NCBI RefSeq assembly: GCF_007744675.1
Contig: NZ_CP036269.1
Coordinates: forward strand, 1,627,501-1,691,500
Direction of reading: 5' to 3'
Source: Gimesia alba
GTDB lineage: Bacteria > Planctomycetota > Planctomycetia > Planctomycetales > Planctomycetaceae
DNA length: 64,000 nucleotides
Made by a program: the position numbers and the translations under genes. Positions 1-64,000 of this stretch are shown one piece after another; the first letter of the stretch is position 1; every line of letters begins with the position of its first letter. The notes under the pieces were generated by a model. The model was given only the letters and a program-made list of their open reading frames with translations. It had not been told where the DNA came from and did no database searches.

Positions 1-362
1 TCAGCCAGGATTTCCGTGTCGATGCCCTGATTATTTTCGGTATAGGCGGTTTCGAGCTGCTGACGCACGGGTTGAATCGCCTGTTTGACTGCTGGATTTT
101 GTTCGTATTCTGCCAAAACCCGGTCGATGAATGTTTTCCAGTCGAACAGGGCTCGGAATTTTGCTGTATCCTGTGAATTGGCAGTCGCCTGGATCTGTTT
201 GCCAAATGCCTGTAATTCCTGGGGCGTCATCTGCTGGGGAGCCGCTGCCGCAATAGTGCCGGCGCCAAGCAGCGAGCCGATGGTGGGGATGGCAAAGGGA
301 AGGCTGGCGAAATTGCGCAGAAATTGACGACGAGCAGGGGATTTGAGGCGATGATCCATCAT
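1..362 (-). CDS. Secreted Tat-signal protein, C-terminus cut by the window edge
   Basis: A minus-strand reading frame is open from ATG at 362 to the first base of the window, so only the first 120 residues are seen. The start has two ATGs in tandem, preceded by an AGGA at a plausible distance. Residues 11-17 read RRQFLRN, a good twin-arginine motif, followed by a short hydrophobic stretch and an Ala-rich cleavage region ending near APQQ (residues 40-44). This indicates a protein exported folded, probably with a cofactor or partner. The mature part seen so far is helical and Gln/Ala-rich, with no family I recognise. It is divergent from rpmF and has its own regulatory region. Function unknown. 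Confidence 0.75.
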   Translation of the reverse strand, partial: MMDHRLKSPARRQFLRNFASLPFAIPTIGSLLGAGTIAAAAPQQMTPQELQAFGKQIQATANSQDTAKFRALFDWKTFIDRVLAEYEQNPAVKQAIQPVRQQLETAYTENNQGIDTEILA

Positions 363-476
363 GGCGATTCTCGATTTCCTGAGGAATTAGCGATTCAATG
401 TGTGTACTGATGTTTTATTGTGTGGGAACAAAATGAAAATATCACTTTTGATATCGTCTGTTCTGTGCCCTGTAGC

Positions 477-506
477 TTGACAGTTGTTTTAAAAATTGCG
501 TAGTAT
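477..506 (+). promoter_or_regulatory. Sigma-70-type promoter for the rpmF-plsX-fabD cluster
   Basis: A perfect -35 hexamer TTGACA (477-482) is followed by an 18-bp spacer and TAGTAT (501-506, 4 of 6 to consensus). The predicted start near 513 would leave a leader of about 120 bases before rpmF. Nothing else is evident in the 269-base gap between the divergent gene at 362 and rpmF. Confidence 0.55.
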
Positions 507-631
507 GTTCGATTCCTGTCAGAAAAGCCGGTGAAAGAGCTCTCCGTGCGCTCACAGGATGATTAGTTAACGCTAAGTTGTGTTTTTAGTATAGTTTAAG
601 TTAAGTCAGGTGTTTTAAGGCGGTCTTTTTC

Positions 632-811
632 ATGGCAGTTCCTAAAAGACGGATGTCTAAATCCAATTCTCGTAAGAGACGTAGTCACAATGGTGTCAAA
701 GCGGCTAAGCCGACCTATTGCCCCCAGTGTGGTACCGCGTCCCCTTCCCATGCCATTTGCCCTCACTGTGGTTTCTATCAGGGGCGAACCATCGTTGATT
801 CTGAGGACTAA
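632..811 (+). CDS. rpmF: 50S ribosomal protein L32
   Basis: The 59-residue product begins MAVPKRRMSKSNSRKRRSH, the hallmark basic N-terminus of bacterial L32, a large-subunit protein near the peptidyl-transferase centre. Two CxxC pairs (C30/C33 and C43/C46) form the zinc ribbon of the zinc-containing L32 version. It is 6 bases upstream of plsX, the conserved rpmF-plsX pairing seen in many bacteria that couples ribosome and phospholipid supply. The start is fixed by the family's invariant MAVPKR opening. Confidence 0.96.
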   Translation: MAVPKRRMSKSNSRKRRSHNGVKAAKPTYCPQCGTASPSHAICPHCGFYQGRTIVDSED

Positions 812-817
812 GCATCA

Positions 818-1819
818 ATGCGGATTGCACTGGATGCAATGGGGGGAGATTTTGCCCCCGAACCGAACATAACAGGAGCCATTGCCGCATTGCAGGCAGA
901 CTCTGCGCTGAATGTAGTGCTGGTGGGTCCTCAAGATCAACTCGAATCTCAGATTGAAGCTTCCGGCTATAGTGGCGATCGTTTATCGATTGTGCATGCG
1001 AGCCAGGTTGTTGGCATGGAGGAGAAGCCGACCGATGCGATGCGTCAAAAGCCGGACAGCTCGATTTCGGTCTGCTGGAAATTGATGGCAGCTCGCGAAG
1101 TCGATGCTGTCGTGAGTGCTGGCAATACGGGTGCTGTCGTTGCATCAGGGTTAAAAACCCGGTTGTTTTTGAAAGACGTCAAGCGGCCTGGGATTGCGGT
1201 TACTTTACCGACCATTGCCGGTCATGCCGTGCTGATGGATGTCGGGGCGAATCCTTCGGCGCGTCCTTCGCACCTGTATCAATATGCGGTGATGGGGGAG
1301 ATCTATGCCCGCGAAGTGCTGCGTGTTGAATCTCCCAAAATCGGGCTGATCAATATCGGCAGTGAAGACGTGAAAGGCAATGATCTCTATCGAGACACCT
1401 ATCGACTGCTTAATGAGAGTCCTTTGAAAGACAGCTTCGTCGGAAATGTCGAAGGTCGTGGGCTTTATCAGGGTGAAGCCGATGTCTTGATTTGTGAGGG
1501 ATTTGTCGGGAATGTCGTGTTGAAAGTCAGCGAAGGAATGGCTGATTTTCTGATGAAAGAGGCCTCGAAGCATATTATCGGCAGTCTTGATACTGAGCGG
1601 GATAAAGCCAAGCAGGCCTTTCAGAATCTGGGGAAACGGTTCCGGTATCATGAAACTGGTGGTGCTCCGCTGTTAGGCATCGATGGGATCTGTATCATCT
1701 GCCATGGGTCGAGTGATGCACATTCGATTTCTAATGCCTTGAAGGGGAGTGCCATGTTCAAGGATCGTGGCATCAATTCTCAGATCGCCGAGCATCTGGC
1801 GCAGAAGCCAGTCGCCTAA
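818..1819 (+). CDS. plsX: Phosphate acyltransferase PlsX
   Basis: PlsX converts acyl-ACP and phosphate into acyl-phosphate, the acyl donor used by PlsY to make lysophosphatidic acid on the cytoplasmic face of the membrane. The 333-residue length is normal for the family. The N-terminal DAMGGDFAP motif, GNTGA (about residue 104), and the GFVGNVVLK stretch in the C-terminal half are characteristic. It lies between rpmF and fabD, the usual order, except that fabH, commonly next, is absent. Confidence 0.96.
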   Translation: MRIALDAMGGDFAPEPNITGAIAALQADSALNVVLVGPQDQLESQIEASGYSGDRLSIVHASQVVGMEEKPTDAMRQKPDSSISVCWKLMAAREVDAVVSAGNTGAVVASGLKTRLFLKDVKRPGIAVTLPTIAGHAVLMDVGANPSARPSHLYQYAVMGEIYAREVLRVESPKIGLINIGSEDVKGNDLYRDTYRLLNESPLKDSFVGNVEGRGLYQGEADVLICEGFVGNVVLKVSEGMADFLMKEASKHIIGSLDTERDKAKQAFQNLGKRFRYHETGGAPLLGIDGICIICHGSSDAHSISNALKGSAMFKDRGINSQIAEHLAQKPVA

Positions 1820-1870
1820 ACCCCGAGATTATTATTTTCAGCGCAGGAATAAAAATAGAGGGATCGACCA

Positions 1871-2779
1871 GTGAGCAGAATCGCTTTTTTATTTCCCGGA
1901 CAGGGTGCTCAGCATGTCGGCATGGGCAAAACAATTGTCGAAAAATATCCCGCTGCCCGGGAGCTGTTTGATCGTGCTGCTGAAATTCTGCAGTACGATT
2001 TAGCCAAGCTTTGTTTCGAAGGGCCCAGTGAAGAGCTGGATTCGACCGTGATCAGCCAGCCGGCTTTATTTGTTACAAGTCTGGCGGCTTTGGAAATGCT
2101 CCGGGCTGATTCTCCCGATAAAGTTCTGGCGTGCGAAATGGCAGCCGGCTTAAGTTTGGGAGAGTATACCGCACTGGTTTTTGCGGGGGCCATGAGCTTT
2201 GAAGACGGTTTGCGCGTGGTGCAGCGTCGCGGTGAAGCCATGCAGGCGGCCGCGGATGCCAATCCTTCCGGTATGGTCAGTATTCTCTTGCTGGATCGCG
2301 AAAAAGTGGCAGAGATTTGTCAGGCCGCTTCCTCGGCCGGGAAAATCTGGATCGCCAACTATTTATGTCCCGGAAATATTGTACTGTCAGGCGAAAATAG
2401 TGCTTGTGAGCAAGCTGCCGAATTAGCCGAGCAGGAAGGGGGGCGTGCGATTCCTCTGGCGGTCGCTGGGGCATTTCATACGGAGATCATGAAGCCGGCT
2501 GATAGTTCGCTGTCCGAGGCACTGGCCGGCGTGGGCCTGAAAAAACCGGAAATTCCTGTGGTTTCCAATGTGGATGCGGAAATTCATGAAGATCCGGACG
2601 AAATCCGCGAACTACTGATACGACAGGTCATCAGCCCTGTTCTCTGGGAAGATTCCCTGCGGAAAATGCTGGATGACGGCTTTGATGAATTTTATGAAAT
2701 CGGCCCTGGAAAAGTTCTGAAGGGGTTAATGAAACGTGTGAATCGCAAAATTTCTTGCGAGACGGTCAACGATTCATAA
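1871..2779 (+). CDS. fabD: Malonyl-CoA:ACP transacylase FabD
   Basis: FabD moves the malonyl group from CoA to acyl carrier protein, the commitment step for fatty-acid elongation. The 302-residue product has the N-terminal FPGQGAQ loop, the nucleophile elbow GLSLG with Ser95, and the catalytic His203 in AFHTEIM. The start is a GTG at 1871, which gives the family's typical first residues; I see no in-frame ATG that would fit. It is 51 bases after plsX and on the same strand. The next gene in many genomes, fabG, is missing; instead about 390 bases of non-coding DNA lead to acpP. Confidence 0.96.
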   Translation: MSRIAFLFPGQGAQHVGMGKTIVEKYPAARELFDRAAEILQYDLAKLCFEGPSEELDSTVISQPALFVTSLAALEMLRADSPDKVLACEMAAGLSLGEYTALVFAGAMSFEDGLRVVQRRGEAMQAAADANPSGMVSILLLDREKVAEICQAASSAGKIWIANYLCPGNIVLSGENSACEQAAELAEQEGGRAIPLAVAGAFHTEIMKPADSSLSEALAGVGLKKPEIPVVSNVDAEIHEDPDEIRELLIRQVISPVLWEDSLRKMLDDGFDEFYEIGPGKVLKGLMKRVNRKISCETVNDS

Positions 2780-2852
2780 ACGAGGGAGTTTGGGGATGAT
2801 CTCATCACCCGGGTCTCGCGAGCAGAAGGCCAGTGGTGTCGTCCGGTACATT

Positions 2853-2881
2853 TTGAGTGATTTGACCGATCTTGATCTAAT
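2853..2881 (+). promoter_or_regulatory. Possible promoter for acpP-fabF, inside the 390-base fabD-acpP gap
   Basis: TTGAGT (2853-2858), a 17-base spacer and TCTAAT (2876-2881, 5 of 6 to TATAAT) form a candidate sigma-70 promoter about 290 bases upstream of acpP. It would let acpP, usually needed in large amounts, be transcribed independently of plsX-fabD. The rest of the 2780-3169 gap shows no convincing reading frame or RNA gene. Confidence 0.35.
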
Positions 2882-3169
2882 CTATCAATCTGTGCTACAA
2901 CAACTTACGAAGGGTTCTCGAAGAAAATTCCCGGGAACTAAAAATCGTGTGTTCCGAGACTGGTAAAGTCAACCCAATCAAATTATGAGATAACTTTGGT
3001 GGAGTAGACAAGACTCATAATTCTTGTCTCATTTTAAGGTTTACATAATTAGGGAAACTGGATATATCTCGCTACCACGAATTGGTAAATCCATCCAAGT
3101 TGGTTTGGTAAAGATGTTTCCAGCCATACAAAAGTAAATAAATCACTAAGACGGTGAAGGAGAAGACGA

Positions 3170-3403
3170 GTGTCAATTGAAGAAAAAGTGGTTGGTATCG
3201 TGAGTGAGCAATTGGGCCATCCAAAAGAAGATATTACGCTGGATAGCAAATTTATCGACGACTTAAAGGCCGACTCTCTCGACATTGTTGAACTTGTCAT
3301 GGAATTTGAAGACGAGTTTGATGTCACGATTCCTGATGATGATTATGACAAAATCAAAACTGTAGGCGATGTCGTCGGTTATATCACCGAGAAGGCCAGC
3401 TGA
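3170..3403 (+). CDS. acpP: Acyl carrier protein
   Basis: A 77-residue acidic protein carrying the phosphopantetheine attachment motif DSLD with Ser36, typical of AcpP, the soluble carrier of growing acyl chains in type II fatty-acid synthesis. The GTG start at 3170 is supported by a strong purine-rich ribosome site GAAGGAGAAG just upstream and by the family's usual N-terminus (MSIEEKV). It is followed 84 bases later by fabF, the normal acpP-fabF order. Confidence 0.97.
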
Positions 3404-3487
3404 TCAGTCGCAGGAACTGCTTCGTTTCTGTTTCCGATGTTTTGATTCTATAGAGTCCTGTCTTTTCATTGTAGGAAGTGTTCTCGA

Positions 3488-4732
3488 ATGCGCAGGCGAG
3501 TCGTCGTTACGGGGGTTTCTGTTGTAACGGCTCTGGGTTTAGATGTCTCAGAGTTTTGGGACAAATTATGCGCTGGCAAAAGTGGTGTCGGTCCAGTAGA
3601 ACGCTTTGACTGTTCCGACTACAAAGTCCGCTTTGGTGGGGAAATCAAAGATTTTAATGCCACCGAATATACCAATATTTCAGCCAGAGACCTGAAGCGC
3701 GTTGATCGCTTTGTTCAATTTGGTCTGGTGGGGGCGCATATCGCTTACCGGCAGGCTCAATTGGAAGACTTTGACGGTGATCCCTACCGCAGAGGCGTTC
3801 TGGTGGGAAGCGGGATTGGTGGCTTGAACGAAATCGAAAGCCAGCACGATCGCCTGTATAATCAGGGGCCGGCGCGGGTTTCTCCGTTTATGATTCCCAA
3901 GCTGATGGTGAATGCCGCTAGTGGAAATATTTCCGTAACCTATGAGCTCAAAGGCCCGAATAGTGCCGTTGCGACTGCCTGTGCTTCTGCAACGAACGCA
4001 ATTGGGGATGCCTTTAAGCTGATTCAAAATGATGTCGCCGACATTATGGTGACCGGTGGAAGTGAAGCTGCTTTGACTCCGATGGGGCTGTCCGGCTTTG
4101 CCCGGATGAATGCGTTATCGACTCGCAATGATGATCCTCAGTCAGCCAGCCGGCCTTTTGATAAAGACCGAGACGGCTTTGTGATGGCAGAAGGTGCCGG
4201 CATCATTGTACTGGAAGAATATGAGCATGCGAAAAAGCGGGGTGTTCCGATTCTGGCAGAAGTCATCGGCTACGGAATGTCTGCTGATGGAACACACATG
4301 ACGGCACCTGATCCGGAAGGCCGTGGTGCGGCACGTGCTATGCAGCATGCTTTGAAGGACGCCGGGATCAATCCTGAAGACATTGATTACATCAATACGC
4401 ATGGAACAAGTACTCCTTTAGGTGATGTCGCAGAAACGGTGGCCATCAATACCGTGTTTGGTTCCCATGTGAAAACAATGCCTGTTTCCAGTACGAAAGG
4501 TCATTTAGGCCATTTGTTGGGCGCTTCGGGCGGCGTTGAATTTGTAGTTGCTGTCAAAGCTCTGCTGGAGCAGGTGGGCCCTCCAACGATCAATCTGGAT
4601 CAACCGGACGAAAAATGTAATCTCGATTACATTCCCAATGAGCCACGCGATATGAAAATTGAGCGGGTTTTGAAGAACAGTTTCGGGTTTGGTGGGCATA
4701 ATGCGTGTCTGGTTCTGCAAAAAGCTCCTTAA
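3488..4732 (+). CDS. fabF: Beta-ketoacyl-ACP synthase II
   Basis: FabF condenses malonyl-ACP with acyl-ACP to elongate fatty acids. The 414-residue product has the complete thiolase-fold catalytic set: nucleophile Cys165 in TACASA, His305 in NTHGTSTPLGD, and Lys337/His342 in KGHLGHLLGASG. The C-terminal NSFGFGGHN motif is also intact. It follows acpP directly. This intact enzyme makes a useful comparison for the second ketosynthase-like gene at 5148, which has lost two of these residues. Confidence 0.96.
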   Translation: MRRRVVVTGVSVVTALGLDVSEFWDKLCAGKSGVGPVERFDCSDYKVRFGGEIKDFNATEYTNISARDLKRVDRFVQFGLVGAHIAYRQAQLEDFDGDPYRRGVLVGSGIGGLNEIESQHDRLYNQGPARVSPFMIPKLMVNAASGNISVTYELKGPNSAVATACASATNAIGDAFKLIQNDVADIMVTGGSEAALTPMGLSGFARMNALSTRNDDPQSASRPFDKDRDGFVMAEGAGIIVLEEYEHAKKRGVPILAEVIGYGMSADGTHMTAPDPEGRGAARAMQHALKDAGINPEDIDYINTHGTSTPLGDVAETVAINTVFGSHVKTMPVSSTKGHLGHLLGASGGVEFVVAVKALLEQVGPPTINLDQPDEKCNLDYIPNEPRDMKIERVLKNSFGFGGHNACLVLQKAP

Positions 4733-4973
4733 GCGAGTTTCTTGCATCGAATCGATTGTGCCACTGATCGCATGATTATGGGCGAGAGTTCTTGGGGAGT
4801 GACCTGGATTGAGGGGGAGTTTTCCCAAAGAATTCTTCATCTCGTGGTTGCTTCAGGGTTGAAAATCGTGCCTTGATTGTCTTAGCTATCCCTTGTTACA
4901 GGTGCTTGGATCGGTCCGGGTGGTGTATGAATGTTGCGGTTTGCCGTGAGGTTGGGTTAAGGCGAATCGCAGT

Positions 4974-5123
4974 ATGTCTTCAGTGGCACGCAAATTCTTC
5001 TTTTTCTATGATGAGCCAGCTGTTCTGGTTTTCGTGATGGAATCGGGCAAGGGACTTGCCTGGGAGGAATATGTTTCTACGATGACAGTACATGATTCGC
5101 AGGCAGCTGGCGTAAGTAGATAA
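4974..5123 (+). CDS. Candidate small ORF, 49 residues, upstream of the ketosynthase-like gene
   Basis: A 50-codon frame runs from ATG 4974 to TAA 5121-5123 and ends 24 bases before the next gene. An AAGGCG about 9 bases upstream could serve as ribosome site. The predicted peptide (start MSSVARKFFFFYDEP) matches no family I know. It is either a small protein co-transcribed with the ketosynthase homologue or chance. The rest of the 415-base gap (4733-5147) shows nothing I can name. Confidence 0.22.
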   Translation: MSSVARKFFFFYDEPAVLVFVMESGKGLAWEEYVSTMTVHDSQAAGVSR

Positions 5124-5147
5124 GCGGGACTTTCTAAAGAGATTCAA

Positions 5148-6449
5148 ATGAATACAGAATCACAGCGTCGTATCCTGATTACAGGCATGGGTATTCTCAG
5201 CCCGATCGGGATCGGAGTGGAAGCATTTCAAGACAGTTTGATGTCAGGAAAATCGGGCATCAAGAAATCGGAGCTCTACTCCTATCTGGCAGCACCTGAT
5301 ACGTGTGTCGCAGAAGTTTCTGATTTTAATAATACCACGATCAAGAAGCAGTACCTTAAAGCGCAGCGAAAGAGTATTAAGGTCATGTGTCGTGAGATTC
5401 AGATGGGTGTCGCGTCTGCGAATCTGGCGATGGAAGATTCAGCCATCGATCTGGAAGCGGTCGACAGCGAGCGGTTTGGGATCGAGTTCGGTGCGAATCT
5501 CATGCTGAGCCCACCAGAAGTATTATACGGTGCCTGTGTCGCCTGCAGCGAAGGGACCGAGTTTCAATACGAGCGTTGGGGGGATGAGGGGTTGGCCAAG
5601 ATGGAACCTCTCTGGTTGTTGAAATATCTTCCCAACATGCCCGCCTGTCATATCGGCATTATTATTGATGCACGCGGGCCGAATAACTCAATCACACAGG
5701 CGGAAGCCTCTGGGAATCTGGTGTTGGGTGAGGCACAGCGCGTGATTGAACGTGGCTGGGCCGACGTGATGGTCGCTGGCGTGACAGGAACCCGGGTGCA
5801 TGAAGTGAAGTCGATTCATGCTAAGTTCTGGGAAGAACTGGCAGATGCGCCCGAAGATTTTACTAAGCGTGCCCGTCCTTTTGATAAAGCGCGAACCGGT
5901 CAGGTCGTTGGCGAAGCAGCCTGTTCGTTGTTGCTGGAAGAGAAAACACACGCAGAAAAACGTGGTGCTAAAGTCTGGGGTGAAGTCCTGGGGACCGGCG
6001 CTTCTTGTGTCGTGAGTCGGGATGGATCGGCTGATGCCAGAGTTGCCATGGCTAACGCGATGAAAGCCGCGTTAAAGCGCGCTGGAGTTGAACCTGGGGA
6101 CATCGGTCATATCAATGCCCATGGCCTGGGAGAACGGTTGTTTGACGTCGAGGAATATCAGGCGATTCAGGATGTCTTTGGTGATAAAACTTCCGAGGTT
6201 CCTGTGACTGCCCTGAAGAGTTACTTTGGTAATTCCGGTTCCGGTTGTGGAATTGTGGAAGCCAGTGGTTCGCTGGTTGCTTTGAAGCAGGGAGTGATTC
6301 CCGCGACATTGAACTATGAGACTCCTGATCCCGACTGTCCTTTGAATGTGGTTCAAAGTGAACCCTTGCCAACAGATAATAAACTGTTCTTGAAAATCAG
6401 TACGACAGGATTCGGTCAGGCCAGTGCGTCTGTCATCTGTGGCGTCTGA
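5148..6449 (+). CDS. Ketosynthase-fold protein lacking the catalytic Cys (chain-length-factor-like)
   Basis: The 433-residue product aligns along its length with FabF (opening ILITGMGILSPIGIGVEAF, middle RPFDKARTGQVVGEAACS). The nucleophile position, read from the shared GPN....A.AS context, is Glu186 (QAEASGN) instead of Cys. The first active-site His is kept (His325, NAHGLGE), Lys357 is kept, but the second His is Asn362 (KSYFGNSGSG). Loss of Cys is the hallmark of chain-length factors, where Gln is usual, and of KSQ decarboxylating domains. A partner role with a true ketosynthase, or malonyl-ACP decarboxylation, is possible; simple condensation is not expected. It is a distant paralogue of the adjacent fabF, not a recent copy. 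Confidence 0.8.
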   Translation: MNTESQRRILITGMGILSPIGIGVEAFQDSLMSGKSGIKKSELYSYLAAPDTCVAEVSDFNNTTIKKQYLKAQRKSIKVMCREIQMGVASANLAMEDSAIDLEAVDSERFGIEFGANLMLSPPEVLYGACVACSEGTEFQYERWGDEGLAKMEPLWLLKYLPNMPACHIGIIIDARGPNNSITQAEASGNLVLGEAQRVIERGWADVMVAGVTGTRVHEVKSIHAKFWEELADAPEDFTKRARPFDKARTGQVVGEAACSLLLEEKTHAEKRGAKVWGEVLGTGASCVVSRDGSADARVAMANAMKAALKRAGVEPGDIGHINAHGLGERLFDVEEYQAIQDVFGDKTSEVPVTALKSYFGNSGSGCGIVEASGSLVALKQGVIPATLNYETPDPDCPLNVVQSEPLPTDNKLFLKISTTGFGQASASVICGV

Positions 6450-6470
6450 GTAGATCACACGCAATAAAGC

Positions 6471-6515
6471 AAAACAGCCTCGGAGAGATTCAATCTTTCC
6501 GAGGCTGTTTTTTTT
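6471..6515. terminator. Bidirectional intrinsic terminator between convergent genes
   Basis: The arms AACAGCCTCGGA (from 6473) and TCCGAGGCTGTT (ending 6510) pair fully around an AT-rich centre and are followed by eight T residues on the plus strand. On the minus strand the hairpin is followed by TTTTGC. It lies between the ketosynthase-like gene and the convergent TPR gene and can end both transcripts. Confidence 0.85.
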
Positions 6516-6544
6516 AACGTACCTTCTGGTTTGTCGCAGTCGTC

Positions 6545-7963
6545 TTAAAACTTCTTGAGTGCGTATTGTGCACCGCGGTAGGCTGACAGGTTCTTCAAAT
6601 TGGTATTCAGCGTCTGTTGGAAATTCTGGGTTGCTTTTGCAGAATCGCCCGCCAGAAGCGCTTTTTCTCCAATGAAGTAATGTGCTTCGCAGGTTTGTGC
6701 TTTGGCACGTTTCGGGTCTTTCAGGTCGATCGATTTCAGCAGGTCTGCTTCGGTGATTCCTCCCAGCAGGAATGCCAGGATCGTATCCACCGAATCGCGC
6801 GACTCTGGTTTCTGGGATAGGATCGACTGGAATTTGGCATCGGCGGCCGGCTTCTGGTTGCTGCGTACCATGGCCATATAGATCCAGGGATTGAGCACTT
6901 TCATCTGTTCTGGTGCCTGTTGGGCGGCCAGATTAAATTGCGCAAGGGCTTCAGGATAATTCTGCTTGAAGTAATAGGAGAAACCCAGGTCGGAGTGCAG
7001 GGCTGCATTATTGGGGTCGAGTTGGACAGCCTGTTTCTGGTCCGCAATCGCCTGATCGATTTTCCCTTGCAGGAGCCGGGCTTCTCCCCGCATTCCCAAA
7101 ACAAACGGCTGGTTGGGTGCGATGGATAAAGACTGCGTCAGGTCTGCCTCGGCGACTTGTGGTTTGCCCCCTTCCAGGTAAGCAAAGCCCCGGTTGGTGA
7201 TGGCGTGGTGGTATTGAGGGTCAATTTGAATCGCGCGGGAGAAGTCGTTGACAGCTTCCTGGAGTTTGCCCTGCTGCTGATAAAACATGGCACGGTTATT
7301 GTAAACGATGGGAGAATTGGGTTGTTTCTGTACGACGTCGTTGAAGCTGGCCAATGCCATTTCGTTGTTTCCGGCTAACGCATAGGCGTCTGGAAGTGCG
7401 AGTAAGGCGGCAAAGTGATTGGGTTGCAGTTTAATGGTTTCGCTGAAGTCTTTTGCTGCATCTTGAGGTTTGTTCAAAGGCAGGTAGATCATTCCCCGCT
7501 GGTAATGGAAGTTGGCGCGTTCTTCTGCGGTCAGATTCGGGCGTGCCAGGATCTGATTGGCAACGTTGAGAGCCGTCTCCGCATGACTTTTTTTGTTTTC
7601 CATGACGGCCAGATTCATCATGCCGTACAGATAAGGCAGATAGTAATTCACATTTTGGTTCTGGCTATAGCGGATTGCTTCGCGGGCATCGCCGATCCCT
7701 TCGCGGATCGACTGTGTGTTTCCCTTTTCTCGACCAGACTCAACGCGGGCACTGGCACGGAGGTAATAGGCGACATGGTCATCCGGCTTTTGTTGCAGGA
7801 TCTGAGAGGTTAATTCGATCGACTTTGCATGGTCACCCTGTTGCTGGGCCTGATCCGCCTGCATCTTTTGTTGTGCAAACGGGTCGTTGGGGTTGGGGGG
7901 CTGTGCAGCCAGTGTGACCGGAATTCCAAGGCAGAGAATCAAAAGGGGGAGTAGACGAGACAT
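6545..7963 (-). CDS. Secreted TPR-repeat protein
   Basis: I place the start at ATG 7963 rather than the upstream in-frame TTG, because MSRLLPLLILCLGIPVTLAA is then a clean Sec signal peptide and an AAGGA sits about 10 bases upstream. The 472-residue product consists of consecutive tetratricopeptide repeats from about residue 30 onward. Typical TPR signatures such as PNHFAALLALPDAYALAGN and NRGFAYLEGGKPQVAEADL are visible. TPR arrays mediate protein-protein contacts, here probably in the periplasm. No catalytic domain is seen. The gene stands alone with a bidirectional terminator behind it. Confidence 0.85.
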   Translation of the reverse strand: MSRLLPLLILCLGIPVTLAAQPPNPNDPFAQQKMQADQAQQQGDHAKSIELTSQILQQKPDDHVAYYLRASARVESGREKGNTQSIREGIGDAREAIRYSQNQNVNYYLPYLYGMMNLAVMENKKSHAETALNVANQILARPNLTAEERANFHYQRGMIYLPLNKPQDAAKDFSETIKLQPNHFAALLALPDAYALAGNNEMALASFNDVVQKQPNSPIVYNNRAMFYQQQGKLQEAVNDFSRAIQIDPQYHHAITNRGFAYLEGGKPQVAEADLTQSLSIAPNQPFVLGMRGEARLLQGKIDQAIADQKQAVQLDPNNAALHSDLGFSYYFKQNYPEALAQFNLAAQQAPEQMKVLNPWIYMAMVRSNQKPAADAKFQSILSQKPESRDSVDTILAFLLGGITEADLLKSIDLKDPKRAKAQTCEAHYFIGEKALLAGDSAKATQNFQQTLNTNLKNLSAYRGAQYALKKF

Positions 7964-8258
7964 TACAGGTGTGTCCTTCAAAACAGGATAATTTGTTGTT
8001 CAAATTTACAAACCCGGAGAGCGGCATGGTTGAATCGCTAAAAACGGGATTTCTCCTAAATACTATAGAAGTTTCCTGTTTTGAAGGAGATCAATCTCTC
8101 AACATCATGAAGAAACTGGCTAAATGCTCATTTTCAACGACTTTTCCGCATGGATGGCATTCGTTTTGTGGCAACTGTATGTGTTATCAGTAGTCGCTCT
8201 TCTGCTCCGATTCTTAAATCTATGAGGTAAGTCGTTGTGAAATAGTTGCCTGCGGTGC

Positions 8259-8287
8259 TTGACATCTGAAGACGCGGAGATTAATTT
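8259..8287 (+). promoter_or_regulatory. Promoter for the nusA-infB-rbfA cluster
   Basis: A perfect TTGACA (8259-8264) is spaced 17 bases from TAATTT (8282-8287). Transcription would begin near 8294, giving an unusually long leader of about 440 bases before nusA. No reading frame in 7982-8732 has the look of a gene. The leader contains an intrinsic terminator (8568-8594). Confidence 0.5.
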
Positions 8288-8567
8288 CACGGGATAGTAA
8301 AGTATTCATAGTAGGGATACTTTCATGCGCAATTGTTTTGCATACTGGTGTTCAGTACGCATTGCGCTTGCAAGGGGTGACATGCCGCTCTGGCTGTTTG
8401 TTTCTTTGTGATGAATCGGCATTCGTAAACTCGAATGGAGTCCTCTGATATGTAGGCTGGTTGGAACTCGAGCACTCGCTCACCAATCCGATTGTCGTGA
8501 TTTGTTATATTTATATGCCAATCGCGACTCTATCTGGCTACCGTTTTGCGGTGGTGCGGGTAGTCAT

Positions 8568-8594
8568 AAAGTGGGCATGTTCCCGCTTTTTTTT
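8568..8594 (+). terminator. Intrinsic terminator in the nusA leader, candidate attenuator
   Basis: AAAGTGGG (8568-8575) pairs with CCCGCTTT (one G-T pair) around a CATGTT loop, and eight T residues follow. It lies about 275 bases after the predicted promoter and 138 bases before nusA, on the same strand, so it either ends a small leader RNA or attenuates the operon. Confidence 0.6.
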
Positions 8595-8732
8595 GTTAAT
8601 GGTGGTATCTGAGAAGCACGTCTTTGTGGCCGCTTCGGAAGTAATAGATAAAGATTTGACCGGTTCAGGTCTTGTTTGAGTCGTTTTCGAGTCAGTTGAT
8701 CTTATCGACTGTCGAATGAAGGAAACACAATT

Positions 8733-10178
8733 ATGGACGGTAAGGAAGTTCTCCGGATTGTTGATGCCATTCAACGCGATAAAAGTATCGATAAAGAAAT
8801 CGTGTTTGGTGGAATTGAGCAGGCTATCCTGTCAGCTGCGCGCCGACACTTTGGGGATGATCACGAGCTTACTGTAGATATTGATCGTGAGTCGGGTGAG
8901 CCAACCGTTTATTGCGACAGTGAAAAGTTAGCTCAGGATATTCTCGGTGAAATTCTGGGCCGGGTTGCTGCTCAAACAGCCAAGCAGGTGATGATTCAGA
9001 AAATCCGTGAAGCAGAACGTGACACGGTTTTTGATGAATATATGGAAATGCAACACCAGTCGGTTTCGGGAACAGTCTCCCGAGTCGAAGGGGGTGCCGT
9101 TCTGATAAACCTGGGGAAAATTGAAGGCATTCTTCCCCGAGGCGAACAGATTCCCGGTGAATCATTTCGCGTCGGTGATCGAGTGCGAGCGATTGTATTA
9201 GACGTGCGAAAAGCGGGAAGCCGCGTGAAAGTGATTCTCTCGCGGACACATCCCGATATGGTACGCCGTTTGTTTGAGCTTGAGATTCCAGAGGTAGCCG
9301 ATCGAATTATCGATGTTCGGTCATTAGCGCGCGAGGCCGGTTATCGTTCGAAAGTGGCGGTCTCCTGTATCGACAGCAGCATTGACTGCGTCGGAGCCTG
9401 CGTGGGTATGCGGGGCGCCCGGATTAAAAATATTGTTGATGAACTTGCCGGCGAGCGAATTGATATTGTTCGCTGGAATGATTCGCTGCAGGTACTGGTT
9501 CCGAATTCACTGCAGCCTGCGGAAGTGGAAGACGTGATTTTGTGTCCGATGTTAGGACGTGTGATTGTGCTGGTACGCGACGATCAACTACCACTGGCGA
9601 TCGGCCGAAAAGGACAGAACGTGCGTCTGGCATCCAAACTGGTTGGCTGGGATATCGAAGTGATGACTCAAACCGAGCTGGACGAACAATTGGATAAAAC
9701 TGTCGAAGCATTTTCTTCGATTCCGGGAGTTTCAGAGGAACTGGCAGAGAGTTTAGTCTCGCAAGGTTTCTTCAGCTACTATGACTTGTCTGTGATTGAA
9801 CCAGACCAGTTGGCAGAGTTGGGCGGCTTGACTGCCGAGCAGTGTGAGCAAATTGTTGACGTTGCTGACCGGGAGAGTGAACGCGTTGAAGCAGAAGAAG
9901 AAGCGATGCGTGCTGCCAAGAAGAATCAGCCAGCTGGTGCAGAAGCAAAACCAGAAGCGCCTGTTGAAGCGCCCGCATCAGAAGTAGAAGAAGAAACAGC
10001 TGTGGCGGAAGAGCCAGCACCAGAGGTTGAAGAGACAGTCGCTGAAGAGACTTCGGAACCAGAGGCGGCTGCATCTGAAGAAGAAGTGCCTGCGACTGCA
10101 GAGGTTGAAACTGGTTCTGAAGAGGAACCAGTGAATGTGGAAAATGTGACGGAAGAACCGACTGAGAAGCAGGAATAA
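8733..10178 (+). CDS. nusA: Transcription termination/antitermination factor NusA
   Basis: NusA binds RNA polymerase and nascent RNA and modulates pausing, termination and antitermination. The 481-residue product has the N-terminal polymerase-binding domain (residues 1-105), an S1 domain (about 108-172) and two KH domains, the second with the [11 protein letters not shown] motif. A helix-hairpin-helix-like segment ([17 protein letters not shown]) follows. From about residue 385 the tail is Glu/Ala/Pro-rich and low in complexity. The start has an AAGGA 9 bases upstream. rimP, which usually precedes nusA, is absent. infB and rbfA follow. Confidence 0.95.
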
Positions 10179-10290
10179 ATCGTTTTATTACGAGTAAGTG
10201 TTATGAGGTGTTTTTACCTCATAGGGCAATTCGTTTGAGTCTGACTGGATTGAAAAACGTTTTGCAAATTTGTTCACGGGAGAAGGGCTG

Positions 10291-13077
10291 TTGAAGATTC
10301 GTATTTTTGCTCTTGCAAAAGAGTTGGGAATGGACAGCAAGGTGCTGATCGATGAATGTAACCAGGCGGGGGTGAAGTTAAAAAACTCCGCTTTGGCTAG
10401 CATCACGCCCGAAGAACGTGACATCGTTATTGCTTATTTAGACAAGAAGGACCAACCTTCTGAGGGTTCTGCGGAAGCCGTCGATCAGGCCGTTCTGACG
10501 CCTCAGCGAGAACCCAAAAAGATGCGGACCATCAAAGCAATGACGTCTCGCGCACAGACGCCGCGCTCAGCGCCTCCGAAACCCGCTGAAGAACCTTCAG
10601 AGCCTGAAGAAAATGAGGCTGGGGTCGCGGTAGAACAGGAAGAACCAGAATCAGAAGTGGCAGCTGAAAGCGCACCTCCTGCAGAGGAAAAAACAGAAGA
10701 GCCAGCGGAAGCCGCTGAGTCTCGCTCTGGTTTACTGAAACGGAAATCAGAGCGACAACCCGAAGAAGAGGACAAGGGCGATTCAGAACAGGCTCTCAGT
10801 CGGGATGACTATGTCCCCGCTGGTGGCGCGATGAAGTCTTCGGGCATGCGTGAGATGAAACCACGGGGGTCGACACGTACTGGCAAGCAGCAGGCCAAAA
10901 CACGACCTAAGTCTGCTCTGCCTTCGGTGGCAGCACCTCCCGCTTATAAGCAGCCGGTGATTCCGAAGGTCAAGAAAAAAGAAGAGAAGGCCCAGAAGCC
11001 GGAAGTGCGATTGACTGCAGATATCCTTGAGCAGAAGAGTCCGCTGGCTGCTCACCTTGCACAGCATACAGAGCAGAAGAAGAAGGATAAAGACAAAGAT
11101 CGTGAGGCACCGGATGATGATTCAAAAGGTCGCCGCGGAAGCCTGAGCCTGGTCGAGGCACGGAAGCAGCGTCGCGAACAGCGCAAAGAAGGCCGCCGTG
11201 TCTTCGCTCCAGATGGAACGGAGCAACAGGAAGTCGTTGGTCGCCGTCCCCGTCGTACAAAGCGGAAGCATGACACCGGCCCCATTGTTCACAAAACCGA
11301 AGCTGAAGTCGAAGTTCCGATGACTGTGCGGAGCCTGTCCGAAGCGATGGGTCGTCCCGCTAAAGCGATTATGTCGATCTTGTTCAAAGAGTTTGGTGAG
11401 ATGGTCACGATTAACCAGATCATTGAAGAAGAGACCGCATTGGCAGTGGCGCTGGAGTTGGGTGTGGACCTGACCTTCAAGAGACAAAAGGGCGCTCAGG
11501 AAACAGTGACCGAGATTATGGAGCAGGAAGATGCTCCGGAAGATCTTGTCACGCGTCCGCCGGTGATTACGGTTCTGGGGCACGTCGATCATGGAAAGAC
11601 GACACTTGTCGATTCATTGCGAAACTCAAAAGTCGTAGAAGGTGAAGCAGGGGGGATTACCCAGCATATCGCCGCTTATCAGATCGATTACAACGGCCAC
11701 AAATTGACGTTTGTTGATACACCCGGTCACGCCGCATTCAGTGAGATGCGATCACGGGGAGCCAACGTAACAGACATGGTAGTTCTGGTTGTCGCCGCCG
11801 ACGATGGTGTGATGCCTCAAACTGCTGAAAGTATCAGCCACGTTAAGGCTTCAGGGGTACCCATGGTGGTGGCGATGAACAAGATTGACTTGCCGGACAT
11901 CAATGAGCAAAAGGTATTACAGGATTTGACAGCCCAGAATGTGCTGCCCTCTGAATGGGGTGGCGAAACGGATGTGGTCCGTGTATCGGCGCTCAAAGGG
12001 ACCGGACTGGATGATCTGCTGGAAACACTGCTGTTAACCGCAGAATTGCATGAACTCAAAGCCAACCCGAATCGGCCTGCCGTCGGCGTCTGCCTGGAAG
12101 GGTTCCGTGATGAAGGGCGTGGCTCGGTTGCCTGGTTGATTGTTCAAAAGGGAACCTTACGGATCGGTGATGCCGTGATTTGCGGTAAATCCTACGGTTA
12201 CATTCGCGCCATGTATGATGACATGGATCAGCAAATTGAAGAGGCACCTCCTTCGATGCCTGTCAAGGTAACAGGCTTGGATACGGTGCCTGGCGCTGGC
12301 GATCATTTTGTCGTAGTCGACGATATCGATCAGGCAAGAGCGTTAGCCGAAGAGCGTCGGCATGAAGGGCGTGCTGATGTATTGTCACGACATAGCGGCG
12401 GTCCTCGCACGCTGGAAGACATTCTGGGGTCTGCCCGTGAAGGTGCGATTCAGGACCTGCCTCTGATTATCAAAGCGGATACCCCCGGTTCACTGGAAGC
12501 GATTCGTAGTGAGATCGGGAAGTTCGAGCATCCTGAAGTACGTGTCAAAATTCTGCATGAAGGAATCGGCGGAGTTAACGAGAGTGATGTTTATCTGGCG
12601 AGTGCATCGAATGCCATCATTATTGCATTCCATGTAGTAGCAGAAGATCGTGCCAGGAATCTGGCGACCCAGGAAGATGTTGAGATTCGCCGCTACAGCA
12701 TTATTTATGAAGTGGTCGATGACATCAGACAATCGCTGGAAGGTCTATTGCGTCCCGAGCTGGTGCAGGAGCAAACCGGCCGTGCATTGGTCCTGCAGAC
12801 GTTTTCGATCAGTCGCTTCGGAAAGATTGCAGGTTGCCGTGTTCTGAATGGAACCATTAACAGGAACGATCGGGTCCACCTGATTCGAGATCAGAAAATT
12901 CTGAATCAGTATCCGATTGCTTCGTTAAAGCGAGAGAAGGATGATGTCAAGGAAGTTCGAGAAGGCATGGAGTGCGGTATTTTGCTATCCGGGTTTAATG
13001 ATATTAAAGAGGGTGACCTGTTAGAAGCATTCCGGATCAATGAAGTGAAACGAACGCTCGATTCGACGTCGAAGTAG
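10291..13077 (+). CDS. infB: Translation initiation factor IF-2
   Basis: IF-2 is the GTPase that brings initiator tRNA to the small ribosomal subunit. I choose a TTG start at 10291 because it gives the family's canonical opening (M)[12 protein letters not shown] and has a GGGAGAAGGG ribosome site directly upstream; the frame's longer version adds seven unrelated residues. The 928-residue product has an N-terminal IF2N module, a long charged linker (about 55-330) rich in Glu/Pro/Ala then Lys/Arg, and a second IF2N module. The G domain follows, with GHVDHGKTT (about 429), DTPGHAAF and NKIDL, and then the C-terminal domains. It sits between nusA and rbfA. Confidence 0.96.
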
Positions 13078-13112
13078 AACCGGGTGAATTAGTGAATGCT
13101 TGCGGGGACTGA

Positions 13113-13523
13113 ATGACATCACGTCGATTAGCAAAAATCGCTCAGGCGATATTAGAAACAGTGAGTACGACAATCCTGTTGCATCTCCGCGATCCTCGGA
13201 TCAAGAATGTAACAGTATTGCACGTTGATGTTGCACCAGATGTGCAGTCAGCCAAGATCTATATTTCGATCATGGGGGATGAAAAGACAAAAGCGCTTTG
13301 TATGCATGGGTTGGAGTCTGCTAAAGGGTTTATTCAATCCAAAATAGCAGATCGAATTCAAACTCGTTATACACCAGTGATTAAATTTGTTCTGGATTCT
13401 TCTGTCAAAGAAACGACAGATGCGCTTCGTCTTTTGGATGAGTTACAGGCCGAGAGAGAAACGGAAGAGTTAGCGAATGAGCCTTCTTCGGCTGAGGAGC
13501 AGAGCACGGACGAAGGATCGTAG
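13113..13523 (+). CDS. rbfA: 30S ribosome-binding factor RbfA
   Basis: RbfA binds the pre-30S particle and helps 16S rRNA 5'-end maturation. The 136-residue product has the KH-like core with the family motifs LHLRDPRIKNVTVLHVDVAPD and a later LRLLDEL near residue 110. The C-terminal acidic tail is short. It starts 35 bases after infB, completing the nusA-infB-rbfA cluster. No truB follows; the next gene encodes an endonuclease III-like protein. Confidence 0.92.
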   Translation: MTSRRLAKIAQAILETVSTTILLHLRDPRIKNVTVLHVDVAPDVQSAKIYISIMGDEKTKALCMHGLESAKGFIQSKIADRIQTRYTPVIKFVLDSSVKETTDALRLLDELQAERETEELANEPSSAEEQSTDEGS

Positions 13524-13610
13524 CGGGAAGAACTGGCAGTGTTCCCGTGAATGAAAGAGTTGTTTTCATTACTTTCCATTTGAAATATCTCAAATATTGC
13601 ACAGACAGAT

Positions 13611-14546
13611 ATGGTTGCTAAAAAAATATCAACATCCGACAAACAGGCTATCTGTAAGAAGCTGATCGCGTTACTCAAAAAACGGTATTCAGCAACATTA
13701 CCAAAATATGATCGTCCCGTATTAGAGACGATCTTGCACGCTATCTGTCTCGAGAATACGACCAATTCACAAGCGGATGAAGTGTTTGATGCCCTGCTGG
13801 AAGGGTTTCATGATCTGAATGAAATCCGGGTCAGCACGATTTCTGAACTGGAATCGTGCTTTTCTGCTGTGGGTGATGCGGAATGGCGAGCGTATCGGAT
13901 CAGATCTGTCTTACAGTATGTGTTTGACAAAGAATACTGCTTTGATCTGGAATTGATGCGAAAGAAAACACTGGAGCAGGCACAAAAACAGTTAACGAGA
14001 ATGAAGTCGTTAACTCCGTTTGTGATCAATCATACTCTACAGGTCATACTGGGGAGTCATCTTGTTCCCGCAGATGAAAAAATTCTGAATGCCAGTAAAT
14101 GGCTGGGGCTGGTTCCCGCTGATGAGTCCATTGAAACCGCCAGCGATAGCCTGAAATCGAGTGTGCGTAAGTCGGACGCCCCGTTGTTCAGCCATTTGTT
14201 GCGATGTCTGGCGACAGACGAGGAGTTGGCGGCTGACTTTAATTTAGCAAAAAATCCCTTGCCGGAAGAAGGCGTCGATTTAAAGCAGGCACCAAATCGT
14301 TTGGAAGATATGTTTGCCAATCCACTTTCGAAACAGAAGAAAAAAGCCACAAAGAAGAAAAAGAAAGTTGCGACCAAAGCTAAAAAAGCTGCTGCAAAAG
14401 TGAAAAAGAAAGTTCCTGCGAAAGGAACTAAGAAAGCCGCTAAGAAAACACCTGCAAAAGCAGCCAAGAAAAAAGTACCTGCCAAAAAGGCGGGGACCAA
14501 GAAAAAAGTACCCAAAAAGAAGAAATCTCCTTCCACCAAAAAATAG
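13611..14546 (+). CDS. Degenerate endonuclease III-like protein with histone H1-like basic tail
   Basis: Residues 30-170 resemble the HhH-GPD fold of endonuclease III: RPVLETILHAICLENTTNSQAD matches the LETLVHTILSQNTTD-type segment. The later LTPFVINHTLQVILGSHLVPADEKI region occupies the place of the helix-hairpin-helix and catalytic aspartate. The catalytic Lys of the GRKTA motif is not present, Asp155 (PADEK) may represent the aspartate, and there is no four-Cys iron-sulfur cluster. Residues 240-311 are almost entirely Lys, Ala, Pro and Val with repeated KKVPAK and KKAAKK units, as in histone H1-type tails. A non-catalytic DNA-binding or nucleoid role is plausible but inferred. It follows rbfA on the same strand after 87 bases. 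Confidence 0.7.
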   Translation: MVAKKISTSDKQAICKKLIALLKKRYSATLPKYDRPVLETILHAICLENTTNSQADEVFDALLEGFHDLNEIRVSTISELESCFSAVGDAEWRAYRIRSVLQYVFDKEYCFDLELMRKKTLEQAQKQLTRMKSLTPFVINHTLQVILGSHLVPADEKILNASKWLGLVPADESIETASDSLKSSVRKSDAPLFSHLLRCLATDEELAADFNLAKNPLPEEGVDLKQAPNRLEDMFANPLSKQKKKATKKKKKVATKAKKAAAKVKKKVPAKGTKKAAKKTPAKAAKKKVPAKKAGTKKKVPKKKKSPSTKK

Positions 14547-14791
14547 GCAAACCGAACTAAGCTCTGCCAGCCAGCTTTCCAGATGACCACAAATGACTTT
14601 CATTCGACCTGTACCATCAATATTCTTCCGGTTTTCTCGGTATGAAAATAATGGATTCCGCAGAAAGCAGGCTTGGAGAAGGTGGTGAATAGGAGTTACA
14701 ATAAATATTCTCTGTTACTGTGCTTGCAAACATAGTCTGTAGTATCAGAAAGAGAATACCTGATCTCTGTTTCCCATAATGGAGTTTGACG

Positions 14792-17065
14792 ATGAGTGGT
14801 TTTCCCAAGACGGCGATCCTGTTAGCTGGCCAGTTCCTGTTGTTACCTGTGTTAACGGTCTCAATTGGTCTGTCCTCTGTTTCAGCCAAAATGCCGGGCA
14901 AGAAGGGAAGCAGTAAAACCCCTCAGAAACAGTCGGTGCCCAAAGTCTTCTCATTGGAAGGGGGGATTGCTGATGACGATGTAATGCCCTTGGTCCCTGC
15001 AAAACCGCGCACTCCTGAAGAGCAGAAACAGATTGACTCAGCTGCCTGGTATATGACCGGGCGTTTGCGTGAAGCACGGAACGATTTTATTGGAGCTTAC
15101 GAAGCCTATAAAAAGGCGATGGAATATAATCCCAATTCGATCGAGATCTACCGAGTTCTGATCAGACTGGCATCGGGGCTTGATAAAACAGAAGAAGCAA
15201 TTGAATTTGCACAGAAGGCCGTTGCCCTCGACCCGAATGATTATGAACTCATGCGTAAGCTGGGTTTGCATATGGCAGGGCAAGGGCGGTTTGAAGACGC
15301 CATCATGTTTCTGAAAAAAGCATCCGACTCTCCTGCGATTAACAAAAAGTCGGGTGTGTATGTCAGTGTCAAACACGACCAGGCAAATCTCTACGAGCGC
15401 TTAGGAAAGCACGAGGAAGCTGCTCAATGCTGGGAAGTCGTATTTAATGCACTGACAAAGCCGGATGAATATACTTTTGAATTTAGTTCACGTTCCCGAC
15501 TGGAAGCGAATCAGGCAAAATTATATGAACGGATCGGGCAGTCATTTCTGGAAACAGACCGACTGAAACTGGCTGTGGAAGCCTTCAACAAAGCAGCGGA
15601 ATCACAAAAAGGCCGTCCGGGGATCCTGAAGTATCATCTGGCTCAGGTTTATTTTCGATCCAAACAATATCAGCAGGCACTGGATTCGTTGCAGGCCTAT
15701 TTCGATGAGCAATTGCAATCAAAAGGCCGCAAGGCTTATGAATTTCTAGCAGAGATCCTGAAGTCCTTAAATCGTTCAGATGAATTGATTCCCAAGTTGC
15801 AACAGCTCGCAGAGAAAGACCGATTCAATCGAACTCTGCATTACTATCTGGCCGAGCAATATAAGTCAGCGGGCCAGTTTGATGAAGCCGAGAAAACCTA
15901 TCTGGGCGCAATCGGAAAATCATCCGACCTCGATGGACTGGTGGGGTTAATGTCCCTGTACCAGAGTAATCAGAAGTATGACAAGCTGATTCCAACGCTC
16001 TCTAAAATTGTGCAGACGAGTGATGGGATTCAAAGAATTCAATCAGACTTGCAGAAGATGTCGCAGGATAAAGAATTTATCCAAGCGCTGCTGGCCGAAG
16101 CACAAAAACTGAAAGACAAAGATCCTCCGGGTATCGATGTCTATTCCGGCTTTATCATTGCCAAGCTGGCCTCAGTCGCGGATCAGAAAAAAGCAGCAGG
16201 TGAATTTTACCAGTTTGCATTGGACACTGCCGAAAAACATCCCAAACCCCAAGTACGTGGGAACTGGGCATTTTTGATCTTACAGGGATATCGCCCGTTA
16301 TTGAGGCTGGATGGCCAATTTGGTACGCTGTCGGACTTGTTACAGAAAGCCGTTGAAAATCCTCTCTTGGCGCCGCAACGGCTTGATCTGCTGTTTCAAT
16401 TAGCCGATGCCCGAGAGCGGAATGGCCAAACGCAGGCTGCTCTGAAAGCCAATCAACAAGCCCGGCAGATTGCTTCCCAAATTCCTGATTTGGAATTCCA
16501 GCATGCCTGGATCTACTATCACAGTCGCGATTGGGACAAAGCGATTGAGCAGTTGCAGAAATTTATCCAAAAGTATTACAAGCAGAAGGAACTTGTTTAT
16601 CAGGTAAAGATGATGCTTTCGAATTCTTATGTGCAAAAGGGAGACATCGGCAAGGGGGAAGAAGTATTGGAAGAGTTGCTTGCCGCTGATCCGGAGAACC
16701 CATCAATCAATAATGATCTAGGCTATCTTTATGCTGATCAGGGCAAGAAGCTGGAACAGGCCGAAAAGATGATTCGGATTGCATTAAAGTCAGAGCCCAA
16801 TAATATGGCTTATCTCGACAGTATGGGCTGGGTGCTGTTTAAGCGACAGAAATATACAGAGGCCCAGGAATATCTGGAGCGTGCCAGTAAACTGCCGGGA
16901 GGCGGCGACAGTACGATTCTGGACCATCTGGCTGACTGTTACAACAAACTAGACAAGAAAAAAGAAGCAACCGAACTCTGGAAGAAGGCGTTGGAAGAAG
17001 CACAAAAAGCAACTCCCCCTGACACGAAGATGATTGAGCAAATTGAAAAGAAACTCAATCAGTAA
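14792..17065 (+). CDS. Large secreted TPR-repeat protein
   Basis: The start is set at ATG 14792, with GGAG seven bases upstream, in preference to a TTG two codons earlier. The 757-residue product has a signal peptide (hydrophobic to about residue 29, SVSA) and a short basic linker. Many tetratricopeptide repeats run from about residue 85 to the C-terminus, including the classic AYEAYKKAMEYNPNSIEIY and NNDLGYLYADQGKKLEQAE. The repeats occur in two blocks separated by a Gln/Leu-rich middle. The layout resembles scaffold proteins of the outer envelope; no enzyme domain is seen. The specific role is unknown. Confidence 0.85.
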   Translation: MSGFPKTAILLAGQFLLLPVLTVSIGLSSVSAKMPGKKGSSKTPQKQSVPKVFSLEGGIADDDVMPLVPAKPRTPEEQKQIDSAAWYMTGRLREARNDFIGAYEAYKKAMEYNPNSIEIYRVLIRLASGLDKTEEAIEFAQKAVALDPNDYELMRKLGLHMAGQGRFEDAIMFLKKASDSPAINKKSGVYVSVKHDQANLYERLGKHEEAAQCWEVVFNALTKPDEYTFEFSSRSRLEANQAKLYERIGQSFLETDRLKLAVEAFNKAAESQKGRPGILKYHLAQVYFRSKQYQQALDSLQAYFDEQLQSKGRKAYEFLAEILKSLNRSDELIPKLQQLAEKDRFNRTLHYYLAEQYKSAGQFDEAEKTYLGAIGKSSDLDGLVGLMSLYQSNQKYDKLIPTLSKIVQTSDGIQRIQSDLQKMSQDKEFIQALLAEAQKLKDKDPPGIDVYSGFIIAKLASVADQKKAAGEFYQFALDTAEKHPKPQVRGNWAFLILQGYRPLLRLDGQFGTLSDLLQKAVENPLLAPQRLDLLFQLADARERNGQTQAALKANQQARQIASQIPDLEFQHAWIYYHSRDWDKAIEQLQKFIQKYYKQKELVYQVKMMLSNSYVQKGDIGKGEEVLEELLAADPENPSINNDLGYLYADQGKKLEQAEKMIRIALKSEPNNMAYLDSMGWVLFKRQKYTEAQEYLERASKLPGGGDSTILDHLADCYNKLDKKKEATELWKKALEEAQKATPPDTKMIEQIEKKLNQ

Positions 17066-17176
17066 AAGAGGCCTTTCCTTTCTCGTGTTTTGTAGAATAA
17101 GTTAAACGATTTCTGATCTGCGTTGTTCTGGCGCAGGTATTTCACTTTATTATTTATTGAGCTGAGCGAACTATAA

Positions 17177-17929
17177 ATGGCAGGTCATTCACATTGGGCA
17201 AATATCGCCGCCAAGAAAGGGGTGATTGATAAAAAGCGGGGTAAGCTGTTTGGCAAGTTGAGTCGTGCGATTATCGTGGCGGCACAACATGGCGGAGGCG
17301 ACCCTGGTATGAATCTGGCATTACGGTATGCCATTGATAAGGCCCGCAAAGCCAGTATGCCGAAAGAAAACATTGACCGCGCCGTGAAAAAAGGCTGCGG
17401 TGAGTTATCCGGTGAAAACTTTGAAGAGTTGGTCTACGAAGGCTACGGTGCTGCTGGTGTGGCGGTGTTGTGCGATATTCTGACAGAGAACAGAAATCGA
17501 ACCGCCGGTGAGATTCGCAAGATCTTTGAAGTGCATGGCGGCAACCTGGGCAGCACCGGCTGCGTGGCCTGGATGTTTGAACGCAAAGGCCTGTTTCTGG
17601 TTCCCTGTGAAAATGTCGAAGAAGACGAATTGTTTGAGATTGCATTGGAAGCAGGTGCGGATGACGTTTCCGCCAATGGTGATGTCTATGAAGTCACCTG
17701 CAGTATTGAGGCATTTCAACAGGTCGCTGATACGTTTGAGGAAAAGAAAATTCCCACAAATCTGGCAGAGATTTCGCGCATTCCCGATACGACGGTCGAT
17801 TTGGGAGTCGAAGACGGGAAAAAAGTATTCAGACTCATGGAGGCACTTGAAGACCATGATGATGTGCAAAGTGTAACAGCCAATTTTAATATTCCAGATG
17901 AGATCATGGCAGAGGTCACCGCCGATTAA
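17177..17929 (+). CDS. YebC/PmpR family protein
   Basis: The N-terminus MAGHSHWANIAAKKGVIDKK and the 250-residue length identify the YebC/TACO1 family, proteins implicated in relieving ribosome stalling at proline-rich stretches and in some cases in transcription regulation. Family motifs GGGDPGMNLALR and YEGYGAAGVA are present. In many genomes yebC lies beside ruvC-ruvA-ruvB; here ruvB is two genes downstream, separated by a membrane protein, so this may be a dispersed remnant of that cluster. Confidence 0.94.
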   Translation: MAGHSHWANIAAKKGVIDKKRGKLFGKLSRAIIVAAQHGGGDPGMNLALRYAIDKARKASMPKENIDRAVKKGCGELSGENFEELVYEGYGAAGVAVLCDILTENRNRTAGEIRKIFEVHGGNLGSTGCVAWMFERKGLFLVPCENVEEDELFEIALEAGADDVSANGDVYEVTCSIEAFQQVADTFEEKKIPTNLAEISRIPDTTVDLGVEDGKKVFRLMEALEDHDDVQSVTANFNIPDEIMAEVTAD

Positions 17930-17957
17930 TACTTAAAACCTTTATGGGGACACAACC

Positions 17958-19010
17958 TTGACGATTGAGTTCAGTTGTTCGCATTGTGATAAAGTTCTGA
18001 AGACGTCAGATGATAAAGCAGGACGCAGAGCCAAATGTCCTCAATGTGGAGAACCGGTCACTGTCCCGCAGCCTGCTGCTACAGCAGAAGATCACGGCTT
18101 TGACGGCTTTGATGAATTCGATGAGCCAGTTCCTGAAGAAGAAAGTTTTCTGGCAGGAGCAAGTATCGATTGTCCCATGTGTGGAGAATCGATACCTGCA
18201 GATTCTAAAAAGTGCCATCATTGTGGTGAGACACTTAAAGAAGAACAGATTGCTAGTTCATACATAATTACTGTAGGTGAGGTTTATTCGAGAGCGTGGC
18301 ATGTCTTTAAAGCAAACTTGGGGAAGATTATTGGTATTCAGTTACTGGCATATATCGCATCTGCCGTGGCAACATTCCTGTTATTACTAATACTAGGAGC
18401 AATAGGCTTCGCAGGCTTTCTGGCGATGGGGAAGCCGAATCCTGGTGCCGCATTCGTTTTATTATTCATCATCTATTATGTAGTACTTATCGTAGTCAGT
18501 TCCGTCGTTCAATCGTATTTTCTTTTAGGGGTTCTCTCCTTTTTATTGAAGTTGGTGCGAGGGTCACAACCAGGGTTTAACGAACTCTTCAGCGGAGGCC
18601 CCTATTTGGGACGCATGTTACTATGTAGTCTTATTTTTCTTCTGTTATATCTGCTTGGTTACCTATGCTTTGTAATACCAGGAATCATAATAGCGCTCAT
18701 GTTTTGGCCCTACGCGTTCTTGTTGATCGACCGAAATTTGCCAGGCATTAAATCCTTCACAGAGTCCCGGAACATAACCAGGGGTAATCTTTTAAGCTTA
18801 TTTTTGATTTACCTGGTGATGGTGGGAATCACGCTAATCTCCTATGCTTTCTTATTCTTGGTGGTTTCGGGTATGGAGCAGGTACAGGGAGGGATGGCTA
18901 TCGTGGCAGTGCTATTTATACTGGGATTTATTGCCGCGATTTACCTTATTTTTATCCCCTTTGTTCTGATGGTAGGTACGGTGAGTTACGCTGAAATGAC
19001 TGGCCAGTGA
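17958..19010 (+). CDS. Membrane protein with two N-terminal zinc ribbons
   Basis: A TTG start at 17958, with GGGGACA upstream, gives 350 residues. Residues 7-32 hold CSHCDKVLK...CPQCG, the zinc-ribbon module common at the N-terminus of planctomycete membrane and regulatory proteins. A second ribbon, CPMCG...CHHCG, follows at about 73-92. The rest has about five or six hydrophobic segments of the kind seen in DUF975/YciC-like or GDPD-type membrane domains. It uses more ATA and CTA codons than its neighbours, which may indicate a different history. Function is unknown. Confidence 0.8.
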   Translation: MTIEFSCSHCDKVLKTSDDKAGRRAKCPQCGEPVTVPQPAATAEDHGFDGFDEFDEPVPEEESFLAGASIDCPMCGESIPADSKKCHHCGETLKEEQIASSYIITVGEVYSRAWHVFKANLGKIIGIQLLAYIASAVATFLLLLILGAIGFAGFLAMGKPNPGAAFVLLFIIYYVVLIVVSSVVQSYFLLGVLSFLLKLVRGSQPGFNELFSGGPYLGRMLLCSLIFLLLYLLGYLCFVIPGIIIALMFWPYAFLLIDRNLPGIKSFTESRNITRGNLLSLFLIYLVMVGITLISYAFLFLVVSGMEQVQGGMAIVAVLFILGFIAAIYLIFIPFVLMVGTVSYAEMTGQ

Positions 19011-19048
19011 ACGAATTCAATTTTTGAAACATCTGCTATTCTTGAGAG

Positions 19049-19086
19049 CTTCCCAGCCTGGGTTTTACGGCTGGGGAGTTCTTTTG
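19049..19086 (+). terminator. Likely intrinsic terminator after the zinc-ribbon membrane gene
   Basis: CCCAGCC (19052-19058) pairs with GGCTGGG (19069-19075) around a T-rich loop, and the downstream GAGTTCTTTTG supplies a broken T tract. It separates the yebC unit from ruvB. Confidence 0.55.
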
Positions 19087-19156
19087 CTATGATACCCGCC
19101 GTTGGGCAGGGGCTGTGTTGTCTCTGGTGACGGTACATTCAATTCTGGAAGTGAAC

Positions 19157-20227
19157 ATGGTTCGTGAACCTGTCATAAGAGGCGATGAGGAACCGGAAGA
19201 AGATTTTTCCGGTGCTGGGGGCGGCTGGGATTCCAGCTATCTGGCCGATGATGCGGAGTACGATGATGCGCTCAGGCCTCAGCGGCTGAGCGAAGTCGTC
19301 GGGCAACGTGCTGTCGTCGAGCGGCTGGAAGTCTTTCTGGATGCGACCCGCAAACGGAACGAACCTTTAGGGCATCTGCTGCTGGATGGACCTCCCGGGT
19401 TGGGAAAAACCACCTTGGCTTCCGTCTTGCCACGTGAGCTGGGAACGGAACTGCAGATTACCTCTGGCCCCTCACTCAGTGCGCCCAAGGACCTGCTGCC
19501 TTATCTGACCAATGCCAGCCATGGTTCGTTTTTATTCATCGACGAAATCCATCGTATGCCGGCGACGGTGGAAGAATTTATCTATCCGGCGATGGAAGAT
19601 TTTCGAGTCGATATCACCTTAGGCGAAGGTCTCAATGCACGTACTGTGAATATGAAGCTGCAGAAATTCACCGTAATTGGCGCCACCACGCGAAGTGGGA
19701 TGTTAACGGCGCCCTTGCGCGATCGATTTGTTCGCCGCGAACATCTGGATTTTTACGAAGATGTGGAACTGATCGAAATCGTCCGCCGCAATGCGAAGAA
19801 ACTGAGGACAGAGATTACCGATGAGGCTGCCTTCGAGATTGCTCGCCGCAGTCGAGGCACGCCGCGGAAGGCGAATAATCTACTTCGCTGGGCACGGGAC
19901 TATGCGACCAGTAAGGCGGATGGTAATATTACCAATGACATCGTTGCCCGCGCCTTTGAAATGCTGGAAATCGATCAGATCGGTCTGGAGCGACAGGACA
20001 GGCGGTATCTGGAGACGTTGATCAAGACCTTTTCCGGAGGACCTGCAGGAGTCCAGGCACTCGGTCACAGCTTAAACATTCCAGCGGATACACTGGAAGA
20101 CGAAGTCGAGCCATTTTTGCTCCGCTCCGGTTTTATTCAGCGATCTCCCCGTGGTCGTATCGTCACGATGGCTGCTTTAGAACATCTGAAATTGACACCC
20201 CCCGACGCGGGTGCACTGTTCGGTTAA
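19157..20227 (+). CDS. ruvB: Holliday junction branch migration helicase RuvB
   Basis: RuvB is the AAA+ motor that drives Holliday junction branch migration with RuvA. I start it at ATG 19157, with GGAA upstream, rather than the TTG 42 bases earlier, which gives 356 residues. Walker [10 protein letters not shown], Walker B DEIH, sensor GATTRSG and the arginine-finger region PLRDRF are all intact, followed by the winged-helix C-terminus. The first 35 residues are longer and more acidic (EEPEED, DDAEYDD) than in most RuvB proteins. ruvA and ruvC are not adjacent; mnmG follows after 37 bases. Confidence 0.95.
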
Positions 20228-20264
20228 GCCACGACGATCCCAACTGAAAATACAGAGAAGAACT

Positions 20265-22097
20265 ATGAGTCAGTCCGTTACGTATGATTACGATGTTGTT
20301 GTTGTCGGAGCCGGGCACGCCGGTTGTGAAGCTGCTTTAGCGTCTGCGCGCCTGGGAGCGAAGACGGCCCTGTTGACCATGAACTGCGATACCGTCGGTC
20401 AAATGAGTTGTAACCCTGCGATTGGCGGCGTTGCGAAAGGACAGATCGTTCGCGAAATTGACGCGCTCGGCGGAGAAATGGGGCGGGTGATCGACGAGAC
20501 GGGAATTCAGTTCCGGATGCTGAATCTTTCCAAAGGGCCAGCCATGCATAGCCCGCGTGCGCAAGCCGACAAAAAAGCCTATCAGTTCAGTATGAAATGG
20601 AAAGTAGAACAGCAGGATAATCTGGCACTCAGGCAGGAGATTGTAAAGAGTCTGATTGTGGAACAGGGACGAATCGCCGGAGTACAGGTTCACGGCGAAG
20701 CCCGGTATCGTGCACGGGCCGTGATTCTGACCACAGGCACCTTTCTGCAGGCAATCATGCATACGGGAGAAGCGAAGACAAAAGGAGGCCGCGCCGGCGA
20801 AGGAACCACAGGCACGCTATCTGACAGTCTGGCCGAACTGGGATTTGAACTGCAGCGTTTTAAGACAGGAACTCCCGCACGGCTCAACGGTCGCACGATT
20901 GATTTTTCTGTTCTGGAAGAACAACCCGGCGATGAAAATCCTCAGCCCTTTTCATACATGACGGAGAAAATTAATCAGCCGCAGATGTCCTGTTATTTAA
21001 CAGAGACCAACGAGCACGTTCATCGGTTGATCAATGAAAATCTTCACCGCGCACCAATGTATTCCGGGCAGATTAATTCAACGGGCCCGCGGTATTGTCC
21101 TTCGATCGAAGACAAAGTGGTGCGTTTTTCAGAGCGCAATTCGCATCAGGTATTTCTGGAACCGGAAGGCCGTTATACCAACGAGTATTATTGCAACGGG
21201 ATCTCGACCAGTCTGCCTCGCGATGTTCAGGATGAGATGATTCATTCCATTCGGGGACTGGAGAATACGGAGATTATGCGCTACGGCTATGCCGTCGAAT
21301 ATGATTTTGCGACTCCTACACAATTGAAGCCGACTTTAGAAACGAAGAGAGTCGAAGGCTTGTACTTCGCCGGCCAGTTGAATGGGACCACAGGCTACGA
21401 AGAAGCCGCCGGGCAGGGACTGTTGGCCGGGTTGAACGCTGCCTTGAAGATTGCGGGTAAGGAAGACCTGGTATTGGATCGCAATGAAGCCTACCTGGGA
21501 GTACTGATTGATGACCTGGTGACAAAAGGCGTGGATGAGCCTTACCGGATGTTTACTTCGCGGGCCGAGTTTCGTTTGTTACTCAGACAGGATAATGCAG
21601 ATCGGCGGATGACACCCATCGGTCGTCGCGTCGGTTCTGTCGGAGAGGAACGCTGGCAGAAATTTCAGACTTACGAGGCTGAAATCGCTCAGATCATCGA
21701 GTTCATTCGAGCGACCCGTTATCAGGGAAATTCACTCGAAGAATGGCTCCGCCGTCAGGATATTGGTTGGAGCGAGATCTGTGAATTTGCTCCTGCATTA
21801 AAAGAGATGTCCCTCTCGGATCGAGCCATCCAGCAAACGTTGATTGAAGTGCAGTATGCGGGATATATCCGACGTCAGACAGCCGAGATTGAGAAGCAGA
21901 AAAACGTGGAAACACTGCACATTCCTGACCATATCGATTATCAGCTCGTGCCCAACTTACGCAATGAAGCGAAGGAAAAGCTGAGTCGCGTCAAACCACG
22001 GAATATCGGTCAGGCGGGTAGAATCAGCGGTCTGACCCCGGCAGATTTAACGGTGCTTGTGCTTTATTTAAATAGCTCCAACCGGATGGCCACGTGA
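20265..22097 (+). CDS. mnmG: tRNA uridine-5-carboxymethylaminomethyl modification enzyme MnmG (GidA)
   Basis: MnmG, with MnmE, installs the carboxymethylaminomethyl group on wobble uridine 34 of several tRNAs. The start at ATG 20265 has GAGAAG upstream and yields 610 residues, a normal length; the longer frame overlaps ruvB and is rejected. The FAD dinucleotide fold VVVGAGHAGCEAALASARLG opens the protein, and MSCNPAIGGVAKGQIVREID and GPRYCPSIEDKVVRF are signature motifs. The stop codon lies at the edge of a terminator hairpin. Confidence 0.97.
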   Translation: MSQSVTYDYDVVVVGAGHAGCEAALASARLGAKTALLTMNCDTVGQMSCNPAIGGVAKGQIVREIDALGGEMGRVIDETGIQFRMLNLSKGPAMHSPRAQADKKAYQFSMKWKVEQQDNLALRQEIVKSLIVEQGRIAGVQVHGEARYRARAVILTTGTFLQAIMHTGEAKTKGGRAGEGTTGTLSDSLAELGFELQRFKTGTPARLNGRTIDFSVLEEQPGDENPQPFSYMTEKINQPQMSCYLTETNEHVHRLINENLHRAPMYSGQINSTGPRYCPSIEDKVVRFSERNSHQVFLEPEGRYTNEYYCNGISTSLPRDVQDEMIHSIRGLENTEIMRYGYAVEYDFATPTQLKPTLETKRVEGLYFAGQLNGTTGYEEAAGQGLLAGLNAALKIAGKEDLVLDRNEAYLGVLIDDLVTKGVDEPYRMFTSRAEFRLLLRQDNADRRMTPIGRRVGSVGEERWQKFQTYEAEIAQIIEFIRATRYQGNSLEEWLRRQDIGWSEICEFAPALKEMSLSDRAIQQTLIEVQYAGYIRRQTAEIEKQKNVETLHIPDHIDYQLVPNLRNEAKEKLSRVKPRNIGQAGRISGLTPADLTVLVLYLNSSNRMAT

Positions 22098-22125
22098 TTT
22101 TTGCGATGCTCGCAAAAATATTTTC
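22097..22125 (+). terminator. Intrinsic terminator abutting the mnmG stop codon
   Basis: A perfect 10-base inverted repeat, ATTTTTGCGA (22097-22106) and TCGCAAAAAT (22110-22119), has a three-base loop and is followed by ATTTTC. Its first base is the last base of the TGA stop. Confidence 0.65.
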
Positions 22126-22261
22126 TTAACTCACTACAGTCACTGCACTTTTTGCATGCGCGGATGGTTTGCATTCGTGAGAAACGAGAGTTTTTGGGTA
22201 ACCGTGGGTAAAGGTCTGATGATTGTAAGTGTATAATTCGTACATGTTTGTTTCAATAATT

Positions 22262-22311
22262 TGGTCAACGTGGCGAATGCGTGTTGACCATATCGTCAGA
22301 ATAGATACAAT
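22262..22311 (+). promoter_or_regulatory. Promoter with overlapping operator for the two-component pair
   Basis: TTGACC (22284-22289), 16 bases, and TACAAT (22306-22311) form a promoter. An 8-base inverted repeat, TGGTCAAC (22262-22269) and GTTGACCA (22283-22290), with a 13-base spacer, overlaps the -35 box and looks like a binding site for a dimeric regulator, possibly the downstream response regulator itself. The leader to 22642 is about 325 bases and shows no gene; it is the main content of the 544-base gap after mnmG. Confidence 0.45.
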
Positions 22312-22641
22312 CGGAGTTATTGATAATACTGGTAAAGTCAAGCGGTATTGAAAGTTTTGGCGTTTGTATCTATGTGGGATACTTGTGGCGTCTGGAAAGT
22401 CAGTAGCGTTTGGCAAGTAAACGGGCCACAGAACTGCACCTTGGAGGATGCGGTTTTTTATCACTTTACTTGTTTCCAGGTAAATAGATAAGAGGCTGAT
22501 TATGGAGATGTCAGTTTCATGCAGCGAGCTTGATGAACGGGTCATCGGTTTCACTGCGCAGGGGCTCGGTTATTGCATGTTGTAATAGCCTTACAGCGCT
22601 TGGTCTTTCCCGCTCAACTGTGGCGGGTCTTCAAAGGATGG

Positions 22642-23235
22642 ATGAGCAATATGAAAACGGTCTTTACCACAGGCGAAGCCGCAAAGATTTGCAAAGTGAG
22701 TCAACAAACGATTATTCGCTGTTTTGATTCTGGCCAATTAAAGGGATTTCGTGTACCCGGCTCTCGCTTTCGTAGAATTCCTCGTGATGTCTTATTCAAG
22801 TTTATGAAAGACAATGGAATTCCCACCGATGCACTGGAAAGCGGAAAACGCAAGGCTCTGATCGTGGATGACGATGAGGAACTTGTAGAATTGATCCGCG
22901 ATGTTCTGGAAGCAGACTCCCGATTTGAAATCCGCGTTGCCAACAATGGTTTCGATGCCGGAATGATGGTCAAAGAGTATCACCCCGATATTATTATTCT
23001 GGATGTGATGCTGCCTGACATCAATGGAAAAGAAGTCTGTCAGCGAGTCCGCAGCGATTCTTCCATGGACGATGTGAAAATCATTTGCATCAGTGGTATG
23101 GTAGAAGCAGACAAGATTGACGATTTAAAAGCGGCTGGCGCTAATGACTTCATGCAGAAACCATTTGAAGTCGAGCAACTGGCTGATCGGGTCTGTACGC
23201 TTCTGAATCTGGAATCCGTTCACGCTACCGGCTGA
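22642..23235 (+). CDS. Response regulator with N-terminal excisionase-type HTH
   Basis: The start at ATG 22642 has AAAGGA upstream; the longer frame adds 23 residues without family similarity. Residues 6-55 (TTGEAAKICKVSQQTIIRCFDSG) form a MerR/excisionase-type winged helix that binds DNA. Residues 71-190 are a CheY-like receiver with acidic pocket DDD (76-78), phospho-acceptor Asp121 in LDVMLPD, Ser151 and Lys173 in KPF. DNA-binding first and receiver second is the reverse of the usual order and is common in planctomycetes. It is 83 bases upstream of a histidine kinase, its likely partner. Confidence 0.9.
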   Translation: MSNMKTVFTTGEAAKICKVSQQTIIRCFDSGQLKGFRVPGSRFRRIPRDVLFKFMKDNGIPTDALESGKRKALIVDDDEELVELIRDVLEADSRFEIRVANNGFDAGMMVKEYHPDIIILDVMLPDINGKEVCQRVRSDSSMDDVKIICISGMVEADKIDDLKAAGANDFMQKPFEVEQLADRVCTLLNLESVHATG

Positions 23236-23318
23236 TTCCAAAAAATGAACAGTCATCAGTTTCATGACGATCGGATTTTTTCTCCGATCGTTGTGGATGC
23301 TGTTTCAGGGAGTTTCAG

Positions 23319-24554
23319 ATGTTGAGCGAAACCGGTGCCCTCAGCTTGGATTTACCGGATGCGTATTACAGACGTCTGTTTGCATTGATTCCTGCGCGCT
23401 CACTGGAATCAATTCTTAATGCACTGTCTGAAGTCTGGTGTGAAGCCGCAGTCGCGGATGCCAGTTACATTGCCGTCTTCGATCGCCGGTCACAACAACT
23501 GACGGGCAGCATTCATCGGGCTAGCCCAAATGAAACAGAGTGTTTCGTTGCGAATGCGATTCAATCAGCGCATGCTGGTTCGGAGAGAGAGCAGGCTGAA
23601 TCAATCTTTACTCAGGGCCGATCGTTTTCACGGATTTCCGATTCGCCCTACGAATTCTATTCGATTCCCTCTAATCAAACTGAGGTTGTGGGTGTGTGCC
23701 TGTTTTCCGCGACACGACTCACGGAAAAACAGCCTCTCATTTCCCAACTGGTAGAACTCAGCCAGCGTCTGTTGGCTCAAGTGCTGGATCTTAAACCTGC
23801 GTTATCAAACACCGTTGCAGAGGATACCGCCGCTGCAGAACGCCGCGTGCTTCCCCGTGTTGATAAACTGGAAGCGATGGCGGAATTCGCGGCTGGTGCC
23901 GGGCATGAAATCAATAATCCCGTCGCTACGATTGTGGGACGCGTGCAGATGTTGTTGAAAGGGGAAACAGATCCGGAACGCAGGCGAGCTCTCACGACCA
24001 TCGGCGGGCAGGCTTATCGCGTCCGCGATATGATTAGTGATGCGATGCTGTTTGGCAGGCCCCCCGTTCCGCGCCCGAGTTTACACAATCTAAAGCAAAC
24101 AACAGAGGAAGTCCTGGCAAGTCTGGACGAAGCCATTACCCATTCCGAAAGTCAGCTCACAGTTGAGATTCCCGAATCGCATTCAATCTGGGCCGATGAA
24201 ACGCAGTGGAAGGTGGTGCTTAGTAATCTGATTCTGAATAGTCTGAATGTACTGGAAACTGGCGGTCAGATTCGGATTGTTTCAGAAGAATTGACTGCTG
24301 GAGAGAAGCGGAGCCTGCATCTGCGCGTGATTGATAATGGCCCCGGCTTAACAGACCAGGAACGGGAGCATCTATTTGATCCCTTCTTTTCTGCCCGACA
24401 GGCGGGGCGAGGCTTAGGGTTTGGGTTGTCAAAGTGCTGGCGGATTGTTTCGCTTCATGGAGGATCGATCGAAGCGGAAACGAATATCGATCAGGGTGTG
24501 ACATTTCATCTGATCTGGCCTGCGGAAAATCCTGCAGAGAGTGAAAACAAGTGA
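23319..24554 (+). CDS. Soluble sensor histidine kinase
   Basis: The 411-residue protein has no membrane segment. Residues 20-160 look like a GAF-type sensory region. The dimerisation/phospho-acceptor helix is GAGHEINNPVATIVGR with His196. The kinase core follows: N box VLSNLILNSLN, G1 DNGPGL and G2 GRGLGFGLSKC. The HEINNP version of the H box is that of the NtrB-like HPK4 class. It is encoded directly after the HTH-receiver regulator, so a cytoplasmic signal is probably relayed to that regulator. Confidence 0.92.
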   Translation: MLSETGALSLDLPDAYYRRLFALIPARSLESILNALSEVWCEAAVADASYIAVFDRRSQQLTGSIHRASPNETECFVANAIQSAHAGSEREQAESIFTQGRSFSRISDSPYEFYSIPSNQTEVVGVCLFSATRLTEKQPLISQLVELSQRLLAQVLDLKPALSNTVAEDTAAAERRVLPRVDKLEAMAEFAAGAGHEINNPVATIVGRVQMLLKGETDPERRRALTTIGGQAYRVRDMISDAMLFGRPPVPRPSLHNLKQTTEEVLASLDEAITHSESQLTVEIPESHSIWADETQWKVVLSNLILNSLNVLETGGQIRIVSEELTAGEKRSLHLRVIDNGPGLTDQEREHLFDPFFSARQAGRGLGFGLSKCWRIVSLHGGSIEAETNIDQGVTFHLIWPAENPAESENK

Positions 24555-24690
24555 CTTTTTGAAAATCATCGCTTGCGGATCAGTCGGGGATCGGTTTCAA
24601 TATACTCAGCAGGACGTCTGGCAAGTTGATTTTTCGCGAGCAGAAATTGCTTTGCCCCAACTTTTTATCGATCAAGCAGCCTGAGGGACG

Positions 24691-26850
24691 ATGGCGGCGA
24701 TTCATTCCTTTCTGATAATTCTGACCAGCTTCTTAGGGCAGACCGAGAAGATTTCGGATGTACCTCTGAAAAAAGAGCCGGCAAGATATGCGATCGAAGC
24801 GCCTGACGTCGTTGTGGTCGGGGTCCCTGTCAGCAAAGTTACCATTCGTGCACTCAACGTCAATGGCTCGCTGGATACGAAGTTCTCTGGTCATCCTCAA
24901 CAGATAATCGGTATCGATTTATGGATCGATGAAGTTGATACCGCCTTACCCCCGTTCAAAGACGGCATACTGGAACTGAAGACTGACTTAGCCAAGAATC
25001 AAAAAGTCTTCGTGACCTCTGATACAATCATCGTGGATCCGGATATTCGGGGGGCGGGGTCACTGGAAGTGTATCGGATTTCTCGCTGGTTAAGTTTGCT
25101 GCCTCCGATTGTGGCCGTGATTTTGGCGGTCTGGTTTCGAAATATCATTCTGGCACTGTTGGTCAGCATCTGGTGTGGGGCGGTGATTTTAGCCCACGGT
25201 AACCTGTTTCTGGGGTTTGTACATACCCTGGATACGTTTGTGATACATGAGATCGTCGAGCCGGGAAGTACCGACAATTCCCATATGATGATCATTTTGT
25301 TTACGATGTTCCTCGGTGCGATGGTCGGTGTGATGTCCGTCGGTGGAGGAACTGCTGCATTAGTCAACCGGCTTTCGCAGTACGCGACAAAACGCGAGCA
25401 TAGTCAGCTCATGACCTGGTTTATGGGGCTGGTTGTCTTTTTTGATGATTATGCGAATTCATTGCTGGTCGGCAGTTCGATGCGGCCTTTAACAGATCGT
25501 ATGAAAGTCTCCCGCGAAAAGCTTGCATTCCTGGTTGACTCGACCGCCGCTCCCGTTTCGGGGATTGCGATTATTTCGACCTGGGTGGGAGTGGAAATCG
25601 GTTACATTGCCGACTCCTATGCCAGCCTGGGGATGGCAGAAGATTACTACACCACGTTTTTATATAGTCTGCCTTACCGTTTTTATCCACTGCAATTACT
25701 GGCGTTTGTCTGGCTGGTCGCCTATCTGGGGCACGATTTTGGTCCGATGTTGAAGGCCGAAGTGCGTACGATTGCCTTTAATCAGGTCATGCGGCCCGGG
25801 CGTTTCAATATTGTCGAAGCCGAATCGAGTGCAGAAAAAGGAGAGCTGGCTCACCGCCAGTTATTGCGGAATGCGTTGATTCCGTTATCTGTGTTGCTGG
25901 GGCTGGCAATGATCGGCCTGTGGTGGACGGGGACGATTGAAATCGAGCGCCTGAATCTGGAGCGTTTGCAGCAAGGCGAATTGTTACTGGAAAAGAATTT
26001 ACGGACGATTTTAGAGCATGCCTCTCCCAATCGGGTCTTACTGATTTCTTCGTTCCTGGCTTCGATCGCTGCCGTTGCCAGCTGCAGCTTTTCCAAGTCG
26101 CTTTCACTCAATGAATGTGTAGAAGCCTGGTCGGTCGGTGCCAAAAGTATGTTTCTGGCAATTCTGATTCTGGTTCTGGCCTGGTCGGTGGCCACGGTTT
26201 GTGACGAAGGTCATCTGAATACGGCCGGAGTACTCGTCGAAATGCTTTCGGGGCATCTCTCTCCGAACTGGATGCCTGCGATTACATTTCTGCTGGCAGC
26301 AGCCGTGAGTTTTGCCACCGGCAGTTCCTGGTCTACGATGGGGCTCTTAATGCCTTTGTCGATTTCCGTCACCTATAGCCTGCTGGTTCCATTGAATGAA
26401 GCCGAGCCGAATCATCATCTCATGCTGGGAACGATTGGCGGCGTGCTGGCGGGAGCGATTTTTGGCGATCATTGCTCGCCCATTTCCGATACGACGGTGC
26501 TTTCATCAGCGGCGTCCGGATCGGACCATCTGGATCACGTTCTCACACAAATGCCGTATGCGATGACCGTTGCCGCGGTTTCTGTTGTCTTCGGCTATAT
26601 TCCCGTTGGCTTTGGTATTCAACCTTATATTCTCCTGCCGGTCGGTCTGATTGTCTTATTCCTGATTCTGCAGTTTTATGGAAAGTCGGCAGAAGTGGAA
26701 GCAAAAGCGATTCTGGAGGCGGGTGTGACTGCTGAGGAATTTAACCGTTCTAATGGTGGGGAGAGTGAGCCAGAAGAAATAACCGATAAAGATGATGCAG
26801 CATCCGAAGATCAAGAAGAGTCTGCAGAAGAGCCCGTAGAAGAGGCTTGA
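24691..26850 (+). CDS. NhaC-family Na+/H+ antiporter-like transporter with N-terminal extension
   Basis: The 719-residue product begins with a hydrophobic signal-like segment and then about 110 residues of mostly beta character outside the membrane. From about residue 130 there are some eleven to twelve membrane segments of the Na+/H+ antiporter (NhaC/ArsB-superfamily) type. Conserved-looking stretches include GGGTAALV, FFDDYANSLLVG, DSTAAPVSG, ATGSSWSTMG and GDHCSPISDTT. The cytoplasmic C-terminus is very acidic. Such proteins exchange ions or amino acids; the substrate cannot be read from the sequence. The extracytoplasmic extension is unusual for the family. Confidence 0.85.
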   Translation: MAAIHSFLIILTSFLGQTEKISDVPLKKEPARYAIEAPDVVVVGVPVSKVTIRALNVNGSLDTKFSGHPQQIIGIDLWIDEVDTALPPFKDGILELKTDLAKNQKVFVTSDTIIVDPDIRGAGSLEVYRISRWLSLLPPIVAVILAVWFRNIILALLVSIWCGAVILAHGNLFLGFVHTLDTFVIHEIVEPGSTDNSHMMIILFTMFLGAMVGVMSVGGGTAALVNRLSQYATKREHSQLMTWFMGLVVFFDDYANSLLVGSSMRPLTDRMKVSREKLAFLVDSTAAPVSGIAIISTWVGVEIGYIADSYASLGMAEDYYTTFLYSLPYRFYPLQLLAFVWLVAYLGHDFGPMLKAEVRTIAFNQVMRPGRFNIVEAESSAEKGELAHRQLLRNALIPLSVLLGLAMIGLWWTGTIEIERLNLERLQQGELLLEKNLRTILEHASPNRVLLISSFLASIAAVASCSFSKSLSLNECVEAWSVGAKSMFLAILILVLAWSVATVCDEGHLNTAGVLVEMLSGHLSPNWMPAITFLLAAAVSFATGSSWSTMGLLMPLSISVTYSLLVPLNEAEPNHHLMLGTIGGVLAGAIFGDHCSPISDTTVLSSAASGSDHLDHVLTQMPYAMTVAAVSVVFGYIPVGFGIQPYILLPVGLIVLFLILQFYGKSAEVEAKAILEAGVTAEEFNRSNGGESEPEEITDKDDAASEDQEESAEEPVEEA

Positions 26851-26942
26851 AACTGTGTCGCCCCACTGATTTGTATGCTATAATTCCCCTATACTCCGTA
26901 AACTGGCAACTTGTTTGTTTTAATGTATAGGTGTCCCCCAGA

Positions 26943-27968
26943 ATGCAGCCCCAGCAAAAACTCAGTGGAATTTTTACCCCGAATCTGGTCCCTTACGATT
27001 CCAAAGGCGAAATTAACGAGCCTGAATTGCGACGTTATATCGATTGGCTCATTGAAAAAGGGGTCCACGGGCTTTATCCCAACGGATCCACCGGCGAATT
27101 TACTCGCTTCACCCCCGAAGAACGTCGGCGGATTGTGGCGATCATTGCCGACCAGACCAAAGGGCGCGTGCCGATTTTAGCAGGAGCGGCAGAAGCCAAC
27201 GTCCGCGAAACCATTAAAGCGTGCGAGTATTATCACAGTCTGGGAATTCGAGCCGTGGCGATTGTGGCTCCCTTTTATTACAAACTGAGCCCCGCTTCTG
27301 TTTATGCCTATTTTAAGGAAATTGGTGATAATACTCCGATTGATGTGACCCTGTATAACATTCCGATGTTTGCCAGTCCGATCGATGTGCCTACGATTCA
27401 ACGTCTCTCTGAAGAATGCGAAAAGATCGTGGCGATCAAGGATTCATCGGGAGATATCCCGAATATGATTCGCATGATTCAGGCTGTGCGTCCGAACCGT
27501 CCCGATTTCTCTTTTCTGACCGGCTGGGATGCGGCGTTGATGCCTCTGTTATTGAGCGGTGCTGACGGGGGAACCAATGCCAGTTCGGGAGTCGTTCCTG
27601 AACTGACGCGGAAACTCTACGATCTGACGATGTCGGCCCAACTGGATGAAGCCCGTCGTGTGCAATATGACTTGTTGACCCTGTTTGACACGATGATTTA
27701 CTCGGCAGAGTTTCCTGAAGGATTCCGTGCCGCTGTTGAACTGCGTGGTTTTCAAATGGGGCAGGGACGACAGCCAAGCACGTCAGAGCAGCAAACCGAT
27801 ATTTCCACCTTAAGCCGAACGCTGCAGTGTATGTTATCCCAGCACGGTTTTACGAATGAGCCGATCGGGGGCTGTGCTACCGGAATCACGGAAGAGTTAG
27901 GGAGCAACGACGTATCCCAAATTGTGCAACGCGTCGTTGCCGAACTCAACCGTCGGAATCTGATCTAG
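26943..27968 (+). CDS. Dihydrodipicolinate synthase/N-acetylneuraminate lyase family enzyme with C-terminal helix
   Basis: The start is set at ATG 26943; a GTG four codons earlier is possible. The 341-residue product is a class I TIM-barrel aldolase: GSTGEF (49-53), Tyr138 in LYNIP and the Schiff-base Lys166 in [13 protein letters not shown] context. It is about 45 residues longer than DapA. After a Gly-rich linker (GGCATG) residues 322-341 form a short amphipathic helix ([14 protein letters not shown]). The pyruvate-dependent substrate could be aspartate semialdehyde, sialic acid or another sugar acid; no neighbour decides. The TAG stop lies inside a dispersed repeat. Confidence 0.85.
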
Positions 27969-28060
27969 AGCGCATCACATTTTACCATAGCGTGTCTCAA
28001 TCTAATATACTCGGTCCAAATGACCTTGGAGACGCTACAGTAAAACTGGACACAGTCTAG
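27965..28060 (+). repeat. Dispersed 96-bp repeat, copy 1 (full)
   Basis: This element shares about 90% identity with 59410-59505 (opposite strand) and matches 51736-51807 over its right three quarters. It begins CTAGAGCGCATC and ends ACACAGTCTAG. Inside are an AGCGT...ACGCT inverted pair, a conserved ACTCGGTCCAAATG and ACTGGACACAGT, which is itself an inverted repeat. It fills the gap between the aldolase gene and the convergent alaS, and contains the aldolase stop codon. It could also act as a hairpin between convergent transcripts. Confidence 0.9.
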
Positions 28061-28074
28061 CCGATCGTCAAAGC

Positions 28075-30702
28075 TTACGCTTCGAGTTGACTGCGGTAGT
28101 AGTCTGCGCCTGTTGCCAGTGCATCGTCCAGCTTATCCGGATCTTTGCCGCCGGCTTCTGCCATATCAGGTCGTCCGCCACCTCCGCCGCCGACCACTTT
28201 GGCGGAGGCTTTGACGCAATCGCCGGCCTTGAGGCCCTGCTTGACCAGGTCCTTGTTGACGGCTGCCATCAGGGCGACTTTGCCGTCAATGACCGTACCC
28301 AGAATCAAAGCGACCTGCTTACCTTTTTTACGTAGAAGGTCTGCCAGTTCCCGCAGTTGATCGCGGGAAGCATCCTGGGCATGGTAAGAGACGATTTTGA
28401 CATCGTTGACTGTTGGTGCGCGTTCCAGCAGTTCATCGGCAGTGCCTGACAGTGACTTGCTGGAATACTTCAAAAGTTGTTTTTTGGTGTCCCGCAATTC
28501 ATCCTGCAGCTGCGCGATTCGCTGAGGCAGTTCATCGGGCCGTGGAACTTTGAGTTGTGCGGCAATTTCCTGAATCAGTTTCTCCGTGTTTCTGGTTTTT
28601 TCCAGAGCTTTGGAGCCAGTCAATGCGTGAATCCGGCGCACTCCTTTGGCGACGGGTTCTTCATTCACGATTTTGCAGAGACCAACCTGACCGGTATTGG
28701 TGAGGTGAGTTCCCCCGCACAATTCAATACTGAAGTCTCCCATTTGAACCACGCGTACGTTATCGGGATATTTTTCACCGAACAACGCCATTGCGCCGAG
28801 ATCGCGGGCTTTCTGCAGTTTCATCAGTTCGGTGCTGACATCAGCGCCTTCGGAAACACGTTGGTTGATGATGTCTTCGATCTGACTCAGTTCTTCGGGA
28901 GTGACTGCTTTGCTGTGCGAAAAGTCAAAGCGAAGTGTGTCTTCTTCTACTTTGGACCCACGCTGCATGGCATTTTCACCCAAGACGGTTCGCAGGGCAT
29001 GATGTAGCAGGTGCGTTGCTGAGTGAGCACGCTGGATGCCGGCGCGCCGTGTTTCCACCACAGTTGCTTTGAGAGTTTGTCCCAGGTTGAGCTGGCCTTC
29101 CAGTAGATGGCCGAGATGGAGAATCAATCCTCCATTTTTCTGGGTATTGATGACTTCAAATTTGACGCCATCTGCTTCCATGAAGCCTGTGTCGCCTACC
29201 TGACCGCCGGCTTCTGCATAGAAGGGGGTTTCGTCCAGGACGACGGCAACGGGATGTGCGTGCCCTTTTTCCACGACGGATTCGACCAGTCGATCTTCGG
29301 CAATAATCCCTACGACCTTTCCTTCGGCTTCTGTCGTTTCATAACCTTTGAAAATCGTGTCGCTGGTCGTTTTATGCAGCGCGGTAAGTGGGCCTTCCGA
29401 CATCACCGAGTTTGCGAAGGCGTTCCTGCCGCTGTCTTTCTGGTGCCGATCCATCAGGGTGTTAAATTCATTGCGATTCACGGCAATATTATTTTTGGCC
29501 GCCAGGGCTTCGGTCAGTTCGATCAGAAAGCCATCTGTCTGATGCAGATCAAAGGCATCTTCACCAGAGATTTCCGATTTCCCTTCCTGCTCTGCTTTCT
29601 TCAGGAAGCCAGCGAAACGGGTGAGCCCTTTCTCAATGACGTCGAGGAACTGTTCTTCTTCGACTTTGATGGTGTTCTGCACATTTTCAACGGTTTTGAC
29701 GATGTCCGGATAAGGCGTTTTCATAATTTCCACGACCGCCGGGACCAGCTGGTACAGGAATGGTTCGTTTTTACCAAGCAGGTAACCTTCGAGTAGCGCA
29801 CGCCTGAGTAATTGACGCACGACATAGCTCTCTTTAAGGCTGCCGGGATTGACACCTTCATGGATGCTGAAGGTGATGGCACGGACATGGTCAGAAATGC
29901 GACGGATCGGTCGTCCTTCGGGAGCTTCAAACTTGTAGGCCGTTCCGACCGTATCAGCGGCTGCCAGGCAGAGTTGTTTGAGTGTGTCGATCTCAAAGTT
30001 ACTGGGGACGCCCTGCAGAACCGAGGCAGTTCGTTCGAGTCCCATGCCGGTATCGATGTTTTGCTTAGGAAGTGGCTTCAGGTTATCGGGGGGATCTCCC
30101 ACGCGATTGAACTGTGTGAAGACCAGGTTCCAGATTTCGACGTTATCTTTGCCGCCGTTGGGGTGATAGAAAATTTCACTACAAGGGCCACACACACCAT
30201 CGGGGCCTAACGAGGGTGCCCCGGCGGGCCAGAAGTTTTCGTGTTCATTTTCGCGACTGATGCGATTAGCGGGCAGTTTGATTTCGTCGTGCCAGATATT
30301 GTAGGCTTCGTCATCTTCTTTGTAGACGGTGACGGACAGCAGACTGGGATCGAGGCCCAGCCATTTTTTATCCGTCAGATATTCCCAGGCCCAGTGAATG
30401 GCTTCGCGCTTGAAATAATCCCCGAATGAAAAGTTCCCCAGCATTTCAAAAAACGTGTGATGATAAGCGGTGACGCCGACATTCTGAATATCACCCGTAC
30501 GGAGACACATCTGGCACGTTGTGGCCCGTGTGAATTCGAGTTTGCCCACACCCAGGAACTGATCTTTAAACTGGTTCATCCCGGCGGGGGTAAATAACAC
30601 GGTGGGATCATCGCGTGGGACCAGGACATCGGATGGTCTTCTGACACAACCTTTTTCTTCAAAGAAGGAAAGATAACTCTCGCGAAGTTCGTCTGTTTTC
30701 AT
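28075..30702 (-). CDS. alaS: Alanyl-tRNA synthetase
   Basis: AlaRS charges tRNA-Ala and edits mischarged Ser and Gly. The 875-residue product has the class II core ([33 protein letters not shown]), the editing domain with zinc ligands [11 protein letters not shown] and CGGTH, and the C-terminal [15 protein letters not shown] loop. The length is normal. Its ATG overlaps the stop of the upstream protease gene by four bases (ATGA), implying translational coupling. Confidence 0.97.
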
Positions 30703-32315
30703 TGTTTTTTGATTGCTTCTTGGGGAGAAAGGATCACCTTTCGGCCATCCAAAAGTTGTAATGTTACTGGTGAATTGTTTGCTTTTTGTGCTTCCTGATA
30801 AAACGAATCAGGCAATCTGACCGCTTGATCATTAAAATGGCTGATGAAGTTTCCTTCTTTGAGGCCAGCCTGTTGTGCAGGGCTTTCCGGAGCGACATGC
30901 GTCACAACGACCGCTGGTGGATAACTGAACGGACTGAAGGTATATTTCTTGCGAGCAGTAGGATAATCGACTCTAAGTCCGCGCCAGAGGGGATGGTGAA
31001 ATTGGGTTTGCACAATACCCTCATCGTCCGCCACTGGCCATTTTCCTAGTTTCACTGTCAGAGTCAACTCACGCGGTTTTTTTCCTCTCAAGATTTGAAG
31101 CTTTACTTCCTTTCCTGCGCCTGCTTTGCCTACTTCCCGCATTAAGTCGAAATCTCGGGTCAGTTTTTGTCCCTCGATCGAGAGGATCAGATCATCGGGC
31201 AGCATGCCGGCGAGTTGAGCTGGAGAGTGTGGTTTGACACTCTTGGCTACTACGTAATAAGGCTCCAGTAGCACAGTATTCCTGGTAAAGAGATGTCTTG
31301 CCTGACTTTGTTCGATGGTCAGGGGGTGGATGCCCAGGAAACCATATTCGGGCTCCATTCCAGCAGCGAGACTGTTGATGATCCGTAATGTGGCTTGATC
31401 GATCGGGATGGCAAAGCCGGTTGACTTTTCATAGCCTTCCAATGCGGCAAGAGACGTGGTGACGCCGATTAAATTTCCATCAAGGTCCAGTAAAGCGCCC
31501 CCACTGGTTCCAAGGTCGAGGTGAGTGTCGACTTGTAGTAATGTTCCAAAGTGGTGCAGGGTTTCCTCTTTATCCAGTTCCTGATTTAAAAAATTTTTGA
31601 AGATTGGTACCGGGTAACGATGAAAATTGCTGACAATTCCCCAGCTCGCGCTGGGCGATCCATCGCGGGCGATCGCGTATGGATTTCCGAGGGCAATCAC
31701 AAATTGGCCTTTGCGAATCGCTTCGGTGTTACCGTATTTAATAGGACTGAGGGCACGGGTCGAACGATTCGGAAGGCCTTTTGCCGGTGTAAGGACCGCT
31801 AGATCGCTACGGGGGTCGGCTGCGATCAGTTCGGCATAAAATCCCAGTTGGTTGGCGGCATGCACAAAAATTCGATTTTCCGGATTGGTTTTCTTCCCCG
31901 CAACCGGGCCTCCTTCTGTGAGGTGATAGTTGGTCAGGATCAAAACCCGGTTTTGTCCTGTGGGATCAGGAATCAGAACTCCCGCTCCAAATTCGTTGGG
32001 GATAAAATTCAGGTTTTTCGGATCTTGTGATAGATTTAACCCCTGATTCGGGTCCAGACCGAAGGGGGCAGGAATCCGCGATTGAATCTGTTGCCGTTTT
32101 GTTTTGATTTTTGAAATGGCAACGACGGACTTTTCAGACTTTTCGATTGCTTGAACCAGCTGCTGTTGAACGGCAAAGGCAATGGCGCGTGCATCCAGGT
32201 TCTGTGCATACAGCGACGGACTTGGAGCGAATGGCAGTAGAGACAGCCCGCTCAGAAATGCCATGATTGCCAAGAGACGGCTGCGAGCAATTTGAGTTGA
32301 TTGAGCATTAAGCAT
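30699..32315 (-). CDS. Deg/HtrA-type serine protease with two PDZ domains
   Basis: A 538-residue secreted protein with an N-terminal signal segment (residues 10-37, ending SLYAQ). The trypsin-like catalytic triad is His131 (TNYH), Asp171 (DPRSDLAVL) and Ser271 (GTSGGALL, in place of the usual GNSGG). Two PDZ domains follow, about 325-415 ([20 protein letters not shown]) and about 455-530 ([19 protein letters not shown]). Such proteases degrade misfolded envelope proteins. It is coupled to alaS, an odd pairing that may reflect a shared promoter rather than a shared function. Confidence 0.9.
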
Positions 32316-32432
32316 GCATTGACCTGGATCGAATCAAAGGGAAATGTTCTGTGATACAGAAGAAAGTGTTTCAATTTAGTCTGACGATGATAAATCCTGA
32401 TTTTACTCTGTTTTTGGGCATAACCCAATGCA

Positions 32433-32471
32433 AAACGACCTCGAATACCACTGCTGGTTTCAAGGTCGTTT
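32433..32471 (-). terminator. Intrinsic terminator after recA
   Basis: AAACGACCT (32433-32441) and AGGTCGTTT (32463-32471) are perfect arms extended by further partial pairing. In the minus direction TTTTG follows the hairpin. It ends the recA transcript ahead of the protease-alaS unit. Confidence 0.65.
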
Positions 32472-32516
32472 GTGCTATTCTGACTGATTGAGTTCGTTTA
32501 CAGGACGTTTACGAAA

Positions 32517-33584
32517 TCAGGCTTCGACTGCTTCCGGCTGGGTAGAGGGAGCAAGCCCTTTGGCTTCCAGTACTTTCTGCTTGATTTCCTGGCAGATATC
32601 GGGGTTTTCTTCCAAAACGGACTTGGAACGGTCGCGACCTTGTCCGAGACGCGTTTCTCCATAACTGAACCAGCTTCCGGCCTTTTTGACAATTTTATTT
32701 TCGACGGCAAGATCCAGCAGGTCCAGTTCGAAGTTAATTCCGCCCGTCGAGAGCATATCAAATTCGGCAACCCGGAAAGGAGGGGCGATCTTATTTTTGA
32801 CAATCTTGGCTTTCATGCGAATGCCAGTGACCGTATCACCATCCTTCAGCGTCGCAATCCGGCGAACATCGACACGAACCGAGCTGTAAAACTTCAGGGC
32901 GCGACCGCCGGGTGTTGTTTCGGGGCTTCCGAACATGACGCCAATTTTCTCACGAATCTGATTGATGAAAATCACAGTCGTTTTCGATTTGGAAATGGCG
33001 CCGGTTAACTTTCGCATGGCCTGGCTCATCATACGTGCCTGCAGGCCGACGTGGGTATCGCCGATTTCGCCATCCAGTTCAGCTTTGGGAACCAGGGCGG
33101 CGACTGAGTCAACAACGATGACATCGACCGAGTTCGATTTGATCAGCATTTCTGCGATCTGCAGTCCTTCTTCACCATAGGTGGGTTGGCTGACCAGCAG
33201 TTCCGAAATGTTGACGCCGAGTTTCTTGGCCCAGACGGGATCGAGTGCGTGCTCGGCATCGATAAAGGCGGCGATGCCCCCTTCTTTTTGAGCATTGGCA
33301 ATCACATGTAATGCGAGCGTGGTTTTACCACTCGATTCAGGGCCGTACAGTTCAATAATGCGACCACGGGGAAAGCCTTTGCCGCCCAGTGCCAGGTCAA
33401 GTGAAAGGGCACCACTGGCGATCGAGGGAACAGCCTGGGCGTTATCGCCCGTCAGTTTCATGATGGCGCCTTTGCCAAACGCCTGCTCAATTTGCCCGAG
33501 CGCGTTATCAAGCATCCCGTCAGAACCGTTGTTGTTAGTGGGAGGGGGAGTTGCAGCTCGTTTTGATCGTGCTTTTGCAGCCAT
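32517..33584 (-). CDS. recA: Recombinase RecA
   Basis: RecA forms the nucleoprotein filament for homologous recombination and SOS induction. The 355-residue product has Walker [10 protein letters not shown], the [14 protein letters not shown] region, Walker [13 protein letters not shown], and the L2 loop region [20 protein letters not shown]. The start is ATG 33584 with AAGGAAG upstream. The N-terminus is slightly extended and basic ([13 protein letters not shown]). It is transcribed alone. Confidence 0.98.
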
Positions 33585-33608
33585 TGAGGTCTTCCTTCAA
33601 TAATATGG

Positions 33609-33625
33609 CATTTGCCCCGCAAATG
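33609..33625. promoter_or_regulatory. 17-bp palindrome just upstream of recA
   Basis: CATTTGC and GCAAATG are perfect arms around CCC, 25 bases before the recA start. It could be an operator such as a LexA-type SOS box of this lineage, or a hairpin in the leader. No known SOS box matches it exactly, so the assignment is open. Confidence 0.35.
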
Positions 33626-33735
33626 AGTTCGAGTTCGTCAGGCGAAGCAAGGTGCCTAATTTATCGAGAATTGCGGGGACGCTATTATTGAACGCCGTCT
33701 CGACCCATGGATTCTAAAAAGAAGTGTCTGTTGTG

Positions 33736-33753
33736 GACTAATATATACTAGTC
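33736..33753. promoter_or_regulatory. 18-bp near-perfect palindrome in the recA upstream region
   Basis: GACTAATATATACTAGTC is palindromic at 16 of 18 positions and lies about 150 bases upstream of recA in a 289-base gap. Its AT-rich centre resembles a regulator site overlapping a promoter. No gene is seen in the gap. Confidence 0.35.
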
Positions 33754-33873
33754 AATATTTCTCCTACCACAACAGAAAACATGAGACATTTTTATCTGTC
33801 GGCAATTATTTCAGAATTTCCCCAGTCTGAAAAGGAATAAATGGAGGGAAAGCTTCGAAAATTCACAATAAGC

Positions 33874-34440
33874 TCAATCAGAATCAGACTGGGTTTCCTT
33901 TTCAATCAACATGCCCAGATAGGACGTGCGGATGGGATGAGTCATTCCCAGGAATGCAGCCAGTTCGATGATCGCGGCATCGGCTTCCTCTAGTTCCGAT
34001 TCTTCCGCGAGCAATTCGATTTCGGCAAACAGACCCAGTCCTTCGACTGCATCGACAGTGATTTCAAAGGCGCGCTGCTGATGCTGACAGGTGAAGGGAG
34101 TCCGCCGTTTACGGACACTTCTCAAAGGATGAAATCCCAGTAGCTCCAGCATTTCAGTCAGTTGTTCAAAGGCAGACTGACCGGATTCAAACGCCAGCTC
34201 GATCTCTTTGCGTATTTTGCTGACCGTGTTCCGCTTGGGACCTTTATAGGTGACCCGATTCTCAGAGCCGATGCGGCGGATGCGAAAGGCTTCGTCCGTT
34301 TCGGCAAAATTTCGTACGGGGTGCGTGAAGTAAAGATCTTCCTGTTCCTGGTCCGTTTCCTGTGTCGCGCCGAGTTGTGCCAGTTGCTCCAGCAAAGCCG
34401 CTTTATCAGCGAGTAAAAACTTTTGTTCCACTTCCAGCAT
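33874..34440 (-). CDS. CYTH-domain protein (class IV adenylate cyclase / triphosphatase-like)
   Basis: The 188-residue product opens with EVEQKF (3-8), the ExExK-type motif of the CYTH (CyaB, thiamine triphosphatase) tunnel fold. Further charged strands line the tunnel: FRIRRIG, RVTYKGPK, RKEIELAF and AEIELLAE. CYTH proteins bind triphosphates and act as adenylate cyclases or triphosphatases; the substrate here is unknown. It lies 52 bases after the tetraheme lipoprotein gene on the same strand and may be co-transcribed with it. Confidence 0.88.
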   Translation of the reverse strand: MLEVEQKFLLADKAALLEQLAQLGATQETDQEQEDLYFTHPVRNFAETDEAFRIRRIGSENRVTYKGPKRNTVSKIRKEIELAFESGQSAFEQLTEMLELLGFHPLRSVRKRRTPFTCQHQQRAFEITVDAVEGLGLFAEIELLAEESELEEADAAIIELAAFLGMTHPIRTSYLGMLIEKETQSDSD

Positions 34441-34492
34441 TTAAAGGCCCAATGGTTGAGGGGAGATCATTCAGTGAATTTGAGATATGCGG

Positions 34493-36169
34493 TTAATCGC
34501 GCCAGGGATGTTTGATTTTCTCCCAGTAGGAGTCGAATTCAAACTTGGGACTATTATCAAGATCATGGCATTGATAGCAGGTGCTCTTTTTGGCTTCGGC
34601 GAGCGTGACTCGCATCACTTTTTTGGCTTCATCAAGTTTGTCCATATCAACGAGTTCGATGTGACCGCTGCCTGGGCCGTGACAGTTTTCGCATTGCTGA
34701 CCTAACAGGTGTGGGGATTCCTGTTTATTCACAAAACCACTTTTGTAGCGAATCACCTCCTGAGGATGCCAGCCGGTCACATGGCAGGAGAGACATTCGG
34801 GATCATAGATGCGGGAAATAATTTTCTCACCTCGTTCAATCTGATCTTTGCGGCCGTTAATCAGACTTTCATAGGCATGCGCGTGCGCGGTGGTGAGCCA
34901 TTTTTCATAGGCTTTTGTATGGCACTCGCCACACTTTTCTGCTCCCACGAATGTGGCGCCGCGGGGATGATCAATGGGAAGTTCTTTGGCCGCCAGATCT
35001 TCCTGTTTCAGGCGATCCTGATAAAACTGCATATGTTCGGCCATGCGGGGGGTGTCTTTGAAACGTTGTTTATCGAGTTCGATGACCGTAAATCGGAACC
35101 GTTTTGAAGGATCGTCTTTGGTTGCCTGCTTTGGATAATAGCCGACAACGCCGGCACTTTTCCCTTTATGACCCACATCGACCATCATGGTTTTGCCAAT
35201 AAATTCAGGCTCACCGAGCGGGTCTTCTACGCCGCCTGCTGTTAACAGAATGTCAAAGTTCGGAAATTTTTCAGCCAGTGCTTTTGATTCATCCTTGTTG
35301 GATTGCGAAAGCAGAATCATCAGATCGGGCTTGGCGGCTTCCATTTTTTTGATGACATCAGGCAGAACTTTGGCGGGTTCCTGCCAGGTGATGTCGGGGA
35401 CTTTTTCCATGTGGCTTTTACCGATGATGGAAGTGACCGCCATTTTGACGCCCCCCACTTCAATGATTTTGAAATGGCTTTTGCCCAGATCGGGAGTATC
35501 CAGAATCAGAATATTGGCTGCCAGGAATGTGGGGGTTGTATTGGGAGAAGTGGGCTCGGGGTTATGTAGTTGTAGAAAAATATCGGCGCCAAAGCGGAGT
35601 TCTTCCGGTCCGAGGCCGACCCCGCCGTACTTCATATCTTTCATCGAAGTCAGAATGGTTTCATATTTGATCTGACTCTGTCGACGATTGCGTTTGACGA
35701 GGCCACCCAGATCAAAGGCAGTGACAGGCCATTTCCGTTCTTCAATTTGCTTGAAGAGATTGGCCAGCAGGGAAACGCCCCCGGTCTGGTTTTGAGTACA
35801 TCCGCAGGGTTCCAGATAACCGTGCCGCTCACCAGTTAAGACAATCGCCAGCTTCGGTGCCGGCCAGTCTTTAAACAATGGCTCAGGTTTGCCTGGCGAA
35901 ACAGTTGTTTTCGTATTTAAAGTCGCTTTGGGTTTTGCTGTTGTGGCATGTTCAGAATTGGTGGTGCCGGATTTTTCAGGTGTCGCATTGGCATGCTGTT
36001 CTGCAGGAGGGGGACTCTCTGGGCTCTGTTTCTCCGACTGATTTTCAGAAACGGTTGAATCTGATGTTTTTGTGGTTGGCTGAGGTGTGTTGCTTTCACA
36101 GCCGGCCAGCAGAAGCAGACAGAGCAGGGCAAGCAGACAATGTTGGTCTGAGATTGGTTTCAATAACAT
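34493..36169 (-). CDS. Lipoprotein fusing a nucleotidase-like domain to a tetraheme cytochrome c domain
   Basis: The N-terminus ends in the lipobox LLAGC with Cys24, so the protein is a lipoprotein; residues 25-100 are a Thr/Ser/Pro/Glu linker. Residues 105-380 resemble the metallophosphatase/5'-nucleotidase (UshA-like) fold, with TGERHGYLEPCGC in place of the usual TxDxHG, so one metal-ligand Asp is a Glu (E114). The C-terminal part has four CxxCH haem sites (413-417, 459-463, 493-497, 531-535), of the cytochrome c554 type. A redox or phosphate-scavenging role at the cell surface is inferred; activity of the phosphatase half is doubtful. The CYTH gene follows. Confidence 0.85.
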   Translation of the reverse strand: MLLKPISDQHCLLALLCLLLLAGCESNTPQPTTKTSDSTVSENQSEKQSPESPPPAEQHANATPEKSGTTNSEHATTAKPKATLNTKTTVSPGKPEPLFKDWPAPKLAIVLTGERHGYLEPCGCTQNQTGGVSLLANLFKQIEERKWPVTAFDLGGLVKRNRRQSQIKYETILTSMKDMKYGGVGLGPEELRFGADIFLQLHNPEPTSPNTTPTFLAANILILDTPDLGKSHFKIIEVGGVKMAVTSIIGKSHMEKVPDITWQEPAKVLPDVIKKMEAAKPDLMILLSQSNKDESKALAEKFPNFDILLTAGGVEDPLGEPEFIGKTMMVDVGHKGKSAGVVGYYPKQATKDDPSKRFRFTVIELDKQRFKDTPRMAEHMQFYQDRLKQEDLAAKELPIDHPRGATFVGAEKCGECHTKAYEKWLTTAHAHAYESLINGRKDQIERGEKIISRIYDPECLSCHVTGWHPQEVIRYKSGFVNKQESPHLLGQQCENCHGPGSGHIELVDMDKLDEAKKVMRVTLAEAKKSTCYQCHDLDNSPKFEFDSYWEKIKHPWRD

Positions 36170-36315
36170 TCAATGCGGCCTTCCATGGATATGAATGAGG
36201 AAAATAAACAGTGTAGGGGGTTGGTTCCTCGCTGCTTATCTTAGCTCATCACATGGTGTTGCGTCAAAGTGGATCTGACGGTGGCCCTGAAAAGTAAAAT
36301 AGAAAACTGAGAAAA

Positions 36316-36355
36316 ATAAGGGCTGATTGATGAGTTCATGAACAGAATCAGCCCC
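36316..36355 (-). terminator. Intrinsic terminator after the DUF1573 gene
   Basis: GGGCTGATT (36320-36328) and AATCAGCCC (36346-36354) pair perfectly. Read on the minus strand the hairpin is followed by TTATTTTT. It sits 12 bases after the stop codon of the DUF1573 gene. Confidence 0.75.
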
Positions 36356-36366
36356 AAAATCAACGG

Positions 36367-37623
36367 TTATAGTGAAATGAACTGGACCCTGAACTCGATT
36401 ACTTTGGCATTGGGATGGTTCGTTTTCAATTTTACTTTCGCCAGATTGGTACGTCCAAAGGAAACAGCGGGCAGCTCCGGAGGGACGGCAAATTTCAATT
36501 CATAGCGCTGTTTCGTTTTTGATTGAAAACTATCATCTTTTTTCAGCTCAAATTTCAGAAAATCGGGTATGACCTGCTGGTCGACTATTTCCAGAGGCAG
36601 TTCTGTCCCTTCCACAAACATGGAGAGCATGACTTCTTTTCCCTCTTTGGCGGAGAACTCTCCCAGGTTCAATACCATGGTTTGCGGATTCCAGTAAACG
36701 CCAAATGTCGGGACAATTCGAATGGGGCCGGTATGGTTTCCTGAAACCTGAATCACAAATGTTCGATCTCCGGGCGGCTGATGTTCGTGCTTGTGGTCGT
36801 GCCCTTCAGGATGTTTATGATCTGCGTGGGACTCTGTTGGTTCCAGGTCGTTGGGGATATCCGTTTTGACTGTCAGGCGTTCGGTAAATCCTCCCAGAGG
36901 AAATTTTGTAGGATCAGCTGTGACTTCAATTGAGTACCCAGTCTTCGTATCTTCTTCCTTGAGTTCTTCAGGCGTGAGCGGCTTAAAGGTAGCCGTCAAC
37001 CCGGCTCGGTCAGACTCGATTCCTGTAATTTTGAACTCGTCCATGTATTTGGTATGAATTGATCCCGTATACGAAACCGGTTCATCGCTTTCCATGGTCG
37101 GGAGGGACCAGTGAGCGGTGCCCATCATATCTCCGCTAAAGCTAATCAGGTTATTGGCGGTGCCTTCGATCTGGAGCTTGAGTTCCTTGTTTTCGGGGTC
37201 ATTTGTAAAGATCGTTGCGGTTTGCCCAAAATGTTCTTGAGGCGCTTTCGGGGTCCACGTGAGTTCGATCTCAATGGATTTACCGGGGGCGACCGTATTA
37301 TCTTTCATTTCGCTGAGCGTGCATTTGCAGGTCGTGTTCCCTTTTTTGACTTCCAGCGGAACTTCTCCCTCATTTTTTAAGATAAACTTATGAGACAGGG
37401 ATTGCCCGACGGCCATCTCACCGAAATTATAGCGCGGTTTTTCTACTACCGCTTTCGGGTAAGGACCTTTTGCTGCGATCTTGGGACGGTCGTCATCTGG
37501 GTCTGCTGCAGGTCGGGCAGGTGTTGTCGGCTCGAGATCGCCATTTCCTCGCCCTAGCCAGACAGTACCGACCAGCGCGACGATGAGAACAACCACTGTT
37601 GTAAGAATGGTACGAAGATTCAT
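36367..37623 (-). CDS. Membrane-anchored DUF1573 protein with a His-rich loop
   Basis: The start is set at ATG 37623, with GGTGG upstream and directly before a membrane helix (ILTTVVVLIVALVGTVWLG). The longer frame starts far upstream without a ribosome site. The 418-residue product is anchored by that helix and exposes DUF1573 immunoglobulin-like strands (YNFGEMAVGQSLSHKFILKN, CKCTL). A loop between strands is very rich in His and acidic residues (HADHKHPEGHDHKHEH), a probable metal-binding patch. Other DUF1573 proteins also occur in planctomycetes. Function unknown. Confidence 0.82.
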   Translation of the reverse strand: MNLRTILTTVVVLIVALVGTVWLGRGNGDLEPTTPARPAADPDDDRPKIAAKGPYPKAVVEKPRYNFGEMAVGQSLSHKFILKNEGEVPLEVKKGNTTCKCTLSEMKDNTVAPGKSIEIELTWTPKAPQEHFGQTATIFTNDPENKELKLQIEGTANNLISFSGDMMGTAHWSLPTMESDEPVSYTGSIHTKYMDEFKITGIESDRAGLTATFKPLTPEELKEEDTKTGYSIEVTADPTKFPLGGFTERLTVKTDIPNDLEPTESHADHKHPEGHDHKHEHQPPGDRTFVIQVSGNHTGPIRIVPTFGVYWNPQTMVLNLGEFSAKEGKEVMLSMFVEGTELPLEIVDQQVIPDFLKFELKKDDSFQSKTKQRYELKFAVPPELPAVSFGRTNLAKVKLKTNHPNAKVIEFRVQFISL

Positions 37624-37730
37624 AATTCCACCAGCAAAGAAGTCGTATAAGTGAGATAAAATAATCTGTATTGGAACTGAGGTACTGATTTCGGTACCTG
37701 TTGTTATTATGAGGTGCAGGACGCCTGAGT

Positions 37731-40145
37731 TCAATTCTGATTCGTTTGTGTTACGTTAATTATTTCTTTCATTCGACTTAATGTCTCGTCATTCAAATAT
37801 TTGTCGACATGTTGGGCACGACGATTGGCTTCATCCAGCTCAACTGCCCGCTCTGCCTGTTCATGGCTCTTTCTGGTTTGGCGAGCAGCGAATAACGCTT
37901 CCGCATAAGCCGCCCGATAGCGGGCATTGTGGGGGTATCCACTAACTGCCTGTTTCAGGTTTTCGAGGGCGCCGTCCAGATCCTCCTGTTTTTGTGATGT
38001 TTGATATTGCTGATAAAAGTGTTGTCCTAACTGAAAGTAGTTGAGCGGGTTTTTAGGATCACGCTGAATCGCGGCCTGACTCAGTTTGACCCCTTGTTCA
38101 AATGCATCCCGATTCTCAGCTCCTTGACGAAACTCTAGTTCAGCCAATGCCTGCCAGGGGGCTGGAGAGAGCGGGTCTGCCTGGCTGGCCTGCTGGAAAT
38201 ACCGTTGCGCAATTCGAGCGGAATTCCCGCGCAAGAGAACCTGCTCTCCTTCCCTTACGAGGTTTTTTCGCTCGATTGTTGGCGCAAATGACGATCTGAT
38301 AAAGAAAAACGTAATCAGGAGACAGAAGATGAAACTGGCGGTTTTCAAATGTATAGTTTTGAATGGCAATGCTGGAACAGAATGGTTGCTGGTTGTCTCG
38401 TTTTTCTCACTGACTTTGAGTGGTGTTGTCACTGGAAATGCGAATGCCAGAAGCAGAAGCCAGGTTTGGGTCACCGCTGGCATGGCAATTCCTCCAGCGC
38501 CCAGCAGATGAATACACAGCGCAACAAAAGCAGACGCTAAGGCCAGAGGCACAAAGGACGCTGCTGAGTTCTTCCAATCTGATTCATGCAAGGCTTGCCA
38601 ACCGACATTGAGGGTAAAAAAAATCACCAGCCAGCCCAGGCAGAACAGCCAGAGTCGAATTTCATCAATGGATTGCAAGAATAATTGCTCCCCCCACAGC
38701 AGAGGAAATGAGAGCACAAAACCCAGCAATAACAGGATTTGATCCGGAGAGAAGTGAAGATGGGGGGCGCTGGTGTTCAATTCCGTGTTCTCAGAGACCG
38801 GTAGAGGCTTGATCAGCCAGCGATAGGCGGCCAAAGCGAGAATGGCCAGCAGCCCTGCAAATGCGATCAGGCCGGCATTCGCCCAGACATCGAGAAACAT
38901 GTTATGGGGATCAGAAATTTCTTCGCTGGAACCGGGTAGTTTGTGTTTGAGATAGTGATTACGGAAATTTCCCGGCCCTGTGCCCCACAAGGGGTTTTCC
39001 TGAATGACATCCCAGGTCCCCGTCCAGTATTCCAGACGATACTGGAGTGATTTGGGAGCTTCAGTCAAAACGGCCCGGTCAAAGCCGCCACTGAATGTTG
39101 CCAGCAGGAAGAAGCCGAGAACGACAATCATGCCGCCGATGCCCCATTTGAGGGCTTGCTTCTTCCAGAGCGCTCGTTGTTCCTTTGTGCCTTGTCGTTT
39201 TTGAATCAGCTTTAAGAGTGCGAGACTGACCAGACCTCCCATGACGCCAACCCAGGCAGTACGACTCTTGGTCAGGATCAGGCAATAGCCGATCAGAATC
39301 GTGGGGAGTACCAGGATCCAGGATTTGAAGCGATCCGATTTCGAAGCGGCGTTTGCGGTTTTGGAAAACAAAACAGGAATCGTTTGTGCAAATGTAATCA
39401 GGAAGCCAACCGCCAGCAGGCCTGCAAAAGTATTTGCCAGAGCAAACATGCCCAGGGGTTCCGAGCTGTCGAGCAGCCGTTGTTCAAACAACTTTTGCCC
39501 ACTGCCTGTAAGCGAATCTGCAGGAACGCCCATTGAGTTCAATTGTTGCTGGAACCGGGCACGTTCTGCAGGAGAATCAGCCGCATCATATTGTTGTCGT
39601 ACAGACAGGTATTCTTGAGCCAGTTGGTCGTACATCCAGTGATGTTGCCAGATCCCGTAGATTGAGAGCAGCACAATGGTGGTCAAGAATCCCTGTAATA
39701 ATGTGGTGCGCAGCGATGTCGTCGCAATCAGGCGACGGGTCAGAGAAAAAGTCAGTCCTAAACCGACCCATTCCCACATCATATTCAAGGCGGCTCGTTG
39801 TTGACCTTCTGCAGTATAGATCATGACCAGTGTTGAGATAACTTGTCCCAGGACCAGTAGCCAGACACCCAGATCGTAGCGGTCTGCCCGAAAGACGCGG
39901 GTACGCTCTGTGAGCAACGTGCCGCAAAACAGTATCGCCAGGATGAACCATCCGAATGTGATGGCCAGGGTCTCTCCTTGAGGCGCTGATTCGGCAGGGA
40001 GGAAATAGCGGGCCGTAATCAGAGTGCCAATCAGAAACAGCTGAATGCCGTTCAGCAGCCCGGATAGTCTACCGAATGCGGGCGCAGCTGACGTAGAGGT
40101 GGCTTGAGTCGACTGCGATCGGTTCTGTTTTCGGCGTTTACTCAT
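37731..40145 (-). CDS. O-antigen ligase-like polymerase with C-terminal TPR repeats
   Basis: The start is ATG 40145, overlapping the upstream gene by eight bases (ATGAGTAA). It is preceded by GGAA and followed by a basic N-terminus (SKRRKQNRS). The 804-residue product has about a dozen membrane helices. Its large loop contains FKSWILVLPTILIGYCLIL, KSRTAWVG and GTGPGNFRNHY, the pattern of Wzy/WaaL-type O-antigen polymerase/ligase proteins. Residues about 640-780 hold TPR-like repeats in the periplasm. It is paired with a WecA-like enzyme, so it probably acts on an undecaprenyl-linked glycan. Confidence 0.85.
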   Translation of the reverse strand: MSKRRKQNRSQSTQATSTSAAPAFGRLSGLLNGIQLFLIGTLITARYFLPAESAPQGETLAITFGWFILAILFCGTLLTERTRVFRADRYDLGVWLLVLGQVISTLVMIYTAEGQQRAALNMMWEWVGLGLTFSLTRRLIATTSLRTTLLQGFLTTIVLLSIYGIWQHHWMYDQLAQEYLSVRQQYDAADSPAERARFQQQLNSMGVPADSLTGSGQKLFEQRLLDSSEPLGMFALANTFAGLLAVGFLITFAQTIPVLFSKTANAASKSDRFKSWILVLPTILIGYCLILTKSRTAWVGVMGGLVSLALLKLIQKRQGTKEQRALWKKQALKWGIGGMIVVLGFFLLATFSGGFDRAVLTEAPKSLQYRLEYWTGTWDVIQENPLWGTGPGNFRNHYLKHKLPGSSEEISDPHNMFLDVWANAGLIAFAGLLAILALAAYRWLIKPLPVSENTELNTSAPHLHFSPDQILLLLGFVLSFPLLWGEQLFLQSIDEIRLWLFCLGWLVIFFTLNVGWQALHESDWKNSAASFVPLALASAFVALCIHLLGAGGIAMPAVTQTWLLLLAFAFPVTTPLKVSEKNETTSNHSVPALPFKTIHLKTASFIFCLLITFFFIRSSFAPTIERKNLVREGEQVLLRGNSARIAQRYFQQASQADPLSPAPWQALAELEFRQGAENRDAFEQGVKLSQAAIQRDPKNPLNYFQLGQHFYQQYQTSQKQEDLDGALENLKQAVSGYPHNARYRAAYAEALFAARQTRKSHEQAERAVELDEANRRAQHVDKYLNDETLSRMKEIINVTQTNQN

Positions 40146-41274
40146 TCCGATTTTTCCGACCAACGTTCTCCAGAATCGTCACGATACACAGCACGCATAA
40201 AATCATCAATATGACGAGCAGGGCGGCATTCCAGGTAGAGACTTCGTATAAAATCAGTCCCCCCACGCCGGTCGTCAGTGTCGCCAGATGGATGGTCAGC
40301 ACAGTATCACGTTTACTCAGTCCCAGTTCTACCAGCCGATGCGAAAAATGACTTTTGTCAGCATGAAAAGGACTGCGTCCTTCTTTCAGACGAATAATCA
40401 TGACTGTGCAGAAATCATAGAGGGGAATCGCCAGAATGCAAAGTGGAGCCAGAATAACATGACGACTGGCAACCGATGCTCCCGCAGGGGCATCTCCAGG
40501 ATAAAAGGTTCCCAGAATGGTCATTGTCGAAAGGATCAAACCGATAAAGTAGCTGCCGGAATCTCCCATGAAAATCTTTGCCGGAGGCCAGTTGTGACAT
40601 AAAAAACCGGCAATCGAACCGGCGAGCACCAGCAACACACCAGCCACCAGCCAGCGAGGTTCACCCGTGAATCGCAGCATGATCAACGCGAACAAAATCG
40701 CTGCGATCAATCCGATGCCCGATGTCAGTCCATCCATGTTATCCAGAAAGTTCAAGGAATTGACCAGGACGATAATCCAGGCCATTGTCAATACGATGCC
40801 GACCCAGGGTTGCTGAATAAAGAGCGTTCCTCGTATGCCGGCCATAACGAGTCCCAGTGCGACCAGTAATTGAATGGCCAGGCGGGGTTTCCAGGAGATG
40901 TTGTGTTTGTCATCCAGCAGCCCCATCACCGCCAGCACGGTGCCTCCCCCGAGCACGGTCCATAATTGACCAGAGCGATAGAGGACTCCCTCTAAATGGG
41001 GGACCAGTTCCTGGGGAATCCAGCTGGTCGAGAGGCCTGTTTTTAAAATCACCAGTACGGTCAATTGAGCGACGGCGATGGGAACCACCACTCCCAGCCA
41101 GATGCCCACGCCACCTCCCAGGGGGGTCGGCGTGGTGTGTACTTTTCTGTGCGCAGGCTGGTCTATGAGGCCCCATTTCGGAGCCAGTTTGCGCATGGCA
41201 GCAGTGGAGAGGAACGAAATCAGAAACGCAGGGACCAGGCAAGCAATGACAAAGAATAACATTACAGATGACAT
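40138..41274 (-). CDS. WecA/MraY-like polyprenyl-phosphate sugar-1-phosphate transferase
   Basis: The 378-residue integral membrane protein has the glycosyltransferase family 4 motifs: LLDDKHNI, NFLDNMDGLTSG and FMGDSGSYFIG, plus a His/Lys loop HADKSHFSHR. These are the catalytic Asp-rich and substrate-binding loops of the UDP-HexNAc:undecaprenyl-phosphate transferases that start glycan synthesis on the cytoplasmic face of the membrane. The sugar is not readable from the sequence. The stop codon overlaps the start of the downstream O-antigen ligase-like gene, implying coupling. Confidence 0.9.
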   Translation of the reverse strand: MSSVMLFFVIACLVPAFLISFLSTAAMRKLAPKWGLIDQPAHRKVHTTPTPLGGGVGIWLGVVVPIAVAQLTVLVILKTGLSTSWIPQELVPHLEGVLYRSGQLWTVLGGGTVLAVMGLLDDKHNISWKPRLAIQLLVALGLVMAGIRGTLFIQQPWVGIVLTMAWIIVLVNSLNFLDNMDGLTSGIGLIAAILFALIMLRFTGEPRWLVAGVLLVLAGSIAGFLCHNWPPAKIFMGDSGSYFIGLILSTMTILGTFYPGDAPAGASVASRHVILAPLCILAIPLYDFCTVMIIRLKEGRSPFHADKSHFSHRLVELGLSKRDTVLTIHLATLTTGVGGLILYEVSTWNAALLVILMILCVLCIVTILENVGRKNRNE

Positions 41275-41459
41275 TCAGGATAAAAAATGGAGAGTCTTGC
41301 GATATATGTCCTAGTTTGGCTGACAAAACGATTTAGTGGTAGCGAAAAATGGTTTTCTCCTTCGTTTTCGATTGATATATCTGGTGCATGACTTAAAGTT
41401 GATTCTATCTGTATAACCTGTGAAACCGCTATGTCTTATGGAGCCATCAAACCGCGGCA

Positions 41460-42305
41460 ATGAACAAATTATTTGAGGGTGAGTTTCAATTTAATCTGGC
41501 CAGCCGTCCCAACTGGGAAACGGGCGCCAGGCACCGTGAAACACTGATGAAGTATCTGACTGGTCTCGTGGGAGACCGACAGGGGCGGCTCTGTGTGCTG
41601 GGAGCGGGAAACTGCAATGATCTTGATCTGAAGCGACTGTTGCAGGTGTATAGTGAGGTTCATCTGGTTGACCTGGATGAGAGCGCTTTGGAGTACGGCG
41701 TTCAATCTCAAGAGGTAGCCGATGATCCCCGGGTCTTTCGCTATGTGCGGGATCTCACCGGGGCAGGTGAGGAGCTGGCTGGCTTTGAGGCAGCCAGTAC
41801 TTTGCCGGAGACTGATTTGAGTGAAATCATCCAGCGGTTCTCTCAACCTGCTGCATTGGATCTGCCCGGCCCGTTTGATGTGGTCTGTTCGACGTGTGTG
41901 CTGAGCCAACTGATTCTGCAGGCCGTGAATGCCGTCGGGGATACGCATCCTCAGTTTGAGCAACTGATGGTTGCGATTCGTTCACAGCATTTTCAAACCA
42001 TTGTGGATCTCATCAAGGAGGGGGGAGCGGGTTTAGTTGTGAGTGATTTTGTATCTTCCGAATCAGCAACAGACTTGAAAGACGTGCCCGATTTTCAATT
42101 CACTCAATATCTCTCGCAGTTGCTTTCGTCGCGCAATTTCTTCCATGGCGTCCATCCGGGCGTGCTTTTTTCCCAACTGAAAGGGAATGCTCCGCTGGCT
42201 GGTCTGGTTCAGAATGTGGAAATGCTGCCGCCGTGGCGCTGGGATCTCGGATCACGACAATACGCGGTTGCCGCAATCCGATTTCATCGCCTGCCTCGTT
42301 CCTGA
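41460..42305 (+). CDS. Methyltransferase-like protein
   Basis: The 281-residue product has a Rossmann-like start, LCVLGAGNCNDLDLKRLL (44-61), and VHLVDLDESALEYG (67-80), the motif I and motif II pattern of S-adenosylmethionine-dependent methyltransferases. A DVVCSTCVLSQLI segment corresponds to motif IV. No closer family is recognised, and the target is unknown. It is divergent from the WecA-like gene and convergent with a sulfatase. The ribosome site is weak. Confidence 0.7.
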   Translation: MNKLFEGEFQFNLASRPNWETGARHRETLMKYLTGLVGDRQGRLCVLGAGNCNDLDLKRLLQVYSEVHLVDLDESALEYGVQSQEVADDPRVFRYVRDLTGAGEELAGFEAASTLPETDLSEIIQRFSQPAALDLPGPFDVVCSTCVLSQLILQAVNAVGDTHPQFEQLMVAIRSQHFQTIVDLIKEGGAGLVVSDFVSSESATDLKDVPDFQFTQYLSQLLSSRNFFHGVHPGVLFSQLKGNAPLAGLVQNVEMLPPWRWDLGSRQYAVAAIRFHRLPRS

Positions 42306-42332
42306 TTCCGCAAGAAGGAGCGGACGCCCGGT

Positions 42333-43973
42333 TTAGTTTTTCCGGGCAGGTTTCTTTTTCTTTTGAGCCGCGCCGCTGTTGCGAGGCTTGAGATGGAGCG
42401 AAGGAGGATCTTTCTCTACCGAGCCCGTGTCATCAGGAACCTTGTACTGTGTTTGCAGGCGTTTTAATTCTGCTTTCAGATCGGTCACGACCTGAGCATA
42501 CTCCGGATCGGCATAGACGTTTTTCATTTCGCGGGGATCTTTTTTCAGATCATAAAGTTCCCATTCGCCGAGATTATAGAAGTCGATCAGTTTATACCGC
42601 TTGGTGCGGACTCCATTATGCCGACGAACCATGTGGGCGGATCGGCGGTTGTTATAAAATTCGTAATAGTGATAGTAAAGGCTTTCACGCCATTTCTCGT
42701 TGTTACCTTTAAACAAGGGGACCAGGCTGACCCCTTGCATGTCGTCTGGAATGGGGGCGCCTGCCAGATCCAGAAATGTTTCTGCGAAGTCGAGGTTGGA
42801 GACCAGATCGTTATTGATGCTGCCGGCTTTGATGACACCTGGCCAGCGCACCAGAAACGGCATACGATAGGATTCTTCGTACATGAAACGTTTATCAAAC
42901 CAGCCATGATCACCGAGATAAAAGCCCTGGTCTGAGGAATACATTACAATCGTATTCTTTGCGAGGCCCGATTTTTCGAGGTAGTCCAGCATCCGACCGA
43001 CATTATCATCGACCGAGGCGACACAGCGCAGGTAGTCTTTCATGTATCGCTGATATTTCCAGCGGACCAGATCTTTCCCGGTGAGATTGGCTTTCCGGAA
43101 GGCTTCGTTTTTGGGTTCGTAAGCGGCATTCCAGACCTTTAACTGCTCGGGAGTCAGGTTTCTGGGTGGCGTTAATTTCAGGTCGAAGGGAGTCATGGTT
43201 TTGGCGATGGTCATATCCTGCTGTTTGGCAGCTGTGCCGCGTCCCTCATAATTGTCGAACAGGTTGTCGGGTTCGGCTATGGTTACGTCATCGTACATGT
43301 GTAGATGTTTGGGACCGGGTTGCCAGTTACGATGTGGCGCCTTGTGCTGGAACATCAGCATAAAAGGCTTATTGGGATCGCGGCTGTTTTTGAGGTAGTC
43401 GAGGGCCAGGTCGGTAATGATGTCGGTTGTGTAGCCGACGTGCTTGACGCGCTCGCCGTTGCGGATCATCGGGGGATTATAATAGGGGCCTTGACCGATC
43501 AGGATTTCCGAGTAATCAAAACCCGTTGGTTGAGTTGCCAGGTGCCATTTCCCCACGATCGCGGTCTGGTAGCCATTTTTTCGGAGGATCTTGGGAAAGG
43601 TCTGTTGTGAGCCGTCAAATTTATTGCCGTTCTGTTTGAAGCCGTTCAGGTGGCTGTGCTTGCCTGTCAGAATCACGGCGCGGCTGGGGCCACAAATACT
43701 GTTCGTGCAGAAGCAGTTATTAAACCGCATTCCTTCTCGGGCAATCCGGTCAAGATTTGGTGTCTGATTGACTTTAGAGCCGTAGCAGCTCATCGCGTGG
43801 GAGGCATGGTCATCTGTAAAAATGAAAAGGATGTTCGGTCGTTGTTGTTCAGCCGCATGGGCTTTTGAATTTCCCAGGCCCATCAGGGGAAAAGAGCAGC
43901 AGAAGACCAGACTCAAAATGAGTGAAAGGGAAAAACGGGGTGATGGCTTCAAGCGCGGCAGCATAAGGTTCAT
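42333..43973 (-). CDS. Secreted sulfatase
   Basis: A type I sulfatase with a Sec signal peptide ending AHAAEQ (about residue 42). The nucleophile Cys94 lies in the maturation motif CGPSR, followed by [10 protein letters not shown], so the residue should be converted to formylglycine. Metal ligands FTDDHAS and the HGWFDK motif are present. The length of 546 is normal. The C-terminus is basic (KKKKPARKN). Sulfated polysaccharides are the likely target. An alternative start at 43964 has a better-placed GAGG; the start is uncertain by three codons. Confidence 0.92.
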
Positions 43974-44208
43974 CCTCAGTCTTAAAAAGAAGATCTGTTT
44001 TCAAGCAGTTCAAATGATGAATGTGTTTGAGCTCTATCATGCAGGTTTCGAGGGGGAAGTGCAAGTTTTGTGATGTGCTGTGAACAGGATTGCATGCAGA
44101 GACATCAACCAGGAGTGATGTAGAAATTACAGATGAATTCAGGGTAGAAAGTGCATTCTTCCCCGTTTCTTCGGATACGAAGTAATTTTTCTTGTTGCTA
44201 AAAAGTGT
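43974..44208. other. Intergenic region upstream of the small TPR-like gene (start of a 410-base gap)
   Basis: The 410-base gap 43974-44383 separates divergent genes. I see no reading frame or RNA gene in this first part; the promoter and leader hairpins further right are listed separately. Confidence 0.5.
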
Positions 44209-44237
44209 TTGAGTGTAGCGAGATAGGAGAATTTAAT
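44209..44237 (+). promoter_or_regulatory. Promoter for the first small TPR-like gene
   Basis: TTGAGT (44209-44214), a 17-base spacer and TTTAAT (44232-44237, 5 of 6) fit a sigma-70 promoter about 150 bases before the gene at 44384. Confidence 0.45.
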
Positions 44238-44295
44238 TGTGGTGATCTGTTGATTGGTACGAGGGTTGCTTTTGAGAACCTGTATGAGTTTTTGT

Positions 44296-44365
44296 GTCTC
44301 AGAGGATTGAGACCTGTCATGGAAACAGAAATGCAGCCGGGCAATGGATTGCTTGCCCCACCGGT
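44296..44365 (+). other. Two hairpins in the leader of the small TPR-like gene
   Basis: GTCTCA/TGAGAC (44296-44313) and CCGGGCAA with TTGCCC...CCGG (44337-44365) could form stem-loops. The second ends just before AAAAAAAGGA, the probable ribosome site of the gene at 44384, so it may influence translation. Confidence 0.4.
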
Positions 44366-44383
44366 AAAAAAAGGAATTGAATA

Positions 44384-44845
44384 ATGTTAGAAAATGTTTC
44401 TCCCAAAGTGATTCACAAGATTATGGCCGCCGAAGGATATCTGGAACTGGGCATGCCCATACAGGCACTCGATGCATTGCACTCGATGGAAGACGCTGGC
44501 GTGCTCGAAGCGATGCGGCTCTATCTGATTGGAGAAGCCTACCGTCGTCAGGAAAAGTATCATGAAGCAATTGAACCATTACATCAGGCAGCGCGTCTGT
44601 TTCCTGTGATGGAAAGCCGCAAGGCCTGGAGTTCGTTGAGCGAATGTTTTCGCCTGGGAGGCTATCACGAACTGGCTGAAGTCGCTTCCTTGACCGCCGA
44701 AGCGGTCGAAGAGATCGAAGTGACCTGTGCGGTTTTGAGCCTGACTGAAACGCAAAAAAAGGCGTTTGAGTGGAATGATCTTTCTTCCCGGATGTCCAGT
44801 TTCACTGAGTTCAACCGGTTTAGTGCCCCCCGGATTCCCCGCTGA
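44384..44845 (+). CDS. Small TPR-like protein, paralogue A
   Basis: A 153-residue cytoplasmic protein. Residues 14-70 (AAEGYLELGMPIQALDALHSM, then YHEAIEPLHQAARL) form two tetratricopeptide-like helical pairs. The same AAEGYLELGMPxQAL block occurs in the gene at 46883, so the two are paralogues on either side of a lipoprotein gene. No other domain is visible. It probably binds a partner protein; function unknown. Confidence 0.8.
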   Translation: MLENVSPKVIHKIMAAEGYLELGMPIQALDALHSMEDAGVLEAMRLYLIGEAYRRQEKYHEAIEPLHQAARLFPVMESRKAWSSLSECFRLGGYHELAEVASLTAEAVEEIEVTCAVLSLTETQKKAFEWNDLSSRMSSFTEFNRFSAPRIPR

Positions 44846-44951
44846 AACATCGGAAATTATCAGAATTCTTGTTATAGTGAGTTTTGTGAAATAGATATAA
44901 GGTGTTTTATTGTATTGTTTTATGTCGATTTACTTGTGTTGAAAATCATAT

Positions 44952-44979
44952 TTGAGTTTCGCGATGCGTTCGTTATACT
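44952..44979 (+). promoter_or_regulatory. Promoter for the lipoprotein gene
   Basis: TTGAGT (44952-44957), 16 bases and TATACT (44974-44979, 5 of 6) fit a sigma-70 promoter about 310 bases upstream of the chosen start at 45298. The rest of the 452-base gap 44846-45297 shows no gene. Confidence 0.4.
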
Positions 44980-45297
44980 CCGCCCCTGAGCTGATTTCTT
45001 AAATCCTCTCACTTAAGGATTCACTCAGATTCACCTGTGTCTTTGATCGTATCCCATACGCATCAGGGCAGAGTCACAACCTCCTGGTCCAAGTTCCTTT
45101 CTGGTTCTGGCCACCTTTCCTACACAATAAAACAGAAATACGGATTCAATCATCAATGTTAGCATTGATGAAAAATGATGACGTATGGACGTTCCCTTTC
45201 ACACTGTGTTTCCGGGCTACTGTCTGTTGGGATTTCTCAAACGGTCAGTGGAAATCGTGTTGACAAATTTGTGCTGAAAAGACGATCGCCACAACTC

Positions 45298-46452
45298 ATG
45301 TTTGATTTCAATCGATTCTTAAACAATCGCGTTCATACTTGTTTATGTATGTTATTGCTGACTCTGTTATCAGGGTGCGGCAAGATGATCAGTAATAGTG
45401 CGACCGAGCAGTTATTGACTTCTGATGCGGTGGATCAAACCATTTCTCACCTCGATTTCAGTACACTGGCGAATCAGAAAGTGTACTTTGATACGACGTA
45501 TATCAGAACTGTAAAAGGGATTGGCTTTGTGAATGCTGATTATATTATCAGTTCACTGCGACAACAGATTGTGGCGGCCAATTGCCTGATTCAAGAGAAA
45601 AAAGAAGACGCCGATTATGTCATCGAGGCGCGTGTGGGTACACTGGCCACCAACGGACATGAAGTGAATTATGGAATTCCTGCCAGTAATATGCTGAATT
45701 CTGCTGCCTCACTGGTTCCCACGGCTCCCGCAATTCCTACGATCCCAGAGATCTCTCTGGCGAAAAAGAATAATCAAACCGCAGCCGCAAAAATCAGTGT
45801 CTTTGCTTACAACCAGAAAACACGCGAGCGTGTCTGGCAATCGGGAGTGCTTCAGGCAAAGAGTTCCGCCCGCGATACCTGGATTCTGGGAGCGGGACCA
45901 TTTCAGCGGGGATCGATTTATAAAGAAGGAACCCAGTTTGCCGGTTCCAAGATTGGGAATCCTTTAGCTAGTGGTGAAGAGTTTGCGAATGCGAGCACCG
46001 TTGATTATCGGGAACCTGCCCGCTTTGTTGAAACATCCAAAATGAAGACTGCCAAGACCGGGAAAGAGGCACCTAAACGAGAGGTGAAAACTCTGGAAGA
46101 GTGGATCGAAGCAGAAACGGCGGCAAAGGAAAAACAGAAAGCCGAAGCGGCTGCAAAAGCTCTGAAAGCAGGAGCCAAGCCAGATGCCACCAAAAAAGAA
46201 GAAGCAGCAAAAGTGGCAAAAACCGAAGCGGATGCTGAACCCAAGGTTGAAATTGATCCTTCTAAAATCAAGACCGTCCTCTTCTTGAAACCGGAGAAGG
46301 CAACCAGCCACCAGGACTGGTTACAAAGCGATCCTTCCCGGATCTCAACGGTCTGGCCTAAAGATCCCAAGCCGAACGAACAGAAGCCTCCCGCGACGAT
46401 GCTCGAAAACTTTGAATTTGACGGCAAGTTTCGCAAAATTCTTGCTGAATAA
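45298..46452 (+). CDS. Lipoprotein of unknown function
   Basis: I start it at ATG 45298 because MFDFNRF...LLTLLSGC then makes a lipoprotein signal with Cys27; the longer frame adds 41 residues without meaning. The 384-residue product has a folded N-terminal half ([48 protein letters not shown]) that looks like a stress- or assembly-type envelope domain. After about residue 240 come Ala/Lys/Glu-rich linkers. Similar planctomycete-specific families exist; I cannot name this one with certainty. It is flanked by the two paralogous TPR-like genes, which suggests a shared process. Confidence 0.75.
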
Positions 46453-46882
46453 TTCCTGTTCGCCACGTATTGAAAGCAGAGGCTTTGGCAATCTGCTGTG
46501 GGAATCGAACATCAGTTCAGATTCGAGAGGCGAACCGGCTCCTGCTGCCGATTGTCTAAAGAAAAGCCCCTGCGAGGTGCAACCTGTGCAGTTTCGATGC
46601 ACGTTGCAACCACTATGATATCAGGTTGGCTGTCAAAATGGCACTGTCTATGTTTGAGTGGAGACTGCCACTGTTGTTTAAGTTGTTATTCAGTAATGAT
46701 TTACGTTTGTTAATAATGGTAAGGGAGGAGATTTGGCACATTCTATGCGGTAAAATTGATCCAGAGGACTCTCAACTACGTTTTTCCAGAATGGGAAAAA
46801 ACAAATCTGGTCCAGAGGCGTTGATTTCCCGAAAAAATTCAACCAACTAAGTTCGCCAGATCAGGTGAAACTGGAGGTTATT
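46453..46882. other. Intergenic region, 430 bases, with an imperfect hairpin and weak promoter
   Basis: An imperfect hairpin occupies 46576-46611 (GGTGCAAC...GTTGCAACC with an inner GTGCA/TGCAC). TTGAGT (46654-46659), 17 bases and TTTAAG (46677-46682) may be the promoter of the gene at 46883, similar in form to that of its paralogue. No gene is supported. Confidence 0.3.
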
Positions 46883-47416
46883 ATGATGATCCCTCGAATT
46901 CCTAAAAAAACAGTGCGAAGATTGATTGCTGCAGAAGGCTATCTGGAATTGGGGATGCCCCGTCAAGCACTCAGGGAGCTTGATAAAGTGAGTGATCCCG
47001 GTTCTCTCACCGCTTCCTATTCTTTTTTACGCGGGGAATCATTGAAACGAGTCGGACGTTATTCAGAAGCGATTCAACCTTTGCAATATGCGGCTGATTT
47101 ATTACCGATACCCCATAGCCAGCTCCCTTGGAAGTCGTTGGGAGCCTGTTACCGAGAAAGTGGCCAGAATGATTTAGCGGAAACGGCAGAAAAAACGGCC
47201 GATGAAATTGCTTCTGAAGCAAATATCCATCTCCGTTTTGAACCACTGGGCGAACAGTTTAATCCGATCGTTCATCATGAAGTCCATCTCACCATTTCAT
47301 TTGAACCGGTTCAAGAAGCCGAAGAATCAGATGTCGACGAGAACTCGTTTCTGGAAAATGAAACCGAGGAAACGGAAGATTTTGGAATTGATCCCGAAGG
47401 GGATTATGACGTTTGA
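46883..47416 (+). CDS. Small TPR-like protein, paralogue B, with acidic tail
   Basis: The start is ATG 46883, with GGAGG five bases upstream, rather than the GTG six codons earlier. The 177-residue product repeats the AAEGYLELGMPRQALRELDKV block of paralogue A and a second helical pair (YSEAIQPLQYAADLLP). It then differs in having a beta-like HHEVHLTISFEP segment and a tail of Glu and Asp residues (about 145-177). Function unknown; the context with the lipoprotein suggests a common role. Confidence 0.8.
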   Translation: MMIPRIPKKTVRRLIAAEGYLELGMPRQALRELDKVSDPGSLTASYSFLRGESLKRVGRYSEAIQPLQYAADLLPIPHSQLPWKSLGACYRESGQNDLAETAEKTADEIASEANIHLRFEPLGEQFNPIVHHEVHLTISFEPVQEAEESDVDENSFLENETEETEDFGIDPEGDYDV

Positions 47417-47437
47417 TTACTAATGATTGTTTATGAA

Positions 47438-47468
47438 ACGGGTTTTGGAGAATCTTCAAAACCGATTT
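47438..47468 (+). terminator. Possible terminator after TPR paralogue B
   Basis: GGTTTTG (47441-47447) pairs with CAAAACC (47457-47463) around a nine-base loop. The downstream T tract is weak (GATTTGC), so termination is uncertain. Confidence 0.35.
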
Positions 47469-47571
47469 GCTACCTCAAGATTGAGATGTCTCTCCTGTTA
47501 TAGTACCGTAGAGGGTGCTGTTTTTGACAGGTTCTCATTTCTCTCTGCTCTTTTAAATTGAGGTAGCGTGC

Positions 47572-49041
47572 ATGTTGCATGTTCAAATGCGTTTGTGGAA
47601 CTCTCTGCTTTGTCTTGTCTGCGTTGTTCTGCTGGCTTCCGCGAGTGAGGCTGCAAACAAACCAGCGCCATCCCGTCCCAATATCATCATGATCTTTGCT
47701 GATGATGTTTCCTGGAATGATCTGGGATGTTATGGGCACCCCTCGATTCGAACACCCAACCTGGATCGATTGGCGAAAGAAGGATTGCGTTTTGATAACG
47801 CGTATCTCACCACCAGCAGTTGCAGCCCCAGTCGATGCAGTGTGATCACCGGTCGCTATCCGCATAATACCGGCGCTCCCGAATTGCACACGCCGCTCCC
47901 TGAAGGGCAGGTTTTATTTCCCCAATTATTACAAGATGCCGGCTATTACACGGTCATTTCCGGTAAGCAGCATATGGGACCTTATGCGTTGACTGCCTTT
48001 GATCATGTTTCGAAAGGCAAGGGGCCGGGCCGGGAAGCCGACTGGGTTCCGATTCTTAAGAAACGCCCGAAAGACAAACCATTTTTTTGCTGGTTTGCTT
48101 CAGTGGATGCCCATCGGAAGTGGCAAGCGTCTAACGAATATCAACCTCACAAACCCGATGAGGTTGTCGTACCTCCTTATCTGATTGATGCACCAGAAAC
48201 ACGTAAGGATCTCGCGCAATACTATGATGAAATCAGCCGCATTGATTTCTTTACTGGCAAAATACTGGATGAACTCGATGCGCAGGGAATCGCTGACAAC
48301 ACACTCGTTCTGTTTTTCGCCGACAATGGTCGTCCTTTCCCCCGGTGTAAAACCAGACTGTATGATAGTGGCATCAAAACACCGTTGATTGTGCGCTGGC
48401 CTGCCGCCGTCAAGCCGGGAACCGTGAGCAAGAGTCTCGTCAGCACGATTGATCTTGGCCCGACGTTTCTTGAAGTGGCGGGAGTCTCACCTGACCCGCG
48501 CATTCAGGGAGTCAGCTTTCAAAAAGTGCTTAAGCAACCCGATGACAAAGTGCGCGATTATGCGTTTGCCGAACATAACTGGCACGTTTTTAAGGCCCAT
48601 GAAAGAATGGTCCGCTCGGGAGATATGCTTTACATTCGCAATGCCTGGCCGGAACAGAGGAACCTGTGTGTCGAATCGATTGAATTCCCTTCGGGCGAAG
48701 TGCTCTGGGAACGATTCAAGGCTGGCAAGCTGAACGAATTTCAGCAGGATGTCTTTTTGAAGCCTCGACCAGCTGAAGAACTCTATCTGGTCACAGAAGA
48801 CCCGCATCAGTTTCAGAATCTGGCTTCGAAACCGGAGTATGCTGCCGACTTGACCCGACTCAGGAAGGTGCTGGATGAATGGACTGCGGAAACGGGGGAT
48901 ACCGTTCCCGAGAATCCGACGCTGGACCGGAATCAACGACCGGGGAAGCCAGCGCCGCCCGAGTTTGAACATCGTGAAATGCCCGGTGACGCCAGGCAGG
49001 CGACGACGATCAATACACCGGGACCGATTCTGGCTCCGTAG
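47572..49041 (+). CDS. Secreted sulfatase, heparan N-sulfatase-like
   Basis: The 489-residue product has a Sec signal peptide (to about ASEAAN) and the maturation motif CSPSR with Cys84, followed by CSVITGRYPHNTG. FADDVSWNDLGCYGHP gives the metal-binding start, and FFADNGRPFPRCKTRLYDSG the distal metal site. The HNTGAPELH segment and overall order resemble N-sulfoglucosamine sulfohydrolase-type enzymes, so a sulfated-sugar substrate is likely. It is followed 108 bases later by the DUF1080 gene. Confidence 0.9.
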   Translation: MLHVQMRLWNSLLCLVCVVLLASASEAANKPAPSRPNIIMIFADDVSWNDLGCYGHPSIRTPNLDRLAKEGLRFDNAYLTTSSCSPSRCSVITGRYPHNTGAPELHTPLPEGQVLFPQLLQDAGYYTVISGKQHMGPYALTAFDHVSKGKGPGREADWVPILKKRPKDKPFFCWFASVDAHRKWQASNEYQPHKPDEVVVPPYLIDAPETRKDLAQYYDEISRIDFFTGKILDELDAQGIADNTLVLFFADNGRPFPRCKTRLYDSGIKTPLIVRWPAAVKPGTVSKSLVSTIDLGPTFLEVAGVSPDPRIQGVSFQKVLKQPDDKVRDYAFAEHNWHVFKAHERMVRSGDMLYIRNAWPEQRNLCVESIEFPSGEVLWERFKAGKLNEFQQDVFLKPRPAEELYLVTEDPHQFQNLASKPEYAADLTRLRKVLDEWTAETGDTVPENPTLDRNQRPGKPAPPEFEHREMPGDARQATTINTPGPILAP

Positions 49042-49149
49042 TGGAATTGATAGTACGGCGGCCGCTCGATTTGTAACGCCTGCTTTGTTAAGATGGCGAA
49101 TCTGCTTTAGATCTACTAACAACACTGAGACTTTTTTTGGAGAGAAAAC

Positions 49150-49818
49150 ATGACACGAACTCGCGTATTAGGAATCAGTATGGCTGTCCTGGCGGCTGTT
49201 TGTCTGACAGGCAGCGTTCAGGCGGGTGACAAGTCCGGCTGGGTGAATCTGTTCAATGGTAAAAACCTCAATGGTTGGGTGCAGCACAATGGAACCGCCA
49301 CCTACAAAGTCGTCGATGGTACGATTGAAGGGACAACTTCCGAAGGCAGCCCTAACTCATTCTTGTGCACTAAGAAAAAGTATGGAAACTTTGAGCTGGA
49401 GTTTGAAGTTAAAGTTCACAATCAATTGAACTCAGGTGTGCAGATTCGTAGCCAGCAGAAGGACGGAAACGGTCGCGTCAATGGCCCTCAGGTGGAAATC
49501 GAAGCCAGTGGCGCAAATGGTGCCGAAGCCGGTTATGTCTATGGTGAAGCGACTGGACGTGGCTGGTTGACGCCTGAGAAACGGCTTAAGCCCCACAAGA
49601 ATTTGAAAGATGGCGAGTGGAACAAATTCCGGATCGTTGCCAATGGTCCACGCATCCAGACCTGGATTAACGGCGAGAAGATCGAAGACCTGACCGACGA
49701 AGCGATTTATAAAACGCATCCCAAAGGATTCATCGGCCTGCAGGTGCACGGTATCAAAAAGGGAACCGGCCCTTATTCCGTAGCCTGGAAAGACATTCGG
49801 ATCAAAGAACTGAAGTAG
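49150..49818 (+). CDS. Secreted DUF1080 (3-keto-disaccharide hydrolase-like) protein
   Basis: The 222-residue protein has a signal peptide (to VQAG, residue 26) and a single concanavalin-like jelly-roll domain with the DUF1080 signatures WVNLFNGKNLNGW, FELEFEVKV, LNSGVQIRSQ and GFIGLQVHG. Members are abundant in planctomycetes, and some are linked to glycoside (3-keto sugar) breakdown. It is 108 bases after a sulfatase on the same strand, fitting joint breakdown of a sulfated glycan outside the cytoplasm (inference). Confidence 0.9.
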   Translation: MTRTRVLGISMAVLAAVCLTGSVQAGDKSGWVNLFNGKNLNGWVQHNGTATYKVVDGTIEGTTSEGSPNSFLCTKKKYGNFELEFEVKVHNQLNSGVQIRSQQKDGNGRVNGPQVEIEASGANGAEAGYVYGEATGRGWLTPEKRLKPHKNLKDGEWNKFRIVANGPRIQTWINGEKIEDLTDEAIYKTHPKGFIGLQVHGIKKGTGPYSVAWKDIRIKELK

Positions 49819-49845
49819 TCTCTTTGAACTGATCGACGACGAAAT

Positions 49846-49890
49846 CAAAAAACAGCCGGCAGAGGTTTATTCTCTGCCGGCTGTTTTGAT
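49846..49890. terminator. Strong bidirectional terminator between DUF1080 and proS
   Basis: AACAGCCGGCAGAG (49851-49864) and CTCTGCCGGCTGTT (49872-49885) are perfect 14-base arms with a seven-base loop. Plus-strand TTTT and minus-strand TTTTTT tracts follow, so both convergent transcripts can end here. Confidence 0.9.
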
Positions 49891-49917
49891 TCCGGTTTCG
49901 TCTTCAGGAAGGCTCTC

Positions 49918-51672
49918 TTACTCAGGGACGTTGGCTGCCTGATATTCTTCCTGCTTCTTCGCTTCTAATGCTTCCAGGATCGGAGCAATACCTGCATCGA
50001 CGGCTATCATTTCCGCGTTTTCCGCCGTGCGCCATTTGGTTTCGATCTCACCATTCTTCAGTCCTTTGCCGCCGATGACGACGCGATAGGGAATTCCAAT
50101 CAGGTCGGCGTCATTGAATTTGACTCCCGCGCGGGCATTGCGATCATCAAACAGTACGTCCACGCCAGCCGCTTTGAGCTCGCTGTAATAGCGCTCCGCG
50201 GTTTGCATGACTTCCTCATCCTTCGTGTTCAGAGGAATCACAAGGACTTCATAAGGGGCGATGGAAAGGGGCCAGATCAAGCCTTTCTCATCGTGGCGTG
50301 TTTCTGCCAGGCCGGCAACAATCCGGTTCACGCCGATTCCATAGCAGCCCATGATAATCGGATGCCGCTTTTCTTTTTCATCCAGGAATTGTGCATCGAG
50401 TGCTTCGGTGTACTTGGTTCCCAGTTTGAAGACGTGGCCGACTTCGATGCCGTGTACGATGGTCAGCGGCGCGCCACTTTTCGGGCAGGGATCGCCGGCT
50501 TCCGCGTTACGCAGGTCGTATGTCGTTTCCAGTTGATAGTCTCGGCCGACATTCACATTCAAGAGATGCGAGTCGGCTTCGTTGGCACCGGTGATCGCGT
50601 TTTCAATGACGGGGATGTCATGATCGGCGATGATTTTACACTTGATCCCCACAGGCCCGGCGAATCCGGTGGGAGCCCCGGTGACCTCTTGAACGGTTTT
50701 GTCGTCGGCCATTTCGACGGATGCCGCATCCAGGGCGCGGCGGATCTTGCCTTCATTGGCTTCGTGATCGCCGCGAATGAGCACGGCAACCGGTTCTTCA
50801 TCGGCAACGTAGATCAACGTTTTGATCATCTGGGAGGGCTCACAGCCCAGAAGTTTGCTGACCTGTTCGATGCTGGTGGCTTCGGGAGTCGCTTGTTTTT
50901 CCAGCGTACCTGCATTCGCCGACGTCTTGATTTCGGGAGCTGTGCGACCTGTGTCAGCGCGTTCCATGTTGGCGGCATAGCCGGATGTTTCACAGTACAC
51001 GATCGAATCTTCCCCGTTGTCGGCGGGAATCATGAATTCGTGAGACGCGTCGCCCCCAATCGGACCACTTTCGGCTTCGACAGGGAGGTATTTCAAACCG
51101 CAGCGTGCAAAAATCCGGCAGTACGCCCGATACATGCGGTCGTAGATTTCATCCAGTTGTTCAACCGAGGAGCTGAAGCTGTAAGCGTCTTTCATCAGGA
51201 ATTCGCTCGTGCGTAAAACGCCGAAGCGGGGTCGCTCTTCATTTCGGAACTTGGTTTGAATCTGATACACGGTCAAAGGGAGTTGCTTGTAGCTACTGAT
51301 GCAGTGACTCATTAAGTCGGTGACGACTTCTTCGTGAGTTGGCCCCAATGCCATGGGAATCTGGCGGTTGCCACGAGGGACGTCAAATTGAATCAAGACC
51401 GAACCGAAGGCTTCTTTACGATTCGTTCGTTCAAACAGTCCCAACGGTTGCAGGGCGGGCATGTGCAGTTCGGCGGCGTCAGCAGCGTTCATTTCTTCCC
51501 GGACAATCTGCGCTGCTTTCTGAATGGCTTTCCAGCCCAGTGGCAGATATGTATAAGCGCCGGCCATCAACTGGCGAATGAGCCCTGCGCGGAGCATTAA
51601 CTGATGGCTGGGAATTTCCGCATCGGCGGGAACTTCTTTGATAGTCGGGATCAGGGTGTTTGACCAGCGCAC
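49918..51672 (-). CDS. proS: Prolyl-tRNA synthetase, bacterial type
   Basis: ProRS charges tRNA-Pro and edits Ala-tRNA-Pro. The 584-residue product starts with GTG 51672, supported by AAGGAAATAAC and the family opening [10 protein letters not shown]. Class II motifs ([32 protein letters not shown]) and the YGIGVNRI motif are present. The insertion between them (about 230-390) is the YbaK-like editing domain typical of the longer bacterial form. Confidence 0.97.
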
Positions 51673-51735
51673 GTTATTTCCTTAAGTATTTAATTTGAAA
51701 ATGTTTACGTAGTTGGATGGGTCTCAGGTGAAGTC

Positions 51736-51807
51736 GGCGTCTCTCAACCTAAAGTACTCGGTCCAAATGGCCTGGGAGACGCTACAGTAAAACTGGACAC
51801 AGTCTAG
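51736..51807 (+). repeat. Dispersed repeat, copy 2 (left-truncated)
   Basis: The right 72 bases of the repeat, from GCGTCTCTCAA through ACTCGGTCCAAATGG to ACACAGTCTAG, are present; the left CTAGAGCGCATC part is missing. I count about six differences from copy 1 in the shared part. It lies in the gap between the divergent proS and yhaM genes. Confidence 0.85.
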
Positions 51808-52095
51808 CAGAACAGATTCGTATTCAAAAGGTTCGGCCTGGACTGTCGGAAAAATATTCTCATTGCCCTAAGTATGGGCGAGAGAAAGTGTTGTTGTATT
51901 TTAATTGAGCTGGCAGAATCTCCGGTCAGTATGAAATTAGAAGCGGACAGAATCAAATGGGAGAGACTTTCAGAACGGACTGGTGTCGGACTTGTTGAGC
52001 AGAATCGAACGGCGTAAGATCGCTCTATTGTGTTTCTTAGCGAAACTTTAGATCGACAATAGCGTTTTAAAAGTGTTTCTGAAAGCCGACTCGAG
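51808..52095 (+). other. Upstream region of yhaM with a long-range inverted repeat
   Basis: CTATTGT (52025-52031) and ACAATAG (52056-52062), separated by 24 bases, are followed by CGTTTTAAAAG about 30 bases before the yhaM start. This could form a leader hairpin. No gene is seen in the 423-base gap 51673-52095 apart from the repeat copy. Confidence 0.3.
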
Positions 52096-53067
52096 ATGTC
52101 TCGTCAATATATAAATCAGTTGAAAGATGGTGATACGGTCAATGAGGTTTTTCTGTTGGTTGATAAGCAGTTACGTGCCAACCGGAATGCCAGCCTGTTT
52201 TTATCAGCCGATTTGCGAGATTGTACCGGTGTCGTGAATGCCCGGATGTGGAATGTCGTTGAAGAACGGATGCAGCATTTTCAATCGGGAAATTACGTCC
52301 AGGCCAAAGGCAAGGTGCATCTGTTTCAGGGAACCTTGCAAATTATTCTGACTTATATCGAGCCCGTTTCCGCGGAAAATCTTGATCCCGCCGAGTTTCA
52401 ACCACAGGCACCACAGGATGTGCAGCAGCTGCTGAGCAAACTCCGCGAGATGCTGTTGAGCATCGAAAACAATGAGATTCGCACGTTAATGGAGTGCTTT
52501 CTGGTTGATGAAGGGCTGATGGATGAATTCTGCAGAGCACCGGCGGGCGTCAAAACTCATCATGCCTATCATGGCGGGCTGATCGAGCATGTCGTCAATT
52601 TAATGGAGACAGCCCAGCGTGTGGCGGATTTGTATCCCAAAGCCGACATGAGTCTCTTGCTGGCGGGTGTCTTTTTGCATGATCTTGGCAAAGTGCGGGA
52701 GCTCGGTTACGAGAACGAATTCGTCTACACGGATGAAGGTCAATTATTAGGACACCTGATTATCGGTGTGGAGATGCTGACCGAGAAAATCAACGCTTAT
52801 CAGGAAATGACGGGCGAATCGTTTCCGAAAGAGGCAGAACTGCGGCTGAAACATATGATTGTCAGTCATCATGGGACGTATGAATTTGGTAGTGCCCGCT
52901 TACCCATGACTCCCGAAGCGGTTGCCTTGCATCATCTCGATAACCTGGATGCCAAGGTCAATGAGTTTGCGCGATTCATTGACGACGACTTGAACTCCAC
53001 ATCGAACTGGACCCCCTATTCGCCCCGCTTGCAGCGAAAACTATTTAAGGGAATAACCGAGGACTGA
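52096..53067 (+). CDS. yhaM: YhaM-like 3'-5' exoribonuclease (OB fold plus HD domain)
   Basis: The 323-residue product has an N-terminal OB-fold nucleic-acid domain (FLSADLRDCTGVVNARMW) and an HD phosphohydrolase domain. In the latter, HHAYHGGLIEHVVNLME, the FLHDLGKVREL core and HMIVSHHGTYEFGS provide the His/Asp metal site. This is the YhaM/CBF1 architecture of a 3'-5' exonuclease acting on RNA and single-stranded DNA. It ends 4 bases before the rnr start, so the two RNA-decay enzymes are made together. Confidence 0.88.
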   Translation: MSRQYINQLKDGDTVNEVFLLVDKQLRANRNASLFLSADLRDCTGVVNARMWNVVEERMQHFQSGNYVQAKGKVHLFQGTLQIILTYIEPVSAENLDPAEFQPQAPQDVQQLLSKLREMLLSIENNEIRTLMECFLVDEGLMDEFCRAPAGVKTHHAYHGGLIEHVVNLMETAQRVADLYPKADMSLLLAGVFLHDLGKVRELGYENEFVYTDEGQLLGHLIIGVEMLTEKINAYQEMTGESFPKEAELRLKHMIVSHHGTYEFGSARLPMTPEAVALHHLDNLDAKVNEFARFIDDDLNSTSNWTPYSPRLQRKLFKGITED

Positions 53068-53071
53068 GTTG

Positions 53072-55360
53072 ATGCCCGATTTTGAGAAGAAAATTCTCGA
53101 TTATGTAACCCGGCCCGGTTATACGCCCGTGCGTGAAAAAGCGCTGCTGAAAAAGGTGGGAGGTTCGAAGTCCACATCTGCGGAATTTGAGCAGGCAATC
53201 GAAACGCTGCGTTCCAGAAAGGATATTCTGGTTTCGGACTCGGGGCTGATTCGTCCGGTCAAAAAAGAGGGCTGGATTGCGGGAACCATTAAAAAGACCA
53301 GTTCTGGCGCGGGTTATCTGATTCCCCATCATAAACCGGATGATATCGCACACGACCAGCGTCACGCGGGCGATCTTTATATTTCTGAACGCGATCTGGG
53401 AGATGCCCATACGGGTGACGAAGTCTATGCCACGGTGATCAACCGCCGACGTAGCGGAGGCCAGATCTGCGGCCGGGTGGTGGAGATTATCGAACGGGCT
53501 TCGACGACTTTTGTTGGCACCTATTTTGAATCGCACGGCGAAGGTTATGTCCACGTGGACGGCAAAATTTTCAATTCTCCAATTCATGTAGGAGACCCGG
53601 GAGCCAAAGGAGTCAGTTCGGAAGACAAAGTGGTTATCGACATCCTGCATTTTCCTTCCAAGGATTATCTGGGGCAGGGCGTCATTTCCAAGGTGCTGGG
53701 TCCACACGGGAAGCCGGGCGTCGATCTGCTTTCGATCGTTTATGAATTCGGAATCCCGATGGAGTTTCCGGAAGAGGTGCTGAAAGAAGCCCGCGAGCAG
53801 GCCAGTCTGTTTGATGAAACAAAATTGGGAAACCGTCGCGATCTGACCAAAGAGACGATTGTGACGATCGACCCTGCCGATGCCCGCGATTTCGATGATG
53901 CGATTTCATTAACGCGAAACGAAAAAGGGCACTGGCTGTTAGGCGTGCATATTGCCGATGTGGCGCACTTCGTCAAAGAAGGTTCGATTCTGGATCGCGA
54001 AGCGAAGCGGCGGGGAACCAGCGTGTATCTGCCGGGCCAGGTGATTCCCATGTTGCCGGAAATCATCTCGAATGGATTGGCCAGCCTGCAGGAAGGTCAG
54101 ATACGTTTCACGAAATCTGCCTTTATTGAGTTCACGGCTGAGGGGGTTCCCGTCCATACGGAGTTTGCCAATTCCGCGGTACAGGTAACACAGCGTTTTG
54201 CTTATGAACAGGTTCTGCCAATCATTCAGGGACGCGATGACGAAGGGAAAAATGTTTCTCCCCAAGTGCGAGAGTTGCTGAAAAACATGCATCATCTGGC
54301 GATGATTCTGCGGGGACGCCGATTCTCAGCCGGTGCGTTGGAGTTACATCTTTCGGAAGTCCGGCTCACCTTTGATGACAAGCACCGTGTGAGTGGCGCG
54401 GTCGAACGCGAGCATGATGAAAGTCATCAGATCATCGAAGAGTTTATGCTGGCCGCGAATATCTCTGTGGCGGAAGCGTTTAACGATCGGAATCTGCGAT
54501 TTTTGAGACGCGTGCATCCCTCTCCGGAATTGCCGCGACAGGTCGCGTTTGCAGAATTCGTCAATGCGATGGGCTATACGCTTAAAAAAGCCCAGAGCCG
54601 TAAAGATCTCCAGCGATTGATCGAGCAGGTTCATGGAACACCTGTAGAACAGGCGATCAATTATGCGTTGCTGCGTAGTTTGAAACAGGCAGAATACACC
54701 GATGAGGAGTTAGGTCACTATGCTTTGGCCGTTGATCACTACTGCCACTTTACGAGCCCGATCCGCCGTTATCCTGATTTAACGATACATCGCATGATTG
54801 ATGAAATACTGGAACGGCCGGACAAGGGGAAGGGGCAAAGCCCACAAGGGCTCAGGCAGTTGGGGCATGAGCTTTCCCTGCGAGAGCGTCGGGCAGAGTC
54901 GGCTGAGCGTGAGTTGACCAAAGTGAAACTGCTTTCATGGATGATTGAGAATAACATCAAGACCCTGAAAACCATGATCACAGGCGTCGAGACCTTTGGC
55001 CTGTTTTGTAGAGGGACGGATGTTCCAGTGGAAGGGCTGTTGCACATCAGCCGTCTAGGAAAGCATGATTACTTTCATCAGGACGCCGCCAAATTCAGTA
55101 TTGTGGGTGAACGGACCGGGCAGGAATACCGGATCGGCGATTTCTTAACTGTGGAAGTCGAGAAGATCGATCTGGATCGCCGTGAGTTGGATTTCCGACT
55201 GCCCAGTTCTAAAAAGGTGGGAAAGACCTCAAACGCAGGCCCCTCTCGTCAGAAAAATAAAAAGTCGGCCAAGAAGTCTTCGTCAAAAGCGAAGCCGAAC
55301 ACGAAGAAGAAAAGCCGGAAGGTAAAATCACAACGCAGCAAGAAGAAAAAGAGAAAATAA
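53072..55360 (+). CDS. rnr: Ribonuclease R
   Basis: RNase R is the processive 3'-5' exonuclease that degrades structured RNA. The ATG at 53072 has GAGG eight bases upstream and is preferred over the adjacent TTG. The 762-residue product has cold-shock domains (about 65-225) and the RNB catalytic domain with DPADARDFDDAIS, carrying the four-Asp metal site, and FTSPIRRYPDLTIHR. An S1 domain follows (about 625-700), then a Lys/Ser-rich tail typical of RNase R. It is coupled to yhaM. Confidence 0.95.
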   Translation: MPDFEKKILDYVTRPGYTPVREKALLKKVGGSKSTSAEFEQAIETLRSRKDILVSDSGLIRPVKKEGWIAGTIKKTSSGAGYLIPHHKPDDIAHDQRHAGDLYISERDLGDAHTGDEVYATVINRRRSGGQICGRVVEIIERASTTFVGTYFESHGEGYVHVDGKIFNSPIHVGDPGAKGVSSEDKVVIDILHFPSKDYLGQGVISKVLGPHGKPGVDLLSIVYEFGIPMEFPEEVLKEAREQASLFDETKLGNRRDLTKETIVTIDPADARDFDDAISLTRNEKGHWLLGVHIADVAHFVKEGSILDREAKRRGTSVYLPGQVIPMLPEIISNGLASLQEGQIRFTKSAFIEFTAEGVPVHTEFANSAVQVTQRFAYEQVLPIIQGRDDEGKNVSPQVRELLKNMHHLAMILRGRRFSAGALELHLSEVRLTFDDKHRVSGAVEREHDESHQIIEEFMLAANISVAEAFNDRNLRFLRRVHPSPELPRQVAFAEFVNAMGYTLKKAQSRKDLQRLIEQVHGTPVEQAINYALLRSLKQAEYTDEELGHYALAVDHYCHFTSPIRRYPDLTIHRMIDEILERPDKGKGQSPQGLRQLGHELSLRERRAESAERELTKVKLLSWMIENNIKTLKTMITGVETFGLFCRGTDVPVEGLLHISRLGKHDYFHQDAAKFSIVGERTGQEYRIGDFLTVEVEKIDLDRRELDFRLPSSKKVGKTSNAGPSRQKNKKSAKKSSSKAKPNTKKKSRKVKSQRSKKKKRK

Positions 55361-55568
55361 TCGTAAAGGTCAAAGGAGGAGCGGAGATCAATCGGCGTCT
55401 ATCCGATGTAAAGAGAACAGAGGCGAGTAAAACATTAATTTGCCTCCAGATGAGGCGGAATGAATGGATATTCGGATGTTTCGATTGAAATCAGTCCGTC
55501 TTGCTCTAGAACTCAATGAAGAATGCCTGATATTTGGAAAAGCATCCAAGTTTATAATTAGGTAAAGA

Positions 55569-55596
55569 TTGATGTTCCAAGGCAAAGAAATATAAT
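55569..55596 (+). promoter_or_regulatory. Promoter for sdhCAB
   Basis: TTGATG (55569-55574), 16 bases and a perfect TATAAT (55591-55596) fit a sigma-70 promoter; the leader to sdhC is about 145 bases. Nothing else is evident in the 386-base gap 55361-55746. Confidence 0.6.
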
Positions 55597-55746
55597 AACT
55601 TAAGTAGTATCAGAAATCTGACTGCCCTTCCGTTGAGTCAGAACAGATTCAGAGCGAAAGGCTGTGAGCAGGGCGCTCAGATAAGATTTTCATATCACAA
55701 AATAGTTCACAGGATCGCCTCAGGGTAACCGGGCGAGAGCTTGATT

Positions 55747-56490
55747 ATGGTGACGAAATTGAGTGAGAAACAACAGGCATCTCCGTCAACAGGCGGAAAA
55801 TCAGCTACGAAATGGTTGATGACTTTACTCTCCTCTTCCATTGGTCAGAAGTTCGTGATGGGGATCACCGGGCTTTTACTGTGTAGCTTTCTGGTCGTGC
55901 ATTTAGCGGGCAATCTGCTCGTGTATGTCGGGGCGGATTCTTACAATAACTACGCCCACGAATTGCATAGCATGATGCTGTTACCAGTTGCCGAAACCGG
56001 GCTGTTTCTGTTGTTGTTCGTGCATATTGCCCTGGCATTCAAATTGACTCGTGACAATCGCGAAGCACGTCATATCAGTTATCAGCAGACACAGAGCAAG
56101 ATTGAGGAACCACCATCCATTTTCGGTCGCACTCCGATGGGACGGACCAGTTCCTGGATGTTTATTTCCGGTTCGATCATTCTGGCATTTCTGGTCATGC
56201 ATATGATTGATATGAAATTGCAGGCGAATCCCACAGTCGATTACAAGGATGCAACACCTTACGGTATTATCATTCAGGTACTGGGTAGCAGTCTGAGTGC
56301 CCCCATTTATATTGTGGGAACGATTGTTCTTGGATTCCATTTATCGCACGGTTTCTGGAGTGCATTCCAGTCACTGGGTTTGAATCATCCCAAATATATG
56401 CCGCTGATCAAAAAACTGGCCATCCTGTTTGCGATTGTGATTGCCGTTGGTTTTGTCAGCTTGCCGATCTGGGGATATTTCATTCATTGA
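55747..56490 (+). CDS. sdhC: Succinate dehydrogenase cytochrome b558 subunit
   Basis: The start is ATG 55747, seven bases after GCGAGAG. The 247-residue product has five membrane helices and several helix-embedded His residues (VVHLAGN, FVHIALAF, VMHMID, FHLSHG) that can bind two b haems, as in the single-anchor SdhC of Bacillus-type complex II. It is the membrane anchor of the following SdhA and SdhB and passes electrons to quinone. Confidence 0.93.
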   Translation: MVTKLSEKQQASPSTGGKSATKWLMTLLSSSIGQKFVMGITGLLLCSFLVVHLAGNLLVYVGADSYNNYAHELHSMMLLPVAETGLFLLLFVHIALAFKLTRDNREARHISYQQTQSKIEEPPSIFGRTPMGRTSSWMFISGSIILAFLVMHMIDMKLQANPTVDYKDATPYGIIIQVLGSSLSAPIYIVGTIVLGFHLSHGFWSAFQSLGLNHPKYMPLIKKLAILFAIVIAVGFVSLPIWGYFIH

Positions 56491-56565
56491 TTCCAATCAC
56501 TCAAGTATGTTTGTTGTCACAGCTCATTCTTTAGTTTAACAGTTTCCGTTTTGAAGGTTGATATC

Positions 56566-58496
<1,931 letters not shown>

Positions 58497-58497
<1 letters not shown>

Positions 58498-59258
58498 TGA
58501 GCGAGACTTTGAATCTGACGCTCAAAGTTTGGCGACAGCCAGGACCTGATGCTGCAGGGCGTTATGTCGAATACAAACTGACCGACATTTCCACGCATAT
58601 GTCGTTTCTGGAGATGCTGGATGTGCTGAACGAGCAGTTGCATGAAAAAGGCGAAGAGATGATTGCCTTTGACCATGACTGTCGTGAAGGCATCTGCGGC
58701 ATGTGCAGCCTGATGATTAACGGTCAGGCGCACGGCCCTGATTCAGGCACGACCACCTGCCAGTTGCATATGCGACGTTTCAAAAATGGCGATACCATTG
58801 TGATAGAACCTTGGCGTGCCAAGGCATTTCCTGTCGTACGCGACCTGGTCGTAGATCGCAGTGCCTTTGATCGCATTATCGAAAAAGGGGGCTTCATTTC
58901 GGTCAGTACCGGGAATGCCCCTGAAGCCAATGCAATTCCGGTACCCGCGCATATTCAGGAAACAGCCATGGATGCGGCTGCCTGCATTGGCTGTGGTGCC
59001 TGTGCAGCAGCCTGTAAGAATGCTTCTGCGATGTTATTTGTGTCTGCGAAAGTGTCGCATCTCTCCACGCTGCCTCAAGGTGAGCCGGAACGTGCTTCCC
59101 GAGTGGAAAACATGGTGGCACAGATGGATCTGGAAGGCTTTGGAAATTGTACGAATACGGAAGAGTGCCAGGCTGCTTGTCCTGCGGAAATTTCCGTGTC
59201 GAACATTGCCCGTCTGAATCGGGAATATCTGCGTGCCAAGCTCTGCTCCAAAGAGTAG
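58497..59258 (+). CDS. sdhB: Succinate dehydrogenase iron-sulfur subunit
   Basis: SdhB carries electrons from FAD to the membrane anchor. The 253-residue product has the plant-type [2Fe-2S] Cys set ([13 protein letters not shown]...TTTC) and two further clusters from [14 protein letters not shown] and [12 protein letters not shown]. The start overlaps the sdhA stop (TAATG), so translation is coupled. The operon order is sdhC-sdhA-sdhB. Confidence 0.96.
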
Positions 59259-59286
59259 CGTTAGCAGGATTGAAACTCAAATTTTC

Positions 59287-59323
59287 AAAGCGAGGTTTTC
59301 ATCCAGAAGGTCTCGCTTTTTTT
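59287..59323 (+). terminator. Intrinsic terminator after sdhB
   Basis: AAAGCGAG (59287-59294) and CTCGCTTT (59312-59319) pair perfectly and are followed by further T residues, a typical end for the sdhCAB transcript 28 bases after the stop codon. Confidence 0.8.
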
Positions 59324-59409
59324 CTGCGCCGAGTTTTAGAAAATTTAGATTCTGTCTGCCTGATGATTGCGTGATCGCAGACAAGCTTCCACAATAGAAC
59401 AGCCTCGTT

Positions 59410-59505
59410 AAGACTGTGTCCAGTTTTACTGTAGCGTCTCCAGGGCCATTTGGACCGAGTATATTTGATTGAGAGACGCTATGATAAAATGCGATGCGCT
59501 CTAGA
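59410..59505 (-). repeat. Dispersed 96-bp repeat, copy 3 (full, opposite strand)
   Basis: The same element as at 27965-28060 in reverse orientation; I count about eight differences in 96 positions. AGCGTCTC and GAGACGCT form an exact internal inverted repeat here. It lies in the 312-base gap between the sdhB terminator and gcvT. Confidence 0.9.
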
Positions 59506-59570
59506 AATAGACCCCGTTTTATTTCCAGCAAAAATTCTGTTCAGAGCAGAAATAAAAAGAGAGAAATCCC

Positions 59571-60668
59571 GTGTCTGATTCATTGTTATCTACTGCCTGT
59601 CATCAATGGCATGTTGACCATGGTGGTCGCATGGTCGATTTTGCTGGCTGGGAAATGCCCCTGCTGTATTCCAATATTACCGCAGAACATCATGCTGTTC
59701 GAAAAACGGCCGGGTTGTTTGATATTGCCCATATGGGGCGTCTGTTTTTTTCCGGTCCGGATGCCTGCCGATTTCTGGATCGGCTGCTGACGAACAATGT
59801 GGAATCCCTCAAGCCGGGGCAGATTCGGTATTCGCTGGTGACGAACGAAGCAGGCGGAATTCTGGATGATGTGTTGGTTTACCGGTTTTCCGATTTTTAT
59901 CTGCTGGTCGTCAACGCATCCAATCGTCTGAAAATTGTGGAGTGGATCGAGAAACAGCGAGCGGGCTTTGATGTTCAGATTGATGACCGGACCTGCGACA
60001 AATTCATGCTGGCTCTACAGGGACCTGAATCACTGGGCGTGTTGAACCCCCTGGCTGAAGCCGATCTGAGCGAGATCAAATATTATTATGGCGTGGAAAC
60101 TCAGGTTTTAGGCGTTGATGCACTTGTCAGCCGAACCGGATATACGGGCGAAGACGGCTTTGAAGTCGTGCTGGATCAAGGACAGGCAGTCACGCTGTGG
60201 GAGCGTTTGATTGCGGACGGAGAGTCCGTCGGACTTGTTCCTGCAGGCTTAGGCTGTCGGGATACTTTGAGATTAGAAGCTGCTATGCCCTTGTATGGTC
60301 ACGAGCTGGATGAGCAAACGGATCCGTTTACGGCTGGTCTGAATTTCGCCGTGAAATTACAGGCAGCCGACTTCATCGGCAAAGAGGCTTTGATTGCCGC
60401 CAAAGCCCGCGAAGATCGGAAAGTTCGTGTGGGCTTTACATTGGAAGGAAAACGGGCGGCTCGAGAAGGATGCCCGCTGTTTGAGGGAGATCAGCAGGTC
60501 GGGATTGTGACTTCCGGATCTTTTTCTCCAACACTCGATATGCCGATCGGGATGGCTTACGTTGAAGCGAAATTTGCAGAACCAGGACGGACCTTGGAAG
60601 CAGACATTCGAGGAAAACGATTTCCTGTCAAGCTGACAGAATTGCCGTTTTATAAACGCGACACTTAA
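59571..60668 (+). CDS. gcvT: Glycine cleavage system aminomethyltransferase (T protein)
   Basis: GcvT transfers the methylene group of glycine from the H protein to tetrahydrofolate. The GTG start at 59571 gives the 365-residue family length. The folate-domain motifs FDIAHMGR (50-57) and GGILDDVLVYRF with Asp99-100 (catalytic region), and the C-terminal barrel (SGSFSPTLDMPIGMAYV) are present. gcvH and gcvP are not adjacent. The upstream gap carries repeat copy 3. Confidence 0.93.
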   Translation: MSDSLLSTACHQWHVDHGGRMVDFAGWEMPLLYSNITAEHHAVRKTAGLFDIAHMGRLFFSGPDACRFLDRLLTNNVESLKPGQIRYSLVTNEAGGILDDVLVYRFSDFYLLVVNASNRLKIVEWIEKQRAGFDVQIDDRTCDKFMLALQGPESLGVLNPLAEADLSEIKYYYGVETQVLGVDALVSRTGYTGEDGFEVVLDQGQAVTLWERLIADGESVGLVPAGLGCRDTLRLEAAMPLYGHELDEQTDPFTAGLNFAVKLQAADFIGKEALIAAKAREDRKVRVGFTLEGKRAAREGCPLFEGDQQVGIVTSGSFSPTLDMPIGMAYVEAKFAEPGRTLEADIRGKRFPVKLTELPFYKRDT

Positions 60669-60768
60669 GAAGCCACACTTGCCAGTCGACTGCAGGCTCT
60701 GAGATGGCTGCAGCCGAGTATGGTTTTGGGAACTCAGATGAGAAACTTCAGGTCAGTAAGAGCTCACA

Positions 60769-61809
60769 CTAAGTCGGCTTGCTGACGTGGTCTTGATCAG
60801 CGAGGACTTCCTTCGCAACATCCTGCACGAAGTTATCGATCTGTTTTTTCTCTTTGGCGGGAGCGGGAGCTCCTGCATTCATGCCGACACCCGGTTTGAA
60901 AATGAATGACGGAGCCATGTCGATAATGGCGCCCCAGTAGCTGGTGAAGACCGGGTACTTGACATCCGGGTTCTGCTCCTTGTAGTCGTCCATTTTTTGC
61001 AGAAGTAAGTTATGGGCAATCCGAGGATGGCGGTGGTGTGGACCATGTACAAAGATATCAAAATTGAAGTAAGTACATAACCTGGTGATGATATTTGAGC
61101 CAACGACAGTACGCGTCCCCAACATCGGATCGTAGCTGCTCATGCCGAGATGCTCGGTAAATTTACGGGTGTTTTGATAGATTCCAGCGAGGTAGTGTGG
61201 CAGGAACCAGACCCGCAACAGGCCCCAGATAGCATCATAGTAGGCACAGAGGCCGATGACGGAGCCCCAGAACAAAACCATCGCCATGTACTCATAGCGG
61301 ATGGCTTTTCGAAGCTTGGGGTCTTTCAGCGGCGAGTCCTTATGCCAGAAAATTCGACCATAAATGTAGGGAGCCATAAACAGACCCAGCAGCAGGTCAA
61401 ACCAAATGAAAACTCTGCGAAAACCAAGTGAGGTATTCGGATCCGAATAAGGCCAGAGCTCCCAGTCACTCGGCTTATTTAAGTAGGCGTGATGACGAAT
61501 GTGGCTTTCTCGATAGATCGTGTAAGGTACGAACATCGCTGTTCCCAGCACGCGTCCCAGCCAGATACTGGCATTTTTAGATCCGGACAGAGTGTGGTGA
61601 GAACATTCATGAAAGCAGCTGGTCCAGCAGAACAGGCAATAGGACGTAAATAAAGTCCAAAACGCTTGCCAGCCAATCGCATTGCTAGGCCAGTAAACGG
61701 CAAGGCACCAAAGTCCAACCAATCCCAGGGGTAAGAATAAAAAACGAGGTATGGTCGTTTTTTCTTCCAGGTCCTTCAGTTCTTGTTCAGTGAATTGTGT
61801 GACGGACAC
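60769..61809 (-). CDS. Membrane fatty acid desaturase / hydroxylase-family enzyme
   Basis: A GTG start at 61809, with GGAG upstream, gives 346 residues. Three histidine boxes, HECSHH (67-72), HIRHH (103-107) and HGPHHRH (255-261), coordinate the di-iron centre of membrane-bound desaturases and related hydroxylases. Hydrophobic segments at about 25-65, 85-100, 135-155 and 175-205 fit the membrane topology. The substrate could be an acyl lipid or a carotenoid. It is divergent from the gene at 62338 across a long intergenic region. Confidence 0.9.
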   Translation of the reverse strand: MSVTQFTEQELKDLEEKTTIPRFLFLPLGLVGLWCLAVYWPSNAIGWQAFWTLFTSYCLFCWTSCFHECSHHTLSGSKNASIWLGRVLGTAMFVPYTIYRESHIRHHAYLNKPSDWELWPYSDPNTSLGFRRVFIWFDLLLGLFMAPYIYGRIFWHKDSPLKDPKLRKAIRYEYMAMVLFWGSVIGLCAYYDAIWGLLRVWFLPHYLAGIYQNTRKFTEHLGMSSYDPMLGTRTVVGSNIITRLCTYFNFDIFVHGPHHRHPRIAHNLLLQKMDDYKEQNPDVKYPVFTSYWGAIIDMAPSFIFKPGVGMNAGAPAPAKEKKQIDNFVQDVAKEVLADQDHVSKPT

Positions 61810-62337
61810 GTTTCGCTCCGGGTTTAATAAACTACCAGCACTTTTCTAATATTTTATTTAACCAGTTTGAGTAACACTTACGCGTTACAATAGATACAAC
61901 TTAAACTAGATAAAATGGTACTCACTGAAAAACGGTGAGTCAACTAATCAGAAATTTCGGCCATTTGGGTTGATTACTGCATCATGTCTTATAATCTCGC
62001 GCTCATGATGGCTTTATTTTTGGGATTTTGACGATTCAGGATCAATGCGTGCAATGGGTATTTTACGAAATTTACATTGATCTGGGAGTATACAACCAGC
62101 ACAAAATCGCACAATAATCTTTCTTATCGGTGAATCATCATTTTCCACTTTTAAAATTCATATATATTGCTAGAAGCCGAACGTCAAATTTTCTCTAATA
62201 GTCAGGTGAGAGTCTAAATTCTAGTCAAACCTTTGGCCTTTCAAACCGATAAAAACCTGCATTATCCCAGTTCAACAGGGATGCACCCCATTGTACAGAT
62301 ATTTTTTTGAATCGAGCTCAGGAGTGAAGCCTTTCCG
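61810..62337. other. Long intergenic region, 528 bases, between divergent genes
   Basis: It contains an inverted repeat ACTCAC/GTGAGT (61921-61941) without a T tract and a plus-strand promoter candidate (61966-61995, listed separately). I see no reading frame or known RNA gene. Its length leaves room for an unannotated small RNA. Confidence 0.4.
61966..61995 (+). promoter_or_regulatory. Possible promoter in the desaturase-62338 gap
   Basis: A perfect TATAAT (61990-61995) lies 18 bases after TTGGGT (61966-61971). It is about 340 bases upstream of the small gene at 62338, a long distance, so it may drive either a leader or an undetected RNA. Confidence 0.35.
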
Positions 62338-62604
62338 ATGGCAGAATTTTCAAATTACCAGAAAGACGTGATCAAACGCTACTATGATAACCGGGATTCG
62401 ATTGATCAGCAAAAGCTTTCCGAGCTCTGTACCAATCTGTTTTTGGCAGAAGGCAAGAAGAAAGAGAAGCTCTGGGAGCGGGCACGAGAACTGATGGAAC
62501 GGCTGAATGTGCCACCAACGCGCATTGATCATGTCCTCAAATTAGCGGATCCAGCGATCCTGGCAGAAGTAGTTCAGGATCTGGAATCAGGTGCGATTCA
62601 GTAA
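62338..62604 (+). CDS. Conserved-looking small protein of unknown function
   Basis: An 88-residue, helical, charged protein without signal peptide or membrane segment. Motif-like stretches are YYDNRDSIDQQKLSEL, EGKKKEKLWERARELMERL and PTRIDHVLKL. I do not recognise the family. The ATG at 62338 follows a weak GGAGTG. It ends 21 bases before the convergent MFS gene. Confidence 0.7.
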   Translation: MAEFSNYQKDVIKRYYDNRDSIDQQKLSELCTNLFLAEGKKKEKLWERARELMERLNVPPTRIDHVLKLADPAILAEVVQDLESGAIQ

Positions 62605-62625
62605 CTCGTAGTCGAGTGATCCTGG

Positions 62626-63876
62626 TCAGTCGACGGCTTCTTCGAGAGTGGCACAAAGCTCTTCCGGCGCGGCTGCGACATCTTTACTGAGGCTGTGGTT
62701 TGCCGTGATTGTATAGACGGTCGCGGTTAAGGTCATGATACACGCTGATGTGTAGAACATTGCTACGATTCCCCAGCGATCAATAATGCTTCCCATGATC
62801 GGAGCAAAAATGATGGCTCCCGCATCAAAGAAACCGAGCACGATTGTGGTCCCGGTGCCGCGAAAATGTTTGGGGAATGATTCCGTTCCCAGCGAAACGA
62901 CGGCAGGAAAGAGCAAGGCGTGCCCAAAGCCGCACAAAATAGAAGGGCCAATCAATTGCCATTCGCGTGTGATGGAAGGCAGAATGAGATGACCGATGGC
63001 GTGTCCCATCAAACCCATGGTAATCATTTTATTTCGGCCGACAGTCTCTCCCCAGCGACGCGTCAGAATACGGATGGCAAAGGCAGACGTGGCATATCCG
63101 GCAAAGAATGTTCCAATGCCTCCCAGTTCCCGTTGAGTGACGAAGCGGGTTAAGAATACGCTGACCACGGTAAAGCTGAGGCCCATCATGATGGCGATGA
63201 CCACGACCTGACCTGGCCAGTAGCGGAACAGTAACTGGTGTGCGGCCGGTGTGACTTTGGGCCTGCGATGAACATCATTGCGTGTCACAGCCAGTACGAT
63301 CAGAAAGTAACAAACGCCCAGGATGGCCGGAATCCCGAACAAGGCATAGAACTGATCATTTCCCGGCGGGAACCATTTCAGCATCCAGTCACTAACCTGC
63401 GTACCCAGGATCATTCCCACAAAGCCGCTGCTGCCCAGGCAGCCGATAACTTCTGTTCGACGATGCTGGGGGACTTTTTGTTGAATATGCACGACCGAGC
63501 AGGTAAACATACCGGCGATACCTGTCGCAAAAAACGTTCTTAATGCAAAGATTTGCCAGCCCAATGAGCGGCAGAGCGCCATTCCACCGGCCCCGAACAC
63601 AAAAATGATCGCGGAAATGGCCCAGAGTCGTCGGACTCCATAGCGGTCAATGCCCTGTCCGAGAAAGAAACGGGCAATCAAAGCGACAAAGACGCCACAG
63701 CTGACAATATCACCGACGAGTTCTTCGGTTCCCCCCAGGTAAGTAATTAAATCGGCAAAGCGAAATGTCAGGGCGTTTGCGGTAACTAAAATGACATTTG
63801 CCAGATAGCAAAGCCAAAACAGCCGATTGTAAATGGGTTCCTCTTCATTCGTGGGAACGACGGGGGTAATAGACAT
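62626..63876 (-). CDS. Major facilitator superfamily transporter
   Basis: The 416-residue product has twelve predicted hydrophobic segments. Loop motifs typical of MFS proteins are visible after helix 2 (LGQGIDRYGVRRLWA) and after helix 8 (RRWGETVGRNKM). A short soluble N-terminus and a Glu-rich C-terminus face the cytoplasm. The substrate is not evident from the sequence. No neighbouring gene indicates it. Confidence 0.88.
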   Translation of the reverse strand: MSITPVVPTNEEEPIYNRLFWLCYLANVILVTANALTFRFADLITYLGGTEELVGDIVSCGVFVALIARFFLGQGIDRYGVRRLWAISAIIFVFGAGGMALCRSLGWQIFALRTFFATGIAGMFTCSVVHIQQKVPQHRRTEVIGCLGSSGFVGMILGTQVSDWMLKWFPPGNDQFYALFGIPAILGVCYFLIVLAVTRNDVHRRPKVTPAAHQLLFRYWPGQVVVIAIMMGLSFTVVSVFLTRFVTQRELGGIGTFFAGYATSAFAIRILTRRWGETVGRNKMITMGLMGHAIGHLILPSITREWQLIGPSILCGFGHALLFPAVVSLGTESFPKHFRGTGTTIVLGFFDAGAIIFAPIMGSIIDRWGIVAMFYTSACIMTLTATVYTITANHSLSKDVAAAPEELCATLEEAVD

Positions 63877-64000
63877 TTGATTTTTTTAATTCAAACTGTA
63901 ATTGATTGCCGGATTTAAGAGCACTGTATTTTGGAACTCAAACTCTTTTCCGCTCACATCTTAGGTTCAGGTATTCTGATCGCGAGAGAAAAACAGCATG

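What the first reader, a model, noticed from the sequence alone, without database searches (positions are those of the whole stretch)
27965..59505. New-looking interspersed repeat with three copies in 32 kb
Two 96-bp copies (27965-28060, and 59410-59505 on the other strand) and a left-truncated copy (51736-51807) share ACTCGGTCCAAATG, an AGCGTCTC/GAGACGCT inverted pair and ACTGGACACAGT. All three are in intergenic DNA: convergent, divergent and tandem contexts. The ends CTAG...CTAG in copy 1 recall a short mobile element or a REP/MITE-like unit. No transposase is nearby. Three copies in one window suggest a high-copy family in this genome.
Basis: seen in the sequence. Interest (0 to 1): 0.8.

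Follow-up and report, generated by a model that had tools for sequence, protein, structure and literature searches.

The report
Miniature transposon in Gimesia, IS630-type ends
The repeat looks like a 90-base piece of parasitic DNA that has spread through the genomes of one genus of planctomycete bacteria by jumping into TA letters next to genes, often exactly into a gene's stop signal without harming the protein; it is a new family of a known kind of element.

Summary
The three copies are real and belong to a genus-wide family. The window's genome (G000) holds at least 38 copies of 60 bp or more. All 17 genus genomes searched have matches, from one scored match to 224 right-end pattern matches in G001. 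The genus is Gimesia by its nearest named relatives.

The element is 90 bp between two TA duplications, inserted mostly at C-TA-R. Seven copies at stop codons have empty sites in a close relative, four aligning through both flanks with a single TA. Its left end agrees at 24 of 25 bases with one end of a 1.0-kb IS630/Tc1-mariner insertion sequence found in 2 of 17 genomes; its right end matches neither end of that IS. G000 has no match to that transposase, though it has other DDE_3 genes.

I read it as an IS630-type MITE, like RUP of Streptococcus pneumoniae, not a REP/RAYT element. Copies show almost no compensatory changes, so an RNA role is unsupported.

About a third of scoreable copies (40 of 125) sit exactly in a stop codon, where target TA plus the element's first G remakes TAG. 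New family, known kind.

The parts
27966..27967 (.). left copy of the TA target duplication of copy 1; with G27968 it forms the TAG stop codon of ORF 26931-27968
   Evidence: the empty site in G007 (L275) has a single TA there
27968..28057 (+). copy 1: complete 90-bp MITE; left TIR 27968-27992, right TIR 28033-28057
   Evidence: (98% to the query)
28058..28059 (.). right copy of the TA target duplication of copy 1
51737..51804 (+). copy 2: left-truncated MITE (lacks almost all of the left TIR), followed by TA at 51805-51806
   Evidence: (query 27-98, 94%)
59412..59501 (-). copy 3: full-length MITE; TA at 59502-59503 on its left; on its right an extra T (59411) before TA (59409-59410)
   Evidence: (96%)
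26931..27968 (+). host ORF whose stop codon was the target of copy 1; relatives end at the same codon with TAA (4 records) or TAG (G007)

Best explanation
The repeat is a non-autonomous DNA transposon (MITE) of the IS630/Tc1-mariner kind. Shown: it is 90 bp long with imperfect terminal inverted repeats (16 of 25 bases), sits at TA mostly within C-TA-R, has the TA duplicated where an empty site could be read, and is multi-copy across Gimesia. Inferred: it moves by cut and paste when an IS630-type transposase recognises its ends. The candidate is the 1.0-kb IS630 element present in G004 and G007, or a lost relative with one 'L' and one 'R' end. Because the element starts with G at both ends, insertion into a stop codon TAA/TAG yields TAG again, so such insertions leave the protein intact. 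It also recreates C-TA-R at its own ends, which would let further copies insert head to tail. No host function is needed to explain it; copies then decay by point mutation.
For: Copy number and spread. Target: TA on both sides in 136 of 181 full-length copies, 122 of these 136 at YTAR. Empty sites: of 14 stop-codon copies of G000 examined, the G007 locus could be read for 10; 7 are empty with a TAA/TAG stop at the same codon, 3 carry the element. Of the 7, four (L001, L006, L010, L012) align on both sides with a single TA between (for L010 the downstream alignment starts 12 bases in). Partner: L101 (G004) has HTH_Tnp_IS630 and DDE_3 domains in two overlapping ORFs, 34 residues between the last D and E and an A8 run in the overlap, 1023 bp from TA to TA; both its ends start GAGCGCATCACA. 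The element's left end differs from its two ends at 1 and 3 of 25 bases. G007 has the same IS with both ORFs open. Head-to-tail units sharing one CTAG, period 92-93 bp: L093 (three units), L057, L255, L256 (two each). Decay is transition-rich without compensation.
Against: The element's right end (GACTGTGTCCAG...) matches neither end of that IS630 (at best 9 to 10 mismatches in 28), so mobilisation by it is unproven. The genomes with most matches or candidates (G001, G008) have no match or only a 30-aa remnant of its transposase, so copy number does not track the IS. G000 and G001 do have DDE_3 genes of other groups (4 and 2 matches), whose ends, where found, are unlike the element's; they were not excluded as helpers. 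A short interior stretch (TCCAAATGG) is shared with a subfamily about 70% identical in another genus, which could mean constraint beyond transposition. 45 of 181 copies lack an exact TA on one or both sides; decay and misplaced boundaries were not separated. No transposition was observed.
Confidence: 0.9

Rival explanations
1. A REP/REPIN-like element moved by a RAYT (Y1 HUH) transposase.
For: Palindromic, extragenic, multi-copy; Y1_Tnp genes are present in 14 of 17 genus genomes; one of 30 Y1 loci (L091) has a 39-bp right-end piece some 500 bp from the gene.
Against: TA duplication and C-TA-R target; G012 (99% complete) has 35 element matches and no Y1_Tnp match; none of the 30 Y1 loci holds a full copy; the left end matches an IS630.
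Confidence: 0.02
2. A domesticated repeat kept for its RNA hairpin (3'-UTR stabiliser, terminator or small RNA).
For: Copy 1 folds better than shuffles on both strands: z -3.56 and -4.38 as RNA; many copies lie at gene 3' ends; the right TIR is better conserved than the left among G000 copies (95% against 91% mean column identity).
Against: Inverted repeats fold anyway. Among 149 Gimesia copies only 1 of 289 variant cells at Watson-Crick consensus pairs is a double change that restores a Watson-Crick pair; single wobble changes are not strand-biased (61 against 80, P 0.13); the apical hairpin pairs within the range of 500 shuffles. No terminator-like site was found around copy 1. No Rfam match in the window.
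Confidence: 0.07
3. Mobilised by some unidentified transposase outside IS630 that also uses TA.
For: The right end has no counterpart in the Gimesia IS630 of L101; MITE-rich genomes lack that IS.
Against: Left end 24 of 25 identical to an IS630 end; TAGCG at positions 21-25 stands in both element ends and in 18 of the 34 ends of the 17 best end pairs spaced 1023-1038 bp among 30 IS630 loci (counted by eye); an IS630 of another genus (L174) has one L-like and one R-like end, the latter 6 mismatches in 25 from the element's right end.
Confidence: 0.06

Closest known systems
RUP (repeat unit of pneumococcus), thought to be moved by IS630-Spn1
   Same: 107 bp, 108-110 copies, intergenic, targets with TA, ends like those of a resident IS630 (passages of PMC2229807 and PMC3049150)
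   Different: no sequence comparison was made; the Gimesia element prefers C-TA-R, has unequal ends, and is often in genomes without a match to the likely helper
IS630 (Shigella sonnei) and ISY100
   Same: TA duplication (passages of PMC2170065); IS630 prefers TA in 5'-CTAG-3' (only the title of Tenzen and Ohtsubo 1991 in that paper's reference list was seen)
   Different: those encode their own transposase
REP/REPIN with RAYT
   Same: small palindromic extragenic repeats; reported also from Planctomycetes (passages of PMC3733652)
   Different: 20-40 bp, GTAG or CGTC tag, Y1-type transposase
Stowaway MITEs of plants (recalled, no call)
   Same: Tc1/mariner-type MITEs with TA duplications
   Different: eukaryotic, unrelated sequence

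Membership tests
IS630/Tc1-mariner-type MITE | short, non-coding, multi-copy | tested here: met
   90 bp, too short for a transposase gene; at least 38 copies in G000; 224 right-end matches with up to 3 mismatches in G001, control 0
IS630/Tc1-mariner-type MITE | TA target duplicated on insertion | tested here: met
   4 two-sided empty sites with one TA in G007; TA on both sides in 136 of 181 copies
IS630/Tc1-mariner-type MITE | terminal inverted repeats | tested here: met
   25-bp ends, 16 of 25 identical, plus inner AGCGTCTC/GAGACGCT in the consensus
IS630/Tc1-mariner-type MITE | ends matching an autonomous element of the group | tested here: inconclusive
   left end 24 of 25 to one end of the IS630 in G004; right end matches neither end of it
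IS630/Tc1-mariner-type MITE | moved in trans by the group's transposase | not testable with these tools
   needs a transposition assay
IS630 family (the partner element L101) | HTH plus DDE_3 domain, DD34E spacing, TA-flanked | tested here: met
REP/REPIN-RAYT | GTAG/CGTC tag, 20-40 bp unit, association with Y1 transposase | tested here: not met
   90 bp with TA duplications; 35 matches in G012, which has no Y1_Tnp match; no full copy in 30 Y1 loci, one 39-bp piece
Known Rfam RNA family | match at gathering score | tested here: not met
   0 matches in the window

The most novel reading that the evidence does not exclude
A 'stop-codon-safe' transposon: the start base G at both ends together with the C-TA-R target lets it enter genes' stop codons without harm, and stop-codon insertions are favoured (by target choice or by survival), so that in some species a third or more of the copies supply the stop codon and the start of the 3' untranslated region of host genes.
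Probability: 0.3. Interest if true: 0.5.

Novelty: new member of a known kind. Interest (0 to 1): 0.35.

Why it matters
It adds an IS630-type MITE family for Planctomycetes. Single-contig genomes within one genus range from 2 scored matches (G006) to 224 right-end matches (G001), with and without a likely helper IS, so the family can be used to ask how miniature elements outlive their helpers. The exact fit into stop codons, with empty sites in a sister species, is a concrete case of a transposon whose first base makes gene ends a harmless landing site.

Tried and rejected
RAYT/REP origin: rejected (see rivals). IS5-type transposase near a partial match (L092): the 36-bp match lies about 300 bp from that gene and was not shown to be one of its ends; dropped. 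Covariation: RNAalifold in a script gave no structure and zero energy for 181 rows (possibly a fault of my input), so pairs were counted directly; result negative. An impression that the unequal ends keep G-U pairs on one strand was not borne out by the copies (61 against 80). 'Right arm more conserved': partly ascertainment, since 53 G001 loci were taken from zero-mismatch right-end hits; in G000, found by whole-element search, a small difference remains. Alignment A1 (60 of 105 diverse copies, themselves from 154) was used only to look at; fold_alignment and the count of structure pairs were not run.

Rows dropped. One search uses the 181 full-length of 190 copies in hand; 6 of these 181 lay within 300 bp of a locus end, 21 had no TA at the excised site, and 21 fell inside a called ORF (several of those near an ORF start, perhaps wrong start calls); 133 were scored; nine rows judged orthologous to another row were also dropped.

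Literature: search 31 (Gimesia and MITE, 0 papers), 46 (15 papers listed; two also opened by passages), 47 (7 papers, listing seen, one read by passages), 68 (IS630 and 'TAG stop codon', 0 papers) and 69 (12 of 1,815 listed, none of the 12 naming Gimesia maris) showed no report of this element; only open-licence papers are held, so absence is weak.

Full report
What is there. The three copies are present as described. Copy 1 is complete, copy 2 has lost almost its whole left end, copy 3 is full-length with one extra T at its right edge. A 98-nt query gave 38 matches in the window's 7.77-Mb genome, G000 (40 of 46 candidates scored). One of the 38 is a 36-bp piece, and one further copy (second hit in L009) was found only in the fetched DNA, so 38 copies of at least 60 bp are in hand. 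The window holds more than its share: 0.31 copies are expected per 64 kb, chance of three or more 0.004.

Spread. All 17 genomes of the genus have matches. Listed matches range from 1 (G005, G014) to 44 (G001), but only about 40 candidates were scored per genome; G001, G008 and G010 had 303, 207 and 206 first-look candidates, which are not verified copies. For G001 a right-end pattern with up to 3 mismatches gave 224 matches against 0 for the reversed control. In the family, 21 of 170 genomes and 4 of 58 genera gave matches; outside the genus only G081 gave matches over the whole element, the others matched one end. A gene next to copy 1 (AlaS-like by its tail, recalled) is 87-91% identical in five records, three of them named Gimesia, two Planctomycetota or Planctomycetaceae, so the genus is taken to be Gimesia.

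Anatomy. The boundaries of 102 copies and of 181 copies show: a C (sometimes T), TA, then the element GAGCGCATCACATTT(T/A)AC.ATAGCG ... CGCTACAGTAAAACTGGACACAGTC, then TA and mostly A or G. TA stands on both sides in 136 of 181; of these, 59 are CTAG, 52 CTAA, 7 TTAG, 4 TTAA and 14 other. The two ends of copy 1 agree at 16 of 25 positions.

Empty sites. Fourteen G000 copies whose neighbouring ORF ends exactly at the element's TAG were tested. A search of G007, G009 and G001 with their joined coding ends gave loci; for G007, 10 of the 14 could be read (three more matched without a fetched locus, one did not match). Three carry the element at the same place (L008, L009, L014). Seven are empty and have a TAA/TAG stop at the very codon; four of these (L001, L006, L010, L012) also align on the other flank with one TA between, for L010 starting 12 bases in. 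For copy 1 the G007 sequence reads ...CTGATT-TA-GCCGATC, against CTGATC-TA-[element]-TA-GCCGATC in the window. Four further relatives' records have TAA at that codon.

Source of movement. In G004 a TA-flanked 1.0-kb element has ends that differ from the repeat's left end at 1 and 3 of 25 positions and two overlapping ORFs with HTH_Tnp_IS630 and DDE_3 domains, 34 residues between the last two catalytic residues, and an A8 run in the overlap, fit for frameshifting. G007 has the same element (98% aa) with both ORFs open. Pieces remain in G006, G010 and, as 30 aa, G008; 12 of the 17 genus genomes, including G000 and G001, have no match to this transposase. Nine of 17 have some DDE_3 match, G000 four and G001 two; where ends of the G000 ones were found they are different (GTAACTCCG...). 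So the genomes with most copies lack the likely helper. The right end of the repeat has no counterpart in that IS; an IS630 in another genus (L174) has one L-like and one R-like end, the latter 6 mismatches in 25, which suggests an ancestor with unequal ends. Genome G081 of another genus has its own subfamily: four fetched copies are 96.8-98.9% identical to a fifth over 94 bp and about 70% like the Gimesia one, sharing the inner TCCAAATGG. G081 also has an IS630 (69% aa). The first 52 bases of its repeat match the right end of the G004 IS630 at 79%, about half of that being the TIR itself.

Age. Nearest-neighbour differences among sampled full-length copies run from 0 to 17 of 96 in G001 (47 copies) and 1 to 20 in G000 (33 copies). 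Seven of 11 sampled G007 copies lie at the same sites as G000 copies, and seven sites are filled in G000 and empty in G007, so insertion went on after these species parted, barring precise loss.

Stop codons. Scoring each copy against the weighted C-TA-R sites of its own gap, 43 of 133 copies sit in a stop codon against 33.7 expected, P 0.0016; without rows shared between genomes 40 of 125 against 31.8, P 0.0027, and P 0.0055 and 0.0002 with ORF cut-offs of 80 and 150 aa. In the 40, the gene runs into the left end 28 times and into the right end 12 times. Against a looser null, all non-coding target sites in the same loci, the stop share expected was 7% for G000 (14 of 37 seen, P 9e-8) and 14% for G001. 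The excess is uneven: 14 of 31 in G000 (9.6 expected) but 3 of 40 in G001 (4.4 expected). Gene calls were crude, and most G001 copies were picked by a perfect right end. I read this as a solid fact (about a third of scoreable copies are in stop codons, mostly because C-TA-R is a common gene ending) plus a modest, unsettled excess.

RNA role. Copy 1 folds better than shuffles as DNA and on both strands as RNA, as an inverted repeat will. Across 149 Gimesia copies the pairs decay almost without compensation. Around copy 1 no terminator-like site and one promoter-like site (9 of 12; 0.3 expected) were found; the latter was not followed up.

Verdict. A new family of IS630-type MITEs, working like RUP. 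Shown: family, target, TA duplication at read empty sites, stop-codon insertions. Inferred: cut-and-paste by an IS630 transposase in trans.

Noticed in passing
L107:1513-1620 (genome G095, other genus): A sister element of about the same length with a similar left end but another interior and right end; five left-end matches were scored in that single-contig genome. Probably a second MITE family of the same group.
   Followed up: partly
L061, L105, L106, L108, L109 (genome G097): Left-end matches with one common interior, several close to contig ends, as for a multi-copy IS630; a C-terminal transposase piece 80% alike is in L195.
   Followed up: partly
L092:1164-2008 (G000:C1:7317163-7318007): IS5-type transposase in two ORFs (PF13340 and PF01609), about 300 bp from a 36-bp partial match to the repeat.
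   Followed up: no
L114, L119 (G000), L112 (G006), L113 (G014): DDE_3 elements of about 1.5 kb with TA-flanked ends GTAACTCCG..., a different IS630-like group, present also in the window's own genome.
   Followed up: no
L093 (G001:C1:5078040-5078319), L255, L256, L057: Head-to-tail arrays of two or three repeat units sharing a CTAG; the element recreates its own target at its ends.
   Followed up: partly
L091:2353-2391 (G008): A 39-bp piece of the repeat's right end in a locus fetched for a Y1 (RAYT-like) transposase.
   Followed up: no
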